Below, piece by piece: positions 1-64,000 of a stretch of 64,000 nucleotides of DNA (position 1 is its first letter; every line of letters begins with the position of its first letter). A program made the position numbers and the translations under genes. Source of the stretch: Acidipropionibacterium thoenii DSM 20276 (lineage in GTDB: Bacteria > Actinomycetota > Actinomycetes > Propionibacteriales > Propionibacteriaceae); assembly GCF_000423445.1 (NCBI RefSeq), contig NZ_KE384018.1, positions 78,909-142,908 on the forward strand. Direction: 5' to 3'. The notes under the pieces are model-generated. The model was not told the DNA's origin. It was given only the letters and a program-made list of their open reading frames with translations, and made no database searches.

Positions 1-200
1 TGCTTGACGGCGGTGTTCTTGGCGAGAATGGTGATCCCCTTCTCGCGCTCCAGATCCATCGAGTCCATCACACGCTTCGCGACGTCGGCGCCCTCCCGGA
101 AGGCTCCGGACTGCCACAGCATCGCGTCCACGAGGGTGGTCTTCCCGTGGTCGACGTGGGCCACGATGGCGATATTGCGCAGGTCTTTGCGAACGGGCAT
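1..200 (-). CDS. typA: Ribosome-associated GTPase TypA/BipA, N-terminal part
   Basis: Only the first 66 codons lie in the window, and the gene runs off the left edge. The translation opens with [20 protein letters not shown], the standard start of TypA/BipA. The P-loop (AHVDHGKTT, about residues 14-22) and the switch region ending [10 protein letters not shown] are both visible. TypA is a translational GTPase related to EF-G that binds the 70S ribosome and affects growth under stress and ribosome assembly. A GGAG sequence lies 10 bases before the ATG at 200, which supports this start. LepA has a similar G domain, but the N-terminal wording is that of TypA. The gene diverges from the MFS gene at 412. 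Confidence 0.93.
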
Positions 201-265
201 GCAGGTAACTCCGGATCGGTCTGGGGGGAGAAGAATGTGGTGGATGCCGAAGGGCATCCTGACCG

Positions 266-271
266 ATTGTA
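266..271 (-). promoter_or_regulatory. Probable -10 box for typA
   Basis: The minus strand reads TACAAT about 66 bases upstream of the typA start. A CTGACA-like -35 lies 15-16 bases further upstream. The rest of the 211-base divergent region (201-411) shows no other clear signal. Confidence 0.45.
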
Positions 272-411
272 GTCGCTGTGGCGTGGTGTCAGAAACCGTC
301 GGCTGCCGCATGCGGTGGGGCGGGGGTATCCTCGTGCTCCGTCATGTCCCCTGACGTCTCCCCAGAACCCGGATCCATTGCCGGTGCTGTCCCCGGGCAG
401 GAGGGCTCGGA

Positions 412-1647
412 ATGAGCAGCAAGGTGAGTCCAGCAGTCTGGGCGGTCACGGTGGCCTGCGCCTTCTCCTACATGGGCATCGGGCTCGTCGACCCGATTCT
501 TCCCGAGATCTCCGCCTCGCTGAACGCCTCCCCGGGTCAGACCGAGTTGCTGTTCAGCACCTATCTCATCGTCTCGGCGATCGTGATGTTCTTCGCCTCC
601 TGGGTCTCCTCGCGGATCGGCCGCAGGACCACCCTGCTGCTCGGCCTGGCGATCGTCGTGGCCTTCGCCACCGCCTGCGCGTTGTCCCAGGAGGTCAACC
701 AGGTGATCGGCTTTCGCGGCGGCTGGGGGATCGGCAATGCGCTGTTCGTCTCCACCGCGCTGGCCACCGTGCTGGGGGCGGCTGCCGACCCGCGCAGCGC
801 CATCCGCCTCTACGAGGGGGCGCTCGGTGCCGGAATGGCGCTGGGTCCGCTGGTCGGAGGGCTACTGGGCGGGATCTCCTGGCGCGGGCCGTTCGCCGGG
901 ACCGCGGTGCTGATGGGAGTCGGTCTGGTGCTGATCGCCGTCCTGGTGCCGCACCAGAGGGGCGGGATCCGCACTCCCAGCCCGCTGTCGGCGCCGTTCA
1001 AGGCGCTGGGGGATCCGCGGCTGCGACTGTTGATGGTGGCGGCGCTGTTCTACAACTACGGCTACTTCACCCTGCTGGCCTACGCCCCCTTCCCGCTGCA
1101 CGCGGCCTCGGCCAGGGCCGGGCGGGCCTTCACCCCCTTGGATCTGGGTCTGGTGTTCTTCGGTTGGGGGCTGTGCCTGGCGATCGGATCGGTGTGGGGT
1201 GCGGCCCACCTGTCGCAGCGTCATGGCACCCGCCACACCCTGGTCTGGGTGCTCATCGGACTGGCCGTCGTGGAGACCGCGCTGGCTGCCAGCCTCGACC
1301 TGCGTGTCCAGATCGTCGGGGTGATCCTCGGTGGCGCGATGATCGGCGTCCTCAACACCTTGATGACCGAGATCGCGATGGCGGCCTCCGATCTGCCGGG
1401 GGAGGTGGTCTCCTCCAGCTACTCGGGGGTCCGCTTCGTCGGTGGCGCGATCGCCCCCACGATGACCGGTTCGCTGGCCGCCGCCTGGGGGGGTGGGCGG
1501 ACCGTACTGGGTCGGGGCACCCTGCCTGCTCATCACCGTGGTGCTGCTGTGGCTGGACCACCGTGCGGCGATGAGACGCCGTTCACCAGCGGTCCGAGTG
1601 GTCCCCACCCCCTGATCCAGGACCGTCCCGGCAGACCGCCCGACTGA
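412..1647 (+). CDS. MFS transporter, probable frameshift near the 3' end
   Basis: This is a major facilitator superfamily transporter of the DHA1 drug-exporter type with about 12 membrane segments. The SSRIGRR sequence between TM2 and TM3 is the usual MFS loop motif. The start ATG has AGGAGG 8 bases upstream. The reading frame gives 11 good helices and then switches to a polar, proline-rich tail after AAAWGG. Removing one G from the seven-G run at 1487-1493 restores a hydrophobic last helix (WVGAPCLLITVVLLWL) and a stop at 1613-1615. The intended product is therefore about 401 residues ending at 1615, and the listed end (1647) is the stop of the shifted frame. This is a sequencing error or a real indel. 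The substrate is unknown. Confidence 0.75.
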   Translation: MSSKVSPAVWAVTVACAFSYMGIGLVDPILPEISASLNASPGQTELLFSTYLIVSAIVMFFASWVSSRIGRRTTLLLGLAIVVAFATACALSQEVNQVIGFRGGWGIGNALFVSTALATVLGAAADPRSAIRLYEGALGAGMALGPLVGGLLGGISWRGPFAGTAVLMGVGLVLIAVLVPHQRGGIRTPSPLSAPFKALGDPRLRLLMVAALFYNYGYFTLLAYAPFPLHAASARAGRAFTPLDLGLVFFGWGLCLAIGSVWGAAHLSQRHGTRHTLVWVLIGLAVVETALAASLDLRVQIVGVILGGAMIGVLNTLMTEIAMAASDLPGEVVSSSYSGVRFVGGAIAPTMTGSLAAAWGGGRTVLGRGTLPAHHRGAAVAGPPCGDETPFTSGPSGPHPLIQDRPGRPPD

Positions 1648-1655
1648 GGGAGCCG

Positions 1656-1661
1656 TAGGGT
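1656..1661 (+). promoter_or_regulatory. Leaderless -10 box (TAGGGT) for the DUF3151 gene
   Basis: TAGGGT is followed by 7 bases and the ATG at 1669, with no Shine-Dalgarno sequence. Transcription would begin at or next to the start codon. Confidence 0.5.
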
Positions 1662-1668
1662 TGGTCCC

Positions 1669-2250
1669 ATGGCAGATGATCAGATGCAGTCGGGCCCGGG
1701 GGCTGTCGATGAGCTGGTGGACGCTGACGAGCCCCTGGCCGATGGCCAGGTCGGCGAGGTTGGACAGCCGGGGGACGCCGCGGTCGAGGATGGTGGGACC
1801 CGTCTGCCGGCCGACCCGGCGATCGCCGAACTGGCCGACCACGGCCGCAACGACTTCATCTCGGTGGTGCGCGACCACCCCGAGTCCAGCCTCTGCTGGG
1901 CGCTGCTGGCCGAGGGGGCGTTGCTGGCCGGCACCGAGGAGGCCGACATCGCCGGCTACTCCTATGCGGTGACCGGTTTCCACGCTGGGATCAGCGCGCT
2001 GCGTGCGGCCGGCTGGCAGGGCCGCGGCGGGATCGCCTGGGAGCACCTCACCAACCAGGGTTTCCTCCGCTGCGTCTGGGCCCGTTCGGTGGCCGCCGAC
2101 CGGATCGGGCAGGCCGACGAGTCCACCCGCTGCGAGCAGTTCCTGCACCGGGCCAGTGAATCGGCCTGGCAGCAGTTGCACACCACCCTGGTCCCAGCCG
2201 ATCCCTCCGATCCGGCTGACACTGCGGAGGGCCCGGGGGATGATGAGTGA
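1669..2250 (+). CDS. DUF3151 family protein
   Basis: This 193-residue soluble protein is of unknown function. Its central part (about residues 45-170) has the DUF3151 pattern known from actinobacteria: HPESSLCWALLAEGAL, then YSYAVTGFHAGISALRAAGW, then NQGFLRCVWA and a C-terminal CEQFL helix. The family looks like a compact helical fold, and no catalytic residues are evident. The N-terminal 40 residues are acidic, low complexity and probably disordered. The start is supported by a TAGGGT box 7 bases upstream, a leaderless arrangement. It lies between an MFS gene and an acetyltransferase, close to purA. I do not infer a function. Confidence 0.82.
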   Translation: MADDQMQSGPGAVDELVDADEPLADGQVGEVGQPGDAAVEDGGTRLPADPAIAELADHGRNDFISVVRDHPESSLCWALLAEGALLAGTEEADIAGYSYAVTGFHAGISALRAAGWQGRGGIAWEHLTNQGFLRCVWARSVAADRIGQADESTRCEQFLHRASESAWQQLHTTLVPADPSDPADTAEGPGDDE

Positions 2251-2322
2251 GGCCGGCACGGTGGAGCCGTTTGGCGGCGTGATCCAGGGTTGAGTCAACG
2301 GCGCAGACCTCAAGGAGGAGTC

Positions 2323-3198
2323 ATGACCGACCATGTGGAGTTCCGGGACTTCCAGCCCTCCGACGTCACCAGGATCGACTTCGGCGAACCCGGCTCGCTG
2401 GAGGATCTCGGCGGACCGCCTGACGACGCCGCCGCCGAGCCCGGCATCCCCGACCCCATCATCATCGTGGCGACCTGGCGGGGCGACATCGTCGGATACA
2501 TCTCCAGCTGGCTGGCCCAGGTGCATCGCACCCGCCGATTCTTCGACGTCCAGGTGGCCCCGCGGTCCCAGGGACGGCGGATAGCCACCCGGCTGGTCGC
2601 CCAACTGAAGGCCCGCTCGGACCGTCCGCTGGCCGCCAGGGCGGTGGAGGGTTCCGACTCGGCCGGATTTCTCCGAGGTCTGGGCGCCAGGCCCTATGCC
2701 TGGTGCCCGCCGATGGAACTGCCCCGGCGTCAGTTCGGCAGGGCGATCGAGATCCTGGGCGGCCATCGCGACGTCATCCCGGCCTCGTCCCTGTCACCAG
2801 GGGAACCCGAGCATCTGTGGATGCAGTTCTACCGATGGACCCACCAGGACTGGTCCCCGGTCTACGACTCCGACCAGGCCCGCGAGGCGCTGCGCGCCGA
2901 GGCCGGCGAACTGGACCTGGACCGCACCGCGATCGCCCTGGTGGACGGTCAACCGGGCGCGGCGGCCTTCGTCTTCGACGACCCGGGGGCCCCGACGGTG
3001 TGCGCCGAGACGCTGGCCCCGGAGGTGCCCGATGGAGATGATGCGCTGGCCCGGGCGGTCTGCCAGGTGGTGCGAGACGCCCGTGACAACGGGGTGCGCA
3101 AGCTGGCCTTCGACGGCCGCGAGCAGGACCCACACTTCGGGCCGTTGGCCCAGCGGCTGCCCTTCGAGGGATCCCGGATGCTGCTGCTGGAGCTGTGA
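2323..3198 (+). CDS. GNAT family N-acetyltransferase
   Basis: This is a 291-residue cytoplasmic protein with an N-terminal GNAT domain (about residues 1-130). The acetyl-CoA binding loop appears as VAPRSQGRRIATRLV, matching the Q/RxxGxG/A pattern, and is preceded by the beta strand FFDVQV. The C-terminal half looks like a second, degenerate GNAT-like fold ending in SRMLLLEL. The ATG at 2323 follows AAGGAGG at the correct spacing and is preferred over an upstream in-frame TTG at 2290. The substrate cannot be told. It precedes purA in the same direction, but purA has its own -10 box. Confidence 0.8.
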   Translation: MTDHVEFRDFQPSDVTRIDFGEPGSLEDLGGPPDDAAAEPGIPDPIIIVATWRGDIVGYISSWLAQVHRTRRFFDVQVAPRSQGRRIATRLVAQLKARSDRPLAARAVEGSDSAGFLRGLGARPYAWCPPMELPRRQFGRAIEILGGHRDVIPASSLSPGEPEHLWMQFYRWTHQDWSPVYDSDQAREALRAEAGELDLDRTAIALVDGQPGAAAFVFDDPGAPTVCAETLAPEVPDGDDALARAVCQVVRDARDNGVRKLAFDGREQDPHFGPLAQRLPFEGSRMLLLEL

Positions 3199-3237
3199 GC
3201 CCGCTGGAACTGCGAGGGCGGGGCGGGACTGATCCCC

Positions 3238-3243
3238 TACAAT
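3238..3243 (+). promoter_or_regulatory. -10 box of purA
   Basis: TACAAT lies 87 bases before the purA ATG, leaving an untranslated leader of about 80 bases. No convincing -35 box is present. Confidence 0.45.
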
Positions 3244-3327
3244 GCCGATGGTGTGCCGCTGTCCGGTCGTCGGTCGCGGTAGCAGCGATCGACGTCCACC
3301 AGCAGGGACGGTCGAGGAAGCGAGTGA

Positions 3328-4617
<1,290 letters not shown>

Positions 4618-4618
4618 G

Positions 4619-4645
4619 CCGGGCCGGGCAGAAGTCCCGGCCCGG
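4619..4645 (+). terminator. Terminator hairpin after purA
   Basis: A perfect 10-bp GC stem (CCGGGCCGGG with its complement) and a 7-base loop begin one base after the purA stop. There is no T-tract, as is common in actinobacteria. Confidence 0.6.
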
Positions 4646-4666
4646 GGCTCGTCCGCGGGTTGTGGC

Positions 4667-4742
4667 TGCGCAGATCACTCCGCAGACCGGGGTTCGTGCA
4701 GCGGGGAGTGCACAGACCCCCGTCTGCGGAGTGATCTGCGCA
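4667..4742. repeat. Long inverted repeat between purA and the EamA gene
   Basis: Two 26-base arms (4667-4692 and 4717-4742) match at 25 of 26 positions around a 24-base spacer. The core is GCAGATCACTCCGCAGAC. It lies between two convergent genes and could act as a two-way terminator. Its length and the separate purA terminator just upstream also allow a small palindromic repeat element. Confidence 0.6.
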
Positions 4743-4766
4743 CTCGACCGATCGCCTCGGCGCCGA

Positions 4767-5702
4767 TCAGGCGGCGACCCGGTCCACCGGGTCGGTGTCC
4801 TCGGCGGGTCCTGCCGTCCGGCTCTGGGCGACGGCGCTGAGTACGATCCCCAGCCCCACCAGGGCCAGACCGATCCAGCCGGCAGCGGTGAGGGTCTCGC
4901 CCAGCACCGAGGTCGCCAGCAGGGTCGCCGTCATCGGCTCGGTGAGAGCCAGGGTGGTCGATCTGGACGCCCGGACACGTCTGAGCCCGTAGCCGTAGAG
5001 CAGGTAGCCGATCGCCATCGGGACCACCGCCAGGTATCCCAGCACCGCCATTCCGCGGGGTTCCAGCAGTGGCCCCGGGCCGGCCAGGATGAACCACGGC
5101 ACCAGGACCACCGAGGCCAGGGTGAACATCGCCGCCATCACGGTCCCCGAGTCAGCGGTCGGCCTGCTGGGGTCGGAGATCACCCGGGCGCCGGCCCATG
5201 AGTACAGCGCCCAGCCGAACCCGGCTCCCAGCCCCAGCGCCGCACCGGCGATCGGATGACCGGCCGGAGCCGACCCGCCGGAGGCCACCAGCAGGCAGAT
5301 CCCGGCCACCGGCACCATCACGGTGAGCAGCCAGGCCCCTCCGGGGAAGCGATGATCGACCACCATCTCCAGAACCCCGGCCCAGACCGGCCCGGAGGCC
5401 AGCGCCAGGGCGTCACCGACCGCCACCCCGATGAGATCCAGTGACCAGTAGTACATGCTGGCGTAGCCCAGCACGCCGACCGCTCCGACCGCCAGGATCG
5501 CCAGGGTGCGGCGGTCGGCCAACTGGGCCAGGGTGCGCCTGGGCCGGGTGGCCAGCAGGATCAGCCCGCCGAAGCCGAAGGTGGACAGTCCGATGAGCAT
5601 CTGATCGGAACCCGTCGGGGCGTGGTGGGCCATCGTCCCGGTGGTGCCCCACAGGATGCCGGCCAGCACCACGGCCGCGACGTGGCCGCCCATGCTCTTC
5701 AC
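4767..5702 (-). CDS. EamA/DMT family transporter
   Basis: This 311-residue inner-membrane protein of the drug/metabolite transporter superfamily has two EamA repeats (about residues 10-140 and 155-295) and ten predicted helices. The first repeat starts AAVVLAGILWGTTG, typical of RhtA/YdcZ-like exporters, and the second carries LTEPMTATLLA near its end. Substrates of relatives include amino acids, their analogues and purine bases, and the sequence does not say which applies here. The start is taken as GTG at 5702 because TAGCCT lies 6 bases before it (leaderless). The ATG at 5693 is the alternative. It diverges from purD, 87 bases away. Confidence 0.85.
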   Translation of the reverse strand: MKSMGGHVAAVVLAGILWGTTGTMAHHAPTGSDQMLIGLSTFGFGGLILLATRPRRTLAQLADRRTLAILAVGAVGVLGYASMYYWSLDLIGVAVGDALALASGPVWAGVLEMVVDHRFPGGAWLLTVMVPVAGICLLVASGGSAPAGHPIAGAALGLGAGFGWALYSWAGARVISDPSRPTADSGTVMAAMFTLASVVLVPWFILAGPGPLLEPRGMAVLGYLAVVPMAIGYLLYGYGLRRVRASRSTTLALTEPMTATLLATSVLGETLTAAGWIGLALVGLGIVLSAVAQSRTAGPAEDTDPVDRVAA

Positions 5703-5708
5703 CCCGGC

Positions 5709-5714
5709 AGGCTA
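5709..5714 (-). promoter_or_regulatory. Leaderless -10 box (TAGCCT) for the EamA gene
   Basis: On the minus strand TAGCCT is followed by 6 bases and the GTG at 5702. No ribosome binding site is present. Confidence 0.45.
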
Positions 5715-5776
5715 TCCCCGCAGCACCGCCCGCCCCGACCCGGTCCACTGCCACCTCCGCTGTTCCCCACGTCATC

Positions 5777-5782
5777 TAGTGT
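5777..5782 (+). promoter_or_regulatory. Leaderless -10 box (TAGTGT) for purD
   Basis: TAGTGT is followed by 7 bases and the GTG at 5790, with no Shine-Dalgarno sequence. This favours the GTG over the ATG nine bases later. Confidence 0.5.
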
Positions 5783-5789
5783 TGTCCCC

Positions 5790-7124
5790 GTGACCGAGAT
5801 GACTGTCCTCGTCCTGGGTTCGGGTGGCCGCGAGCACGCGATCGCCCTGGCCATTTCCAGAGACCCGCAGGTGCGCGACCTGCACGTGGCCCCGGGCAAC
5901 CCCGGCACGGCGTCATTCGCCACCAATCATCCGGTCGCCCTCACCGATCCTGACGCGGTGGTCGCGCTGGCCCAGCAGGTCGGGGCCGACCTGGTCGTGG
6001 TCGGGCCCGAGGCGCCACTGGTGGCAGGGGTCGCCGACGCGGTGCGGGCCGCCGGTATCGACTGCTTCGGACCGGGCGCGCAGGCGGCCCGGTTGGAGGG
6101 CTCCAAGGCCTTCGCCAAGGAGGTGATGGCAGCCGCCGGGGTGCCCACCGCCGATGCCGTCAACTGCGTCGACCTGGACGAGGTCGAGGTCGCACTCACC
6201 CGGTTCGGCGCACCTCACGTCGTCAAGGACGACGGGCTGGCAGCGGGCAAGGGAGTGGTCGTCACCAGCGACCGCAAGGCCGCCGTCGAGCACGCCCGGC
6301 GCTGCCTGGAGGCCGGCCATCCGGTGGTCATCGAGGACTACCTCAAAGGTTCCGAGGTGAGCCTGTTCGCGATCTGCGACGGGACCAGAGCCCTTCCCCT
6401 TCAGCCAGCCCAGGACTTCAAGCGGGTCGGCAACGGCGGCACCGGCCCCAACACCGGCGGGATGGGCGCCTACACCCCGCTGCCATGGGCCCCCACCGAT
6501 CTGGTCGAGCAGGTCTCCCGCGAGGTCATCGCCCCCACCCTGGCCGAGATGAACAGGCGCGACACTCCCTTCCAGGGACTGCTCTACGTGGGCCTGGCAC
6601 TGACCGCGGAGGGCCCCAAGGTCGTCGAGTTCAACGTCCGCTTCGGCGACCCGGAGACCGAGCCGCTGCTGTCCCTTCTCACCACCCCGCTGGCCCAGGT
6701 GATGCGTGCCGCGGCCCGTGGCGACCTGTCGCAGTTCGGTGAGGGCCTGGAGTTCCGCACCGGCTTCGCTGTCGGGGTGGTGCTGGCCTCCGAGGGTTAT
6801 CCGGGGACGCCGGAGACCGGCCGACCGATCACCGGGGCCGAGTCGCCAGACGGTGGCCCCGATCCCGACGTCATCCATGCCGGCACCGCGCTGGACCCCG
6901 AAGGTCGGCTGGTCTCGGCCGGCGGGCGGGTGCTGGTGGCTCTGGGCCACGGCGAGACGCTGACCGGGGCCCGGCAGGCCGCCTACACCCGACTGTCGCG
7001 CATCGAGCTGCCAGGCGGCTTCCATCGCGATGACATCGCCCTGACCGCCGCCGAGGAGGAGGCCTTCACCGCGATGTCGGAGCCCACCTCTCCCTCGCCG
7101 TCCGACCCGGCGCAGTCCGAGTAG
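5790..7124 (+). CDS. purD: Phosphoribosylamine-glycine ligase
   Basis: PurD (GAR synthetase) joins 5-phosphoribosylamine to glycine with ATP, step two of purine synthesis. The protein starts MTEMTVLVLGSGGREHA, the family's N-terminal signature. It shows the ATP-grasp elements KDDGLAAGKGVVV and VIEDYLKGSEVSLF, then GGMGAYTP and the metal-binding FNVRFGDPETE. The open frame extends upstream to 5622, but that part would overlap the divergent exporter and has no family match. GTG 5790 gives 444 residues, slightly above the family's usual 420-430 because of a Ser/Pro-rich tail. The leaderless -10 box supports this start. purB follows after 55 bases. Confidence 0.95.
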   Translation: MTEMTVLVLGSGGREHAIALAISRDPQVRDLHVAPGNPGTASFATNHPVALTDPDAVVALAQQVGADLVVVGPEAPLVAGVADAVRAAGIDCFGPGAQAARLEGSKAFAKEVMAAAGVPTADAVNCVDLDEVEVALTRFGAPHVVKDDGLAAGKGVVVTSDRKAAVEHARRCLEAGHPVVIEDYLKGSEVSLFAICDGTRALPLQPAQDFKRVGNGGTGPNTGGMGAYTPLPWAPTDLVEQVSREVIAPTLAEMNRRDTPFQGLLYVGLALTAEGPKVVEFNVRFGDPETEPLLSLLTTPLAQVMRAAARGDLSQFGEGLEFRTGFAVGVVLASEGYPGTPETGRPITGAESPDGGPDPDVIHAGTALDPEGRLVSAGGRVLVALGHGETLTGARQAAYTRLSRIELPGGFHRDDIALTAAEEEAFTAMSEPTSPSPSDPAQSE

Positions 7125-7179
7125 ACCCGGCCCGCCGAACGACGTCGCCAGTTTCCCTCAACCCCTCAGGAGAGCGCCC

Positions 7180-8613
7180 GTGAGCGTGCCCAATGTCCTC
7201 GCCAACCGTTACGCCTCGGCCCAGATGCGCGAGATCTGGTCCCCGGAGAACAAGATCAGGGCCGAACGGCGGCTGTGGATCGCGGTGCTGGCCGAGCAGA
7301 TCGCACTGGGCGTGCCACTGGGCGGAGACGATCCCGAGCAGGTGCTCGATGACTACCGCAAGGTGGTCGACCGGGTCGACCTGGAGTCCATCGCCGCCCG
7401 CGAGCGGATCACCCGACACGATGTCAAGGCCCGGATCGAGGAGTTCAACGCGCTGGCCGGCCACGAGCACATCCACAAGGGGATGACCAGCCGGGACCTC
7501 ACCGAGAACATCGAGCAGCACCAGGTGCTGGTCTCGCTGAACCTGATCCGCGACCGGATGGTCGCCGCCCTGGCCCAGCTGGCCCGGCTGGCTGCGCAGT
7601 ACTCCGACCAGCCGATCGCCGGGCGCTCGCACAACGTCGCCGCCCAGGTCACCACCCTGGGCAAGCGGTTCGCCACCATCATCGACGAAATGCTGGTGGC
7701 CTACCGGCGGGTGGAGGAACTCATCCAGCGCTACCCGGCTCGCGGCATCAAAGGGCCGATGGGCACCTCCCAGGACATGCTCGACCTGCTCGGGGGCGAC
7801 GCCGCCAAGCTCGCCACCCTTGAGTCGGCCATCGCCGAGCACCTGGGGTTCAACCACGTGCTCACCTCGACCGGCCAGATCTACCCCCGGTCACTGGACT
7901 TCGACGTCATCTCGGCCCTGGTGCAGGTGGCCTGCGGGCCCTCCGACCTGGCCACCGCGATTCGGCTGATGGCCGGTAACGAGCTGGTCACCGAGGGTTT
8001 CAAGCCGGGTCAGGTGGGCTCCTCGGCGATGCCCCACAAGATGAATGCGCGTTCCTGCGAGCGGGTGAACGGCTTCCTGGTGGTGCTGCGCGGCTACCTC
8101 ACGATGGCCACCGGGCTGGCCGGGGTGCAGTGGAACGAGGGAGATGTCTCCTGTTCGGTGGTCCGCCGGGTCGCGCTGCCCGATGCTTTCTACGCCACCG
8201 ATGGGATGTTCGAGACCTTCCTCACCATCCTCACCGACTTCGGGGCCTTCCCGGCCGTCATCGAGGCCGAGCTCCAGCGCTATCTGCCCTTCCTCACCAC
8301 CACGAAGGTGCTGATGGCCTGCGTGCGCGCCGGGGTGGGCCGCGAGGACGCCCACGAGGCGATCAAGGAGAACGCCGTCTCGCTGGCCCTTCAGATGCGC
8401 GAGACCGGAAGCACCCGCAACGACCTGTTCGACCGGTTGGCCGCCGACGACCGGATCCCGCTGAGTTCTTCCGAGTTGGCCGATCTGGTGACCTCCCCGA
8501 TCGAGCTGACCGGGGCGGCCCGCGACCAGGTCGCCGCCCTGGTGGGACAGGTGGAGACGATCGTGGCCACCCATCCCGAGGCGGCCCGCTACCTGCCGGG
8601 TCAGGTGCTCTGA
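7180..8613 (+). CDS. purB: Adenylosuccinate lyase
   Basis: PurB cleaves SAICAR to AICAR and adenylosuccinate to AMP, so it acts twice in the pathway. The 477-residue protein belongs to the fumarase/aspartase superfamily. The mobile signature loop GSSAMPHKMN is at residues 280-289 and carries the catalytic serine. The second conserved block is MTSRDLTENIEQ (about 102-113), and GRSHNVAAQ includes the active-site histidine near 151. The GTG start has AGGAGA 7-8 bases upstream. It is 55 bases after purD in the same direction, so co-transcription is likely. A hairpin follows in the convergent gap with oxyR. Confidence 0.96.
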   Translation: MSVPNVLANRYASAQMREIWSPENKIRAERRLWIAVLAEQIALGVPLGGDDPEQVLDDYRKVVDRVDLESIAARERITRHDVKARIEEFNALAGHEHIHKGMTSRDLTENIEQHQVLVSLNLIRDRMVAALAQLARLAAQYSDQPIAGRSHNVAAQVTTLGKRFATIIDEMLVAYRRVEELIQRYPARGIKGPMGTSQDMLDLLGGDAAKLATLESAIAEHLGFNHVLTSTGQIYPRSLDFDVISALVQVACGPSDLATAIRLMAGNELVTEGFKPGQVGSSAMPHKMNARSCERVNGFLVVLRGYLTMATGLAGVQWNEGDVSCSVVRRVALPDAFYATDGMFETFLTILTDFGAFPAVIEAELQRYLPFLTTTKVLMACVRAGVGREDAHEAIKENAVSLALQMRETGSTRNDLFDRLAADDRIPLSSSELADLVTSPIELTGAARDQVAALVGQVETIVATHPEAARYLPGQVL

Positions 8614-8638
8614 CCCGTTCAGCCGAATGAGGGCTTCT

Positions 8639-8675
8639 GCCTCACGGGGCCGTCACATCCAGTCCTTCGTGAGGC
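8639..8675. terminator. Possible two-way terminator between purB and oxyR
   Basis: GCCTCACG and CGTGAGGC form an 8-bp stem with a long loop in the convergent purB/oxyR gap. Confidence 0.35.
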
Positions 8676-8687
8676 GGACTCGTCGGC

Positions 8688-9623
8688 TCACAGGCTGACG
8701 GCTTCGAGGGAGGGCTCGGCCCCAAGGGGCTCGACCAGGCCGCCGGGCAGATCTCGCAGCACTCCGATCAGCGCTTTGACGGCACGCCGCTCCAGCACCG
8801 GGGCCCGCCCGCACACCACCACGTCGCGATGGGGTCGGGGCTCGGTGAACTCGCGCAGCGCGATCCGGGGATCGGGGGCCATCGGCGGACTCACCGCCAT
8901 CCGGGGCATCAGAGTGCGTCCCGAACCCGCGGCCACCAGCTGGGAGAGGGTCGCCACCGACCCGGGCCGGATGTCCTTGCGGACACCGGAACCCGAGTCC
9001 GCGCACACCTCGAGCACCTGGTCGCGCAGGCAGTGGCCCTCCGACATCAGGATCAGATCCGTGCCGCGCAGCTCAGCCGGATCGAGCGGCCCGGCTGCAC
9101 GCCCCAGCGGGTCATCAGCCGGGGTGGCCAGCAGGAACTCCTCGCGGAACACCGGCACGCTGCTCAGCCCGGCGGGTACCGCCGAGGCCAGCAGGGCGAT
9201 GTCGAGCTCGCCGGCGTCCAGCAGCCGCAGCAGGGTGGCGGACTTCTCCTCGACCACCGACAGGCTCACCCCTGGTGCGTCATGCTCCAGGCCGGCGATG
9301 AGGTGGGGCAGCAGGTAGGCGGCCAGGGTCGGGAAGATCCCGACCCGTACCTCCCCGGTGACCGGCCCCTCCTGGTCGCGCCCGGCCCAGCTGATGTCCT
9401 CGGCGAGGGACAGCATCTGACGCGCCGGGCCGATCACCCGACGCCCCAGCTCGGTGAGCTCGATCCGCGGACCGCGCAGCACCAGGGGGCCGCCGAGCTC
9501 CTCCTCGAAACGGCGCAGCTGCGCCGAGAGGGTCGGCTGGCTGACCCCGCACCTGGCCGCGGCCCGACCGAAATGACGCTCATCGGCCAGCGCGACCAGG
9601 TACTCCACCCATCGCAGGTTCAT
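8688..9623 (-). CDS. oxyR: Peroxide-sensing LysR regulator OxyR
   Basis: OxyR is a DNA-binding LysR-type regulator that H2O2 activates through a disulfide. The 311-residue protein has an N-terminal helix-turn-helix (about residues 1-60, RHFGRAAARCGVSQPTLSAQL) and a substrate-domain-like C-terminus. The two redox cysteines are present: Cys198 in SEGHCLRDQ and Cys207 in LEVCADSG, nine residues apart as in the E. coli pair 199/208. The ATG at 9623 is preferred over a TTG at 9635 because the family starts MNLRWVEYLVALA and GGAG lies just upstream. It is the last gene after ahpC and ahpF, which are its expected targets. Confidence 0.92.
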   Translation of the reverse strand: MNLRWVEYLVALADERHFGRAAARCGVSQPTLSAQLRRFEEELGGPLVLRGPRIELTELGRRVIGPARQMLSLAEDISWAGRDQEGPVTGEVRVGIFPTLAAYLLPHLIAGLEHDAPGVSLSVVEEKSATLLRLLDAGELDIALLASAVPAGLSSVPVFREEFLLATPADDPLGRAAGPLDPAELRGTDLILMSEGHCLRDQVLEVCADSGSGVRKDIRPGSVATLSQLVAAGSGRTLMPRMAVSPPMAPDPRIALREFTEPRPHRDVVVCGRAPVLERRAVKALIGVLRDLPGGLVEPLGAEPSLEAVSL

Positions 9624-9641
9624 GACTCCAGTCAACCGCGC

Positions 9642-11246
9642 TCAGGAGGCATTCGCCAGGGTCCTGGCGGCCCCGGCGGTACGGATGATGTGATCGAAGG
9701 CGCCCAGTGCCGCGGTGGCACCCGATCCCATCGAGATGATGATCTGCTTGTAGGGCTGGGTGGTGCAGTCGCCGGCGGCGAAGACGCCGGGCACCGAGGT
9801 GGCGCCGCGGGTGTTGACGACGATCTCCCCGCGCTTGGTGAGGTTGACCGCCCCCTCCAGCCACTCGGTATTGGGCAGCAGACCGATCTGGACGAAGATC
9901 CCGCGCACCGGCACGGTGCGCAGCTCCCCGGAGTTGCGGTCGCGGTACTCCAGGCCGGTGACGTGCGAGCCGTCACCGATCACCTGGGTCGACTGGGCCG
10001 AGGTGATGACATCGACATTGGGCAGCGACTCCAGGGTCGCCAGCAGCACGGCGTCGGCCTTGAGGGAGTCCATGAACTCGAAGACGGTGACATGCCGGGT
10101 GACACCGGCCAGGTCGATGGCCGCCTCGATGCCGGAGTTGCCGCCGCCGACCACAGCGACGTCCTGACCCTTGAACAGCGGTCCGTCGCAGTGCGGGCAG
10201 TAGGTGACCCCCTTGGTCTTGTACTCCTGCTCGCCGGGCACCCCGAGCTGACGCCAGCGGGCGCCGGTGGCCAGCACCACGGCCTTGGCGCGCAGCTCGC
10301 CGCCATTGAAGCGGACGCCGGTCAGGCCGTCGGCACCGGCCTCGATGAGCTCGGCGGCATGCTGACCCTCGATCGCATCGATCTGGTAGTCGGCGACGTG
10401 GGCGCCCAGCGCGGCACCGAGCTGGGGGCCGGTGGTGTGGGGCACCGAGATGAGGTTCTCGATGGACTCGGTGTCGAGCACCTGGCCACCGATCCGCTCG
10501 CCGACCATCGCGGTGCGGATCCCCTTGCGAGCCGCGTAGACGGCGGCGGCAGCTCCGGCCGGGCCCGAGCCCACCACCAGGACGTCGTAGGGATCGCGCT
10601 GGGACAGGTCCTCGGCGGCCTGCTCGGCGGCCGAGGAGTCCAGCTTCGCGAGGATGTCGGCCATCGTCATCCGCCCCGAACCCCACTCCTTGCCGTCCAG
10701 GTAGATGGCGGGCACCGACTGGATGCCCTTGGCCTTGACCTCGTCGGCGAACGCTCCGCCCTCCACGGCGGTGTGCCTGATGCGGGGGTTGGTGATGCTC
10801 ATGGCGTTGAGGGCCTGGACCACGGTGGGGCAGTTCTGGCAGGTCAGCGACATGTAGGTGGTGAACTCGTGGTCGCCGGACAGGCCGCGGACGGCGTCCA
10901 GCAGGGCGGCGTCGGCCTTGACCGGGACCCCGCCGACCTGCAGCAGGGCCAGCACCAGGGAGTTGAACTCGTGACCCATCGGCAGGCCCGCGAAGCGCAC
11001 CGAGATCTCGGTGCCGGGGCGGGTGATGGCGAAGGAGGGGGTGCGGTCATCGGCCACCGGGTCGGCGACGGTGACCCGCTGGCCGGCAGCGGCGATCTCG
11101 CCGAGGAGCTCCATCATCTGGGCGGACTTCCTGGCGGTGGCGGGGTCGGTGGCCGGATCGCTGGCGGGGGAGGGGACCAGGACGACGTCCTCGGTGGTCA
11201 TCGCCAGGTAGGTCTTGAGCTGTTGGACGAGTGCGGGTTCCAGCAT
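9642..11246 (-). CDS. ahpF: Alkyl hydroperoxide reductase subunit F
   Basis: AhpF is the NAD(P)H-dependent flavoprotein disulfide reductase that recharges AhpC. The 534-residue protein has two fused thioredoxin-like folds at the N-terminus with redox pair Cys136/Cys139 (CQNC). A thioredoxin-reductase part follows: FAD site VVGSGPAGAAAAVYAARKG, redox pair Cys350/Cys353 (CPHC), NAD site VVGGGNSGIEAA and FAD motif GVFAAGDCTTQ. Length and order match full AhpF, not plain thioredoxin reductase. It lies 152 bases after ahpC, with a strong hairpin in between that would lower its transcript relative to ahpC. oxyR follows 18 bases downstream. Confidence 0.96.
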   Translation of the reverse strand: MLEPALVQQLKTYLAMTTEDVVLVPSPASDPATDPATARKSAQMMELLGEIAAAGQRVTVADPVADDRTPSFAITRPGTEISVRFAGLPMGHEFNSLVLALLQVGGVPVKADAALLDAVRGLSGDHEFTTYMSLTCQNCPTVVQALNAMSITNPRIRHTAVEGGAFADEVKAKGIQSVPAIYLDGKEWGSGRMTMADILAKLDSSAAEQAAEDLSQRDPYDVLVVGSGPAGAAAAVYAARKGIRTAMVGERIGGQVLDTESIENLISVPHTTGPQLGAALGAHVADYQIDAIEGQHAAELIEAGADGLTGVRFNGGELRAKAVVLATGARWRQLGVPGEQEYKTKGVTYCPHCDGPLFKGQDVAVVGGGNSGIEAAIDLAGVTRHVTVFEFMDSLKADAVLLATLESLPNVDVITSAQSTQVIGDGSHVTGLEYRDRNSGELRTVPVRGIFVQIGLLPNTEWLEGAVNLTKRGEIVVNTRGATSVPGVFAAGDCTTQPYKQIIISMGSGATAALGAFDHIIRTAGAARTLANAS

Positions 11247-11336
11247 GGGATTTCTCCTTCGAGTGGGAAGAGAGGGGCTGAGCCGGCCGCCGGGGCGGCC
11301 GTGGGAGGTGGGGGATGCTGCCTGGGAAACAGCACG

Positions 11337-11367
11337 GCCCCCGGCAGGTCGGGTCCCTGCCGGGGGC
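11337..11367 (-). terminator. Attenuating hairpin between ahpC and ahpF
   Basis: A perfect 12-bp stem (GCCCCCGGCAGG with its complement) and a 7-base loop lie in the ahpC-ahpF gap. Partial termination here would give more AhpC than AhpF. Confidence 0.6.
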
Positions 11368-11398
11368 TCGTGGGGTGTGTCTCAGGTGAGCGGGTGGA

Positions 11399-11962
11399 TC
11401 AGATCATGCCGACGAGGTCGATGGACGGGGCGAGGGTGTCATCGCCCTCCTCCCACTTGGCCGGGCAGACCTCGCCGGGATGGGCGGCGATGTACTGGGC
11501 GGCCTTGACCTTGCGGACCAGCTCCTCGGCATTGCGGCCGATCCCCTCGGCGGTCAGCTCGTAGAACTGGATGACTCCCTGCGGGTCGACCAGGAAGGTG
11601 GCCCGGTCGGCTTGGCCGGCGCCCACCCTCTCGACGTCGAAGTTGCGGGTGAGCTGCAGGCTCGGGTCACCGATCATCGTGTACTGGACCTTGCTCACGG
11701 TGTCGGACTCGGTGTGCCAGGCCTTGTGGACGAAGTGCGAGTCGGTGGAGACCGAGAACACCTCGACGCCGAGCTTCTGCAGCTCGTCGTAGTGGTCGGC
11801 CAGATCGCCCAGCTCGGTGGGGCACACGAAGGTGAAGTCGCCCGGGTAGAAGAAGAAGATGGCCCACTTGCCGGCCACGTCGGCCTCCGAGACGTCGATG
11901 AACTCACCGTTCCGGTAGGCGTGCTCCTGGAAGGGGAGGATCTTGGTGTTGATCAGACTCAT
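11399..11962 (-). CDS. ahpC: Alkyl hydroperoxide reductase subunit C (peroxiredoxin)
   Basis: AhpC is a typical two-cysteine peroxiredoxin that reduces H2O2, organic peroxides and peroxynitrite in the cytoplasm. The peroxidatic Cys47 is in FVCPTEL and the resolving Cys166 in GEVCPAKW, exactly as in the enteric 187-residue enzyme. It is therefore the AhpF-dependent type, not the AhpD-dependent mycobacterial type. An AGAAGG ribosome site is visible before the ATG. The upstream region holds two ATAG-N7-TAT elements, which I read as an OxyR operator. It is the first gene of ahpC-ahpF-oxyR. Confidence 0.97.
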
Positions 11963-11996
11963 CAGTGACCTTCTTGGTTGGTGTTCTCGACAACTG

Positions 11997-12043
11997 ATAG
12001 ACGCAGACTATCACGAATGGTCGGACCAATAGAGGTCGCGTAT
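11997..12043 (-). promoter_or_regulatory. OxyR-like operator upstream of ahpC
   Basis: ATAG-N7-CTAT lies at 11997-12011 and ATAG-N7-GTAT at 12029-12043. The published OxyR contact pattern is four ATAG/CTAT elements each 7 bases apart. Here both half-operators are kept, but the gap between them is 17 bases, i.e. 7 plus one helical turn. The site lies between divergent ahpC and purC. Confidence 0.6.
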
Positions 12044-12114
12044 CGAGATGCGACCCCGGCCCCTGGCTTGGCGAGGCCGCTGTCCACCTCGGACAACGGT
12101 GGCGTGGGCCGTGA

Positions 12115-12120
12115 CAGAAT
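12115..12120 (+). promoter_or_regulatory. Leaderless -10 box (CAGAAT) for purC
   Basis: CAGAAT is followed by 6 bases and the purC ATG at 12127. No ribosome binding site is visible. Confidence 0.4.
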
Positions 12121-12126
12121 GACCGC

Positions 12127-13275
<1,149 letters not shown>

Positions 13276-13276
13276 G

Positions 13277-13954
13277 ATGGCCCCACGGATCGGTGTGGTC
13301 ACCTTCCCGGGCACCCTCGATGATCAGGACGCCGTCCGCGCGATCCGGCTGGGAGGCGGCGAGCCGGTGCAGCTGTGGCACGCCTCGGCCGACCTCAAGG
13401 GGGTCGACGCCGTCATCCTTCCCGGTGGCTTCTCCTACGGCGACTACCTGCGTGCCGGTGCCATCGCGGCGCTGTCGCCGGTGATGACCTCGGTGCGGGC
13501 CGCGGCCGGCAAGGGCCTGCCGGTGCTGGGGATCTGCAACGGCTTCCAGGTGTTGTGCGAGGCACGGCTGCTGCCGGGCACCCTGATGCGCAATGAGCAG
13601 CAGCGATTCAAGTGCTCGGTCCAGGAGCTGGTCGTCGAGAGCATCGACACGGTGTGGACCTGCGACTTCGCCCCCCGGCAGGCGATCCGGATCCCCGCCA
13701 AGCACGGCGAGGGGAACTACGTCGCCGATGCCGCGACGCTGGCGGCCATCGAGGCCAACAACCAGGTGGTCTTCCGCTACCTCCACAACCCCAACGGATC
13801 CGAGCACGACATCGCCGGGGTCACCAACGAGACCGGAAATGTCGTCGGCCTGATGCCCCACCCCGAACACGCTGTCGAGGGGTTGACCGGCGGCAGCACC
13901 GACGGTCTGGGATTCCTCTCCTCGGTACGTCGATTCCTCAGCGTCCAGGTCTGA
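13277..13954 (+). CDS. purQ: FGAM synthetase glutaminase subunit PurQ
   Basis: PurQ releases ammonia from glutamine for FGAM synthetase (PurLQS complex, step four of the pathway). This class I glutamine amidotransferase has nucleophile Cys87 in GICNGFQ and the His195/Glu197 pair in MPHPEHAVE. The 225-residue length is standard for the stand-alone subunit. The frame is open further upstream to 13175, but ATG 13277 starts at the family's N-terminus ([13 protein letters not shown]) and follows the purS stop by 1 base. That spacing suggests translational coupling. The large subunit purL is 24 kb away. Confidence 0.95.
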
Positions 13955-14076
13955 GAGGTCGGGCCGGTCTGTCGCCCACCGGGACGTGTCTCATGATGTG
14001 GAAGGTGTGAGGGCGCCCTGACAGCACACGCCGGCGCCCGCGGCCAATGGTGGTCGGGGCAGCGGTGCGGCGGGGC

Positions 14077-14082
14077 CATACT
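14077..14082 (+). promoter_or_regulatory. Leaderless -10 box (CATACT) for the amino acid permease
   Basis: CATACT is followed by 6 bases and the GTG at 14089. It resolves the start in favour of 14089 over the upstream ATG at 14047. Confidence 0.4.
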
Positions 14083-14088
14083 TACCCC

Positions 14089-15555
14089 GTGAATTCGGAA
14101 GAGGACACCCGGGTCGTCGACAAGGCCGACGAGGGGTACCAGAAGGGTCTCAAGACCCGCCACATCAGGATGATCGCGATCGGCGGTTCGATCGGTACCG
14201 GGCTGTTCCTGGGTGCCGGCGGCCGGCTGGCGAACGGCGGGCCGGCACTGGCCATCGCCTACGCGATCTGCGGGTTGTTCGCCTTCATCATGGTCCGGGC
14301 GCTCGGCGAGCTGTCCATCCACCGGCCCTCCTCGGGAGCCTTCGTCTCCTACGCCCGTGAGTTCATGGGGGAGAAGGGTGCCTACATCACCGGCTGGCTG
14401 TTCTTCCTCGACTGGGCGACCTCGGTGATGGCCGACATCACAGCCGTCGCCCTCTACCTGCACTTCTGGACCTTCTTCCAGCCTATGCCCCAGTGGCTCC
14501 TGGCGATGATCGCCCTGGTGCTGGTCTTCACCCTCAACATGTTCTCGGTGAAGTACTTCGGTGAGGCGGAGTTCTGGTTCGCCGCGATCAAGGTGACGGC
14601 CATCGTGGTCTTCATGGCGGTGGCCATCTGGGCCATCATCACCGGTCACGCGGTCGGTAACGACCACGCCGGGCTCTCCAACCTCACCCAGCACGGCGGG
14701 TTCTTCCCGATGGGCGTCGCCCCGCTGCTCACCCTGTCGCTGGGCGTCATCTTCGCCTTCGGCGGCACCGAGATGGTCGGCGTGGCCGCCGGCGAGGCCG
14801 CCGAGGCCCGCAAGATCCTGCCCAAGGCGGTGAACTCGATGATTCTGCGGATCTTCGTGTTCTACGTCGGCTCGGTGGTCCTGATGACCCTGGTGCTGCC
14901 ATGGACCGCGTACTCCGGCGATGAGTCCCCCTTCGTCACCTTCTTCGCCCGGATCGGGGTGCCCTATGCCGGCGACATCATGCAGGTGGTGGTGCTGACC
15001 GCGGCGCTGTCCTCCCTCAATGCCGGTCTCTACGCCACCGGCCGCACGCTGCGGTCGATGGCTGTGGCCGGGGAGGCCCCGAGGATGGCGGCCAGGTTGA
15101 ACAGGCACCAGGTTCCGGCCGGGGGCATCGTCATCACCGCCTCGCTGGGACTGATCGGCGTCCTCATCAACTACGTCTACCCCAGCGGCGCCTTCGACAT
15201 CGTGATGAACCTGGCCGGTATCGGCATCGCGGGCACCTGGATCTCGATCCTGGCCTCCCACGTGATCTTCGTCCGCCGGGCCAGGCGGGGAGACGTCGAG
15301 CGCCCCGACTTCCGGCTGCGCGGGGCCCCGGTCACCAATATCGTGGCCATCGTCTTCCTGCTGGTGGTGATCGTGTCGATGTGGTTCGACCCGAAGGTGG
15401 GTCGCCCCACGATCTACATGTTCCTGGGCGTCGTCGCACTCCTGGTGATCGGCTGGTTCGCAGTGCGCAATCGCATCAAGGGGGACCTGCTCGACAACAT
15501 CCTGGACTCCGACGCGACCGACCAGGCCGGCCAGGAGCCCCAGAAGCAGGAATGA
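14089..15555 (+). CDS. ansP: Amino acid permease, probably for asparagine
   Basis: This 488-residue permease of the APC superfamily (AAT family) has 12 membrane helices. The N-terminal block GLKTRHIRMIAIGGSIGTGLFLG is the family's substrate-binding first helix. GRTLRSMAVAGEAPR near residue 330 is also typical of AAT permeases such as AnsP, GabP and CycA. The next gene, 13 bases downstream, is an asparaginase, so L-asparagine is the likeliest substrate. That assignment comes from context. A leaderless -10 box supports the GTG start. It would import asparagine by proton symport. Confidence 0.8.
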   Translation: MNSEEDTRVVDKADEGYQKGLKTRHIRMIAIGGSIGTGLFLGAGGRLANGGPALAIAYAICGLFAFIMVRALGELSIHRPSSGAFVSYAREFMGEKGAYITGWLFFLDWATSVMADITAVALYLHFWTFFQPMPQWLLAMIALVLVFTLNMFSVKYFGEAEFWFAAIKVTAIVVFMAVAIWAIITGHAVGNDHAGLSNLTQHGGFFPMGVAPLLTLSLGVIFAFGGTEMVGVAAGEAAEARKILPKAVNSMILRIFVFYVGSVVLMTLVLPWTAYSGDESPFVTFFARIGVPYAGDIMQVVVLTAALSSLNAGLYATGRTLRSMAVAGEAPRMAARLNRHQVPAGGIVITASLGLIGVLINYVYPSGAFDIVMNLAGIGIAGTWISILASHVIFVRRARRGDVERPDFRLRGAPVTNIVAIVFLLVVIVSMWFDPKVGRPTIYMFLGVVALLVIGWFAVRNRIKGDLLDNILDSDATDQAGQEPQKQE

Positions 15556-15568
15556 GGAGGAGAGTCGG

Positions 15569-16567
15569 ATGAGGGTGGAGATCCTGTACACCGGTGGCAC
15601 CCTGGGGATGGTCGACACCCCGCAGGGGCTGGCCCCCGGGGCTGATCTGGAGGGCTGGCTGCGCCGGCTCCTGAGCGGCACCGAGCTCGATCGGGGGGTC
15701 GAGCTGGTGACCTTCGAGCACCTCATCGACTCGGCCAACGCGACCCCCGAGGACTGGCAGCACATCGTCGATGAGCTGTGGGCGCGGCGCGAGGACGCCG
15801 ACGCCTTCGTCGTCCTGCACGGCACCGACACGATGGCCTATGCCGCGGCGGCACTGTCCTACGCACTCACCGGGTTCGACAAGCCGGTGGTGCTCACCGG
15901 CGCCCAGTACCCGCTGGGAGTGGTGGGCACCGACGCCGCCCCCAATGTCACCGGGGCGCTACGGGCAGCGATGGCCGGGCGGTCCTTCGGGGTGGCGATC
16001 TTCTTCGGCCACAAGCTGCTGCGGGGCACCCGGGTCACCAAGACCTCATCGTGGGCCTTCCAGGGTTTCGGCTCCCCGAGCGTTCCCGAGCTGGCGCGGA
16101 CCGGGGCCCCCTGGCAGTGGACCGCTCCCGGTCCGCGCGGATGCGGCTGGGAGGGCCCTGAGGCCTACCGCCGGTGCGACGTCGCGGTGCTGGACCTCGC
16201 CCCGGGGATCACCGCCGACCGGCTGGCCGCGATGCTGGATCCCCGTCCGGAGGCCGTGGTGCTGAGGGCCTTCGGGGTGGGCAACGCGCCGAGCGACGAG
16301 CCCGGACTGGTCGACGTGATCGCCGGAACCATCTCCGCCGGAGTGCCGGTGGTGGTCACCTCCCAGTGCCACCAGGCCGATGTGCTGCTGGGACACTACG
16401 AGGCCGGCTGGCAGCTGGCCCGGGCAGGGGCGATCGGATCGGCGGACATGACCCTGGAGGCGGTCTACGCCAAGCTGGTGTTCCTGCTCTCCCAAGGCCT
16501 GGACGCCGAGCAGGTGGCCCGCTGGATGGGCACCAGCATCGCCGGGGAGCTCACCGTCAGGAGCTGA
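15569..16567 (+). CDS. ansA: Type I L-asparaginase
   Basis: The enzyme hydrolyses asparagine to aspartate and ammonia. Both catalytic threonine motifs are visible: TGGT with Thr11 in the flexible N-terminal loop, and HGTDTM with Thr86 and Asp87. No signal peptide is present, so it is the cytoplasmic form. The 332-residue length is normal. A GGAGGAGAG ribosome site precedes the ATG, and the permease gene ends 13 bases upstream, giving an uptake-and-use pair. Aspartate and ammonia produced here would feed purine synthesis. Confidence 0.92.
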   Translation: MRVEILYTGGTLGMVDTPQGLAPGADLEGWLRRLLSGTELDRGVELVTFEHLIDSANATPEDWQHIVDELWARREDADAFVVLHGTDTMAYAAAALSYALTGFDKPVVLTGAQYPLGVVGTDAAPNVTGALRAAMAGRSFGVAIFFGHKLLRGTRVTKTSSWAFQGFGSPSVPELARTGAPWQWTAPGPRGCGWEGPEAYRRCDVAVLDLAPGITADRLAAMLDPRPEAVVLRAFGVGNAPSDEPGLVDVIAGTISAGVPVVVTSQCHQADVLLGHYEAGWQLARAGAIGSADMTLEAVYAKLVFLLSQGLDAEQVARWMGTSIAGELTVRS

Positions 16568-16599
16568 GCCCGGATGGGTCGCGGATCACCGGCCGCGGC

Positions 16600-17933
16600 T
16601 CAGCCCTGCTGGTCCAGTCGGGCGCTCTGGCGGGTGATGACGTCGTGCCAGGGCGGCAGCTCGATGCCCTCGGCGGTCATTCTGCGCCGCAGCCGACGTC
16701 GGCAGTCCAGGATGCCGACGATCCCGACGGCGAAGAGGACCAGCTGGCTGCTCATCGCCCAGCGGAAGCCCGTCAAGGTGTAGGCCCCGCCGGGGCACAG
16801 CCAGTCCAGCAGCACGCCGATCGCCTGGATGAGGATCAGAGCCGCGGTGAACCCGCCCATGATGGCGATTCCGGTGGCGGCCCCCAGCCGGTGCGGCTGG
16901 TGCTCGGTGCGCAGCACGTCGATCCCCACCGATCCACCGGGGATCGACAGTCCCAGGCACACCGAGAGCACCATCAGCAGCCACAGCGGTGCCCGCCCCG
17001 GCCACAGCAGCACCGCGATCCACGGCGCGACCGACAGGCTCACCATGAGCACCACCAGGCTGGCGCGGTTGAGCGGGTTCTGTCTGGTGAGCCGGGCGGC
17101 GATCGGTCCTGACATCGCCGAGGCCAGCACGTAGCAGGTCATCAGAGTGGATGCGGCAGCCGTCGAGCGGCCCTCGGCGCGGGTGAGATAGGGCATCCCC
17201 CACATCATCGAGTAGACGATCCCGGCGAAGTTGGTGGACCAGTGGCACCAGAGGCGACGCCGGTGGCAGGATGCCTGATCACCTCGAGGAGATCCTGCGG
17301 CATCTCCCGCAGCGGGATGGTGGAACGCTGACCGGTGGCCCCGGCCGGGGCGTCGCGCAGCAGCACCGCGCTGGTGACGATGCCCACCGCGGCGATGCCG
17401 GCCGCCACCAGGCAGGTGGTGCGCCATCCCCGGTTCTCCACCAGGGCGACCAGCCCGACGGTCGAGCCGATCTGTCCGACCTGGCCCAGCAGCGCGGTGA
17501 TCTGGGTCAGCATCGGCACCTGTCTCGGTGGGAACCACACCGGCAGGAGCCTGATGGCCGCACCGAAGGTGCAGGCATCCCCGGCACCCACCAGGACGCG
17601 GGCCAGGATGGCCATCGGGATCTGGTCCGAGACGGCGATCAGCAGCTGTCCGATCGTCATCAGGACCGCTCCCAGGGTGATCACCAGGCGGGGCCCCACC
17701 CGGTCGAGGAGCATCCCGGCCGGCAGCTGGGCCACCGCGTAGACCGCCAGCTGCAGCACCATGAAGGTGGCCACGATGCCGGCCGAGGCGTGGAAGTGGG
17801 TGGAGGCGGTCAGCCCCATCACGCCCAGCGAGCTGCGCTGCAGCACCGCGAACATATAGGCGAGAGCGGCGGCTCCCAGAACGATCCAACTTCGAGTCGA
17901 CGCTTCTGGCATCACAGATCGGGGGGCGGACAC
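16600..17933 (-). pseudogene. MFS transporter interrupted by a frameshift
   Basis: Two overlapping frames together make one MFS protein. The frame starting GTG 17933 gives six helices (LDRVGPRLVI loop after TM2) and runs out of homology at HPATGVASG near 17252. The other frame then continues with LWCHWSTNFAGIVYSMMWGM and the last six helices to a stop at 16600. A single lost base explains the break; no homopolymer is at the junction. The whole product would be about 445 residues. TAGGCT lies 8 bases before the GTG. The gene is 146 bases downstream of an equally frameshifted MocR-type regulator, so the pair may be decaying together, or both breaks may be sequencing errors. Confidence 0.7.
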
Positions 17934-17941
17934 GAGGGACG

Positions 17942-17947
17942 AGCCTA
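17942..17947 (-). promoter_or_regulatory. Possible leaderless -10 box (TAGGCT) for the frameshifted MFS gene
   Basis: TAGGCT on the minus strand lies 8 bases before the GTG at 17933. Confidence 0.3.
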
Positions 17948-18079
17948 ATCCTGCCCGGTCGGCGGGGCCGCGATGGCGAGCCGGTGTTCAGATCGGCTGC
18001 CGGGAGGCTGCAAGAGGGTGCAGCGCCGCTGCCGGCACCCGGCTGGCACGCAGAGCCGGCACCGCGCAGCCAGCTGGCA

Positions 18080-19460
18080 TCACTCGGCCAGGGCACCGGC
18101 GGCCAGGACCGCGGCGATGTCGTCGATGTGGACCCCGCGCAGCGCTCCCAGGCTCACCCGGATATGGCCGGGCCCGGGCTGCCCGGCACCACCGGACCGC
18201 TCGGCGAGCATGAACTGGCTGCCCACCGAGACCCGGATCCCGGCGGCCAGCAGCTGGTTGGCGGCGGTCGCCTCGTCACCTACCGGGATCCACATGGTCA
18301 GCCCGTCGCCGGGCAGCACCCTCACGCCGTGCTCCGACAGGCTGGCGGCCAGCGCGATACGGCGACGCCGGTACTCGGCGGCGGCCCGGCCCACCTGGGC
18401 CTGGGAACCGGGGTCGGTGAGCAGATGGGCCAGCAGCACCTGGAGGAGGTGACTGGTCCACCCCGGGCCCAGCAACCGACGGGCCACCACGGCGTCGATG
18501 ATCCGGGCCGGCCCGGAGACCGCCGCGACCCTCAGATCGGGCCCGTGGGTCTTCGAGTAGGAGCGGATGTAGACGACGTCGTCCGGCAGGTAGCTGCCGA
18601 GGCTGACCGATCTCGCCTGGGTGATCGGCCCGGAGTGGTCGTCCTCGATGACCACCGGGTGGCTGCTGCCAGGCGCCTCCTTGATGGTCTGGGCCAATGC
18701 GCGGATCCGGGTGGTCCGCATCGAGACCCCGGTGGGGTTCTGGGCCCGGGGTTGGATGACGACGGCGCGCACCCGGTTCCTCAGAGCACTGTGCAAGGAG
18801 TCGGGGGTGACTCCCGAGGAGTCCATGTCCAGCGGGACGGCCACCAGGCCCAGGGCATCCAGGGTGTCGAAGAGGGGGGGGGTAGCCCGGGCTCTCCACC
18901 GCCACCTTGTCGCCGAAATGGGTGGTCACCACCAGGGTGCGGAACAAGGCGTCCATCGCACCATTGACCACGGTGATCCGCTGCGGCCGGTAGGGCCAGT
19001 CCTCGGTGAGCAGGTGCTCCAGCTCCGGGAGCAGTGGAGGGCTGAAGTAGGAGTCGACATGGAGCGTGGGGTTGTCTCTGGAGACCGCCTGGAGAGCCTC
19101 GCTGATGTCGGGCAGTAGATTGGGATCGGGGGTCCCCTCCGACAGATTGAGGGAGACCACCGCGGCCGGGTCGGACTCCCCGCGATAGCGCGGCGGCAGC
19201 CAGTTGTTGGGAGGCGGCAGAACGACGGTGCCGGCCCGTCCGCGTGATTCCAGCAGTCCCAGACCGGCCAGGATCTTCCACGCGGAGGCCACGGTGCCGG
19301 CACTGACGGAGAGGTTCTCGGCGACCTTCTGGATGACCGGCATCCGGTCCCCGGCACCGATGGTGCCCTGGTAGACCAGCCGGGCGACGCCGGCCGCGAT
19401 CTGCGCGGGGGCCGTGCCATCGGCGGCCCCCGTGATCTGTTCAACCGAGATTTGAACCAT
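18080..19460 (-). pseudogene. MocR-type regulator (GntR domain plus aminotransferase), frameshifted
   Basis: The N-terminal part (ATG 19460) has a winged-helix GntR domain (about residues 1-80, QKVAENLSVSAGTVASAWKIL) and then a class I/II aminotransferase-like fold up to VAVESPGYPP. The frame breaks in a run of nine C on the coding strand (18874-18882). One base more or two fewer would rejoin it to LFDTLDALGLVAVPLDMD and the remaining domain. That remainder includes the PLP lysine region SYSKTHGPDLRVA and ends at 18080. Joined, it would be about 460 residues, normal for MocR/PdxR regulators. These sense PLP-linked metabolites and often control a neighbouring transporter. A nine-base tract is also a plausible on/off switch. 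Confidence 0.72.
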
Positions 19461-19520
19461 GCCGCATGCTATCGCCGGGGGGCGGGTCCGGAGGGCGACT
19501 CCCGGACCCGCCCGCAGGGT

Positions 19521-20309
19521 TCAGATCGTGGCTCTCCTGGCGATCTTGGTGTTGCTGGCCTGGTCGCGGGGGCGGACGATGACCAGGTCGAGGTTGACAT
19601 GCTGGGGGCGGGTCAGCGCATACGAGATGACATCGGCGATGTCCTCGGCCAGCAGCGGCTGGTAGCCGGCGTAGACCGCCGCGGCCCGCTCGGCGTCCCC
19701 GTCGAAGCGCACCATCGAGAAGTCGGTCTCGACATTTCCCGGTGAGATCTCGATCACCCGGATCGGCTCCCCGACGATCTCCCAGCGAAGAGTGGTGGTG
19801 AGCATCCGCTCGGCGTGCTTGACCCCGGTGTACCCGGCGCCACCCTCGTAGGGAGCGTGGGCGGCGGTGGAGGTGACCACCAGAATGTCTCCTCCGGTGC
19901 CCTTCTGTCCGGCCGCGCGCAGCAGCGGCAGCACCGCCTTGGTGACCCTGAGGGTGCCCAGCACGTTGAGCTGGTACATTCTCAGCCAGCCCTCCAGATC
20001 GGCGTCCTCCACCTTGTCCAGGCCCAGTGCCCCGCCGGCATTGTTGACCACCGCGTCCAGCCCGCCGGTCCGGCCCAGGAGCTCGACCAGGGCGGCGACC
20101 TCCTCGTCGGAGGTGACGTCGAGCTGGTAGGCCTCGCACCCGGTCTCGGAGGCGAGCTCCTCGAGCCGGTCCGTCCGGCGGGCCGCTGCGATCACGGCGA
20201 ACCCGTCGGCGGCCAGCCGGCGAACGGTGGCCGCTCCGATACCGGAGGATCCTCCGGTGACCAGAACGCGACGCCGCACGGCGTCATCGGTGAGTGATTC
20301 TGCCGACAT
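19521..20309 (-). CDS. Short-chain dehydrogenase/reductase
   Basis: This is a 262-residue classical SDR. The NAD(P) motif TGGSSGIG is at residues 18-25 and NNAG at 89-92. Ser147, Tyr160 and Lys164 (YTGVK) complete the active site. Arg residues after the second strand (AARRTDR) favour NADP. The sequence is close to the YdfG/serine dehydrogenase type, which acts on 3-hydroxy acids and malonic semialdehyde. That would fit the neighbouring beta-alanine route, but the substrate is inferred. The ATG at 20309 has GGAGAAGGAG upstream and is preferred over a GTG-like extension to 20447. A GlnR-type operator lies 110-147 bases upstream. Confidence 0.85.
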   Translation of the reverse strand: MSAESLTDDAVRRRVLVTGGSSGIGAATVRRLAADGFAVIAAARRTDRLEELASETGCEAYQLDVTSDEEVAALVELLGRTGGLDAVVNNAGGALGLDKVEDADLEGWLRMYQLNVLGTLRVTKAVLPLLRAAGQKGTGGDILVVTSTAAHAPYEGGAGYTGVKHAERMLTTTLRWEIVGEPIRVIEISPGNVETDFSMVRFDGDAERAAAVYAGYQPLLAEDIADVISYALTRPQHVNLDLVIVRPRDQASNTKIARRATI

Positions 20310-20399
20310 CGGCACTCCTTCTCCAGGTCCATCTGCTCGGGCTCGTGCGGCAGGCCGGAGCCGGCTCCGGGCCGACATCAGTGAGGTCCCGCACGCTTC

Positions 20400-20405
20400 A
20401 TTACT
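20400..20405 (-). promoter_or_regulatory. Possible -10 box of the SDR promoter
   Basis: AGTAAT on the minus strand lies 13 bases downstream of the GlnR-type operator. The same box at the same distance recurs at 27510. Confidence 0.4.
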
Positions 20406-20418
20406 GTCGGTGTTGAAT

Positions 20419-20456
20419 ATTTCCTCGATGTTTCCATGGACTGTCAAGGGCGGTAC
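20419..20456 (-). promoter_or_regulatory. GlnR-type operator of the SDR gene
   Basis: The minus strand reads GTACC-N6-GACAG-N6-GAAAC-N6-GAAAT. The known actinobacterial GlnR pattern is GTnAC-N6-GnAAC repeated every 22 bp. The second half fits well and the first half is weaker. It stands back to back with a similar site on the other strand. Confidence 0.55.
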
Positions 20457-20470
20457 ACAGTGCCGGATCT

Positions 20471-20508
20471 GTTACGCGGACGCGCTCGCACGGAAACCCT
20501 TCAGAAAT
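20471..20508 (+). promoter_or_regulatory. GlnR-type operator of the amidase/ABC operon
   Basis: GTTAC-N6-GCGCT-N6-GAAAC-N6-GAAAT, in exact 11-bp steps, lies 90-127 bases before the amidase ATG. Confidence 0.6.
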
Positions 20509-20597
20509 TTTCAACCACGAGGGTAACGAAAAAGGATGCCGGTGGATCTGGTCCTCCCCGGCATCTCCAGGACGGCAGAGTGGGAGTAGGGGAGCCG

Positions 20598-22061
20598 ATG
20601 AGTGGAACTGGCACGGTGAGTACCCAGGCGGGCGAGCTGAGCGGGATGAGTGCTGTCGATCTGGTGGCCGGCTACCGCGACGGGTCGCTCAGCCCGGTCG
20701 AGGTGGTCCAGGACGGGTTGGCCCTGATCGAGGATGCCGACCCCACCCTGCACGCCATGGAGAGGCTCTATCCCGACCGGGCGCTGGCAGCCGCGAGGGC
20801 CTCCGAGCGGCGGTACCGTGACGGGACGCCGATCTCCCCGGTCGATGGGGTGCCGGCCACCATCAAGGAGAACCAGCAGGTCACCGGGGATCCGAACCAG
20901 TGGGGCTCGGCCGCCGTCGACCCGGTTGCGGCCCAGCAGAACTCGCCTCTGGTCGACAAGCTGCTGGCCGCCGGGGTGCCGATCCTGGGGCGCACCGTGA
21001 TGCCGGAGCTGGGGATGCTGTCGTCCGGGCTGTCGACCCTCCACCCGATGGCGGTCAATGCGCAGAATGCCGCCTGGAACCCCGGAGGATCGACCGCCGG
21101 AGGGGGTGCCGCGGCGACCGCCGGGTACGCCCCATTCAACTTCGGCAGCGACATCGGGGGCTCGGTGCGGCTGCCGGCCTCCTGGAACGGTTGTGCCGGT
21201 TTCAAGCCGACCTTTGGCAGGATCCCCGTCGATCCGCCCTACTTCGGCCGCCACATCGGCCCACTCGGTCGTCATGTCGCCGACTTCTCGCTGGTGATGA
21301 CATCGTGCACCGGTCCGGACTACCGGGACCCCTACAGCCTGCCGGCCCAGGATCTGCCGTGGACCACCGCCGCCCCCTTCGACCCCAGGGGAGCCCGGAT
21401 CGGTCTGGTCCTGGACGTCGGCGACGGCGCCGAGGTCGACCCCGAGGTGAGAGACGCCGTCGCGGCGGCAGCCGGCCTCTTCGAGGCGGCCGGGGCCGTC
21501 GTCGAGGAGATCGCCCCCTACCTGGAGCCGGGAGAGATCACTCTCATCGACCTGTTCTGGCGGATCGGCCACTGGAACGACTACCGGAAGATGGATCCCG
21601 AACGGCGCAAGCTGATGCTGCCCTTCATCTCCGAGTGGTGCCGGGCGGGGGCGGGGATCGACGGTCCGCAGGCCGTCCACAGTGCCGACGAGCAGCTCAG
21701 GATGGCCCGTCGTACCATCGCGGTGACGCACCCCTATGACATCATCCTGTCCCCGGTCTCGCCAGGACCGACCTATCCGGCGGAGTGGCCGATGCCTTCC
21801 AATGACGTCCACGACCCGATGAGCCACATCGGATTCTGCGTGGTCTACAACATGTCCGGTCAGCCCGCCGTCTCGGTCAACTGCGGATACACCCGCGACG
21901 GGCGCCCGATCGGCCTGCAGGTGGCTGCGGCCCGCTACCAGGATGTCCTGGCGCTGTCGGCCGCCTCCTTCTACGAGGCCAACCGGCCGGCCGCCGCCCA
22001 ACGCCCCTGGCCACGAATCTGGGAGGATGCCGCCGGTTCCTCCTCCACTCCCACCGACTAG
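20598..22061 (+). CDS. Amidase signature family amidohydrolase
   Basis: This 487-residue enzyme has the amidase signature Ser-cisSer-Lys triad: Lys90 (TIKEN), Ser165 (GGSTAGGG) and Ser189 (SDIGGSVRLPA). Family members hydrolyse simple amides, ureido compounds or aryl amides to acid plus ammonia. The substrate is not evident, and it lacks GatA-specific context (no gatB or gatC). The ATG at 20598 follows GGGGAG; longer upstream reading would run through the GlnR-type operator. A peptide-type ABC importer follows at once (69-base gap), so the imported compound is probably the amidase substrate. Both may be induced in nitrogen shortage. Confidence 0.85.
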   Translation: MSGTGTVSTQAGELSGMSAVDLVAGYRDGSLSPVEVVQDGLALIEDADPTLHAMERLYPDRALAAARASERRYRDGTPISPVDGVPATIKENQQVTGDPNQWGSAAVDPVAAQQNSPLVDKLLAAGVPILGRTVMPELGMLSSGLSTLHPMAVNAQNAAWNPGGSTAGGGAAATAGYAPFNFGSDIGGSVRLPASWNGCAGFKPTFGRIPVDPPYFGRHIGPLGRHVADFSLVMTSCTGPDYRDPYSLPAQDLPWTTAAPFDPRGARIGLVLDVGDGAEVDPEVRDAVAAAAGLFEAAGAVVEEIAPYLEPGEITLIDLFWRIGHWNDYRKMDPERRKLMLPFISEWCRAGAGIDGPQAVHSADEQLRMARRTIAVTHPYDIILSPVSPGPTYPAEWPMPSNDVHDPMSHIGFCVVYNMSGQPAVSVNCGYTRDGRPIGLQVAAARYQDVLALSAASFYEANRPAAAQRPWPRIWEDAAGSSSTPTD

Positions 22062-22129
22062 GTCCCACCGGCCGAAGGCCATCAGCGGTACGTCCGACAG
22101 GGCACAGCCCTCAGGAAAGGAAACACCCC

Positions 22130-23662
22130 ATGCAACTCACATCTCGCAGACATTTCCTCGGACTGGTCGGTCTGGGTGCAGCTGCAGTCTCCCTGTCGGC
22201 CTGCAGCGCCGGCGCTCCGACCTCCAACAGCTCGACCTCCGGCTCGGCCGGCGGGTCCTCCACCGCGACCCTGAAGGTGGGCTTCGCGGCGATACCCCAG
22301 AGCCTCGACTTCACCACCACCGCCGGTGCCGCCATCATCCAGGCCCTGGTCGGCAATGTCTACGAGGGTCTGGTCCAGCTGGCCGATGACGGTTCCATCA
22401 AGCCACTGCTGGCCAAGTCGTGGAAGATCAGTGACGACGGGTTGAGCTACGACTTCACCCTCCAGGAGGGGGTCACCTTCCACAACGGCACCACGTTCGA
22501 CGCCGAGGTCGTGAAGTTCTCCCTGGAACGGATCCCCAAGTGGACGGCCAACACACCCGGCAATCTGGCCGCCATCGACCATGTCGACGTCGTCTCGGCC
22601 AGCGAGGCGAAGGTCGTCCTCAAGCAGGCCGACTTCTCCGCCCTGTTCTGGTTGGCCGGCCCGCTCGGTGCGATGTTCGACAAGGGAGCGATCTCGGCGC
22701 TGTCGACCAAGCCGGTGGGCACCGGGCCCTTCACCTTCGGCTCCTACGCCCGAAACTCCAAGATGATCCTCGACCGCAACGACTCCTACTGGGGTACCAA
22801 GGCACTGGTGAGGACCGCCGAGTTCGACTACTTCGCCGACGCCACCGCCGCCGCCAATGCGCTGCGCTCGGGCGGGGTGGACGCCCTCTACCAGGCCGAG
22901 GCGCTCGACCAGGTCGCCTCCTTCCAGAGCGACTCCAGGTTCGAGGTCACCAAGGGCACCACCCAGGGTGTCGTGGTGATGTCGATGAACACCATGAAGG
23001 GGCTGTTCAGCAATCCCAAGCTGCGCCAGGCCGTGATGTACGGGGTTGACCGCAAGGCTGTGCTGGCCGCCGCCGCCAGCGGCTACGGCACCGTCCTCGG
23101 CGGACCGGCGGTGCCGACCGATCCGTACTTCGTCGACTACGCCGACAAATATCCCTTCGACGCCGCGAAGGCCAAGCAGCTGGTCGCCGAGTCCGGCGTC
23201 ACCGATCTCAACGTCAACTTCACCGTGCCGGTGCGGCCCTACGCCCAGGCCGTCGCCCAGGTCGCCCAGCAGCAGCTCAACGCCATCGGCTTCACCGTCA
23301 AGCTGGTGCCCCAGGAGTTCCCGGCCGTCTGGCTGGACAAGACGCTGACCCAGCACCAGTTCGACCTGACGGTGACCAACCACGTCGAGCCCCGCTCGGT
23401 CACCAATTACGCGAACCCGAAGTACTACTGGTCCTACGACAACGCGGCTGTCCAGAAGCTCTTCGCCGACGCCGCTGCGGCCAAGGACGATGCGGCCTTC
23501 GTCGATGACACCAAGAAGGCGGTCGCCCAGATCGTCACCGATGCGCCCGGCAACTGGCTGTACAACCCGCCGAACATCGTCATCACCCGCAAGGGGGTCA
23601 GCGGGTTCTCGAAGAATTACATGGGGGTCGGCATCAACCTCGCCGGGGTCTCGGCCAGCTGA
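22130..23662 (+). CDS. ABC transporter solute-binding lipoprotein, family 5 (peptide/nickel type)
   Basis: This 510-residue extracytoplasmic binding protein begins with a twin-arginine signal (SRRHFLG, Arg6-Arg7) and a lipobox LSAC with Cys25. It should therefore be exported folded and then lipid-anchored. The mature part has the cluster C/family 5 fold: LKVGFAAIPQSLDF at the start and a DGLSYDFTLQEGVTFHNG block near residue 105. Relatives bind oligopeptides, dipeptides, nickel or glutathione. With an amidase upstream, an amide or peptide-like ligand is likely here. GGAAAGGAAA precedes the ATG. Confidence 0.9.
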   Translation: MQLTSRRHFLGLVGLGAAAVSLSACSAGAPTSNSSTSGSAGGSSTATLKVGFAAIPQSLDFTTTAGAAIIQALVGNVYEGLVQLADDGSIKPLLAKSWKISDDGLSYDFTLQEGVTFHNGTTFDAEVVKFSLERIPKWTANTPGNLAAIDHVDVVSASEAKVVLKQADFSALFWLAGPLGAMFDKGAISALSTKPVGTGPFTFGSYARNSKMILDRNDSYWGTKALVRTAEFDYFADATAAANALRSGGVDALYQAEALDQVASFQSDSRFEVTKGTTQGVVVMSMNTMKGLFSNPKLRQAVMYGVDRKAVLAAAASGYGTVLGGPAVPTDPYFVDYADKYPFDAAKAKQLVAESGVTDLNVNFTVPVRPYAQAVAQVAQQQLNAIGFTVKLVPQEFPAVWLDKTLTQHQFDLTVTNHVEPRSVTNYANPKYYWSYDNAAVQKLFADAAAAKDDAAFVDDTKKAVAQIVTDAPGNWLYNPPNIVITRKGVSGFSKNYMGVGINLAGVSAS

Positions 23663-23669
23663 GCCGATC

Positions 23670-23709
23670 CCGGTCCGGGTACGGGGTCGCGACCCCGTCC
23701 CCGGACCGG
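23670..23709 (+). terminator. Intercistronic hairpin after the binding-protein gene
   Basis: An 18-base perfect palindrome (ACGGGGTCGCGACCCCGT) is nested inside a 10-bp outer stem with one mismatch. Placed between binding protein and permease, it probably attenuates transcription or protects the upstream mRNA. Confidence 0.55.
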
Positions 23710-23749
23710 CCGGTGGCCCTGATGCGTGCCCCCAACGACAGGAGTTCAG

Positions 23750-24693
23750 ATGGCAGTCAATCTGCTGAGGCGGATCGGGATCTTCATCCTGACCGCCTTC
23801 GTCGCCTCGATACTGGTGTTCCTGCTGCTCAGCGTGGTGCCCGGCGACCCGGCCCGCGCCCAGCTGGGCACCGACGCCAGCCAGGCCGAGGTCGACGCCC
23901 TGCAGCAGCGGCTCGGCCTCAACCGGCCGGTACCGCTGAGATACCTGTTATGGCTCGGTGGGCTGCTGCACGGTGATCTGGGCACCTCATTCGTCACCCG
24001 CCAGTCGGTGACCCCCGAGGTGATGAACGCCCTCCAGGTCTCCCTGCTGCTGGTGGTGGCCGGCATGCTGGTGGCCGTCATCATCGCCATCCCACTCGGC
24101 ACCATGTCGGCGATGCGTCAGGGCAGGGCCGACGGGGTGGTGCTGTCCGCCCTCTCCCAGATCGGTATCTCCATCCCCAACTTCCTGATGGCCCTGCTGC
24201 TGGTGGTGGTCCTCGCGGTGAGGTGGGGGGTGGCCCCGGCCTCCGGATGGGTCGCCCCGGCGATCAGCCCCGGTGGATTCCTGGCCCATCTGATACTCCC
24301 GGCACTGGCGCTGGGGATCGTCCGCGGTGCCATCCTCAGCCGCTACACCCGTTCGGCGGTGCTCGACATCCAGCGCGACGACTTCATGCGGACCGCACGG
24401 GCCAAGGGCCTCACCTCGGGCAGGGCGCTGTGGCGTCACGGTCTGCGCAACGCCCTGATCCCGGTGGTGACGGTGACCGGCGTCGAGTTCTCCGGACTGC
24501 TGGTCGGTGCGGTGGTCATCGAGACCGTCTTCGTCATCCCGGGGCTGGGCTCGCTGCTGCTGCAATCGGTGGCCAACCGTGACATGGCCGAGGTGCAGGC
24601 GGTCGTGATGGTCATCGTCTTCATGGTGCTGCTGATCAATCTGCTGGTCGACCTCGCCTACACCATCATCGACCCACGTCTGAGGAGTGCCCG

Positions 24694-24697
<4 letters not shown>
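23750..24697 (+). CDS. ABC transporter permease, DppB/OppB type
   Basis: This is a 315-residue inner-membrane permease with six helices. The N-terminus (NLLRRIGIFILTAFVASILVF, then VVPGDPARAQLG) is typical of DppB. The cytoplasmic EAA loop is recognisable near YTRSAVLDIQRDDFMRTARAKGL, where it docks on the ATPase. ATG 23750 has CAGGAG upstream and is preferred over the ATG at 23726. Its stop overlaps the next permease start by four bases (ATGA), indicating translational coupling. Confidence 0.92.
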
Positions 24698-25586
<889 letters not shown>

Positions 25587-25590
<4 letters not shown>

Positions 25591-27425
25591 CCCTCAGCGG
25601 CAATCCCTCAGGAGCCCCACTCGAGCCGGACACTCGAATCGATCCGGGCGGCTCACAGCCGACGCCGGTGCTGACCGTTCGCGACCTGCGGGTCGGCACC
25701 GCCCACACCGAGATCCTGCACGGGCTGAACCTCACCATCAACGGCGGCGAGCGGGTCGGGCTGATCGGGGAGTCCGGCTCGGGCAAGTCGATCACCTGCC
25801 TGTCGGCGATGGGGCTGCTGCCCGACAACCTGTCGACCGGCGGATCGATCCGGCTGGCCGGGATCGAGGAGAATCTCCTGGAGATGCCGGAGGCCGCCCT
25901 CGCGCCGCTGCGCGGATCGCGGATGTCGATGGTCTTCCAGGAGCCGATGACCGCCCTCAACCCGCTGCAGAGGGTGGGCCGTCAGGTCGCCGAGGTCATC
26001 GACATCCACGGTCACGGACAGTCCCATCAGTCCTCCTCCGCACGGGCCGTCGAACTGCTCGACAGCGTCGGGATCCCCGATCCGGGTCGTGCCGCCCAGG
26101 CCTTTCCCCATCAGCTGTCGGGGGGCCAGCGCCAGCGGGTGATGCTGGCGATGGCGATGGCCAACACCCCCGACCTGCTGTTCGCCGACGAGCCGACCAC
26201 CGCCCTGGACGTCACCGTCCAGGCCCAGGTGCTGGAGCTGATGCGTCGCCAGGTGCGTGAGGCGGGGTCCAGCCTGTTGTTCATCACCCACGACCTGGCG
26301 ATCGTCGCCGAGATCTGTGAGCGGGTGCTCATCATGCGCCACGGCGAGCTGGTTGAGCAGGGCCCGATAGACCGGGTCTTCTCCGACCCGCAGCACCCCT
26401 ACACCAAGGCCCTGCTGGCGGCCTCCGGTCTGGAGGTCAACCCGAGCACCGGGCGGCTGGTGACACTGGCCGACCTCACTGCCGGGCCGGTGGTCGACCC
26501 GCAGCCAGGCAGCGAGGGCGAGGCCGCGCCGAGAGATCCGGCGGACCGGCCCGAGCGGACTCCTTTCAGGATTCACGAGAGCCTTCCCGATGGCCACCAG
26601 GGCACCATCGTGTTCAACCGGGCTCCGGCCAGCTCGGGACTGGCGCCGGCCATGGTGCAGGTCACCGAGCTCACCAGGACGTATCTGCGGCCGGGACGCG
26701 GTCTCAAGGGTCCGACCAAGGTCCCCGCGCTGCGCGGCGTCTCCTTCGACGTGCGCGAGGGCCAGCACTTCGGGATCGTGGGGGAGTCGGGGTGCGGCAA
26801 GTCCACCCTGCTGCGGATGCTCACCGGATTGGAGCGGGACGGCAGCGGGTCGGTCCAGATCGGCGGTCGGGAGGTGGTCGGCCAGCGCGAGCGCAACCTG
26901 AGATGGCTGCGTCAGGAGGTGCAGATCGTCTTCCAGGATCCGATGGGTTCACTCGACCCGAGGATGCGCGTCGAGGACATCGTCACCGAGTCGCTGATCG
27001 GGGTGCCCCGGTCGGAACGCCGCGAACGGGCCCAGAAGATCCTGCTGGACGTCGACCTGCCCGCCGACGCGGTGGACCGCTATCCCCACGAGTTCTCCGG
27101 GGGTCAGCGACAGCGGATCGCGATCGCCCGGGCGCTGGTCAACTCGCCGCGCATCCTGGTGGCCGATGAGGCGGTCTCGGCCCTGGATGTCTCGGTCCGG
27201 GCCCAGGTCCTCAACCTGCTCTCCGACCTGGTCGATGCCTACGGTCTCACCCTGCTGTTCGTCTCCCATGACCTGCACGTGGTGCGCCACGTCTGCGACA
27301 CGGTGGCGGTGATGAAGGCCGGCCGGATCATCGAGTGCGGCCCCACCGATGAGGTCTACGACTCCCCGCAGCACCCCTACACGGCCTCCCTGATCCGGGC
27401 GGTGCCCACCCTCCAGGTGGCCTGA
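25587..27425 (+). CDS. Fused two-domain ABC ATPase, OppD-OppF type
   Basis: One 612-residue protein carries both nucleotide-binding domains of the importer. The first (about residues 28-290) has [16 protein letters not shown] and [12 protein letters not shown]. The second (about 350-605) has [24 protein letters not shown] and [12 protein letters not shown]. Each is followed by the oligopeptide-family C-terminal region (QHPYTKALL and [13 protein letters not shown]). In the second domain Walker B reads ADEAVSALD, with Ala where Pro is usual; the catalytic Glu is kept. It starts at the ATGA overlap with the permease. This completes the SBP, two-permease, ATPase set. Confidence 0.93.
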
Positions 27426-27458
27426 CCGGGTCCGGTGCCGCCCGGCCGGGTCCACGGC

Positions 27459-27496
27459 GTCACCCAGGTGTGTGTGGACGGTAACGGTGCAGAAAT
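27459..27496 (+). promoter_or_regulatory. GlnR-type operator of the aminotransferase gene
   Basis: GTCAC-N6-GTGTG-N6-GTAAC-N6-GAAAT lies in exact 11-bp steps, with two perfect GTnAC elements 22 bp apart. AGTAAT follows 13 bases later as a possible -10 box. This is one of the clearest sites in the window. Confidence 0.7.
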
Positions 27497-27509
27497 ATTC
27501 AGAACCGAC

Positions 27510-27515
27510 AGTAAT
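27510..27515 (+). promoter_or_regulatory. Possible -10 box of the aminotransferase promoter
   Basis: AGTAAT lies 13 bases after the operator, embedded in a conserved ATTCA-N3/4-CCGACAGT context shared with 20400-20423 and 29192-29215. Confidence 0.4.
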
Positions 27516-27649
27516 GAATGTCGGGAGCGGGACCGCACCAGGCCCTCACCTCCCAGAACGGCGAAGCGCAGACCATGCCGGTGTGCTGGTCATCCCGGCG
27601 CCGCGGCGTCAGTCGGACCCACGCAGGACAGAACCGGAAGAAGGCATCG

Positions 27650-29065
27650 ATGTCCACCACGATGAGCAGCGAGACCGAAATCAGCAACGAGACCCCGGCC
27701 GAGCGGATCGTCGGCTGGGAGGAGGACTGCGGTGCGGCTGCGGTCGGCCATGACCTGAGCGGTGCCGATCTGGACGCCGCGGTGATCGAGGCCGATCACT
27801 CCCGGGTCTTCCACTCCTGGAGCGCCCAGGCCCACCTGCCCTCCTTCTCGGTGGCGGGCGGCTCGGGAGCCAGGCTGTGGGACTACGCCGGTAACAGCTG
27901 GATCGACTTCTCCAGCCAGCTCATCAACGTCAACATCGGCTACCAGCATCCCCGCGTGATCGCCGCGATCCGCAAGCAGGCCGAGGTGATCACCATGATC
28001 GCCCCCTCGACATCCAACAAGCAGCGCGCCGAGGCCGCCGGCAAGATCCTGGAGCATGCCCCGGAGGGATTCGAGAAGGTCTTCTTCACCAATGCCGGAG
28101 CCGATGCCAATGAGAACGCGATGCGGCTGGCCCGGCTCTACACCGGCCGCGACAAGATCATCTCCCGGTACCGCTCCTACCACGGCAACACCGGTGCGGC
28201 GATCGTGGCCACCGGTGACTGGCGGCGGATCCCCAACGAGTTCGCCCGTGGGCACGTCCACGTCTTCGGCCCCTATCTCTACCGCTCGGAGTTCTGGGCC
28301 ACCACCCCCGAGCAGGAGTGCGAGCGAGCCCTGGAGCACCTGGAGCACACCGTGATCGCCGAGGGCCCCGAGACGATTGCCGGAATCCTGCTGGAGTCGG
28401 TGCCCGGCACCGCCGGCATCATGGTTCCCCCGCCCGGCTATCTGGCCGGCGTCCGCAGGATCGCCGACAAGTACGGCATCGTGATGATCTGCGACGAGGT
28501 GATGGCCGGTTTCGGCCGCACCGGTTCCTGGTTCGCCTTCCAGAAGCAGGACGTCGTCCCCGACCTCATCACCTTCGCCAAGGGGGTCAACTCCGGATAT
28601 GTGCCGGCCGGCGGGATCATCCTCAGCTCGAGGATCGCTCACTCCTTCGACGACCGGGTCTTCCCCGGCGGCCTGACCTACTCCGGTCACCCGCTGGCGA
28701 TGGCGGCGATCGTCGCCACCATCACCGCGATGGAGGACGAGGGGATCGTCGAGAATGCCGACCGGATCGGTGAGAAGGTCCTGGGGCCCGGGCTCGGCGC
28801 GCTGGCCTCCAACCCGCTGGTCGGGGAGGTGCGCGGCACCGGCGTGTTCTGGGCCGTCGAACTGGTCGCCGACAAGTCCACCAGGCAGCGGCTGGACGGA
28901 TCGCGGCTGGCCGCGATCTCGGCCCGCTGCCAGGAGCTGGGGCTCATCCTGCCGGTCCACGACAACCGGATCCACGTCGTCCCGCCCTGCGTCATCACTG
29001 CCGACGAGGCCTCTCGCGGGATCGAGATCCTCGGCACGGCGCTCGCCGAGGAGGCCGCCAAGTAG
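27650..29065 (+). CDS. Class III omega-aminotransferase (likely beta-alanine:pyruvate)
   Basis: This is a 471-residue PLP enzyme of the class III aminotransferase family. Asp282 (ICDEVMAGFGRTG) contacts the pyridine nitrogen and Lys311 (TFAKGVNSGY) forms the internal aldimine. The class III signature spans the region between them. Family members move amino groups from beta-alanine, GABA or similar omega-amino acids. Because the following genes degrade uracil and thymine to beta-alanine and 3-aminoisobutyrate, I infer one of these as substrate. The ATG at 27650 has AGAAGG upstream; longer reading to 27518 would enter the leader. A GlnR-type operator starts 191 bases upstream and a hairpin terminator follows. 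Confidence 0.87.
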   Translation: MSTTMSSETEISNETPAERIVGWEEDCGAAAVGHDLSGADLDAAVIEADHSRVFHSWSAQAHLPSFSVAGGSGARLWDYAGNSWIDFSSQLINVNIGYQHPRVIAAIRKQAEVITMIAPSTSNKQRAEAAGKILEHAPEGFEKVFFTNAGADANENAMRLARLYTGRDKIISRYRSYHGNTGAAIVATGDWRRIPNEFARGHVHVFGPYLYRSEFWATTPEQECERALEHLEHTVIAEGPETIAGILLESVPGTAGIMVPPPGYLAGVRRIADKYGIVMICDEVMAGFGRTGSWFAFQKQDVVPDLITFAKGVNSGYVPAGGIILSSRIAHSFDDRVFPGGLTYSGHPLAMAAIVATITAMEDEGIVENADRIGEKVLGPGLGALASNPLVGEVRGTGVFWAVELVADKSTRQRLDGSRLAAISARCQELGLILPVHDNRIHVVPPCVITADEASRGIEILGTALAEEAAK

Positions 29066-29093
29066 CACCGCCCACACCATCCCACCGCTCCAC

Positions 29094-29132
29094 CGGCGAG
29101 GGCCGGGGCTCCACAGGCCCCGGCCCTCGCCG
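29094..29132 (+). terminator. Terminator after the aminotransferase gene
   Basis: A perfect 16-bp GC stem (CGGCGAGGGCCGGGGC and its complement) with a 7-base loop lies 29 bases after the stop. A nearly identical stem ends the hydA gene. Confidence 0.65.
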
Positions 29133-29158
29133 TCTCCGGTGGGTCCTCCGGCCGATCT

Positions 29159-29196
29159 GTCACAAGGGCGTGGACGTCTGGTAACCGAGCGGAAAT
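29159..29196 (+). promoter_or_regulatory. GlnR-type operator of the preT-preA operon
   Basis: GTCAC-N6-GTGGA-N6-GTAAC-N6-GAAAT lies in exact 11-bp steps. Both GTnAC elements are perfect and 22 bp apart, as at 27459. Confidence 0.7.
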
Positions 29197-29283
29197 ATTC
29201 AACTCCGACAGTGTGTAGCAGAGGATCTCAATACCGGCGAGAGTTATGTGTGGCAGCAGGGCTGTCAATGAGAGAAGGCATGA

Positions 29284-29460
29284 ATGTCATCCACGATGAG
29301 CAGTCGGATCGAACGCCAAAATCGAGGCCTTGATCAGGACTGGGCCGTCCTGAGTATCTCTCTCAGAGGCCCGCGCGACGCACCCACCGATGCCGACGAC
29401 GGCATGTCGGGACGGCTCTGTGACCGCCATGATGCGGTCGCCCCGGAGGGTGCACTGTGA
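29284..29460 (+). CDS. Small ORF overlapping preT (possible leader peptide)
   Basis: This 58-codon frame starts with ATG 11 bases after AGAAGG and ends in a TGA that overlaps the GTG start of preT (GTGA). That geometry suits translational coupling. The N-terminus MSSTMSS mirrors MSTTMSS of the upstream aminotransferase, and 27 of 31 bases around the two starts are identical, so this leader looks duplicated from there. Third-position GC is lower than in neighbouring genes, so the rest may not be under protein selection. It could be a leader peptide, a remnant, or chance. No function is recognised. Confidence 0.4.
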   Translation: MSSTMSSRIERQNRGLDQDWAVLSISLRGPRDAPTDADDGMSGRLCDRHDAVAPEGAL

Positions 29461-30782
29461 CTGTCCGCAATCCTCCCGAGCTGCCGGAGCTCGGATCGGC
29501 CATGACCACCCCGCAGGCCGTCATCGAGGCTCAGCGATGCCTCTACTGCTATGCCGCCCCGTGCCAGCAGGCCTGCCCCACCCATATCGAGATCCCCACT
29601 TTCATCCGGCGGATCTCCAACCATGACGACCGGGGCGCGGCCCAGACGATCCTGGATGCCAATGTGCTGGGGGCCAGCTGTGCTCGGGTCTGTCCGGTCG
29701 AGGAGCTGTGCGAGGGCGCCTGCGTGCTCAACGACACCGAGGACCCGATCCAGATCGGACGCCTGCAGAGGTACGCCACCGACACCTTCAGCGCCAGCGG
29801 TCTGCCGATCATCGAGCCGGGCCCCGACACCGGCAGAAAGGTCCTCATCGTCGGATCCGGCCCGGCGGGACTGAGCGCTGCCGCCGAGCTGCGGCGGGAG
29901 GGACATCGGGTGGTGATCTGGGAGTCCCGCCAGCGGGCCGGCGGGTTGTCGACCTACGGCATCCTGCCGATCCGCGAACCCTTGCAGATCGCCCAGCACG
30001 AGGTGGACGAGGTCGCCCGAAGCGGGGTCGAGATCCTCACCGGTCACCCGCTGAGCTCGCATGCGGAGCTGATCGACGCCAGCGCCGAGTTCGACGCCGT
30101 GCTGCTGGCCACCGGGCTGGGCGCCACCACGCCGCTCGGGCTGGACCATGAGGAACTGGCCCTCGACGGACTGGACTACATCGCCACCGCCAAGCTGGAT
30201 CCCGACTCCCTTCCCCGGTTCGGCCGGGTGGCGGTGATCGGGGCCGGGAACACCGCCATCGACGCGGCCACCATCGCCCAGCGGTTCGGCTCCCGGACCG
30301 TGATCGTCTACCGGCGCGGCGAGCAGCAGGCGCCCTGCTACCCGGCCGAGCGCCAGTTCGCGCTGGCCGAGGGGATCACCTTCAGCTACCTCTCCCAGCC
30401 GGTCGGGGTGGTGGCCGACCAGGGCGTGGTCACCGGTGTGAGATGCCTGCGCACCGCGCTGGGGCCGACCGACCTGTCCGGTCGTGCCTCCTTCGCCACG
30501 GTGCCCGGCTCGGACTTCGTGATCGGCTGCGATGCCGTGATCAAGGCCAATGGTCAGGGCAGGCCCCAGGACTCGATGGGTGATCTCGAGATGGCCACCA
30601 GTCGCGGGTTCATCGCCGTCGACGCCGACTACGCGACCTCGATCCCAGGTGTCTGGGCCGCCGGCGACGCGGTGCGCTCGGTGGGCCAGGCCAGCACCGT
30701 GATGGCCGTCCAGGACGGCACACTCGCCGCCCGTTGCATTGACCGGGCCCTGATGGGCGTCACCGGCCGGAAGGGAGCCTGA
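29457..30782 (+). CDS. preT: NAD-dependent dihydropyrimidine dehydrogenase, PreT subunit
   Basis: PreT is the electron-input subunit of the bacterial dihydropyrimidine dehydrogenase, passing electrons between NAD(H) and the PreA subunit. The 441-residue protein has N-terminal Fe-S cysteines (Cys28, 31, 36, 40 and Cys75, 79, 85, 89) as in the glutamate synthase small-subunit family. An FAD site (LIVGSGPAGLSAAAEL) and an NAD site (VAVIGAGNTAIDAATIA) follow. GVWAAGDAVR closes the flavin pocket. GTG 29457 overlaps the stop of a small upstream ORF and no better start exists. preA begins 1 base after the stop. Confidence 0.9.
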   Translation: MTVRNPPELPELGSAMTTPQAVIEAQRCLYCYAAPCQQACPTHIEIPTFIRRISNHDDRGAAQTILDANVLGASCARVCPVEELCEGACVLNDTEDPIQIGRLQRYATDTFSASGLPIIEPGPDTGRKVLIVGSGPAGLSAAAELRREGHRVVIWESRQRAGGLSTYGILPIREPLQIAQHEVDEVARSGVEILTGHPLSSHAELIDASAEFDAVLLATGLGATTPLGLDHEELALDGLDYIATAKLDPDSLPRFGRVAVIGAGNTAIDAATIAQRFGSRTVIVYRRGEQQAPCYPAERQFALAEGITFSYLSQPVGVVADQGVVTGVRCLRTALGPTDLSGRASFATVPGSDFVIGCDAVIKANGQGRPQDSMGDLEMATSRGFIAVDADYATSIPGVWAAGDAVRSVGQASTVMAVQDGTLAARCIDRALMGVTGRKGA

Positions 30783-30783
30783 G

Positions 30784-32163
30784 ATGGCTGATCTGACATC
30801 GACCTTCTGCGGGGTCAGCGCGCCCAACCCGTTCTGGCTGGCCTCCGCACCGCCCACCAACTCGGCCTACCAGATCAACAAGGCCTTCGAGGCCGGCTGG
30901 GGAGGTGTGGTGTGGAAGACCATCGGCGCCCCGGTGCTCAACATCTCCAACCGCTACGGATCGCTGCGGCACGAGGGCCGCCAGCTGGTCGGGATCAACA
31001 ACATCGAGCTGGTCTCCGACCGCAGCCTGGACATCAGTCTCAAGGAGATCGCCGAGGTCAAGAAGGAGTGGCCCGACCGGGCGGTCTGGGTCTCGGCGAT
31101 GGTCGACGCCAGCCCGAAGGCCTGGCGTGAGATCGTCGACGCCATCGAGCAGACCGGCGCCGACGGGATCGAGCTCAACTTCGGATGCCCCCAGGGGATG
31201 TCTGAGCGGGGCATGGGTGCGGCCGTCGGCCAGGTCCCCGAACTGTGCGGCCAGAACACCGCTTGGGTGCGCGAGTGCACCAGTCTTCCGGTGATCTCCA
31301 AGCTCACCCCCAATGTCACCGACATCAAGGAGCCGGCGCTGGCGGCCCTGCAGGCCGGTGCCGATGCGCTCAGCCTGATCAACACCATCAACTCGATCGC
31401 CTCGGTCGACCTGGACACCGTCCATGTGCTGCCCGATGTCGGCGGTCGCGCCAGTCACGGTGGCTATGCCGGCCCCGCGGTGCGCCCGATCGCGTTGTAC
31501 ATGCTCTCGGAGCTGATGACCGATCCCAGGATCGCCGGCTTCGGCAGGCCGATCAGCGGCATCGGCGGAGTGCAGAGCTGGCAGGACGCCGCGGAGTTCC
31601 TCTGTCTGGGCGCCTCCTCGGTGCAGGTCTGCACCGCGGCGATGCACTACGGCTTCCGGATCGTCGGTGACCTGATCTCCGGACTGTCGAACTGGATGGA
31701 TGAGCACGGCTTCGCCACCATCGAGGACTTCCGCGGCAGGGCCCTGGCGGGGCTGGGCACCTACAACGACCTGGATCTGTCCTACAAGGCGGTGGCCCAC
31801 ATCGACCCGGCGAGGTGCATCACGTGCAATCTGTGCTGGGAGGCCTGCGAGGACACCGCTCACCAGTGCATCGACCTGGTGACTCCCGATGGCGAGGTGG
31901 TGCGGGCCGGCATCGACGAGTCCGTCAGTGGTGCCGCGAGCCGGCTGGGTCGGCCCCTCCCGCAGGTCCGGGAGGCCGATTGTGTCGGATGCGCGCTGTG
32001 CGCCAACGTCTGCCCCGTCGATGACTGCATCACGATGCAGACCCGAGACTCCGGCCGAGCTCCGGTGACCTGGCAGCAGATCACCGCCGAGCGGCCGGAA
32101 GTGACCGACAACTGGCTGGCCATGGATGCCTACCGGGACGAGGTGGGAATTCATATTCACTAG
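30784..32163 (+). CDS. preA: NAD-dependent dihydropyrimidine dehydrogenase, PreA subunit
   Basis: PreA holds the FMN site that reduces uracil and thymine to the 5,6-dihydro forms. The 459-residue protein is a dihydroorotate-dehydrogenase-like barrel (about residues 1-325). It has NFGCPQGMSERGMG, SKLTPNVTDI and SGIGGVQSWQDAAEFL. Two [4Fe-4S] motifs follow at the C-terminus: CITCNLCWEAC and CVGCALCANVCP. At the position of the general-acid cysteine of mammalian enzymes (GLACGQ) this protein reads GAAVGQ by eye alignment. It lies 1 base after preT, so the two subunits are co-translated. Confidence 0.93.
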   Translation: MADLTSTFCGVSAPNPFWLASAPPTNSAYQINKAFEAGWGGVVWKTIGAPVLNISNRYGSLRHEGRQLVGINNIELVSDRSLDISLKEIAEVKKEWPDRAVWVSAMVDASPKAWREIVDAIEQTGADGIELNFGCPQGMSERGMGAAVGQVPELCGQNTAWVRECTSLPVISKLTPNVTDIKEPALAALQAGADALSLINTINSIASVDLDTVHVLPDVGGRASHGGYAGPAVRPIALYMLSELMTDPRIAGFGRPISGIGGVQSWQDAAEFLCLGASSVQVCTAAMHYGFRIVGDLISGLSNWMDEHGFATIEDFRGRALAGLGTYNDLDLSYKAVAHIDPARCITCNLCWEACEDTAHQCIDLVTPDGEVVRAGIDESVSGAASRLGRPLPQVREADCVGCALCANVCPVDDCITMQTRDSGRAPVTWQQITAERPEVTDNWLAMDAYRDEVGIHIH

Positions 32164-32187
32164 CATTCCCTTGCCATTCCCATCACA

Positions 32188-32203
32188 TTGACAGCTGTTG
32201 ACA
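32188..32203 (+). promoter_or_regulatory. Possible -35 region of the NCS1 permease gene
   Basis: Two TTGACA hexamers start 10 bases apart (32188 and 32198). A weak -10 (ATCAAT or TCAATG) lies 16-17 bases after the second. Confidence 0.35.
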
Positions 32204-32274
32204 TTCGGATTCCATCGGCATCAATGCCTTCATTCCCAGAAGGCGACCCCAGACCCTCCCAGAAAGGCTCAGTC

Positions 32275-33891
32275 ATGAGCGTCACAAGACAAGGCTACGG
32301 CCAGCTGATACATGAGGACGGACGCGTTTCCGTCGACGACGTCAGCACCCTGGCCGACTCCACCCTCGCCAATCGCGACCTCGACCCGGTCCCGATCGAG
32401 AAGCGAACCTGGGGCACCTACAACTTCACCGCGCTGTGGGTCGGCATGGCCCACAACATCCCCTCCTGGACGCTGGCCTCCGGTCTGGTGGCCATCGGGA
32501 TGGACTGGAAGCAGTCGGTGCTGACCATCGTGGTCGCCAACATCATCGTGCTCATCCCGATCCTGCTCAATGGCCATGCCGGCACCAAGTACGGCATCCC
32601 CTTCCCGGTCTTCGTGAGGTCCTCCTTCGGTGTCCGCGGGGCCAACCTTCCGGCCATCCTGAGGGCCCTGGTCGCCTGTGCCTGGTTCGGCATCAACACC
32701 TGGATCGGCGGCTCCGGCATCTACCTGCTGGCCGGCAAGCTGATCGGCAACTGGTGGGTCAACGCCGCGGCCGTCGGCGGCCACCCGTGGACGATGTGGT
32801 TCTCCTTCGCGGTCTTCCTGGCCCTGGAGGTCTTCATCATCCTGCACGGGATGGAGGCGGTGCGGAGGTTCGAGAACTGGGCCGCCCCGGTCGTCATCGC
32901 CGCCGCGCTGGCACTGCTGATCTGGATCACCGTCAAGGCCGGCGGCTTCGGCAGCATCCTCAGCGAGCCCGGCACCCTGCACGGTGCCGCCTTCTGGAAG
33001 GTCTTCTTCCCCTCCCTGATGGGCATGATCGGGTTCTGGGCCACCCTGAGCCTCAACATCTCGGACTTCACCCGTTTCGGCGGTTCCCAGAAGGCTCAGA
33101 TCAAGGGCCAGGCGCTCGGCCTTCCCACCACCATGACGCTGTTCGCTCTGCTGTCGGTGCTGGTCACCGCCGCCGGTGAGCGGGTCTGGGGCACCGCGAT
33201 CTGGGATCCCATCGAGCTGACCGCCAAGATCGAGAACCCGATCGGCATCCTGGTCGCGCTGTTCACCGTTCTGGTGGCCTCGCTGTCGGTCAACATCGCT
33301 GCCAACCTGGTGAGCCCGGCCTACGACTTCGCCAATGCGCTTCCGAAGTACATCACCTTCAAGCGCGGAGCCATCGTGGCCATCATCATCGGTGTCCTCA
33401 TCCAGCCCTGGCGCCTGATTGCCAACCCGGACATGTACATCTTCACCTGGTTGGGCTTCTACGGCGGCATCCTCGGACCGATCGCCGGCATCCTCATCGG
33501 CGACTACTGGATCGTGCGCCAGAAGTTCCTGGTGGTTCCCGACCTGTACTCCTCCCGCAAGGACGGCGCGTACTGGTTCACCGGTGGCTGGAACTGGCGC
33601 GGAGTGGTCACCCTCGTGGTGTCTGCGCTGCTGGCCATCGGAGGGTCCTACTCCGGGGTCGACGCCAAGGGTGTCAAGAGCGGCCCCTTCCCGGTCGACG
33701 GCCTGATCCCCTTCCTCAAGCCGCTGGCCGATTTCGGATGGCTGATCGGCATCATCGCCGCGATCGTCCTGCAGGTGGCCTTCAACAAGATCTTCCCGCC
33801 GGCCCATCTGAAGGACTCGCTGCTCGATGAGTCCAGGCTGACGGTCCCCGAGCCGGTCGGCCCGAGGAATGTCCCCGACACCGTGGCCTGA
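32275..33891 (+). CDS. NCS1 family nucleobase/allantoin permease
   Basis: This 538-residue membrane protein of the nucleobase:cation symporter-1 family has about 12 helices. The opening block PIEKRTWGTYNFTALWVGMAHNI is the family's first helix. ACAWFGINTWIGG and the long GMIGFWATLSLNISDFTRF helix match regions lining the substrate site in Mhp1. Members import uracil, allantoin, hydantoins or cytosine. Lying between preA and the ureidopropionase gene, uracil/thymine or a dihydropyrimidine is the likely cargo. The ATG has AGAAAGG upstream; the frame's upstream extension to 32188 has no homology. Confidence 0.9.
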   Translation: MSVTRQGYGQLIHEDGRVSVDDVSTLADSTLANRDLDPVPIEKRTWGTYNFTALWVGMAHNIPSWTLASGLVAIGMDWKQSVLTIVVANIIVLIPILLNGHAGTKYGIPFPVFVRSSFGVRGANLPAILRALVACAWFGINTWIGGSGIYLLAGKLIGNWWVNAAAVGGHPWTMWFSFAVFLALEVFIILHGMEAVRRFENWAAPVVIAAALALLIWITVKAGGFGSILSEPGTLHGAAFWKVFFPSLMGMIGFWATLSLNISDFTRFGGSQKAQIKGQALGLPTTMTLFALLSVLVTAAGERVWGTAIWDPIELTAKIENPIGILVALFTVLVASLSVNIAANLVSPAYDFANALPKYITFKRGAIVAIIIGVLIQPWRLIANPDMYIFTWLGFYGGILGPIAGILIGDYWIVRQKFLVVPDLYSSRKDGAYWFTGGWNWRGVVTLVVSALLAIGGSYSGVDAKGVKSGPFPVDGLIPFLKPLADFGWLIGIIAAIVLQVAFNKIFPPAHLKDSLLDESRLTVPEPVGPRNVPDTVA

Positions 33892-33908
33892 TCGTCCACA
33901 CCCTGGCA

Positions 33909-33932
33909 GGCGGCCGCTGGGAAGCGGCCGCC
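33909..33932 (+). terminator. Intercistronic hairpin after the NCS1 gene
   Basis: A perfect 10-bp stem (GGCGGCCGCT and its complement) with a GGGA loop lies between the permease and ureidopropionase genes. Confidence 0.5.
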
Positions 33933-33984
33933 CCAGGACCTGCCCCGAGAGTTTTGTACCGCAACAGATAAGGAATCTCGAACA

Positions 33985-34833
33985 ATGTCTGTAGTGAAAG
34001 CAGCGATCACCCAGTGCACCTGGACCGGTGACAAGCAGTCGATGATCGACAAGCATGTCTCCTACGTCGAGAAGGCCGCCGCCGAGGGCGTCCAGGTGAT
34101 CTGCTTCCAAGAACTGTTCTTCGGGCCCTACTTCGGCATCGTCCAGGACAAGAAGTACTACGACTACGCCGAGTCGATCCCCGGCCCGACCACTGACACC
34201 TTCTGCGAACTGGCCAGGAAGTACCACATGGTCATCATCCTTCCGATCTACGAGGAGGAGATGACCGGGGTGTACTACAACACCGCAGTCGTCATCGACG
34301 CCGACGGTTCGATTCTCGGCAAGTACCGCAAGTCCCAGATCCCGCACGTGAACGCCTTCTGGGAGAAGTTCTACTTCCGCCCCGGCAACACCGGCTTCAA
34401 GGTGTGGAACACCGCCGTCGGCAAGGTCGGCGTCTGTATCTGTTACGACCGTCACTTCCCGGAGAGCTGGAGATGCCTGGGACTGGCCGGAGCGGAGATC
34501 GTCTTCAACCCGAACGCCTCGGCCCCGGGCCTGTCGAACCGGCTGTGGGAGCTGGAGCAGTGCGCCGCCGCCGGTGCCAACGGCTACTTCGTGCTGGTGC
34601 CCAACCGGGTCGGCTTGGAGTCCGACGAGTTCGGCGAGGAGGCGGTCGACTTCTACGGCAGCTCCTTCGTGGCCGACCCGCGCGGCAACTATGTCGGTGA
34701 GGTCGGTTCCACCGACACCGAGGAGATGCTGGTGCGCGACCTGGACCTGGACATGATCGAGGACACCCGCCGTGACTGGCAGTTCTACCGGGACCGTCGT
34801 CCCGATCTCTACTCCCCGATCGTGGCGGGCTGA
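33985..34833 (+). CDS. Beta-ureidopropionase (N-carbamoyl-beta-alanine amidohydrolase)
   Basis: The enzyme hydrolyses N-carbamoyl-beta-alanine to beta-alanine, CO2 and ammonia, the third step of reductive pyrimidine breakdown. This 282-residue nitrilase-superfamily protein has the Glu43 (CFQELFFGPYF), Lys116 (KYRKSQIPH) and Cys153 (CICYDRHFPE) triad. The wording around each residue is that of the carbamoylase branch rather than the plain nitrilases. The eukaryote-type name for this nitrilase form is UPB1. GGAAT lies before the ATG as a weak ribosome site. It ends 9 bases before hydA. Confidence 0.9.
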   Translation: MSVVKAAITQCTWTGDKQSMIDKHVSYVEKAAAEGVQVICFQELFFGPYFGIVQDKKYYDYAESIPGPTTDTFCELARKYHMVIILPIYEEEMTGVYYNTAVVIDADGSILGKYRKSQIPHVNAFWEKFYFRPGNTGFKVWNTAVGKVGVCICYDRHFPESWRCLGLAGAEIVFNPNASAPGLSNRLWELEQCAAAGANGYFVLVPNRVGLESDEFGEEAVDFYGSSFVADPRGNYVGEVGSTDTEEMLVRDLDLDMIEDTRRDWQFYRDRRPDLYSPIVAG

Positions 34834-34842
34834 GGCGGCATC

Positions 34843-36261
34843 ATGGCTATCACACTCATCAAGGGCGGAACCGTCGTCAGCTCCACCGGACGCAGCAAGC
34901 AGGACGTCCTGATCGACGGCCAGACCATCGCCGCGGTGCTCGATCCCGCCGACACCAGCCTCGCGGCCGACCTGACGGAGCGGGCCGACACGGTCGTCGA
35001 CGCCACCGGGAAGTACGTCATCCCCGGCGGGATCGACGCCCACACCCACATGGAGATGCCCTTCGGCGGCACCTTCGCCAGCGACACCTTCGAGACCGGC
35101 ACCCGGGCCGCGGCATGGGGCGGGACCACCACCATCATCGACTTCGCGGTCCAGAACAAGGGCGGGTCGGTCAAGGACGCCATCGAGCAGTGGCACCAGA
35201 AGGCCGCCGGTGAATGCGCGATCGACTACGCCTTTCACCAGATCCTCGGGGACATCAACGAGCAATCGCTGATCGACCTGAGGTCGCTGGCGGCCGAGGG
35301 GGTCACCAGCTTCAAGATGTTCACCGCGTACCCGGGGGTGTTCTACAGCACCGACGACCAGATCTTCCGCGCCATGCAGGTCGCCGCCGAGGAGGGCCTG
35401 CTGCCGATGATGCACGCCGAGAACGGCCCGGTCATCGACGTCATCGCCGAGCAGCTGGTCAAGGAGGGCAAGACCTCGCCGTACTACCACGGCATCGCCC
35501 GGCCCTGGGAGATGGAGGAGGAGGCCACTCACCGCACCATCATGTTGAGCCGGGTGGCCCACAGCCCGGTCTACATCGTGCACGTCACCGCCAAGCAGGC
35601 GATGCGTCAGGTGCAGGCCGCCCGTGCCGATGGCCACCTGGTGTTCGGCGAATCCTGCCCGCAGTACCTCTATCAGTCCCTGGAGGAGCAGCTCGGGGCT
35701 CCCGGCTTCGAGGGCGCCAAGTACGTCTGCAGCCCGCCGCTGCGCTCGAAGGAGGAGGGCCATCAGGAGGATCTGTGGATGGCCCTTCGGACCGATGCGC
35801 TGTCCGTGGTGGCCACCGACCACTGCCCCTTCTGCATGAAGCAGAAGCAGATGGGAGCCAACGACTTCCGCAAGATCCCCAATGGGATGGGTCTGGTCGA
35901 GCACCGGATGGACCTGATGTACCAGGGCACCGTCAACGGCAGGATCAGCCTGGAGAGGTTCGTCGACATCACCAGCACAGGACCGGCCCGGATCTTCGGG
36001 CTCTACGGCAGGAAGGGGGTCATCACCCCCGGAGCCGACGGCGATGTGGTGGTCTACGACCCCAATGGCACCACGACCATCGGGATCAACGACACCCACC
36101 ACATGAATCTCGACTACTCCAACTTCGAGGGCTGGCACATCGACGGCCACGTGGACACCGTGCTGAGCCGCGGCAAGGTGGTGGTCGACGAGACCGGCTA
36201 CGTCGGCACCAAGGGAGACGGCGAGTTCGTCGCCTGCAAGCCGAGCCAGATGATCGGCTGA
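34843..36261 (+). CDS. hydA: Dihydropyrimidinase
   Basis: Dihydropyrimidinase opens dihydrouracil and dihydrothymine to the N-carbamoyl beta-amino acids. The 472-residue amidohydrolase has the two-metal centre residues His67 and His69 (DAHTHMEMPF), the lysine to be carbamylated (Lys158, FKMFTAYPG), His191 (MMHAENG), His247 (YIVHVTAK) and an aspartate in ATDHCPF. The length is standard for the D-hydantoinase/dihydropyrimidinase group. It follows the ureidopropionase gene by 9 bases, and a strong hairpin ends the unit. With preTA and the aminotransferase it gives the full route from uracil to malonic semialdehyde. Confidence 0.94.
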   Translation: MAITLIKGGTVVSSTGRSKQDVLIDGQTIAAVLDPADTSLAADLTERADTVVDATGKYVIPGGIDAHTHMEMPFGGTFASDTFETGTRAAAWGGTTTIIDFAVQNKGGSVKDAIEQWHQKAAGECAIDYAFHQILGDINEQSLIDLRSLAAEGVTSFKMFTAYPGVFYSTDDQIFRAMQVAAEEGLLPMMHAENGPVIDVIAEQLVKEGKTSPYYHGIARPWEMEEEATHRTIMLSRVAHSPVYIVHVTAKQAMRQVQAARADGHLVFGESCPQYLYQSLEEQLGAPGFEGAKYVCSPPLRSKEEGHQEDLWMALRTDALSVVATDHCPFCMKQKQMGANDFRKIPNGMGLVEHRMDLMYQGTVNGRISLERFVDITSTGPARIFGLYGRKGVITPGADGDVVVYDPNGTTTIGINDTHHMNLDYSNFEGWHIDGHVDTVLSRGKVVVDETGYVGTKGDGEFVACKPSQMIG

Positions 36262-36309
36262 GTCGCCCGTGGCACCGGCGGCGTCGCGGTCGACCGGTGG
36301 AGGTGGTGG

Positions 36310-36345
36310 CGGCGAGGGTCGGGGTGGAAGCCCCGGCCCTCGCCG
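36310..36345 (+). terminator. Terminator after hydA
   Basis: A 15-bp GC stem (CGGCGAGGGTCGGGG against CCCCGGCCCTCGCCG, one G-T pair) has a 6-base loop. Its sequence is nearly that of the terminator at 29094. Confidence 0.6.
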
Positions 36346-36475
36346 TGCCCGCCAGCCCCTCCCGAGTGAGCTGTGCAGCGGAGCCGTAGGCTCAGCACCG
36401 GGGCAACGGGGCAGGGCGACGATCCAGCCCAGCCCCACGATGCCGAGAACGGTGCCGAGACGGAGGAGTCGAACA

Positions 36476-37498
36476 GTGGTGGCAGTCGATGTCAACGAGC
36501 TCGTCGAGCAGGTGGTCGCGGGAAGCCGGCCGCAGATCGCCCGGGCACTGACCCTGGTGGAGTCCAGCAGGCCGGCGGACCGGGAACGCACCCGCGAGAT
36601 GCTGAGGCTGCTGGCCCCCTACACCGGCAAGGCCATCCGGGTCGGCATCTCGGGGGTGCCCGGAGCCGGCAAGTCCACCTTCATCGACGCGATGGGCTGC
36701 CGGCTGGTCGACGAGTACCACCACAAGGTCGCGGTGCTGGCCATCGATCCCTCCTCGGCCAATACTGGCGGGTCGATCCTCGGCGACCGGACCCGGATGG
36801 CGGCCCTCGCCGAGCGGGAGGACGCCTTCGTGCGTCCCTCACCCTCTGGGGGCTCACTGGGAGGGGTGGCACGGGCCACCCGCGAGGCGATCGTGGTGAT
36901 GGAGGCGGCCGGCTACGACGTCGTGATGATCGAGACGGTCGGCGTCGGTCAGTCCGAGGTGGCGGTGGCGGGGATGGTCGACACCTTCCTGCTGCTGTCG
37001 GTGGCCGGTACCGGCGACCAGTTGCAGGGCATCAAGAAGGGGATCCTCGAGCTGGCCGATGTCGTGGCGGTCAACAAGGCCGACGGCGAGAACGCCCCCA
37101 ACGCCCGGGAGGCGGCCCGCAACCTGCGCCAGGCGATGCGAATGGTGTCCTCGGCCGAGGACGGCCGCAAGGTGCCGGTGGTCACCTGCTCGGCGGTCAC
37201 CGGGGAGGGGCTGGACGACGTCTGGAAGGCGGTCCTCGACCATCGCGAGTGGCTGTCCGGCAACGGATCCCTGGAAGCCCGCCGGATCGCCCAGCAGCAC
37301 GAGTGGATGTGGTCGATCATCCGCAATCAGATCATGGACTCCTTGGACGGAGATCCGCGGGTCCGGGCTCGCGCCGAGGAGGTGGGCCGGCTGATCGACG
37401 ACGGCCGGACCGACGCCTTGGATGCCGCCGAACAGGTGCTGGGGGTGTTCGCCGAACAGCTGCCCGAGTTCGGATGGGCACGAGCCGGCCAGAAGTAG
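36476..37498 (+). CDS. meaB: Methylmalonyl-CoA mutase-associated GTPase MeaB
   Basis: MeaB is a G3E-type GTPase that loads and protects the adenosylcobalamin cofactor of methylmalonyl-CoA mutase. The 340-residue protein has P-loop GVPGAGKST (Lys66), Walker-B-like MIETVGVGQSE near 151-161, and base-recognition NKAD at 200-203. GTG 36476 has GGAGGAG 8 bases upstream and is preferred over longer frames to 36269. The mutase genes usually next to it (mutA, mutB) are not in this window. In propionate-forming bacteria the mutase is central to the Wood-Werkman cycle, so this orphan position is notable. Confidence 0.92.
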   Translation: MVAVDVNELVEQVVAGSRPQIARALTLVESSRPADRERTREMLRLLAPYTGKAIRVGISGVPGAGKSTFIDAMGCRLVDEYHHKVAVLAIDPSSANTGGSILGDRTRMAALAEREDAFVRPSPSGGSLGGVARATREAIVVMEAAGYDVVMIETVGVGQSEVAVAGMVDTFLLLSVAGTGDQLQGIKKGILELADVVAVNKADGENAPNAREAARNLRQAMRMVSSAEDGRKVPVVTCSAVTGEGLDDVWKAVLDHREWLSGNGSLEARRIAQQHEWMWSIIRNQIMDSLDGDPRVRARAEEVGRLIDDGRTDALDAAEQVLGVFAEQLPEFGWARAGQK

Positions 37499-37603
37499 CG
37501 GCCCGGGCGGCGTCGCGCAGATGGTCCCCGAACCGCCGACCGGTCATCGCCCCGGCAGGTGACCACCGATCAACTCCCCTGTCACACCGATGATCCGAAC
37601 CGG

Positions 37604-37609
37604 TAGATT
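37604..37609 (+). promoter_or_regulatory. Leaderless -10 box (TAGATT) for purL
   Basis: TAGATT is followed by 6 bases and the purL GTG at 37616. No ribosome binding site is present. Confidence 0.5.
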
Positions 37610-37615
37610 GTCCTC

Positions 37616-39874
37616 GTGGCCGACACTGTAGAAAATGCCCGCAACACCCCAGACCTCGACCAGCCCTGGGCTGAGCTGGGGCTGGCTGAGGATGAATACC
37701 GCAGCATCCGTGAGATCCTGGGGCGCCGCCCAACCGGCGGCGAGCTGGCGATGTACTCGGTGATGTGGTCGGAGCACTGCTCCTACAAATCCTCGAAGAT
37801 CTACCTCAAGAAGTTCGCCGCGCTGCCCCAGACCACCCCCCGCGGCCCGCTGCTGGCAGGTATCGGCGACAACGCAGGGGTGGTGGACATCGGCAACGGG
37901 TTGGCAGTGACCTTCAAGGCCGAGTCCCACAACCACCCCTCCTATGTGGAGCCTCATCAGGGGGCGGCCACCGGCGTCGGCGGCATCGTGCGGGACATCA
38001 TGGCGATGGGAGCCCGTCCGATCGGCGTCATGAACGCACTGGGATTCGGCCCTCTGGAGGCCCCCGACACCGCTCGGGTGCTGCCCGGAGTGGTCTCGGG
38101 GATCGGCGACTACGGCAACTGCCTCGGGCTGCCGACGATCGGCGGGCAGACCCTGTTCGACCCCACCTTCTACGGCAATCCGCTGGTGAACGCGCTGTGC
38201 GTGGGCCTGCTGCGCCACGAGGACCTGCAGTTCGCCAAGGCCTCCGGTGAGGGCAATCTGGTCATCCTGTTCGGCGCGGCCACCGGCGGCGACGGCATCG
38301 GCGGGGCCTCCATCCTGGCCTCGGAGTCCTTCGAGGCGGCGGGGGAGTCCAAGCGGCCCAGCGTCCAGGTCGGCGACCCGTTCATGGAGAAGCTGCTCAT
38401 CGAGTGCACCCTCGACCTGTTCAATGCCGGGGTCTGCGAGGCGCTCCAGGACTTCGGCGCAGCCGGGATCTCCTGCGCCACCTCCGAGCTGGCCAGCGCC
38501 GGCGACGGCGGGATGCATGTCGAGCTGGACCTGGTGCCGCTGCGCGACCCGAACCTGGCTCCCGAGGAGATCCTGATGAGCGAGTCCCAGGAGCGGATGG
38601 CGGCGGTCGTCACCCCCGCCAACCTGGCCCGGTTCATGGAGATCTGCGAGCACTGGGAGGTCCAGGCGACCGTCATCGGCGAGGTCACCGAGGACGACCG
38701 ACTCATCATCGACTGGCACGGCGAGAGGATCGTCGACGTCGACCCGCACACCGTGGCCCATGACTCCCCGGAGTTGCACATGCCGGTGGCCCGGCCCGAC
38801 TGGATCGACCCGCTCAACGCCGATCACGCCAACAACCTGCCTCGATCCAATGACGGCGCTGCCCTGGCGGGCCAGATGGTGGCGCTGGCCGGTTCGTCGA
38901 ATCTGTGCGACAAGTCCTGGATCACCGATCAGTACGACCGCTTCGTGCGCGGCAACACGGTGCTCGCCCAGCCCGCCGATGCCGGGATAATCCGCGTCGA
39001 CGAGCAGACCGGGCTGGGAATCGCGCTGTCCCTGGACGCCAACCCGCGCTACACCATGCTCAACCCCTACCTGGGTGCTCAGCTGGCGCTGGCGGAGTCC
39101 TTCCGCAATGTCGCCGTCACCGGGGCGACGCCGGTCGCGATCACCGACTGCCTCAACTACGGCTCGCCCTACGACCCGAATGTGATGTGGCAGTTCTCCG
39201 AGACCATCCTCGGCCTGGTCGATGGCTGCCGGGAGCTCGGCGTCCCGGTCACCGGGGGCAATGTCAGCCTGCACAACCGCACCGGCGAGCAGTCGATCCG
39301 GCCCACCCCGCTGGTGGGGATGCTCGGCATCATCGACGACGTGCGGACCCGGATCCCGACCGGTTTCGCCCACTCCGGAGACGCCGTGCTGCTGCTCGGC
39401 GAGACGAAGTTCGAGCTGGGCGGGTCGGCCTGGGAGGACGTCGTCCACGACGGCCACCTCGGCGGGATGCCCCCGATGCCCAACCTGCCCGCCGAGAAGG
39501 CGCTCGGACAGGTGCTGGCCGCCGCAGCGGCCGACGGACTGCTCAGCTCCGCCCACGACCTGTCCGAGGGAGGACTGTCCCAGGCTCTGGTGGAGGCCTG
39601 CCTCGATCACGGCATCGGCGTCAGTCTCACCCTTCCCGAGGGGGAGCCCGCGGTGACGCTGTTCTCCGAGAGCCCGGCCCGCGCCCTGGTGTCCCTGTCG
39701 GGGGCCGACTACCAGCGGTTCACCGACCTGTGCGCCGAGCACGGGGTGCCGGTTGCCCGGCTGGGCGAGGTGGTCGACTCCGGGGAGATCGAGATCCAGG
39801 ATCTGCTCAGCCTCGACCTCGCCACTCTGCGCAAGACCTGGCAGGCGCCGATCCCGGCAGCCATGGAGATCTGA
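37616..39874 (+). CDS. purL: FGAM synthetase large subunit PurL
   Basis: PurL uses ATP and ammonia from PurQ to convert FGAR to FGAM. At 752 residues it is the small Gram-positive-type subunit that needs separate PurS and PurQ, both found at 13 kb. Landmarks are the active-site His54 in [22 protein letters not shown] and [17 protein letters not shown] second AIR-synthetase-like repeat follows ([27 protein letters not shown]). The leaderless -10 box fixes the GTG start. No other pur gene is adjacent, so the complex is encoded from two loci. Confidence 0.96.
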
Positions 39875-39923
39875 GTCGACGGTTCCGGTACTCGTCGGGA
39901 ACTGGTCATGGACAGTTATCGGG

Positions 39924-39937
39924 ATTGAGTCCTCAAT
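39924..39937 (+). promoter_or_regulatory. Palindromic operator candidate at the norB promoter
   Basis: ATTGAG-TC-CTCAAT is a perfect palindrome located 4 bases before the TAGAGT -10 box, in the -35/-10 spacer. A repressor bound here would block the promoter. It resembles but does not match FNR/CRP sites. Confidence 0.45.
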
Positions 39938-39941
39938 AATC

Positions 39942-39947
39942 TAGAGT
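39942..39947 (+). promoter_or_regulatory. Leaderless -10 box (TAGAGT) for norB
   Basis: TAGAGT is followed by 7 bases and the norB ATG at 39955, without a Shine-Dalgarno sequence. Confidence 0.5.
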
Positions 39948-39954
39948 CCTGCCC

Positions 39955-42324
39955 ATGACCAGAACTTCGAAGGCGCGCTCGCAGGACACACCGCAGCGCC
40001 GGCCGATGGTGGTGGGCAAGGGCTGGGTGCAGGGCGTGGTCCTGGTGATGCTCTTCGGCTTCACCATCATGGGGGCCGTCACATGGAGCACCTACACCGA
40101 CTCCATGCCGATTCCCCAGAAAGTCACCACCACGTCCGGCCAGGAGCTGTTCAGCCAGGCCGACATCACCGCTGGACAGGTGATCTTCCAGAACCGTGGC
40201 CTGATGGAGTACGGCTCGATCGTCGGTCACGGCGGCTACCTCGGCCCCGACTTCACCGCCGACTACCTGCGGCGGGCGGCCGACCACACCCTCCAGCTGC
40301 GCCAGAAGTCCGGCGTCCACGACCCGACCGAGGCCAACAAGGCCGACTGGCGGACCAACCGGTACGACGAGAAGACCGGGGTCCTCGTGTTCTCCCCGGA
40401 ACAGGCCTCCGCCTACTCCTACCTGGTCGGCTACTACACCGACTACTTCGGCAAGAACTCCCACAACCTGGGCCTGCTCGCCGACAACATCACCGACCCG
40501 GTGCAGGCCAAGCAGCTCACCAGCTTCTTCGCCTGGACCGCCTGGGCGGCGGCTGCCAACCGGCCCGGCCACGACTACTCCTACACCAACAACTGGCCCT
40601 CCGAGTCGCGGGTGAACAACGGGCCGACAGCCGACATGGTGCTGTGGTCGGCACTGTCGCTCATCGTCCTGATCGGCGGCACCGGCATCATGTTCGCGAT
40701 CTACGGCCGATGGAGCCGGAAGATCGGCTGGCACGAGTCCGAGGTGCCGACGCTGTCGTTCATCCGACCGCGCGATGTCGGCCTGACGAAGTCCCAGCGG
40801 GTCTGCTCCTGGTTCTTCCTGGTGATCGCCGCGCTCTTCCTGATGCAGACGATCTGCGGGGCAGCCGCCGAGCACTACCGCTCCGATCTCACCAGCTTCT
40901 TCGGTTTCGACCTGGCCAGCTGGTTCCCTTACAACCTGGCCCGCACCTGGCACGTCCAGCTCTCCCTGTTCTGGACGGCAGCGGCCTTCCTGGCCGGTGG
41001 CATCTTCCTGGCGCCGTTCATCTCCGGTCGCGAGCCCAGGCACCAGGGCCGGTGGGCCGGGGTACTGCTCGGCGCAGTGGCCATCGTCGTCTTCGGCTCC
41101 CTGGCGGCCGAGATGCTGTCCATCTACGGGGTGTCCTGGGCGCGCGGCCCGCTCTTCGGCCAGCAGTGGGAGTACCTCGACCTGCCCAGAGTGTTCCAGA
41201 CCCTGCTGACGGTCGGGATGTTCCTGTGGGTGTTCATCATCTGGAGGTCGATCCGCGGCCGCCTCAAGGGGGAGTCGCGCGGCAACATGCCCTGGGTCTT
41301 CTTCTTCTCGGCGCTGTCGATCCCGATGTTCTACGCGGTCGGTCAGCTCGCCAGCTCCGGCACCCACCTGTCGGTGGCGGAGTTCTGGCGGTTCTGGGTG
41401 GTCCACCTGTGGGTGGAGGACTTCCTCGAGCTGTTCACCACCGTCCTGGTCGCCTACATCTTCGTGATGCTCGGCGTGGTCCGGGAGAAGGTGGCCCTGG
41501 CCATCATCTACATGGACGTCATCCTGTACTCGGCCGGCGGGGTGCTGGGCACCATGCACCACCTGTACTTCTCGGGCACACCCAGCTCGAGCATGGCGGT
41601 CGGCGCCTTCTTCTCGGCGGCCGAGGTGATCCCGCTGACCTTCCTCACCGTGGAGGCCTGGGCCTTCATGCAGCTGGGAGCACGACAGGAGTCCCGGTCG
41701 AGGACCCCCTTCCCGCACCGCTGGTGCGTGATGTTCCTGGTCGCGGTCGGCTTCTGGAACTTCGTCGGGGCCGGCGTCTTCGGGTTCATCATCAACCTGC
41801 CGATCGTGTCCTACTACGAGATCGGCACCGCGCTCACCGCCAACCACGCCCACGGCGCCATGATGGGCGTCTACGGGATGCTCGCCCTGGCGCTGGGGAT
41901 GTTCGCGCTGAGGTACCTGATCCCCGAGGAGAAGTGGAACGACCGGCTCGCCAAGATCTCCTTCTGGTCGACCAACATCGGCCTGGTCTGGATGGTCTTC
42001 GTGACCCTGCTCCCGCTCGGCCTGCTGCAGCTCTACCACGCAGTCGGTGCCGGGTACTTCGAGGCCCGTTCCCTCAACTACATCACCGATCACCGCAACT
42101 CGGTCCTGGAGTGGATGCGGATGCCCGGGGACATCATCTTCATCGTGGGCGGCGTCCTGCCGTTCCTGTGGATAGCCTTCCAGGGCTGGCGGTACCGCAA
42201 TCACGGCAAGACCGTCGACGAGCTGCCGGTGGAGAGCCTGTTCACCGTCGACAAGCCCGAGGGCGGACCGGCCGGACCGGTGGCCGATCCGGCTCCGACC
42301 GGTCCCGGCGGGGCGCAGTCATGA
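39955..42324 (+). CDS. norB: Quinol-dependent nitric oxide reductase (qNOR)
   Basis: This single-subunit enzyme reduces NO to N2O with electrons from quinol. The 789-residue protein has an N-terminal helix and a soluble cytochrome-c-like extension without a CxxCH haem motif, which marks the quinol type. The 12-helix haem-copper core follows. Haem and FeB ligands are visible: His333 (RTWHVQL), His484 with Glu488 (VVHLWVEDFLELF), His535-His536 (TMHHLYFSG), and His631/His633 (ANHAHGAMMG). The start is supported by a leaderless -10 box. Its stop overlaps the next gene (ATGA), starting a three-gene coupled operon. It probably serves NO detoxification; no denitrification genes are near. Confidence 0.93.
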   Translation: MTRTSKARSQDTPQRRPMVVGKGWVQGVVLVMLFGFTIMGAVTWSTYTDSMPIPQKVTTTSGQELFSQADITAGQVIFQNRGLMEYGSIVGHGGYLGPDFTADYLRRAADHTLQLRQKSGVHDPTEANKADWRTNRYDEKTGVLVFSPEQASAYSYLVGYYTDYFGKNSHNLGLLADNITDPVQAKQLTSFFAWTAWAAAANRPGHDYSYTNNWPSESRVNNGPTADMVLWSALSLIVLIGGTGIMFAIYGRWSRKIGWHESEVPTLSFIRPRDVGLTKSQRVCSWFFLVIAALFLMQTICGAAAEHYRSDLTSFFGFDLASWFPYNLARTWHVQLSLFWTAAAFLAGGIFLAPFISGREPRHQGRWAGVLLGAVAIVVFGSLAAEMLSIYGVSWARGPLFGQQWEYLDLPRVFQTLLTVGMFLWVFIIWRSIRGRLKGESRGNMPWVFFFSALSIPMFYAVGQLASSGTHLSVAEFWRFWVVHLWVEDFLELFTTVLVAYIFVMLGVVREKVALAIIYMDVILYSAGGVLGTMHHLYFSGTPSSSMAVGAFFSAAEVIPLTFLTVEAWAFMQLGARQESRSRTPFPHRWCVMFLVAVGFWNFVGAGVFGFIINLPIVSYYEIGTALTANHAHGAMMGVYGMLALALGMFALRYLIPEEKWNDRLAKISFWSTNIGLVWMVFVTLLPLGLLQLYHAVGAGYFEARSLNYITDHRNSVLEWMRMPGDIIFIVGGVLPFLWIAFQGWRYRNHGKTVDELPVESLFTVDKPEGGPAGPVADPAPTGPGGAQS

Positions 42325-43064
42325 CCGCTCCGGTCCAGATCTTCCTGGTGTGCGGCTACGCCGTCCTGCTCATCGCGGTGGCCTGGCTGCTCGATCTGTT
42401 CGGACGGCGCAGCGCCAGGCGCTCCCGGGAGTGGAAGACGGCCAATTTCGTCTTTCACGACTCCCACGGCGCCTGGAAGTGCCACGAGGACCACTGGCTG
42501 TGGCCGGCCAGTTTCGACCCGGTCAAACGAGTGATCCGATACCGCGGTCAGCACGAGATCTGTGGACGCTGCCCGGTCAAGGACTCCTGCGCACCGGGGG
42601 TCAGCGCCAGGGAGATCACCGCTCCGGTGGATCCCTGGCCCTACTCGGAGGCCGGCACCTTCCACCGCGGCATGAGCCTGTGCATCCTGATCGCCGGGCT
42701 CGCGCTGCCGGCCGGGATGCTCCTGATGGCCCGCACCACCGCCGAGTACGTGGCCCTGCTGGCGACCATCGCGGTGGTGGGGCTGGCCGCCTGGCCGATG
42801 GTCAGATCGTTGCGGACCCGTCCCGTCGACATCCCCGATGAGATCCCGATCGAGTCCTCGGTGCCGTTGGACGCCGGCTTCGACGAGATTCCCGGGCCGC
42901 GCTCGCGGGCGGTGACCCGAGGGGTGCACGGGCAGCCGCTCACCGACCGTGCCTCCGACGAGGCCGAGCAGTTGATCAGGCGCTACAGCTCGCGGTGGTC
43001 CACCGGGAGTACTCGACAGGGTGGCTCCCGGGCCACCCGGACACGGATCGGAGGCCCGCGATGA
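42321..43064 (+). CDS. Membrane protein with a four-cysteine motif, coupled to norB
   Basis: I do not recognise this 247-residue protein. It has one N-terminal helix (about 5-26), a soluble domain with Cys54, Cys81, Cys84 and Cys90 (KCHEDHW, then CGRCPVKDSC), two more helices (about 118-157), and a basic tail. C-x2-C-x5-C plus an upstream C-H-x2-H could hold zinc or an Fe-S cluster. The trailing half is polar and probably cytoplasmic. ATGA overlaps on both sides tie it to norB and to the slipin. A role in electron supply to, or assembly of, the NO reductase is inferred from that coupling only. Confidence 0.75.
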   Translation: MTAPVQIFLVCGYAVLLIAVAWLLDLFGRRSARRSREWKTANFVFHDSHGAWKCHEDHWLWPASFDPVKRVIRYRGQHEICGRCPVKDSCAPGVSAREITAPVDPWPYSEAGTFHRGMSLCILIAGLALPAGMLLMARTTAEYVALLATIAVVGLAAWPMVRSLRTRPVDIPDEIPIESSVPLDAGFDEIPGPRSRAVTRGVHGQPLTDRASDEAEQLIRRYSSRWSTGSTRQGGSRATRTRIGGPR

Positions 43065-43864
43065 ATCACACGGAATGGCTGTTCACCACCATCGCCCTGG
43101 TGGTGCTGGTGGTCGGGATACTGGTGACCTGCCTGAAGATCATCCCCGAGTACGAGCGTGCCGTGGTGTTCCGGCTCGGCAGACTGCGGCCCCTGCACGG
43201 GGCAGGGCTGGTCTTCATCGTCCCCGGTCTGGACAAGCTGGTCCGGGTCGACACCCGGACCGTCACCCTGACCATCCCGCCCCAGGAGATCATCACCCAG
43301 GACAATGTTCCGGCCAGGGTGAATGCGGTGGTCCTGTTCAACGTCACCGACTCCCGGGACGCCGTGATGAATGTCGAGAACTACGCGGTGGCGACCAGTC
43401 AGATCGCTCAGACCACCCTGCGGAGCGTGCTCGGACGGGCGGACCTGGACACTCTCCTGGCCCATCGCGAGCAGCTCAACCACGATCTGCGCGAGATCAT
43501 CGAGGTTCAGACCAGGCCCTGGGGGGTCGACGTCTCGGTGGTGGAGATCAAGGACGTCGAGATCCCCGAGGCGATGCAGCGAGCGATGGCCCGCCAGGCC
43601 GAGGCCGAGCGCGAGAGGCGCGCCAAGGTGATCAATGCCCGCGGTGAGCTCCAGGCCTCCGGGGAGCTCAAGCAGGCTGCCGATGTGCTCTCCCAGAGCC
43701 CGGCCTCGCTGCAGTTGCGCTATCTCCAGACCCTGTTGGAACTCGGGGCCGACCAGAACTCCACGGTGGTCTTCCCGCTGCCGATGGACATCATCACTCC
43801 GCTGCTGAACGCGATGGGAGGAGATCGCAGGTCCGCAGAGCCCACCGGCGACCAGGCTCACTGA
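43061..43864 (+). CDS. SPFH/band 7 protein (slipin)
   Basis: This 267-residue protein has an N-terminal membrane helix (about 5-25) and a band 7/SPFH domain. The domain begins IIPEYERAVVFRLGRL and includes ITQDNVPARVNAVVLFNV and the helical AMARQAEAERERRAKVINA segment. It is the stomatin/slipin type. These proteins form membrane-associated oligomers that influence nearby membrane enzymes. The usual partner NfeD protease is absent here. ATG 43061 overlaps the previous stop; an upstream in-frame GTG at 42995 is less likely. Its position after norB suggests it scaffolds the reductase. Confidence 0.88.
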   Translation: MNHTEWLFTTIALVVLVVGILVTCLKIIPEYERAVVFRLGRLRPLHGAGLVFIVPGLDKLVRVDTRTVTLTIPPQEIITQDNVPARVNAVVLFNVTDSRDAVMNVENYAVATSQIAQTTLRSVLGRADLDTLLAHREQLNHDLREIIEVQTRPWGVDVSVVEIKDVEIPEAMQRAMARQAEAERERRAKVINARGELQASGELKQAADVLSQSPASLQLRYLQTLLELGADQNSTVVFPLPMDIITPLLNAMGGDRRSAEPTGDQAH

Positions 43865-43944
43865 GCAGTAGTTTCCGACCGGCCCGGCCGGTTGCGGGTT
43901 CGGCCCGGGAAGGCTCCGGGCTCGACCGGTCGGCGGTCGGTTCC

Positions 43945-43969
43945 GGCCACCGGAGTCCTTCCGGTGGCC
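43945..43969 (+). terminator. Terminator of the norB operon
   Basis: A perfect 10-bp stem (GGCCACCGGA and its complement) with a 5-base loop lies about 80 bases after the slipin stop. Confidence 0.55.
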
Positions 43970-43988
43970 GTGGCCGAGGCCGGACTTC

Positions 43989-43994
43989 TAGGCT
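43989..43994 (+). promoter_or_regulatory. Leaderless -10 box (TAGGCT) for the M20 peptidase
   Basis: TAGGCT is followed by 6 bases and the ATG at 44001, which favours that ATG over the GTG at 43995. Confidence 0.5.
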
Positions 43995-44000
43995 GTGGCC

Positions 44001-45341
44001 ATGAATCTTGCCGAGCACAGCAGTGAGCTGGAGGCCAGGGTCGACGCCGTGATGGAGTCGGCCGTCGAGGAGCTGACCCGGCTGGTCGCGATCCCCTCCG
44101 TCAGCTCCCTGAACCCCGACCACGTGGTCGCCAATGCCGAGCACATCGCCGACCTTGCCTCCCGGGCAGGGGCCGCCGACGTCGCCGTGGTCACCGAGGG
44201 CCAGGGGCTGCCCGTCGTCATCGCCCACTGGCCGGCCCCCGAGGGTGCGCCGACCGTGCTGCTCTACTCCCACGGCGACGTCCAGCCCACCGGGGACCTG
44301 TCGGCCTGGGGATCCGAGCCGTTCACCGCAACCCGCAGGGGAGACCGGCTCTACGGTCGCGGCACCGCCGACGACAAGGGCGGGGTCGCCGCTCATCTGG
44401 CGGCGATCCGCGCCCTGGGCGACCGCCCGCCGGTGGGGATCACCCTGCTCATCGAGGGGGAGGAGGAGATCGGCTCCCCGTCGATGGCCGCCATCATCGC
44501 GGCGCACCGCAGCGAGCTGGCCGCCGACGTCATCGTCATCGCCGACTCGGTGAACTGGGAACAGGGCATCCCCTCCCTGACCACCAGCCTTCGTGGCGTC
44601 GCCGACTGCGTCGTGGAGGTGCGGACCCTGGACCACCCGCTGCACTCCGGGCAGTTCGGCGGCATCGCCCCCGACGCCCTCACCACCTTGTGCCGACTGC
44701 TGGCCACCCTCCACGACGCCCATGGCGACGTCGCCGTGGAGGGGCTGAAGTCCTTGCCCGGGCCGACCCTGGACTACCCGGAGGACCGGCTGCGCGAGGA
44801 GACCGCGATCCTGGACGGGGTGCAGTGGACCGGGACCGGCTCCCTGGTCGAGAGGATGTGGACCCGCCCCTCGGTCTCGGTGCTGGCGGTGGATGCCACC
44901 CCGGTCGACCAGGCCATCAACATCCTGCCGGCGGTGGCCCGGGCCAAGGTGGGACTGCGCGTCGCCCCCGGCGATGACGCGGCCCAGGCGCTGGAAGCCC
45001 TCACTCGTCACCTCGAGAGCCATGTCGACTACGGCGCCCATGTCACCGTCACTCCGGGCCAGATCGGGGCCCCCGGGATCATCGAGATCACCGGTAGGGC
45101 GGCCGAGGTCGCCGACGAGGCCTTCCGGATCGCGTGGGGACGGTCGCCGGTGCGGGTCGGCTGCGGAGGGGCGATTCCGCTGGTCACCGACCTCCAGCGG
45201 GCATTCCCCGGGGCCGCAGTGCTGGTCACCGCGGTCACCGATCCCGACTCCCGGATGCACGGCATCGATGAGTCGCTGCATCTGGGAGATTTCCGCAGGG
45301 CCATCCTCACCGAGGCTCTGCTGCTCGCCGGACTGGCCTGA
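44001..45341 (+). CDS. M20 family dipeptidase
   Basis: This is a 446-residue metallopeptidase of family M20. The metal-binding residues are visible as His91 and Asp93 (YSHGDVQP), Asp124 (GTADDKGG) and the Glu154-Glu155 pair (IEGEEEIGSP). The dimerisation insert lies in the middle (about 190-310). It follows the CNDP/dipeptidase layout, so it probably cleaves dipeptides in the cytoplasm. A carboxypeptidase or deacylase role is possible. It stands alone between the norB terminator and an MFS gene. Confidence 0.88.
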   Translation: MNLAEHSSELEARVDAVMESAVEELTRLVAIPSVSSLNPDHVVANAEHIADLASRAGAADVAVVTEGQGLPVVIAHWPAPEGAPTVLLYSHGDVQPTGDLSAWGSEPFTATRRGDRLYGRGTADDKGGVAAHLAAIRALGDRPPVGITLLIEGEEEIGSPSMAAIIAAHRSELAADVIVIADSVNWEQGIPSLTTSLRGVADCVVEVRTLDHPLHSGQFGGIAPDALTTLCRLLATLHDAHGDVAVEGLKSLPGPTLDYPEDRLREETAILDGVQWTGTGSLVERMWTRPSVSVLAVDATPVDQAINILPAVARAKVGLRVAPGDDAAQALEALTRHLESHVDYGAHVTVTPGQIGAPGIIEITGRAAEVADEAFRIAWGRSPVRVGCGGAIPLVTDLQRAFPGAAVLVTAVTDPDSRMHGIDESLHLGDFRRAILTEALLLAGLA

Positions 45342-45421
45342 CCCGGCAGGCACAAGCAGCTCCATCGCGGCGCCCCGGCGGCTCGGGAGCAGCCCTCGGG
45401 ACTGTCGCCGGACACGCGGGG

Positions 45422-45427
45422 TAGGCT
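45422..45427 (+). promoter_or_regulatory. -10 box of the MFS gene at 45509
   Basis: TAGGCT lies about 80 bases before the ATG. The leader in between contains a possible 8-bp stem (CGCGTCTC with GGGACGCG) of unknown meaning. Confidence 0.35.
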
Positions 45428-45508
45428 GACCTCACGCCGAAAGGCAGGGGTGGTTCGCGTCTCAGAAGGGTGGGGGGACGCGCACGACGTCATACCCCGA
45501 GGAGCCCG

Positions 45509-46792
45509 ATGGCAGCGATCACCTACCGCAGTCTGTTCAGTCACTCCGGTGCCACCTTCGTGGCGGTCGGTTTCGTGGCCCGGCTGCCGCTCGCGATGAG
45601 CCAGCTCGGCACCATGCTGCTGGTCTCCAGTCCGCTGGTGGCCGGACACATCGGACCCGGCGGGATCGCAGCCGGGGCGCTGGCGCTGTCCAATGCGATC
45701 GGGTCGCCCATCTTCGGCAACCTCACCGACCGCCGGGGCCAGCGCGGCCTGATGATCATCCAGGCGGTGGTCGGCGGGCTCGGGCTGATCGCCGAGGCGC
45801 TGGCTGCGATGGCCGGCGCATCCTGGCCGGTCGTCGCCGCCATCGGCGCCCTGGCCGGTTTCTTCCTTCCCCAGACCGGCACCATGGCCCGGGTCCGCTG
45901 GCGGGCGATCGGGGCGGCCCATCGCGACCTGCAGGCAGGCATTCTGGAGACCTCCTTCGCCTGGGAGGGGTCGGCCGACGAGGCCTCCTTCGCGCTGGGC
46001 CCGGCGCTGACCGGGCTACTGGCGGTGGCACTCGGCGCGATCTGGGCGATCATCACCGCCGGGATCATGCTGCTGGTCTTCGGGATCTGGTTCGCGGTCC
46101 ATCCCACCGTGAGGTTGGTGACGCCCTCGCGGCCACCGCGTCGAGCCCCGGCCCGCCCCGGGCACACCGCCGACCCAGTCGTCAGTACCGAAGTGGCACC
46201 CCGCCCCGAGCCGCTGCTGACCCCGGGGGTGGCCTCCGCGATCGCCGGACTGCTGATGATCGGGGTGATCTTCGGCTCGGTGCAGGCCGGCACCACCAGC
46301 CTGTCCACCGCCGCGGGCCGGCCCGGACTGGCAGGTCTGCTGCTGGCGGCGATGTCGGTGGGAAGTGCCACCGCGGGCCTGCTGCTGCCCCATATCGCCC
46401 GCCGGGTCGGGCTGGTGACCCGCTGGCGGATCTTCGCCTCCGCGCTGGCCGTTCTCACCGCCCCGCTGGTGGCGGTGAACTCGCTGGGGATGCTGCTGGT
46501 CGAGCTGGTGGTCCTCGGCCTGGCCCTGGCGCCCTATCTCATCACCTTGTACTCGGTGGCGGAGCGGGCGGCCAGGCCGTCGCGGATCGGGGCGGTGATG
46601 ACCCTGCTGGCGGCCACCACCAGCCTGGGGTACTCGGTGGGTACCACCATCGCGGGTCGGCTGGCCGATCAGTCGGGCCACACCGGGGCCTACTCGGTGA
46701 CGGCCGGTGCCGCGGTGATCGCCTGTCTGCTGGGGTGGCTGCTGGCCGCTCGCGTCACCCCACCGCAGTCCCAGCTGGGAACTCGACTCTGA
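45509..46792 (+). CDS. MFS transporter
   Basis: This 427-residue permease has about 12 helices. The TM2-TM3 loop reads GNLTDRRGQRG. The second half opens with PLLTPGVASAIAGLLMIGVIFG and has the equivalent loop LPHIARRVGLVTRWR. The central cytoplasmic loop is Arg/Pro-rich. It belongs to the group of actinobacterial MFS proteins often called efflux transporters, without a known substrate. GGAG precedes the ATG, and the frame's upstream extension to 45470 is not needed. No regulator is adjacent. Confidence 0.82.
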   Translation: MAAITYRSLFSHSGATFVAVGFVARLPLAMSQLGTMLLVSSPLVAGHIGPGGIAAGALALSNAIGSPIFGNLTDRRGQRGLMIIQAVVGGLGLIAEALAAMAGASWPVVAAIGALAGFFLPQTGTMARVRWRAIGAAHRDLQAGILETSFAWEGSADEASFALGPALTGLLAVALGAIWAIITAGIMLLVFGIWFAVHPTVRLVTPSRPPRRAPARPGHTADPVVSTEVAPRPEPLLTPGVASAIAGLLMIGVIFGSVQAGTTSLSTAAGRPGLAGLLLAAMSVGSATAGLLLPHIARRVGLVTRWRIFASALAVLTAPLVAVNSLGMLLVELVVLGLALAPYLITLYSVAERAARPSRIGAVMTLLAATTSLGYSVGTTIAGRLADQSGHTGAYSVTAGAAVIACLLGWLLAARVTPPQSQLGTRL

Positions 46793-46859
46793 GGCCCTTG
46801 CCGGGGCGGGCCGTGGCCATCCCCGGTGAACGGATGACAACGGCATCTGGAAGCTGGGG

Positions 46860-46865
46860 TAGCGT
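46860..46865 (+). promoter_or_regulatory. Leaderless -10 box (TAGCGT) for purF
   Basis: TAGCGT is followed by 6 bases and the purF GTG at 46872. Confidence 0.5.
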
Positions 46866-46871
46866 GTCGGT

Positions 46872-48434
46872 GTGACCCGCGCTGACGGACTTCTCACCGC
46901 CGACCTCAATCCCCAGGACCATGGTCCCCAGGATGCCTGTGGTGTCATCGGGATCTATGCCCCTGGCGAGGAGGTCGCCAAGCTCACCTACTTCGGGATG
47001 TACGCCCTCCAGCACCGCGGCCAGGAATCGGCTGGTATGGCGGTCTCCGACGGCCACCGGACGATGGTCTTCAAGGACATGGGGCTGGTCTCCCAGGTCT
47101 TCGACGAGGCCACCCTCAACACCCTTCGCGGCAGCCTGTCGATCGGCCACACCCGCTACTCCACGGCAGGATCGAGCGTCTGGGACAATGCCCAGCCCAC
47201 CTTCCGTTCGCGGCCCGGCGGTGGCGGCCTGGCGTTGGCCCACAACGGCAACCTCACCAACTCCGAGGAGCTGGAGGAGCTCATCGCCTCCCGCGACCCG
47301 CAGGCCGCGGTGCCGCACAAGGAGCGGATGGACTCCACCTCCGACACCACCTTGATGACTGCCCTGATGGCCACCTATGACGGCCCGATCGATGGGATCG
47401 CGATGGAGGTGATGTCCCTTCTCAAGGGTGCCTTCAGCGTGGTCTTCATGGACGACACCACGGTGTGCGCCGCCCGCGACCCGCAGGGCATCCGGCCGCT
47501 GGTGCTGGGGCGGCTGCCCACCGGCTGGGTGGTGGCCTCGGAGACCGCGGCCATCGACATCGTCGGAGCCACCTTCGTGCGCGAGATCGAACCCGGCGAG
47601 TTGATCACCATCAACTCCGCCGGGTTGCGCAGTGCCCGGTTCGCCGAGGCCCGGCCCAAGGGCTGCATCTTCGAGTACGTCTACCTGGCCCGGCCGGACA
47701 CCGTCATCGCGGACCGCCGGATCCACAATGTGCGCGTCAAGGTCGGCAAGATCCTGGCCCAGGAGGCGCCGGCCGACGCCGATCTGGTCATCCCGGTTCC
47801 CGAGTCGGGGACGCCGGCCGCCATCGGCTACGCCGACCAGTCGGGGATCAAGTACGGCATGGGGCTGGTCAAGAACTCCTACGTCGGACGCACCTTCATC
47901 CAGCCCTCCCAGACGCTGCGCAATCTCGGCATCCGGTTGAAGCTCAATCCGCTGCGCGATGTCATCGAGGGGAAACGCCTGGTCGTCGTCGACGACTCGA
48001 TCGTGCGCGGCAACACCCAGCGCCAACTCGTCGGGATGCTGCGCGAGGCCGGGGCCAAGGAGGTCCACGTGCGGATCTCCTCCCCGCCGGTCAAGTGGCC
48101 GTGCTTCTACGGCATCGACTTCGCGACCCGGGCCCAGCTCATCGCCGCGGGACTGTCGGTCGATGAGATCGCCAGATCCATTGGTGCCGACTCGCTGGCC
48201 TATGTCAGTCTTGAGGGGCTCATCCAGGCCACCCATGTTCCCAAGGACAATCTGTGCCGGGCCTGCTTCGACGGCGTCTATCCGGTTCAGGTCCCGCTCG
48301 GCGTGGAACCGATGCTGGCCGATTCCCCGTCGATGACGGCCGAGCCGATGCAGGAGGCCCTGCCCGAGGAGGACCCGTCGCCCTCTGAGTCAGGTCCCGC
48401 GCTGTCCCGCGAAGGTCAAGGAGACCAGTCATGA
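46872..48434 (+). CDS. purF: Amidophosphoribosyltransferase
   Basis: PurF makes 5-phosphoribosylamine from PRPP and glutamine, the first and rate-controlling step of purine synthesis. The 520-residue protein begins with a 22-residue propeptide that must be removed to expose Cys23 (DACGVIGIY), the glutaminase nucleophile. The PRPP site appears as VVVDDSIVRGNTQR. Cysteines in the C-terminal half (KWPCFYGIDF, LCRACFDG) fit the Fe-S form found in Bacillus. Such forms are feedback-inhibited by AMP and GMP. Its stop overlaps the purM start by four bases. A leaderless -10 box lies just upstream. Confidence 0.96.
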   Translation: MTRADGLLTADLNPQDHGPQDACGVIGIYAPGEEVAKLTYFGMYALQHRGQESAGMAVSDGHRTMVFKDMGLVSQVFDEATLNTLRGSLSIGHTRYSTAGSSVWDNAQPTFRSRPGGGGLALAHNGNLTNSEELEELIASRDPQAAVPHKERMDSTSDTTLMTALMATYDGPIDGIAMEVMSLLKGAFSVVFMDDTTVCAARDPQGIRPLVLGRLPTGWVVASETAAIDIVGATFVREIEPGELITINSAGLRSARFAEARPKGCIFEYVYLARPDTVIADRRIHNVRVKVGKILAQEAPADADLVIPVPESGTPAAIGYADQSGIKYGMGLVKNSYVGRTFIQPSQTLRNLGIRLKLNPLRDVIEGKRLVVVDDSIVRGNTQRQLVGMLREAGAKEVHVRISSPPVKWPCFYGIDFATRAQLIAAGLSVDEIARSIGADSLAYVSLEGLIQATHVPKDNLCRACFDGVYPVQVPLGVEPMLADSPSMTAEPMQEALPEEDPSPSESGPALSREGQGDQS

Positions 48435-49528
48435 CCACCACCGACCAGCCGCAGCCCAGCTCAGCGGCAGCCTCCGCCTATGCCCTCGCCGGGGTCGACA
48501 TCGCCGCGGGGGAGCGCGCCGTCGACCTGATGAGGGCTCACGTCGCCGCCGCCCACCGCCCCGAGGTGATCGGTGGGCTCGGCGGATTCGCAGGCTTCTT
48601 CGATGCCTCGGCACTGGCCGGCTATCGTCACCCGCTGCTGGCCACCTCGACCGATGGGGTGGGCACCAAGGTGGCGATCGCCCAGGCGATGGACATCCAC
48701 GACACGATCGGCTTCGACCTGATCGGAATGCTCGTCGACGACCTGGTGGTGGTGGGTGCCGAGCCATGGTTCGTCACCGACTACATCGCCTGCGGCTCCG
48801 TGCGGCCCGAGAAGATCGCGGACGTCGTCAAGGGCATCGCGAGGGCCTGCCAGAAGGCCGGCTGCGCGCTGCTGGGAGGCGAGACCGCCGAGCACCCGGG
48901 CCTGCTGGCTCCCGACGAGTACGACGTCGCCGGGGCCACCACCGGCGCCGTCGAGAAGGACGACGTGCTGGGACCCCAACGGGTCGCCGCCGGGGACGCC
49001 CTGGTGGCGGTGGCGTCCTCGGGGCTGCACTCCAACGGTTACTCCCTGGTGCGCAAGGTGCTGCTGGGCCAGACCGGATGGAAGCTGGAGAGAACTGTTC
49101 CCGAGCTCGGCCGCACCCTCGGTGAGGAGTTGCTCACCCCGACCACCGTCTACGCCGCCGACCTGCTGGCCCTGATCGGCCGGATCGAGGTGCATGCGAT
49201 GAGCCACATCACCGGCGGGGGACTGGCCAACAACCTCTCCCGGGTGATCCCCGAGGATCTGCAGGCCACCGTGGAGCGGTCCAGCTGGGCTCCGGCTGCG
49301 ATCTTCCGACTGGTCGCCGAGGTCGGCAGGATCTCCAGGCCCGACATCGAGGAGACCCTCAACATGGGCGTCGGGATGGTCCTGGTGCTTCCTGCCGACA
49401 ATGCCGAGCAGGCGGTGGCGTTCCTGGCCGAACGCGGTCTGGCGGCCTGGCGCTGCGGCACGGTCGCAGCGAAGGGCGATGCCGGGGATCCGGGGGTTCA
49501 GCTGGTGGGCGACTACCGCGCCCTGTGA
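48431..49528 (+). CDS. purM: AIR synthetase (phosphoribosylformylglycinamidine cyclo-ligase)
   Basis: PurM closes the imidazole ring, converting FGAM to AIR with ATP. The 365-residue protein begins AYALAGVDIAAGERAVDLM, close to the family N-terminus (YKDAGVDIxAGxxxV). Key blocks are STDGVGTKVAIA, DLIGMLVDDLVVVGAEP, LLGGETAEHPGL and MSHITGGGLANNL. AAGGAGA lies before the ATG, which overlaps the purF stop (ATGA). The purF-purM pair is conserved in actinobacteria. A DUF3073 gene follows, as is usual there. Confidence 0.96.
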   Translation: MTTTDQPQPSSAAASAYALAGVDIAAGERAVDLMRAHVAAAHRPEVIGGLGGFAGFFDASALAGYRHPLLATSTDGVGTKVAIAQAMDIHDTIGFDLIGMLVDDLVVVGAEPWFVTDYIACGSVRPEKIADVVKGIARACQKAGCALLGGETAEHPGLLAPDEYDVAGATTGAVEKDDVLGPQRVAAGDALVAVASSGLHSNGYSLVRKVLLGQTGWKLERTVPELGRTLGEELLTPTTVYAADLLALIGRIEVHAMSHITGGGLANNLSRVIPEDLQATVERSSWAPAAIFRLVAEVGRISRPDIEETLNMGVGMVLVLPADNAEQAVAFLAERGLAAWRCGTVAAKGDAGDPGVQLVGDYRAL

Positions 49529-49539
49529 CCCGGGGGACT

Positions 49540-49569
49540 TTGGTGTCCTCGCACCGGCTCGGGTAGCCT
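49540..49569 (+). promoter_or_regulatory. Promoter of the DUF3073 gene
   Basis: TTGGTG (49540-49545) and TAGCCT (49564-49569) are spaced 18 bases apart. They leave a leader of about 63 bases before the ATG at 49639. Confidence 0.45.
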
Positions 49570-49638
49570 GTGTGTCACGACAGTAGATGACATGCGCGCG
49601 GCAATGCCGCGACCAACGAGGCGAGGGGGTCGACCCAT

Positions 49639-49842
49639 ATGGGGCGCGGCCGTGCAAAGGCGAAGCAGACCAAGGTTGCTCGTGATCTGAAATATCGCTC
49701 GGTTGACATGGATCTTGCATCCTTGGAGCGAGAGCTGCGGGGAGACAAGGTCCGTGAGGACCACACCGAGGATGAAGAGGTCTCCGACAAGTACGCTGAC
49801 CTGGCTGAGAAGTACTCCCACTACGGCGACGACGACCAGTGA
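49639..49842 (+). CDS. DUF3073 family protein
   Basis: This 67-residue protein of unknown function is conserved across actinobacteria, usually just after purM. The N-terminus MGRGRAKAKQTKVARDLKYR is basic and nearly invariant in the family. The C-terminal half is acidic (EDHTEDEEVSDKYADLAEKY). The charge layout suggests binding to nucleic acid or ribosomes, but this is a guess. GCGAGGGGG upstream may serve as ribosome site. Confidence 0.88.
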   Translation: MGRGRAKAKQTKVARDLKYRSVDMDLASLERELRGDKVREDHTEDEEVSDKYADLAEKYSHYGDDDQ

Positions 49843-49911
49843 CGCCGGTCACCTTCTGGTGAGTGCCCGGGGCGTCCCGGTCGCGGTGCCCCGAGTCTGG
49901 ATGGCATCGAG

Positions 49912-50862
49912 ATGAGATGGACCTCGGACCCGATCGTGCCCGGCTTCGAGTGGGCGCGGATCGGCCTGCCACGGGCGCAGCGAATCGCCGGTGACCCCGA
50001 CGCGCTACTGACAGCCGGACTGATCCGCCACCATCCGGCGACGCACCCGCGCGCCCTGCTCTACATCCACGGCTGGTCGGACTGCTTCTACCAGGCCCAT
50101 CTGGCCGACCAGGTCGAGTCCTGGGGGATGGACTTCTACGCACTCGACTTGCGCCGCTACGGCCGCAATCTGGTCGACGGGCAACGGGCGGGCTGGATCT
50201 CGGACCTGTCGGAGTACGACGAGGAGATCGACGCCGCGATGTCGATCATCCGCGCCGACCACGAGGCGATCTCCCTGATGGGGCACTCCACCGGCGGGCT
50301 GATCGCCGTACTGTGGGCCGCCCGGCACCCCAACCGGGTCAAGGGGATCATCCTCAACTCGCCGTGGATCGACCTGCAGGGATCGGCGATGGCCCGGATG
50401 ATCGCGGGACCGCTGACCCGGGCGGTCACCCAGGCCTCCGCGGGCTCGGTGCTGCCGATCGCCAGTCGTGACAACTTCGCCCGCTCGGTGCGCCGGGAGT
50501 TCGGAGGGGAGTGGGACATCCCCTTCGAGAAGTCCCGCGACAATGCCTTCGTGGTGCGCGCGGGATGGCTGAAGGCGATCCTGGAGGGCCATGCGCAGGT
50601 GGAGCAGGGGCTCGGTATCGAGGTGCCGATCCTCACTCTGCTGTCGGCTCGCAGCGATCTGTCGGCGACCTGGAACGAGTCGATGCGAGGTGCCGACACG
50701 GTTCTCGACGTCGAACGGCTGGCAGCGGCCACCATCCGGCTGGGACGCCACCTCACCCTGGTGCGGATCACCGGCGGACTGCACGATCTGGTGCTGTCGG
50801 CCCCGCCGGTGCGCGCCATGGTCTTCGCCGAGATGAGGCGCTGGGTGCGGGCCTACCTGTGA
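49912..50862 (+). CDS. Alpha/beta hydrolase (serine aminopeptidase S33-like)
   Basis: This 316-residue soluble hydrolase has an alpha/beta fold. Residues LLYIHGWSDCFYQ provide the oxyanion hole, GHSTGG the nucleophile serine near residue 125, and GGLHDLVLS the C-terminal catalytic histidine. The overall wording matches monoacylglycerol-lipase-like (Hydrolase_4) proteins. There is no signal peptide. The substrate is unknown; lipids or esters are typical. The start lacks a clear ribosome site, so it could lie slightly elsewhere. Confidence 0.8.
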   Translation: MRWTSDPIVPGFEWARIGLPRAQRIAGDPDALLTAGLIRHHPATHPRALLYIHGWSDCFYQAHLADQVESWGMDFYALDLRRYGRNLVDGQRAGWISDLSEYDEEIDAAMSIIRADHEAISLMGHSTGGLIAVLWAARHPNRVKGIILNSPWIDLQGSAMARMIAGPLTRAVTQASAGSVLPIASRDNFARSVRREFGGEWDIPFEKSRDNAFVVRAGWLKAILEGHAQVEQGLGIEVPILTLLSARSDLSATWNESMRGADTVLDVERLAAATIRLGRHLTLVRITGGLHDLVLSAPPVRAMVFAEMRRWVRAYL

Positions 50863-50907
50863 GCCCGGAGCGGGTTCCCGCAGGTCAGGTCACGGGATGG
50901 TCACGAT

Positions 50908-50923
50908 GTGAGAGATTCCTCAC
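50908..50923 (+). promoter_or_regulatory. Inverted repeat upstream of the sugar ABC operon
   Basis: GTGAG-N6-CTCAC lies 108-123 bases before the ATG. This is a possible operator for an unlinked sugar regulator. Confidence 0.3.
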
Positions 50924-50989
50924 GGCCCCTCCTTGCCACGCCTGCTCAGCACTGGCAGGATCAGACCCGCTGGACAAGGTAGTCCGGCG

Positions 50990-51007
50990 CCAGACACTGA
51001 TGTCTGG
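50990..51007 (+). promoter_or_regulatory. Leader palindrome of the sugar ABC operon
   Basis: CCAGACA-CTGA-TGTCTGG is a perfect 7-bp hairpin or operator ending 23 bases before the ATG. Confidence 0.35.
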
Positions 51008-51030
51008 AAGGGACCGGGAGGTTTTCATTC

Positions 51031-52344
51031 ATGCGTGGAAAGAAACTCGCGGCGCTCGCAACAGCGTCGCTTCTGGTGCTGTCCGGCGCCGCGTGCGGGT
51101 CAACCACAGAGTCAGGCTCTGCTGACGCGACGACACCGGCATCCACCCCCAAGGCAGGGGGAGCCGGCGGCACCGTCGGCGTCTTCACCTGGTGGGCGGA
51201 CGGATCCGAGAAGAAGGGTCTCGATGCCCTCGAGGTGATGTTCAAGAAGCAGTACCCCAATGACACCTTCCAGAACCTGGCGGTGGCCGGCGGGTCGGGC
51301 TCCAATGCCAAGGCGAAGCTGGCCTCCGATCTCAAGAACGGAAATCCCCCCGGGTCCTTCCAGGGCCACGCCGGCGCGGAGCTGATGGACTACATCGACG
51401 CCGACCAGGTCGAGCCGGTCGACGACATCATCAAGGAGCTGGGCGGGGAGTCGGTCTTCCCCAAGACCCTGCTCGACAAGCTCACCGTCGACGGCCACAT
51501 CTACTCGGTGCCGGTCGACATCCACCGGGCCAATGTGGTCTGGTCCAATACCGCCCTGCTCAAGAAGGCGGGCATCACCAGCACCCCGACCGACGTCGCC
51601 GGATGGCTGGCCGACCTGCAGAAGGTCAAGGACTCCGGCGTCGCCACCCCGCTGTCGATCGGCGGCACCTGGACCCAGACCGAGCTCTTCGAGTCGATCC
51701 TGGCCTCGAACCTGGGTGCTGACGAGTACAGCAAGCTGTTCAGCAAGGACGGCAAGTGGGACTCCGACGGCGTCAAGCAGTCGATCGAGCAGTACAAGAA
51801 GGCCCTCACCTTCGCCAACACCGCCTCCGATGGCGACGACTGGCCGAACGCCACCGACATGGTGGCCGACGGCAAGGCCGCCTACAACGTGATGGGCGAC
51901 TGGGCGGTCGCCCAGTTCGAGATGAAGGGGAAGACGTACAAGACCGACTGGGACGCTTTCGCGATGCCCGGCAAGGAGAACATCTTCGACTTCCTGGCCG
52001 ACTCCTTCACCCTGCCGGCCGGCACCAAGAACCCCGGCGGCACCCAGGACTGGCTGCGGTTCGTCGGCTCCAAGGATGCCCAGACCACCTTCAACAAGCT
52101 CAAGGGCTCCATCCCGCCTCGTACCGATATCTCCTCTGATGGATTCAGCGCCTACCAGCGGTCGGCGATGAAGGACTTCAAGTCCTCCGACACCAAGATC
52201 GTCTCCTCGATCGCCCACGGTGCCGCCGTCCCGCTGGCCTGGAGCTCGGAGATCAACACCGCGATGAGCAAGTTCTACCAGGACAAGAACACCGACAATC
52301 TGGTGAGTGCCCTGGTCGCCTCGCACGACAAGTACGCGCAGTGA
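51031..52344 (+). CDS. Sugar ABC transporter solute-binding lipoprotein
   Basis: This 437-residue extracytoplasmic protein has a lipoprotein signal with lipobox SGAAC (Cys22). It belongs to family 1 (MalE/UgpB type). Signs include the start of the mature domain (VGVFTWWADGSEKKGLDAL), GSGSNAKAKLASDLKNGNPP and the typical PVDIHRANVVWSNTALLKKAG segment. The ligand is likely a mono- or disaccharide. GGGAGG precedes the ATG. A strong hairpin separates it from the permease genes, which would keep binding-protein levels higher. Confidence 0.92.
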   Translation: MRGKKLAALATASLLVLSGAACGSTTESGSADATTPASTPKAGGAGGTVGVFTWWADGSEKKGLDALEVMFKKQYPNDTFQNLAVAGGSGSNAKAKLASDLKNGNPPGSFQGHAGAELMDYIDADQVEPVDDIIKELGGESVFPKTLLDKLTVDGHIYSVPVDIHRANVVWSNTALLKKAGITSTPTDVAGWLADLQKVKDSGVATPLSIGGTWTQTELFESILASNLGADEYSKLFSKDGKWDSDGVKQSIEQYKKALTFANTASDGDDWPNATDMVADGKAAYNVMGDWAVAQFEMKGKTYKTDWDAFAMPGKENIFDFLADSFTLPAGTKNPGGTQDWLRFVGSKDAQTTFNKLKGSIPPRTDISSDGFSAYQRSAMKDFKSSDTKIVSSIAHGAAVPLAWSSEINTAMSKFYQDKNTDNLVSALVASHDKYAQ

Positions 52345-52356
52345 GTTGACTCCTCG

Positions 52357-52387
52357 GATGGGCCCGGCCGCGATGGCCGGGCCCATC
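52357..52387 (+). terminator. Intercistronic hairpin after the sugar-binding gene
   Basis: A perfect 13-bp stem (GATGGGCCCGGCC and its complement) with a 5-base loop lies 13 bases after the stop. Confidence 0.6.
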
Positions 52388-52488
52388 TGTCGGGCTTGGC
52401 GGTATTCACGACAGGGAAATGACGAGATGACAGATGCGGGCGAGATGACGGCGGACTCCAGGATGCGAGCCACGAGAGGAGTGACGAC

Positions 52489-53385
52489 ATGGTGAAAGTG
52501 CGACGCTGGCTGCCGAGCCTCGCGTTCGTGGCGCCATCGATCATCCTGATCGGGATCTTCGTCTACGGGTTCATCATCAACAACATCGGGACCTCCTTCC
52601 AGATGGTCCGCACCAGATCGGGGCGCCTCAAGGCCCCCGGCGGGTTCCAGAACTACACCGACCTGATCAGCGACCCGCGCTATCAGCACGCCCTGTGGAA
52701 CCTGCTGGTCCTCACCGTCACCTTCGTGGCCGGGACGATGTTCTTCGGCCTGTTGTGGGCGCTGCTCCTGGAACGCGGGGTCAGGTTCGAGGGAGCGTTC
52801 CGCTCCCTGCTGTTGTTCCCGATGGCGATCTCCTTCGTCGCTGCCGGCGTGATCTGGCGGTGGCTGCTGTCCCCGGCCCGGGGCTCCAACGCGGTCGGCC
52901 TCAACCAGCTGTTCCAGATGGTGGGGTTGGACGGTCTGCAGTCCAGTTGGTACTCGGCAGGCAGGTTCAACATGGCCGCGATGGCGATACCGGCCATCTG
53001 GCAGCTGTCGGGCTACATCATGGCGCTCTTCCTGGCCGGCTTCCGCGGTATCTCCGAGGACCAGCGCGAGGCCGCCCGGGTCGACGGTGCCACCGAGTTC
53101 AAGCTCTACCGATATGTGCTCTTCCCCCAGCTGTCACCGATCGCGCTGAGCGCCCTGATCATCGTCGGGCACATGTCGATGAAGATGTTCGACCTGATCT
53201 ACTCGATCGCCGGCCAGAGCTCCTACACCGCAGAGGTCCCCGCCACCTTGATGTGGACCCAGCTGTTCCAGCTCAACGACCCCACCGCGGCTGCGGTCAA
53301 CGCGACTCTGCTGCTGCTCATCGTGGCGGTGGCCGTCATTCCCTACCTCGTCTACACCAACCGCACGGAGAAGGGGGTCCGCTGA
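52489..53385 (+). CDS. Sugar ABC transporter permease, MalF type
   Basis: This 298-residue permease has six helices and belongs to the carbohydrate uptake-1 family. It starts RRWLPSLAFVAPSIILIGIFVYG, typical of LacF/MalF-like subunits. The EAA loop EDQREAARVDGATEFKLYRYVLFPQL is clear near residues 185-210. GAGGAGTGACG precedes the ATG. Its stop shares a base with the next start (TGATG), so the two permeases are coupled. Confidence 0.92.
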   Translation: MVKVRRWLPSLAFVAPSIILIGIFVYGFIINNIGTSFQMVRTRSGRLKAPGGFQNYTDLISDPRYQHALWNLLVLTVTFVAGTMFFGLLWALLLERGVRFEGAFRSLLLFPMAISFVAAGVIWRWLLSPARGSNAVGLNQLFQMVGLDGLQSSWYSAGRFNMAAMAIPAIWQLSGYIMALFLAGFRGISEDQREAARVDGATEFKLYRYVLFPQLSPIALSALIIVGHMSMKMFDLIYSIAGQSSYTAEVPATLMWTQLFQLNDPTAAAVNATLLLLIVAVAVIPYLVYTNRTEKGVR

Positions 53386-54281
53386 TGTCTGCGGCAACTC
53401 TTGAGGCCGACCAGCTGGCGGCCGTCCCGGCCCGGCACCGTCGCGCCACCAGGGGCCAGAAGGCCTGGGGCTCTCTTCAGTACGCGCTGTTGATCTGCTT
53501 CGCCATCATCGTTCTGATGCCGGCCTACGCACTGCTGGTGACCAGCTTCAAGCGCCAGGCCGATTACGACCAGTCCACCGCCTGGCAGATCCCGACCCAC
53601 TGGTCGGTGGAGGGCTGGGTGGCCGCCTGGGGCACCCTGGCACCGGCCGTCGGCCGCTCCCTGGTGATGGCGATCGTCGCGGCGGCGGTCTCGGCGATGC
53701 TCGGCTCCCTCAATGGCTACGTCTTCGCCAAGGCCCGGTTCCCGGGCTCCCACGTGATCTTCGTGCTCTTCCTGTTCGGGATGTTCATCCCGTACCAGGC
53801 AATCATGATCCCGCTGTCGGGACTGATGCTGAACATTCAGGACGGCGCCCCGTGGTTCTCCGGGATCCCGACCCTGATCCTGTGCCACATCATCTACGGC
53901 ATCCCGATCTGCACCCTGATCTTCCGGAACTACTACGCCACCTCGGTGCCCACCGAGATCGTGGAGGCGGCCCGGGTGGACGGCGCCACGACCTGGTCCA
54001 CCTACACCAAGGTGGTGCTGCCGATCTCCCCGCCGGCCTTCGTGGTGACGCTGATCTGGCAGTTCACCAGCGCCTGGAACGACTTCCTCTTCGCCCTGTT
54101 CCTCACCAACCAGACCAATGGCCCGGTGACCTTCGGGCTCAACGCACTGGCCTCGGGGCAGAACCCGAACTACCCGCAGATTATGGCCGGGGTGCTGGTG
54201 GCCTCGCTGCCGACTCTGCTGATCTACATCATCCTGGGCAAGTACTTCGTTGCCGGGCTGATGAGTGGGTCGGTGAAGTAG
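53385..54281 (+). CDS. Sugar ABC transporter permease, MalG type
   Basis: This second permease of the importer has 298 residues and six helices. The N-terminal 30 residues are cytoplasmic and basic. The EAA loop reads EIVEAARVDGATTWSTYTKVVLPIS, and it ends LGKYFVAGLMSGSVK, the usual MalG-like C-terminus. No ATPase gene follows. Such actinobacterial systems often share one MsiK-type ATPase encoded elsewhere. A very strong terminator hairpin follows the stop. Confidence 0.92.
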   Translation: MSAATLEADQLAAVPARHRRATRGQKAWGSLQYALLICFAIIVLMPAYALLVTSFKRQADYDQSTAWQIPTHWSVEGWVAAWGTLAPAVGRSLVMAIVAAAVSAMLGSLNGYVFAKARFPGSHVIFVLFLFGMFIPYQAIMIPLSGLMLNIQDGAPWFSGIPTLILCHIIYGIPICTLIFRNYYATSVPTEIVEAARVDGATTWSTYTKVVLPISPPAFVVTLIWQFTSAWNDFLFALFLTNQTNGPVTFGLNALASGQNPNYPQIMAGVLVASLPTLLIYIILGKYFVAGLMSGSVK

Positions 54282-54299
54282 CCGTCGGCGGATCGACAT

Positions 54300-54350
54300 C
54301 AGACAGCGGACGCCGACCGGGCAACCAGCCCGGTCGGCGTCCGCTGTCTG
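54300..54350 (+). terminator. Terminator of the sugar ABC operon
   Basis: A perfect 23-bp stem with a 5-base loop (AACCA) starts 18 bases after the stop. It is among the longest hairpins in the window. It opens the 320-base gap 54282-54601, which also holds the GlnR-type repeats and a -10 box. Confidence 0.7.
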
Positions 54351-54418
54351 TTCCGGGAGCACTGCCAGGGCCCGTACGGGGATTCGGTCCGGGAGCGTCT
54401 TCCGGGTTCAAAACCTGT

Positions 54419-54476
54419 GTTACATCTGTGTACCGCCATGTTACAGATTGACGATGCTCTGTTACGTCTCAGGGAC
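54419..54476 (+). promoter_or_regulatory. GlnR-like triple GTTAC repeat upstream of the Liv-type operon
   Basis: GTTAC occurs at 54419, 54440 and 54461, exactly 21 bp apart. The matching b-positions (GTACC, ACGAT, GGGAC) lie 11 bp after each. GlnR sites have a 22-bp period, so this fits closely but not exactly. Confidence 0.5.
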
Positions 54477-54504
54477 TTACGGGGGTGACGCCGGGAACCG
54501 CTTC

Positions 54505-54510
54505 TACAGT
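54505..54510 (+). promoter_or_regulatory. Possible -10 box of the Liv-type operon
   Basis: TACAGT lies 92 bases before the GTG start, downstream of the repeated GTTAC elements. Confidence 0.35.
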
Positions 54511-54601
54511 TCCGAACAGGTTGTGCCGCCGACTCGTCGGCGCAACAGGAGAGGGCTCACCCGTCCTGCACCACGGGCACGGGAGCACTGGAGGGAAACA
54601 C

Positions 54602-56020
54602 GTGAGAACAGCTCGACAAGGGATCATCTGCAGTACCTATCGCAGACGACTCTGGCATCTGTCATTGGCCCTCCTGGCCTTCCTGGCGCTGTGCGGGACC
54701 TTCCAGGCCCGCAGCGCACCCGGTGCGAACGCGGCCGGCGTCCAGTTGATCGTGACAGTCACCGGCGCCGACTCCAAGCCAGCAGCCAAGGTCGCCATCA
54801 CGGTGGCCGATGCCGCGGGCCAGCTCATCAAGGGCACCACCGATGCCGATGGAAAGGCCACCATCGCCCTCACCGAGTCCGGCAGGTACGGCGTCTACTT
54901 CGACGTCGCCACGCTGCCCAGCGGGGTCGGCCCGGCCGCCAATCCGACGGTGCGTGCCACCACCGGCAATATCTCCCCCCAGTTCACGGCGATCACACTG
55001 ACGGCCGGCGGGGTGCGCACCGAGGTGACGCCGGCACCGCTGGCGGCACCCTCTGCGACGGGCACCGCCTCCAGCACCGGAAGCGCAGCGGCCGGTGGGG
55101 AGGCCGGTGGCGGGTCCGCCAGCAGTGCCGACTCCACCAGCTTCCTCGACCAGCTGAGTTCCAAGATCTCCACCGGGCTGACCTTCGGACTGCTGCTGGG
55201 ACTGGCCTCCATCGGACTGTCGCTGATCTACAGCACCACCGGGTTGAACAACTTCGCCCATGGCGAGCTGGTCACCTTCGGCGCCTTCATGGCCTACATG
55301 ATCGCCGGGCAGTGGAATCTCAACGGCTGGATCGCGATCTCAGGGGCACTGGTCCTGGGCGGTTGCTTCGGATACCTGCAGGACTTCCTGCTGTGGCGGC
55401 CACTGCGCAAACGTCGGCTCGGGATGATGCAGATCATGATCGTCAGCATCGGGCTGTCCCTGGCGCTGCGATATGTCTTCGCCTTCATCTGGGGCCCCGA
55501 CCGGCTGTCGATACCGGCCAACAACGATCCCGTGGTGTCCTTCGGGTCGGTGAACCTGCGGTACTGGGACGTGGTGGGTTCGATCATCGCCATCGTGCTG
55601 CTGGTGCTGGTCGCGCTGTTCTTCTCCTTCACCCGGACCGGCAAGGCCACCCGCGCGGTGGCCGACAACAAGGCCCTGGCGGCGGCCACCGGTATCAACG
55701 TCGAACGGATCACCCGGATCGTGTGGGTGGGCGGCGGCGCCCTGGCCGGAGTCGCGGGAGCTCTGATCGGCTACTACCAGACCCTGCAGTGGAACGCAGG
55801 TGCACTGATCCTGCTGCTGTTGTTCGCCTCTGTCACCCTCGGCGGTCTCGGGACCACCTGGGGGGCACTGGTCGGGGCCATCATCATTGGCCTGGCGATG
55901 GATGTCTCCACCATGTGGGTGCCGACCTCGCTGAAGTACGTGGTGGCAATGCTCATCATGATCATCGTCCTGCTGGTGAGACCTCAGGGTCTGCTGGGCA
56001 GGAAGCAGCGGATCGGCTGA
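54602..56020 (+). CDS. livH: LivH-type ABC permease with an added extracytoplasmic domain
   Basis: This 472-residue protein is longer than the usual 290-300. Residues 1-44 look like a signal anchor (RRR, then a hydrophobic stretch ending SAPGANA). Residues about 46-140 form a beta-rich domain with the ADSKPAAKVAITVADAAG and GTTDADGKATIAL pattern of carboxypeptidase-regulatory or Ig-like folds. Residues 143-180 are a Ser/Ala/Gly linker. From about 185 a normal LivH core follows (ASIGLSLIYSTTGLNNFAHGE). GTG 54602 follows GGAGGG and is preferred over the ATG at 54485. It heads livH-livM-livG-livF. Long UrtB urea permeases also have such extensions, but the core reads as LivH. Confidence 0.85.
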   Translation: MRTARQGIICSTYRRRLWHLSLALLAFLALCGTFQARSAPGANAAGVQLIVTVTGADSKPAAKVAITVADAAGQLIKGTTDADGKATIALTESGRYGVYFDVATLPSGVGPAANPTVRATTGNISPQFTAITLTAGGVRTEVTPAPLAAPSATGTASSTGSAAAGGEAGGGSASSADSTSFLDQLSSKISTGLTFGLLLGLASIGLSLIYSTTGLNNFAHGELVTFGAFMAYMIAGQWNLNGWIAISGALVLGGCFGYLQDFLLWRPLRKRRLGMMQIMIVSIGLSLALRYVFAFIWGPDRLSIPANNDPVVSFGSVNLRYWDVVGSIIAIVLLVLVALFFSFTRTGKATRAVADNKALAAATGINVERITRIVWVGGGALAGVAGALIGYYQTLQWNAGALILLLLFASVTLGGLGTTWGALVGAIIIGLAMDVSTMWVPTSLKYVVAMLIMIIVLLVRPQGLLGRKQRIG

Positions 56021-56033
56021 GAAGGGAACTCTC

Positions 56034-57026
56034 ATGGATTTCAGCTTCATATCCCAGGCGCTGTCACAGCTCTTCGCTCCTGACACCGCAGCCTTCGCGC
56101 TGGCCACCATCGGCCTGGCAGTGCACTTCGGCTACACCGGCCTGATGAACTTCGGCCAGTCGGCCTTCATGGCGATCGGCGCCTACTTCTTCGCCATCGG
56201 ATCGCGGACCATCGGCATGCCATTGCCGCTGTGCCTGCTCTTCGGGGTGGTCGGGGCGGTCGTCTTCGCCCTGCTGCTCGGCATCCCGACCCTGAGGTTG
56301 CGCGCCGACTACCTGTCGATGGTGACCATCGCGGCGGCCGAGATCGTCCGCTATGTGGCGATCACTCCCGAGCTGACCCCACTGACCGGCGGCCAGGGCG
56401 GTCTGACCTCCTTCGACTACGGCAATGCGTGGGCGGCTCTCAATCCGATCCCCGAACCGGCCTCCGGCGGTTTCTACATCTTGGGGCCGTTCTCCTACTC
56501 CCGCGACGATCTGTTCAACCTGATCGTGTGCTGGGCGGTGGTCGTCATCGCGGCCCTGCTGGTCTGGGGGCTGATGCGCAGCCCGTGGGGTCGCGTGGTG
56601 CGCGGCATCCGCGAGGATGAGGACGCGGTGCGGGCGTTGGGCAAGAACGTCTTCGCCTACAAGATGCAGGCCCTGGTGCTCGGTGGTGTGATCGCCGGTG
56701 TGGCCGGCATGCTGTACATCATGCCGAAGGGCCTGAACCCAGACATCGGCGGCACCCAGACCACCTTCTTCCTGTGGACGATCCTGTTCCTGGGTGGCGC
56801 TGCCACCGTCTTCGGGCCGATCGTCGGCTCGATGATCTTCTGGGCCACCCTGATCATCACCGACGGTCTGGTGGGCCTGCTCACCAGCGCCGACCTCCTC
56901 CCGATCTCCGGTATCCAGGGCGGTCAGATCCGCTTCATCCTGGTCGGCATCGGCCTGATGGTGCTGGTGATCTTCCGGCCACAAGGCATTTTCGGCAACA
57001 AGGCGGAGACCTACTTCAATGGCTGA
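56034..57026 (+). CDS. livM: LivM-type ABC permease
   Basis: This second membrane subunit of the branched-chain amino acid/amide importer has 330 residues and about ten helices. It shows LAVHFGYTGLMNFGQSAFMAIGAY near the N-terminus, GIPTLRLRADYLSMVTIAAAEI and the cytoplasmic coupling segment VVRGIREDEDAVRALGKNVF. It starts 13 bases after livH and overlaps livG by 8 bases. Confidence 0.92.
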   Translation: MDFSFISQALSQLFAPDTAAFALATIGLAVHFGYTGLMNFGQSAFMAIGAYFFAIGSRTIGMPLPLCLLFGVVGAVVFALLLGIPTLRLRADYLSMVTIAAAEIVRYVAITPELTPLTGGQGGLTSFDYGNAWAALNPIPEPASGGFYILGPFSYSRDDLFNLIVCWAVVVIAALLVWGLMRSPWGRVVRGIREDEDAVRALGKNVFAYKMQALVLGGVIAGVAGMLYIMPKGLNPDIGGTQTTFFLWTILFLGGAATVFGPIVGSMIFWATLIITDGLVGLLTSADLLPISGIQGGQIRFILVGIGLMVLVIFRPQGIFGNKAETYFNG

Positions 57027-58113
57027 CACTTCACAGACCTCACCAGACGCTGTCACCGCTGGTCCCGGTGGTGGCGCAGCGATCGCCGCGGAGCCCGCGG
57101 CGCCGGGCTGCAAGAAGGTGGATCCGATCCTGACGGCCAGCGATGTGACTCGCGAGTTCGGCGGCCTCAAGGCCGTCGACGTCCAGCACATCGAGATCCC
57201 ACGGGGCAAGATCACTGCCCTGATCGGACCCAATGGTGCCGGCAAGACGACGCTGTTCAACCTGCTCACCGGTTTCGACTCCCCCAACAGCGGGTCCTGG
57301 GAGTTCAACGGCACCTCGCTGGCCGGGGTACCGGCCCACAAGGTCTCCCAGATGGGTGAGGTGCGAACCTTCCAGCTCACCAAGGTGCTGGGCCGGATGA
57401 CCGTGATGGAGTCCATGAAACTGGGCGCCCGCCAGCAGAAGGGGGAACATTTCTGGGCGGCCCTGCTGCCGCCGATCTGGCGTGGCCAGGAGAAGGCGAA
57501 CGAGCAGCGGGCCCTGGTGCTGCTCGAGCGTTTCGGGCTGCTGAAGAAGAAGGACGACTTCGCCGGCTCCATGTCAGGAGGCCAGCGCAAACTGCTGGAG
57601 ATGGCCCGCGCCCTGATGTGCGACCCCCAGCTGGTGATGCTCGACGAGCCGATGGCCGGCGTCAACCCCGCCCTCAAGCAGTCCCTGCTGGGCCACATCG
57701 TCGGGCTCAAGGAGAGCGGCGTCACGGTGCTGTTCGTGGAGCACGACATGCACATGGTCCACTCCATCGCCGACTGGGTCATCGTGATGGCCGAGGGCAA
57801 GGTGGTCGCCGAGGGTGCTCCCGAGGTCGTGATGGAGGATCCGGCGGTCGTCGACGCCTATCTCGGATCGAACAAGGACCGCGACCTGGGTGAGGTCATC
57901 AACGACATCCGCGCCGGTCGCAAGAAGAAGATCGACGTCTCCGATGTCAGCATCGAACGCGACCAGGCCGTCCTGGATGCCCAGGAGGAGGCTGTCGAGG
58001 CAGCCGATGAGCTGGCCGAGGGTGGTGACGCCCAGTCTCTGGTGGACAGGACCGAGGAGGCCGTGCATCACGATCACGAGGACGGCACCGACGAGGGGAA
58101 GGGCCAGGCATGA
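57019..58113 (+). CDS. livG: LivG-type ABC ATPase with an acidic C-terminal extension
   Basis: This ATP-binding subunit has 364 residues, against about 255 in E. coli LivG. Walker A is GPNGAGKT (70-77), the signature SGGQRKLLEMARAL, and Walker B LVMLDEPMAGVNP. A 35-residue Ala/Pro/Gly-rich leader precedes the domain. About 75 residues rich in Glu, Asp and Ala follow after AYLGSNKD. The tail could be a regulatory or partner-binding segment. It overlaps livM and livF by a few bases. Confidence 0.92.
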   Translation: MADTSQTSPDAVTAGPGGGAAIAAEPAAPGCKKVDPILTASDVTREFGGLKAVDVQHIEIPRGKITALIGPNGAGKTTLFNLLTGFDSPNSGSWEFNGTSLAGVPAHKVSQMGEVRTFQLTKVLGRMTVMESMKLGARQQKGEHFWAALLPPIWRGQEKANEQRALVLLERFGLLKKKDDFAGSMSGGQRKLLEMARALMCDPQLVMLDEPMAGVNPALKQSLLGHIVGLKESGVTVLFVEHDMHMVHSIADWVIVMAEGKVVAEGAPEVVMEDPAVVDAYLGSNKDRDLGEVINDIRAGRKKKIDVSDVSIERDQAVLDAQEEAVEAADELAEGGDAQSLVDRTEEAVHHDHEDGTDEGKGQA

Positions 58114-58844
58114 GCCGCGTTCTGGAGACCAAGGATCTGGTGGCCGGCTATCTTCCCGGCGTCAACATCCTCAATGGCACCAACACCTACGTCGAGGACG
58201 GTGAACTGGTCGGGATCATCGGCCCCAATGGCGCCGGGAAGTCGACCCTGCTGAAGGCCATCTTCGGTCTGGTGCGGGTGCACGAGGGTTCGGTGGTGCT
58301 CGACGGCACCGAGATCACCAATCTCAGGGCCAACCGGCTGGTCACCTACGGCGTCGGGTTCGTGCCGCAGACCGAGAACGTCTTCCAGGCTCTCACCATC
58401 GAGGAGAACCTGCAGATGGGCTGCTACCAGAAGCCGGCACTCTACAGCGACCGGCTGGCCTTCGTGGTCGACCTGTTCCCCGAGCTGAAGAAGCGGCTCA
58501 AGCAGCGGGCCGGATCCCTGTCCGGCGGCGAACGCCAGATGGTGGCGATGTCGCGGGCCCTGATGATGGACCCCAAGGTGCTGCTGCTCGATGAGCCCAG
58601 TGCCGGCCTGTCCCCGGTGCGCCAGGACGAGACCTTCGTCAACGTCGCCCGGATCAATGCCGCCGGCGTCTCGATCATGATCGTCGAGCAGAACGCCTCG
58701 CGCTGCCTGCAGATCTGTGACCGCGGATATGTCCTGGATCAGGGCAAGGACGCCTACATGGGCACCGGGCGCGATCTGCTCAATGACCCCAAGGTGATCC
58801 AGCTGTACCTCGGCACCCTCGCCGCCGACCACAAGGCGGGCTGA
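58110..58844 (+). CDS. livF: LivF-type ABC ATPase
   Basis: This second ATPase of the importer has 244 residues, the normal length. Walker A is GPNGAGKS (38-45), the signature LSGGERQMVAMSRALM and Walker B VLLLDEPSAGLSP, as usual for LivF. ATG 58110 overlaps the livG stop (ATGA). It ends the plus-strand operon; the binding protein is encoded convergently downstream. Confidence 0.93.
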   Translation: MSRVLETKDLVAGYLPGVNILNGTNTYVEDGELVGIIGPNGAGKSTLLKAIFGLVRVHEGSVVLDGTEITNLRANRLVTYGVGFVPQTENVFQALTIEENLQMGCYQKPALYSDRLAFVVDLFPELKKRLKQRAGSLSGGERQMVAMSRALMMDPKVLLLDEPSAGLSPVRQDETFVNVARINAAGVSIMIVEQNASRCLQICDRGYVLDQGKDAYMGTGRDLLNDPKVIQLYLGTLAADHKAG

Positions 58845-58855
58845 GGGGCTTCTCG

Positions 58856-58906
58856 GCTCATCCCCGGTCACCTATCCCCACCCGGGGTTGGGGGCCGGGG
58901 ATGAGC
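58856..58906 (+). terminator. Terminator of the livHMGF operon
   Basis: A 12-bp perfect stem (GCTCATCCCCGG and its complement) encloses a smaller GC hairpin and begins 12 bases after the livF stop. Confidence 0.55.
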
Positions 58907-59007
58907 TGTGTCTGGGATCGGCTGGGGGTCAGCCACCCAGCGAGTACCTGCCAGTGACCATCAGTCCAGAGATCACCAGCCCAGAATCCATCAGGTCAGA
59001 GAACATG

Positions 59008-59043
59008 AGGAAGGGCCCGGTTCTTTCGAACCGGGCCCTTCCT
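59008..59043 (-). terminator. Terminator of the Liv-type binding-protein gene
   Basis: A perfect 16-bp stem (AGGAAGGGCCCGGTTC and its complement) with a 4-base loop lies in the convergent gap. It could act in both directions. Confidence 0.65.
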
Positions 59044-59072
59044 GATGTCTGGGTGTCAGCCCACCTCATCGA

Positions 59073-60386
59073 TCACAGCGAGGAGGTCTGCTGGCTCACC
59101 CACGGGGTCTTGTTGTCGGGGCCGGTGGTCTTGTAGAAGGAGATCGAGGCCTTGGTGACATCACCGGAGTCGTTGAAGTCGATCGGGCCGGACTCGCCCT
59201 CGTAGTCGATGTCGGTGCCCTTCTGGATCAGGGCGTAGCACTCCTTGAAGGAGGAGCACTTCGTGCCGTCCTTGGAGACCGAGACCAGGTTCTTCTGGAT
59301 CGCGGCGGGGGTGGTGCTCTTGCCCTGGGAGGCAGCCAGCGCGATCAGCGTGGTGGCGTCGTAGGACTCGGCCGCGTAGGAGTAGGAGCTCAGCGCCTTG
59401 CCGTTCGCCTTGTCCAGCTTGGCCTTCAGGCCCGAGGCGGGATTGACGCCGGGGGTGGAGAACTGGGCCCCGGTGATGTCGGGGTCGCCCTTGCCGAGGA
59501 TGCCGTTGTTGCCATCAGTGCCGTAGAAGGTCTTGAAGTCGAACTTGTTCTGCTGCAGGGATGCGGCGATGGCCTTGATCTCGTCGAAGGAGATCACCAC
59601 CAGGCCGTCGGGCTTGGCGGCCAGCACCTTGCTGACCTCGGCGTTGAAGTTCGTCGAGTTCGGGGTGAAGGGGACGTCGGCGACGACCTGGACGTTGTTG
59701 GCCTGCAGGGTGTTCTTGATCTGGGTGTTGAGCCCGGAGCCGTAGGCCTCGTTCATGTAGAGGATCGAGACCCGCTTGTGGCCGTCGGAGACGATCTTCT
59801 GGCCCAGTGCCTGGCCCTGGAGGACATCGCTGGGCACGGTGCGGAAGAACATCCCGTTGCTCTTGTTCGGATTGGTCAGCGAGGTATCGGTGGCCGCGGG
59901 GGAGATGAAGGGCACCTTCGCATTGGTGATCGTGCTGAACACCGTCTTGGTCACGGCCGAGGACTCCGGGGCCAGAATGGCATCGGTACCGGCCGACAGC
60001 AGCGCCTTGGCAGAGGAGGATGCGATGTCGGTGGTGGTGTCTCCGGAGTCCTTGATCGTCAGTTCGGTCTTGAACGAGGGATCCGCCGCATTGATCTCGT
60101 CAGTCGCCACCTTCGCACCTGCATTGGCCGCCGGCCCCAGCAGCGCCAGAGACCCGGTCTGCGGGTAGATCGCGCCGATCTTGAGGGTGCCGGAGCCGCC
60201 GGCGGCCGAGCCACTGGAGGAGTCGCCCGCGGTGCCGGAGCTTGATGAGCCACAGGCGGCCAGCACCATCACTGACAGCGATGCGGCAGCGGCCTTGAGA
60301 GCCATTTTTCGCGGGCGCGAGAACCCGGTGGAGGGAGTGCTCGACACTTCGGGTGAAGTGTGACGACCCGTAGAACTGGGGTGCAT
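59073..60386 (-). CDS. Branched-chain amino acid/amide-binding lipoprotein (LivJ/K type)
   Basis: This 437-residue extracytoplasmic protein of the periplasmic-binding type I fold has lipobox LAAC (Cys45) after a rather long, basic N-region. The mature part begins LKIGAIYPQTGSLALLGPAANAG, the hallmark of LivJ/LivK and amide-binding AmiC-like proteins. The AGAGGAA before ATG 60386 supports the long start; an internal ATG at codon 28 is an alternative. It faces the livHMGF operon, which lacks a binding protein, so it supplies that importer. A close-to-perfect GlnR-type site lies 79-116 bases upstream. Confidence 0.92.
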   Translation of the reverse strand: MHPSSTGRHTSPEVSSTPSTGFSRPRKMALKAAAASLSVMVLAACGSSSSGTAGDSSSGSAAGGSGTLKIGAIYPQTGSLALLGPAANAGAKVATDEINAADPSFKTELTIKDSGDTTTDIASSSAKALLSAGTDAILAPESSAVTKTVFSTITNAKVPFISPAATDTSLTNPNKSNGMFFRTVPSDVLQGQALGQKIVSDGHKRVSILYMNEAYGSGLNTQIKNTLQANNVQVVADVPFTPNSTNFNAEVSKVLAAKPDGLVVISFDEIKAIAASLQQNKFDFKTFYGTDGNNGILGKGDPDITGAQFSTPGVNPASGLKAKLDKANGKALSSYSYAAESYDATTLIALAASQGKSTTPAAIQKNLVSVSKDGTKCSSFKECYALIQKGTDIDYEGESGPIDFNDSGDVTKASISFYKTTGPDNKTPWVSQQTSSL

Positions 60387-60464
60387 TTGAATTCCTCTCA
60401 GAGGAGCTGATCACTACTTGTCGGCGACGCTAGTGGGGCGTCTGGTTCGCAGCGAAACGATGGC

Positions 60465-60502
60465 GTTTCTGTCGTGTTACACACCTAGCCAAGCCAGATT
60501 TC
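60465..60502 (-). promoter_or_regulatory. GlnR-type operator of the Liv-type binding-protein gene
   Basis: The minus strand reads GAAAT-N6-TGGCT-N6-GTAAC-N6-GAAAC in 11-bp steps. The GTAAC-N6-GAAAC half is an exact match to the known GlnR consensus. Confidence 0.7.
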
Positions 60503-60534
60503 GCGATCTGAAGTCGTGACCAAGCCGTGACTTT

Positions 60535-60565
60535 TGGCCACATCTGAGGGTCTCAGAGGTGGCCA
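60535..60565 (-). terminator. Terminator of the amidase gene
   Basis: A 14-bp stem with one mismatch (TGGCCACCTCTGAG on the minus strand) and a 3-base loop lies 25-55 bases after the amidase stop. Confidence 0.55.
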
Positions 60566-60589
60566 GAAGTCTGATTCGGTGCGGATCGG

Positions 60590-62548
60590 TCACTCGGCGA
60601 TCGGCAACGGAGCAGTCACCATGGACGCGGCATGGCCCCCGACCCGCGCGATCACCAGCATCTCCGGGGCCAGCCGTCTGCGGGCCAGAGAGACCCGGCC
60701 CCGGTAGACCCCGGGTTCGGCCGGCGCAAGGGCTATCCCGTCGGCCCAGACCAGTGCCTGCTCCGACGCCAGCTTCACGGTGACCTCCCAGAAACGCCCC
60801 GACTCGACGACCTCGACCGACTCGATGGTGGCGTCGGCGTCCTCCCCCTCCGCGTGCGGCACCAGATCGATCTGGTTGCAGGGCAGCGAAGGTGCCAGGA
60901 AGGCAGGGCGTCGCTGGGTGGTGGCAGCCTCGTAGGCCGACGCCAGATCGAGCAGGTGGTCGTCGCTGTAGGCCGGGCCGGCGAAGGTGAGTCCGACCGG
61001 CATCTGGATGTCGGCCATGAACCCCATCGGCACCGTGACCGTCGGGATTCCCAGGTGACGCCACACCCGGTTGCCATTGGAGTAGACCACGCCATTGCGG
61101 GAGGCCTCGTCGAGGCTCTCGGCATCGCTGAACAGGTCCTCGCGGCCGACGTCACCGGCCGCTGGGAAGACGATCGCGTCGAGACCCTCGGTCTTCAGCC
61201 AGTCCTCGAAGTTGGTCTTGCGGGCCTGCTCCAGGCCGGTGAGCAATTGGGCGACGCCGGGCACGTCGGCGATCCGGTCGGGCACCCCCTGCTTGACGAA
61301 CTCGGCCATCCGCTGCCAGTCGAAGCCGCCGCGTGCCCGGGTGATCCATACCGGGATCGGCGCATCCTCGTCGGGAAAGACGGTGTCGCCGTCGACATCG
61401 GCCCAGCTCGTCAGCTTGGGGTCGGCATTCTCGCGCAGGAAGGAGTCCAGCCTCATGGCTGCCAGTTGGCCACCCTCCAGGGAGCGCCAGTCCGGCGGCA
61501 CCAGGCCCTGTTCCAGCAGCCCGACGGCGCTGGGCCGGTCCTCCTCGTAGTTGGAGACCACCGGCAGGTCGACCTCGACCACCTCGGCCCCCAGAGAGCG
61601 GAGATCATCGGCGGCCTGATCCCACAGGGCGCGCACAGAGGGCCGGATGACCGGCGGCACCAGAGGCTCGGTGTCGTCTCCGATGTACAGCTTGGGCACG
61701 CCGAGACGCAGCCCCTCGAGCCTCTGGGGGCGGGGGTGGGCCACCGGATGGGGGAGCGAGTGCTCCGGTTCCGGCAGGGGGACGACGTCCTGCTCGCGCC
61801 AGAAGTCTCCGGTGGTCCGGGGGTCCTTGACCGCCAGCACGTCCAGCAGCTCCGTCATCTCGGTGACCGTTCGGGTGTGCGGCACCACGACGTCGCAGGT
61901 CGGCCGCAGCGGCCAGTTGCCCCGGATCGACAGCACGCCGCGCGAGGGGGTGTAGGCCACCAGGCAGTTGTTGGAGGCCGGTGAGCGCCCCGAGGAGACG
62001 GTCTCCTCGCCCATCCCGAAGGCGCACATGCTCGAGGCCGTCGCCACACCCGACCCGTTCGAGGAGCCGGATCCGTAGCCGGCCGCGATGTACTGGGGGT
62101 TGTAGGGGCTGTGCGCGTAACCGTAGATCCCTGGCTGGATGCCACCGGCGGCCATCGGCGGCATATTCGTCTTGCCGATCAGCACCGCTCCTGCTGCCCG
62201 CAACTGGGCGATCGAGGCGGCGTCCTCATTGGAGACCAGATCGGCCAACGCCGGGCTGCCCGCCGCGACGGTGAGTCCCCTCACCTTGTACGAGTCCTTG
62301 ACGGTGAAGGGAATGCCCTCGAGTGGGCCGGCCTTGCCAGCCTTGCGTCGCTCATCCGATGCCGCTGCCTCGGCGAGGACATCCGGATTGAGAATCGGGA
62401 CGGCATTGAGGCAGGTGCCGGTGCGGTCGTAGTAGGCGATCCGATTGAGATAGGCGACCACGAGCTCGACCGATGTCACCCGGTTAGAGCTCAACGCCTC
62501 CTGCAACTGGGAGATGCTTGCCTCCACGACGTCAAATCGTTCGGTCAT
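60590..62548 (-). CDS. Amidase signature family protein with a C-terminal extension
   Basis: This 652-residue enzyme has a full amidase-signature domain in residues 1-530. The triad is Lys84 (FTVKDSY), Ser162 (GSGSSNGSG) and Ser186 (EETVSSGR). The usual GGS before the nucleophile reads VSS here, so activity should not be taken for granted. A further 100 residues with beta-strand character follow (PHAEGEDADATIESVEVVESG), as in some Asp-tRNA-amidotransferase-like fungal-type amidases. No gatB or gatC lies near. The start has a leaderless TAGCTT box. Its position beside the Liv/amide importer suggests it uses an imported amide. Confidence 0.82.
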   Translation of the reverse strand: MTERFDVVEASISQLQEALSSNRVTSVELVVAYLNRIAYYDRTGTCLNAVPILNPDVLAEAAASDERRKAGKAGPLEGIPFTVKDSYKVRGLTVAAGSPALADLVSNEDAASIAQLRAAGAVLIGKTNMPPMAAGGIQPGIYGYAHSPYNPQYIAAGYGSGSSNGSGVATASSMCAFGMGEETVSSGRSPASNNCLVAYTPSRGVLSIRGNWPLRPTCDVVVPHTRTVTEMTELLDVLAVKDPRTTGDFWREQDVVPLPEPEHSLPHPVAHPRPQRLEGLRLGVPKLYIGDDTEPLVPPVIRPSVRALWDQAADDLRSLGAEVVEVDLPVVSNYEEDRPSAVGLLEQGLVPPDWRSLEGGQLAAMRLDSFLRENADPKLTSWADVDGDTVFPDEDAPIPVWITRARGGFDWQRMAEFVKQGVPDRIADVPGVAQLLTGLEQARKTNFEDWLKTEGLDAIVFPAAGDVGREDLFSDAESLDEASRNGVVYSNGNRVWRHLGIPTVTVPMGFMADIQMPVGLTFAGPAYSDDHLLDLASAYEAATTQRRPAFLAPSLPCNQIDLVPHAEGEDADATIESVEVVESGRFWEVTVKLASEQALVWADGIALAPAEPGVYRGRVSLARRRLAPEMLVIARVGGHAASMVTAPLPIAE

Positions 62549-62555
62549 GCCAGCG

Positions 62556-62561
62556 AAGCTA
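62556..62561 (-). promoter_or_regulatory. Leaderless -10 box (TAGCTT) for the amidase
   Basis: On the minus strand TAGCTT is followed by 7 bases and the ATG at 62548. Confidence 0.45.
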
Positions 62562-62672
62562 GCCCCGAAGCGTTACGGCAGTGCGTCACTGTGAGGCGGT
62601 GGCCCCGGGGGTGCGATTCTGCAGGCTGCGGACGTGCGGCAGGCCGGAAACCGCCCCGGGAGCCGGGACGGC

Positions 62673-62700
62673 AGGAAGCCCCTCCGAGGAGGGGCTTCCT
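62673..62700 (-). terminator. Terminator after tRNA-Phe
   Basis: A perfect 12-bp stem (AGGAAGCCCCTC and its complement) with a 4-base loop lies just downstream of tRNA-Phe on the minus strand. Confidence 0.6.
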
Positions 62701-62706
62701 GAGATG

Positions 62707-62780
62707 TGGCCGGGACCGGGATCGAACCGGTGACCTTTCACTTTTCAGGCGAACGCTGCTACCGACTGAGCTACCCGGCC
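62707..62780 (-). tRNA. tRNA-Phe (GAA)
   Basis: This 74-base gene folds as a cloverleaf. The acceptor GGCCGGG pairs with CCCGGCC, the anticodon loop is CTGAAAA (anticodon GAA), and the T-arm is ACCGG-TTCGATC-CCGGT. CCA is not encoded. One D-stem pair is C-C instead of C-G (GCTC against CAGC). Confidence 0.93.
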
Positions 62781-62816
62781 AGGGGCTCGTGCCTGCAAGC
62801 TGAGCTAACAGCACGA

Positions 62817-62840
62817 ACGCGGCGATATGAATCGCCGCGT
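62817..62840 (-). other. Hairpin between tRNA-Asp and tRNA-Phe
   Basis: A perfect 10-bp stem (ACGCGGCGAT and its complement) with a 4-base loop lies between the two tRNAs. It may be a processing signal or partial terminator. Confidence 0.5.
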
Positions 62841-62843
62841 GAG

Positions 62844-62917
62844 CGACCCCGATGGGACTTGAACCCACGACCTCCGCCGTGACAGGGCGGCGCGCTAACC
62901 AACTGCGCTACGGGGCC
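62844..62917 (-). tRNA. tRNA-Asp (GTC)
   Basis: This is a 74-base cloverleaf. The acceptor GGCCCCG pairs with CGGGGTC, the D-stem GCGC/GCGC is perfect, and the anticodon loop is CTGTCAC (anticodon GTC). The T-arm is GTGGG-TTCAAGT-CCCAT. CCA is not encoded. It is probably co-transcribed with tRNA-Phe, 63 bases downstream. Confidence 0.94.
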
Positions 62918-62976
62918 TTGAACCGCCCGGTCATCCCGGGAGATCCTGACCGCTGCCTGGCTCAGGCAGCTCGAAA

Positions 62977-62982
62977 AATATA
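62977..62982 (-). promoter_or_regulatory. Promoter of the tRNA-Asp/tRNA-Phe unit
   Basis: The minus strand reads TGC-TATATT, an extended -10 close to consensus, about 60 bases upstream of tRNA-Asp. The leader contains a small hairpin (GCTGCCT/AGGCAGC). The rest of 62918-63198 shows nothing else clear. Confidence 0.55.
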
Positions 62983-63198
62983 GCAAGGATCAGCGGAGAT
63001 GGGAAATCGGGGTGAGCAGGCCGCTCGGTGGACGCGCTGGCTCAGTGCTGGTTCAGCGCTGGATCGACCACTGGCCCGGGGGCCTGTGGCCGGCTCGGGC
63101 CCGGCCCGGCAGCCTCTGCTGGACTCGCTGTCCCGGTGGCCAGGGGGAGGACCACGGCACCCCTGGCCGGACTGGGTCCGACCAGGGGTGTCACAGAG

Positions 63199-63271
63199 TA
63201 TCCCGAACGGGATTCGAACCCGCGTTACCGCCTTGAAAGGGCGATGTCCTGGGCCACTGGACGATCGGGAC
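63199..63271 (-). tRNA. tRNA-Glu (TTC)
   Basis: This is a 73-base cloverleaf. The acceptor GTCCCGA pairs with TCGGGAT (one G-T), the D-stem is GTCC/GGAC, and the anticodon loop is CTTTCAA (anticodon TTC). The T-arm is GCGGG-TTCGAAT-CCCGT. CCA is not encoded. Confidence 0.92.
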
Positions 63272-63399
63272 CGGTGCCTTCCCGGGCCAGACCATGCTAC
63301 CGGGGGCCCTTGGCGAGCGCCAACGCCGCCCTCGGGGCCTGCTGGGCGGCGTCCGCGTACCAGGCAGTGAGGGTCGATCACATCGTGATGACTCGGGCG

Positions 63400-64000
63400 T
63401 CAGTCCCAGATGGTGGTGATGTGGACGTGGTCCTGATGATTGGCCGTGACCCCGCCCCGATCGGCCACATCGCGCCAGCCCTCGGAGTTCCGGGAGATGT
63501 TCCAGATCTTCTTGTCCCACATGATGTACTGCACGCCCAGCTCCTGGGCGTGTGCCTTGTAGTAATTGGCGACGGTCCACCCGAGGGCGTTGTCGCTCGC
63601 GCCCCGGGGCATCATCAGGTCGATCGCGTGGCCGGAGGGGTGATCGGGATATGCGTCGGCGCGGACGCCGTAGATCGTCTTGATCTGGGGGAACTGGGAG
63701 ATGGTGCGATCCACGATTCCCTTGGCGCTGGGCCGCAGACCGCTCAGACCGGAGGACCCGTTGGCCAGCAGAGTGGCCCAGGCGGAGGCCGACGATGTGC
63801 CGCTCTGACTGCCGGAGCTGGTGCCCCCCGCTCCGGAGGAGCCCTGGGAGGGTGCCGAGGTGGTGAGGTAGGCGGTGGAGATCCAGGCGTTGGTGCCCTG
63901 GTAGGTCACCGGTGTCCAGCCGTTGACCGAGGCGCCGCGGCTGACGACGCTCTGGCCCTTGGCCAGGACTCCGCGGATGGTGCTGGAGGTGCTGGCTGCC
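63400..64000 (-). CDS. SH3-domain cell-wall protein with an M15-like C-terminal domain, partial
   Basis: The gene runs off the right edge; 200 codons are visible. The upstream 40 residues are a bacterial SH3 repeat (GVLAKGQSVVSRG, then WISTAYL), which binds peptidoglycan. After a Ser/Gly-rich linker the final 120 residues have the layout of the ARB-07466-like/D-Ala-D-Ala peptidase-related domain. It shows IYGVRADAYPDHPSGHAIDLM, with a His and Asp arranged as metal ligands, and the closing NHQDHVHITTI. It is therefore an exported wall-binding protein, perhaps an endopeptidase. The true start lies outside the window; the GTG at 63909 is internal to the SH3 domain. Confidence 0.82.
   Translation of the reverse strand, partial: AASTSSTIRGVLAKGQSVVSRGASVNGWTPVTYQGTNAWISTAYLTTSAPSQGSSGAGGTSSGSQSGTSSASAWATLLANGSSGLSGLRPSAKGIVDRTISQFPQIKTIYGVRADAYPDHPSGHAIDLMMPRGASDNALGWTVANYYKAHAQELGVQYIMWDKKIWNISRNSEGWRDVADRGGVTANHQDHVHITTIWD

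Follow-up and report, generated by a model that had tools for sequence, protein, structure and literature searches.

Do similar promoter elements in front of several nitrogen-scavenging genes mark one GlnR-type regulon, and, if so, how did these genes come to share them? The question is raised by a locus of Acidipropionibacterium thoenii DSM 20276, a member of a genus used industrially. The window, that is the whole stretch of DNA analysed, comprises 64,000 nucleotides (GCF_000423445.1, contig NZ_KE384018.1, positions 78,909 to 142,908, forward strand) of a 2.94-Mb genome and contains 171 open reading frames of at least 120 aa. The Pfam scan covered 35 window proteins. Family-level scans covered 197 genomes for gene searches and 198 for the pattern search, and a phylum-level scan for preA covered 396. 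A sequence-only reading of the locus had proposed five GlnR elements, starting at 20419, 20471, 27459, 29159 and 60465, as a shared regulon.

Gene content of the cluster

The following genes and hairpins make up the cluster.

18276..19460, minus strand: MocR-type regulator with GntR and aminotransferase-like domains; in this assembly its reading frame breaks after codon 195
19521..20309, minus strand: SDR, of YdfG / sulfoacetaldehyde-reductase type by similarity
20598..22061, plus strand: amidase (NF005450, over cut-off)
22130..27425, plus strand: oligopeptide/dipeptide-type ABC transporter (binding protein, permease, ATPases; Pfam)
27650..29065, plus strand: class III aminotransferase
29094..29133, plus strand: terminator-like hairpin after the aminotransferase
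29284..29460, plus strand: leader ORF of 58 codons, start region like the aminotransferase start, stop overlapping the preT start (GTGA)
29457..32163, plus strand: dihydropyrimidine dehydrogenase subunit genes preT, assigned by domains, and preA, above its NCBIfam cut-off
32188..33891, plus strand: NCS1-type nucleobase permease (Pfam)
33985..34833, plus strand: carbon-nitrogen hydrolase (Pfam, NCBIfam, similarity)
34843..36261, plus strand: dihydropyrimidinase (542 bits against an NCBIfam cut-off of 393)
36310..36346, plus strand: second hairpin, near-identical to the first, at the distal end of the uracil operon, from a word search within the window

The nearest solved relative of the aminotransferase is taurine:2-oxoglutarate aminotransferase (6jix, 328 bits; next structure 239). 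The SDR gives 131 bits with IsfD, 142 with YMR226C and 138 with another SDR, and no NCBIfam model among its best matches is over cut-off. By similarity, the two proteins resemble a taurine aminotransferase with its semialdehyde reductase. All genes behind the elements had been described as releasing or importing organic nitrogen; the SDR is an exception, more likely reducing the aldehyde left by the aminotransferase. The amidase has a 72% identical relative within an aminotransferase-SDR-amidase run in the related genome G019. PreA scores 627 bits against an NCBIfam cut-off of 335, and PreT was identified by Pfam domains and neighbourhood, with no over-cut-off NCBIfam model among the matches listed. 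The carbon-nitrogen hydrolase is, from its context, likely a beta-ureidopropionase; its nearest match is an N-carbamoylputrescine amidohydrolase (182 bits, named beta-ureidopropionases 165), and its best NCBIfam score, 262, is below the cut-off of 410.

GlnR and its consensus

A gene for a GlnR orthologue is located 12 kb before the window, confirming the regulator that the sequence-only reading had supposed. Its best solved relatives are 8hig (176 bits) and 8hih (173 bits), which we take to be GlnR structures (the structure table names both generically), versus 106 bits for RegX3 and 84 for MtrA; 4o1h, named GlnR in that table, matches over its receiver domain at 48 bits. The genome has nine matches to the OmpR-type C-terminal domain. 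A genome scan had been suggested as a check on the expected targets, and in it a four-box GlnR site free of mismatches occurs only at glnA, and one with a single mismatch only at amtB.

All five elements are present at the proposed places with 5-N6-5-N6-5-N6-5 spacing; those at 27459 and 29159 contain two perfect GTnAC boxes apiece, and that at 60465 contains an exact GTAAC-N6-GAAAC. Against the a-priori four-box consensus they match 11, 11, 12, 12 and 10 of 16 letters, respectively, while 28 places in the window reach at least 11 letters and six reach 12. A genome scan with the four-box pattern at up to three mismatches gave 19 matches and the reversed control 13; the 19 do not include any of the five sites. 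Because the scores are unexceptional within the window and the five sites are missing from the genome scan, the consensus alone cannot carry the GlnR claim, and a consensus-only proof was rejected.

A promoter module in four copies

Four of the elements are parts of one longer promoter module of about 59 bp, in which boxes recurring every 11 bp are combined with a TATTCA stretch and a -10-like element.

20398..20456, minus strand: module A, promoter-type, facing the SDR gene; exact core match, SDR counterpart in G001 and G003
20471..20529, plus strand: module B, facing the amidase/ABC operon; exact core match
27459..27517, plus strand: module C, facing the class III aminotransferase; core match, counterparts in G001, G003, G019, G105 and G041
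29159..29217, plus strand: module D, facing the preT operon; exact core match

As copies of one module the four sites are not independent, and the proposed five-site regulon must be read accordingly: the boxes, the GlnR gene and conservation speak for it, while four of its members do not count as separate matches. Module A reads GTACC-N6-GACAG-N6-GAAAC-N6-GAAAT-ATTCA-N5-GACAGT; the boxes of module C include GTCAC, GTAAC and GAAAT, and module B has a diverged -10 part (GAGGGT). The distance from the last box to the -10-like element equals that in the organism's own glnA and amtB promoters. The core, GGWAAC-N6-GAAATWTTCA, has exactly four exact matches in the genome, all at this cluster; the next-best match has three mismatches, and the reversed control gave one match at up to three mismatches.

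Ten modules were aligned: the four found here, two each from G001 and G003, and one each from G019 and G105. G002 and G041 were left out, the G041 copy being identical to that of G105. The same letter stands in at least eight of the ten at columns 1, 2, 4, 5, 12, 22, 23, 25-27, 31, 34-44, 49-51, 53-56 and 68; columns 49-54 are occupied by TAGTTT in the glnA promoter and by GAAGAT in that of amtB. Three boxes are conserved and box 2 is unconserved except for its first G (G12). The final letter of the last box is T, against C in the GlnR consensus. ACA, or TGT on the opposite strand, occupies columns 50-52 in seven of the ten modules, and no TGT or TGG is invariant.

A matrix built from the sites of four relatives ranked modules A to D as the top four places in the window (scores 34-50; next 9.8), and its box columns alone scored them 20-29 (next 13). 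The test is not wholly independent, because the pattern that located the relatives' sites was itself derived from the window sites; the other loci used in it, 382,950 bases, also overlap among themselves. The place scoring 9.8, at 33939, was rejected as a fifth module; it overlaps the hydrolase gene start and is without boxes. A plasmid origin of the promoter region 20301-20620 was also rejected, no match being found.

Conservation and the MocR-type regulator

The module recurs in matching promoters of five related genomes, each time beside a gene for the MocR-type regulator. Modules A and C match two separate copies in both G001 and G003, and the module columns persist across two genera within intergenic DNA that otherwise scarcely aligns. 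An extended pattern had ten zero-mismatch matches in 198 family genomes, all at this cluster, and none in the reversed control; at up to one mismatch, matches occur in nine of the 198. One-mismatch matches in G175, G143 and G114 lie under stop-to-stop frames of 589, 208 and 339 codons and were treated as chance. The aminotransferase is present in 31 of 197 genomes, with 30 loci given; 29 were examined apart from the organism's own, some with shortened flanks. Within flanks of up to 1.5 kb the full module is present at all five relatives' loci with a MocR gene and at none of the 24 without, one of which has a reduced form. This is G002, which has neither the MocR nor the SDR gene at this place; its reduced form of module C keeps the boxes GTCAC, GAAAC and GAAAC together with GACAGT, and lacks TATTCA.

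A pathway-specific regulator of MocR type thus probably takes part in control of the module, given the second conserved part, TATTCA, and the confinement of zero-mismatch matches to the vicinity of the MocR gene.

In G001 and G003 the MocR-type gene is an uninterrupted open frame, and a database form of the protein (P0123), likewise intact, has both the GntR domain and PF00155. In this assembly the remainder of the broken gene continues in another frame, and the break counts against joint control by GlnR and MocR.

Probable gene gain and copying of the control region

The amidase/ABC and uracil-breakdown operons are missing at this place in the sister species compared. SDR and aminotransferase blocks are separated by 396 bp in G003 and 534 bp in G001, versus 7.3-7.5 kb here, and aminotransferase and MeaB blocks by 131 bp in G003 and 171 bp in G002, versus 7.4 kb here. 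For the insertion before MeaB the evidence comes from G002 and G003, since G001 has no MeaB block after the aminotransferase; G004 has no such aminotransferase. Among 197 family genomes preA was found in this genome alone (E<=1e-60), and in the phylum in three of 396, this one included. No orthologous preTA promoters were obtained for comparison, the genome scan giving three Roseateles/Pelomonas loci at 42-43% identity. Closer relatives (P0002 and P0003) reach 83-85% identity.

Module D is likely a copy of module C. The start-codon regions of the aminotransferase and preT are identical at 33 of 41 bases, above all 300 shuffles, and the twin hairpins flank the uracil operon. The promoter and start-codon region of the uracil operon thus appear to be copies of those of its neighbour, and its terminator is probably a copy too. 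Since two of the four modules sit on operons missing in the sister species, we infer that genes newly gained here, for example those predicted for uracil breakdown, probably received a copy of a likely GlnR switch. More tentatively, and rather doubtfully in its full form, the control parts of the aminotransferase (GlnR/MocR dual promoter, start-codon region and terminator) may have been duplicated, a uracil-to-beta-alanine operon taking the place of the gene body, so that a single nitrogen switch would drive a pathway whose end product the older aminotransferase/reductase pair could finish. Ancestral uracil and amidase operons, lost in the sister species, would account for the related amidase that adjoins an aminotransferase and SDR in another genus; with preA so rare in both family and phylum, and with module D resembling the leader of C, such losses are improbable.

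Sites at the Liv-type genes

59073..60386, minus strand: Liv-type binding protein gene (domain and family searches)
60465..60480, minus strand: two-box GlnR-type site GTAAC-N6-GAAAC upstream of this gene
60516..60531, minus strand: extra pair GTCAC-N6-GTCAC upstream of the same gene, kept in three of four species compared
54419..54465, plus strand: three GTTAC words before the liv permease operon

The fifth element is a separate case. Its GTnAC-N6-GnAAC is kept in all four species compared, with the spacer changed, and the GAAAT and TGGCT of the proposed longer element are not preserved in these relatives. An exact two-box site is ordinary by count (two in the window, 0.8 expected, a maximum of five in 60 shuffles). 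The triple repeat reported before livH is real, with GTTAC at 54419, 54440 and 54461, at a spacing of 21 bp and not the 22-bp period expected; the last two words are kept in four of four species compared and the first, as GTnAC, in three.

Which regulator reads the module

GlnR likely activates the SDR, amidase/ABC, aminotransferase and uracil-breakdown genes under nitrogen shortage, with a MocR-type co-regulator, as far as sequence evidence goes. The main rival, which is appreciably less probable, takes the module as promoter-operator of the MocR-type regulator alone, its dimers reading repeats 22 bp apart and switching by substrate or PLP state with no nitrogen signal, so that the GlnR look is coincidental. 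It would account for the occurrence of full modules and zero-mismatch matches only beside MocR genes, for the weak match to the GlnR consensus and for the opposite-strand TGT; known MocR sites often consist of direct repeats spaced by two or three turns and containing TGT or TGG (PMC5320631, parts available). However, the 11-bp period runs across three conserved boxes plus G12 and not two repeats, the offset to the -10 element equals that of glnA and amtB, and TGT or TGG is nowhere invariant. The natural variant G002, without MocR at this place, loses only TATTCA.

Reading of the 11-bp boxes by another OmpR-type regulator, e.g. MtrA or PhoP, is quite improbable. Such regulators can share GlnR boxes, and the genome has several OmpR-type candidates; in its available parts, a GlnR review describes PhoP sites that overlap those of GlnR, as well as MtrA as a competitor, and its references include a paper whose title has MtrA binding to GlnR boxes (PMC10704036). 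Yet the best four-box sites in the genome, with the same geometry, are at the classical GlnR targets glnA and amtB, and the gene content of the cluster is nitrogen scavenging. It is highly improbable that the shared sequence is merely a recent duplication of no regulatory meaning: C and D have leader sequence in common too, and the hairpins are duplicated, but module columns are conserved across two genera amid barely alignable DNA, and A and C have separate counterparts in G001 and G003.

With joint control by GlnR and MocR preferred, GlnR would bind the module boxes head to tail, standing in for a -35 element, and TATTCA would be the operator of the adjoining MocR-type regulator, adding a substrate signal. 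The original target may have been the divergent aminotransferase/SDR pair, which would pass the amino group to 2-oxoglutarate and reduce the remaining semialdehyde, as in taurine nitrogen assimilation. The preT-to-dihydropyrimidinase and amidase/ABC operons would have entered beside this pair, the former arriving with copies of control parts of that pair (promoter, start region and terminator). Uracil breakdown would yield beta-alanine as its end product, a taurine analogue that could also be handled by the aminotransferase and SDR. A separate, simpler GlnR-type site would serve the Liv binding-protein gene.

The locus may thus offer a readable case in which gained catabolic genes join global nitrogen control by copying a neighbour's promoter and not by acquiring new sites. 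On this reading, Acidipropionibacterium should draw nitrogen from uracil and from taurine (or beta-alanine) by way of a single control system, and in one natural variant the GlnR-like and MocR-like portions of the promoter seem to be separated.

Comparison with known systems

Nitrogen-controlled uracil breakdown had been put forward as new for propionibacteria. No earlier account for this group was found in the parts of open-licence PMC articles available; a retrieved paper on P. freudenreichii means glutaminyl-tRNA synthetase. Outside the group such control is already described: in M. smegmatis, reductive pyrimidine breakdown is induced by nitrogen limitation (PMC4617892) and growth on uracil depends on GlnR (PMC4222082), as far as the available text of each paper goes. 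Here, in contrast, the case is known from sequence, preTA is rare in the family and the promoter appears copied from a neighbour.

The actinobacterial GlnR regulon of Streptomyces and Mycobacterium, as outlined in the available parts of a review (PMC10704036), is similar in its OmpR-type GlnR, in the tandem GTnAC-N6-GnAAC boxes of glnA and amtB and in the nitrogen-scavenging genes downstream. The cluster module differs in having no good second box, in ending GAAAT and in its extra conserved TATTCA, missing in glnA and amtB. IsfD-type taurine clusters of Klebsiella oxytoca and Chromohalobacter likewise combine a taurine-type aminotransferase with an SDR reductase, but the host here is actinobacterial, whereas the source text available predicts IsfD clusters in Proteobacteria only (PMC6616044). 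Other taurine clusters have the regulator TauR (PMC5320631), and the cluster here likewise has one of MocR type. In the accessible sections of that source, MocR-subfamily regulons also encode a GntR plus aminotransferase-like protein beside an aminotransferase gene, and MocR proteins recognise direct repeats spaced by two or three helical turns, in most cases containing TGT or TGG. The module described here differs from these in its 11-bp period and fixed -10 offset.

GlnR and its probable sites in the genome

The genome (2.94 Mb in 45 contigs) matches the OmpR-type C-terminal domain at nine places, one of which is a putative GlnR gene:

C1:65921-66574, about 12 kb ahead of the window, putative GlnR gene (L006), OmpR-type C-terminal domain match

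The best solved matches of its product are 8hig (176 bits) and 8hih (173), followed by 8hml (126), all listed under generic names and which we take to be GlnR; these lie above RegX3 (106) and MtrA (84). Structure 4o1h, labelled GlnR in the same list, is matched over the receiver domain with 48 bits. Using the published layout, GTNAC-N6-GNAAC-N6-GTNAC-N6-GNAAC, the sole perfect four-box match in the genome lies upstream of glnA and the sole single-mismatch match upstream of amtB, the best four-box sites of the genome. Thus, a GlnR-like gene together with these two sites makes a GlnR regulon very likely, and the regulator presupposed by the sequence-only reading has a candidate gene. At up to three mismatches the layout gave 19 matches and its reversed control 13. 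The three-mismatch class, which barely exceeds that control, includes a match at 37559-37596 (+), immediately upstream of an FGAM-synthase-like (AIRS-domain) gene at 37616.

A shared promoter module

Five 38-bp elements had been read as one shared set of GlnR-type sites, upstream of the SDR gene (A), the amidase/ABC operon (B), the aminotransferase (C), the preT operon (D) and, at 60465, the Liv-type binding-protein gene (E). The sites are real, but they had to be regrouped. None is among the 19 genome matches of the published layout at up to three mismatches. Sites A to E match 11, 11, 12, 12 and 10 of the 16 consensus letters, and at least 11 are reached at 28 places in the window. By the GlnR consensus itself the five are no more than chance; by comparison they are more. 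Sites A to D share sequence beyond the boxes, and the core GGWAAC-N6-GAAATWTTCA has exactly four genome matches, A to D, the next best having three mismatches. Boxes a1, a2 and b2 of the module with the -10 letters, a pattern built after the sites had been seen, occur three times in the window versus none in 60 dinucleotide shuffles. An asparaginase gene close to the cluster (15569-16567, +), encoding another nitrogen-releasing enzyme, has no exact core match in the genome scan.

Intergenic DNA around the modules barely aligns between species. In ten aligned modules (omitting that of relative G002, and that of G041, identical to the copy in G105) the same letter is found in at least eight at columns 1, 2, 4, 5, 12, 22, 23, 25-27, 31, 34-44, 49-51, 53-56 and 68, with columns 1, 12, 23 and 34 marking an 11-base period. 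Ten bases past the end of the last box begins a hexamer with A second and T sixth; at the identical offset the glnA and amtB promoters carry hexamers of this kind, TAGTTT and GAAGAT respectively. OmpR/PhoB-type activators that stand in for a -35 element show this geometry.

Site E stands apart. Across four species (A. thoenii, G001, G002 and G003) only the GTnAC-N6-GnAAC half of its 38-bp element is kept in all, with spacer and both n positions varying, and the first two boxes are not conserved. A -10-like TAnCGT, 32 bases beyond the site in A. thoenii, is also kept in all four, so that the site-to--10 offset is unlike that of the module. Three of the four also share a second upstream pair, GTCAC-N6-GTCAC. 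The triple repeat noted before the liv permease gene is also real (two GTTAC kept in four of four, the third as GTnAC in three), with a spacing of 21 bp, not 22 bp.

Conservation and the MocR-type regulator

An extended module pattern gave 10 zero-mismatch matches in 198 family genomes, every one at this cluster, and four with one mismatch (module B and three elsewhere); its reversed control gave none. G003, a sister genome within the genus, and G001 have adjacent, divergent SDR and aminotransferase genes with two modules between, one toward each gene, and genus g16 (G019, G105, G041) has a single module ahead of the aminotransferase. In G019, MocR (reverse) is followed by the module, the aminotransferase, the SDR and the amidase; gene order in this other genus ties the amidase to the aminotransferase/SDR pair around one module. 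The window has the regulator as well:

18276-19460, -, MocR-type regulator gene, frame-broken after codon 195 (about 18875) in this assembly

An intact database form (P0123, 17 members) is identical over the first 195 residues and, in another frame open in the window, at 263 of the remaining 264.

Among 29 relatives' loci, the five with MocR within 1.5-kb flanks all carry the module; of the 24 without, G002 has a reduced module and 23 have none at up to three mismatches. The main alternative is that MocR alone reads the module, without GlnR. MocR sites, too, can consist of direct repeats separated by two or three turns, in most cases containing a TGT or TGG group (PMC5320631), and module columns 50-52 carry TGT on the other strand in 7 of 10. 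Yet in G002, where the locus has neither a MocR nor an SDR gene, the remaining promoter retains GTCAC, GAAAC, GAAAC and GACAGT and lacks TATTCA, a stretch without counterpart in the glnA or amtB promoters. From this one natural variant, we read the module as a putative GlnR part joined to a putative MocR part. Overall, GlnR control of the modules is likely.

Probably gained operons

Aligned SDR and aminotransferase blocks, 7.3-7.5 kb apart in the window (amidase/ABC), are separated by 396 bp in G003 and by 534 bp in G001; those of aminotransferase and MeaB, 7.4 kb apart in the window (preT to dihydropyrimidinase), are separated by 131 bp in G003 and by 171 bp in G002. No MeaB follows the aminotransferase in the G001 alignment, and G004 has no such aminotransferase. 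At E<=1e-60, preA occurs in 1/197 family and 3/396 phylum genomes, A. thoenii counted in both. Past module D, a start-codon region matches that of the aminotransferase at 33 of 41 positions, above all 300 shuffles; this yields a leader ORF:

29284-29460, +, leader ORF of 58 codons, start region like that of the aminotransferase, stop overlapping the preT start (GTGA)
29094-29133 and 36310-36346, near-identical terminator-like hairpins flanking the uracil operon

The hairpins follow the aminotransferase and again the uracil operon, with no third copy in the window. With its matching start region and twin hairpins, the uracil operon looks like a duplicated transcription unit with a replaced body. 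The composite promoter was likely copied onto gained operons.

Gene functions and known systems

With preT, preA, NCS1 permease, CN hydrolase and dihydropyrimidinase, the operon would fit a complete reductive uracil route, which ends in beta-alanine. PreA and dihydropyrimidinase exceed NCBIfam cut-offs; the CN hydrolase, which scores slightly higher with N-carbamoylputrescine amidases than with named beta-ureidopropionases, was assigned its beta-ureidopropionase role from context. The nearest solved relative of the aminotransferase is taurine:2-oxoglutarate aminotransferase 6jix (328 bits; next 239), and the SDR resembles 3-hydroxyacid dehydrogenase/YdfG and sulfoacetaldehyde reductase alike. 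The predicted pair may also finish beta-alanine. Elsewhere in the window is a nitric oxide reductase-like gene (39955-42324, +) with NorB cytochrome c-like and COX1 domains.

GlnR-linked uracil breakdown had been put forward as undescribed in propionibacteria; for mycobacteria, dependence of uracil use on GlnR is already on record (PMC4222082, PMC4617892). As far as the literature searched shows, what is new is a composite promoter specific to this cluster that is conserved and was likely copied onto gained operons. A taurine-type pair under predicted nitrogen control is in keeping with the IsfD-type assimilation of taurine nitrogen described in PMC6616044.
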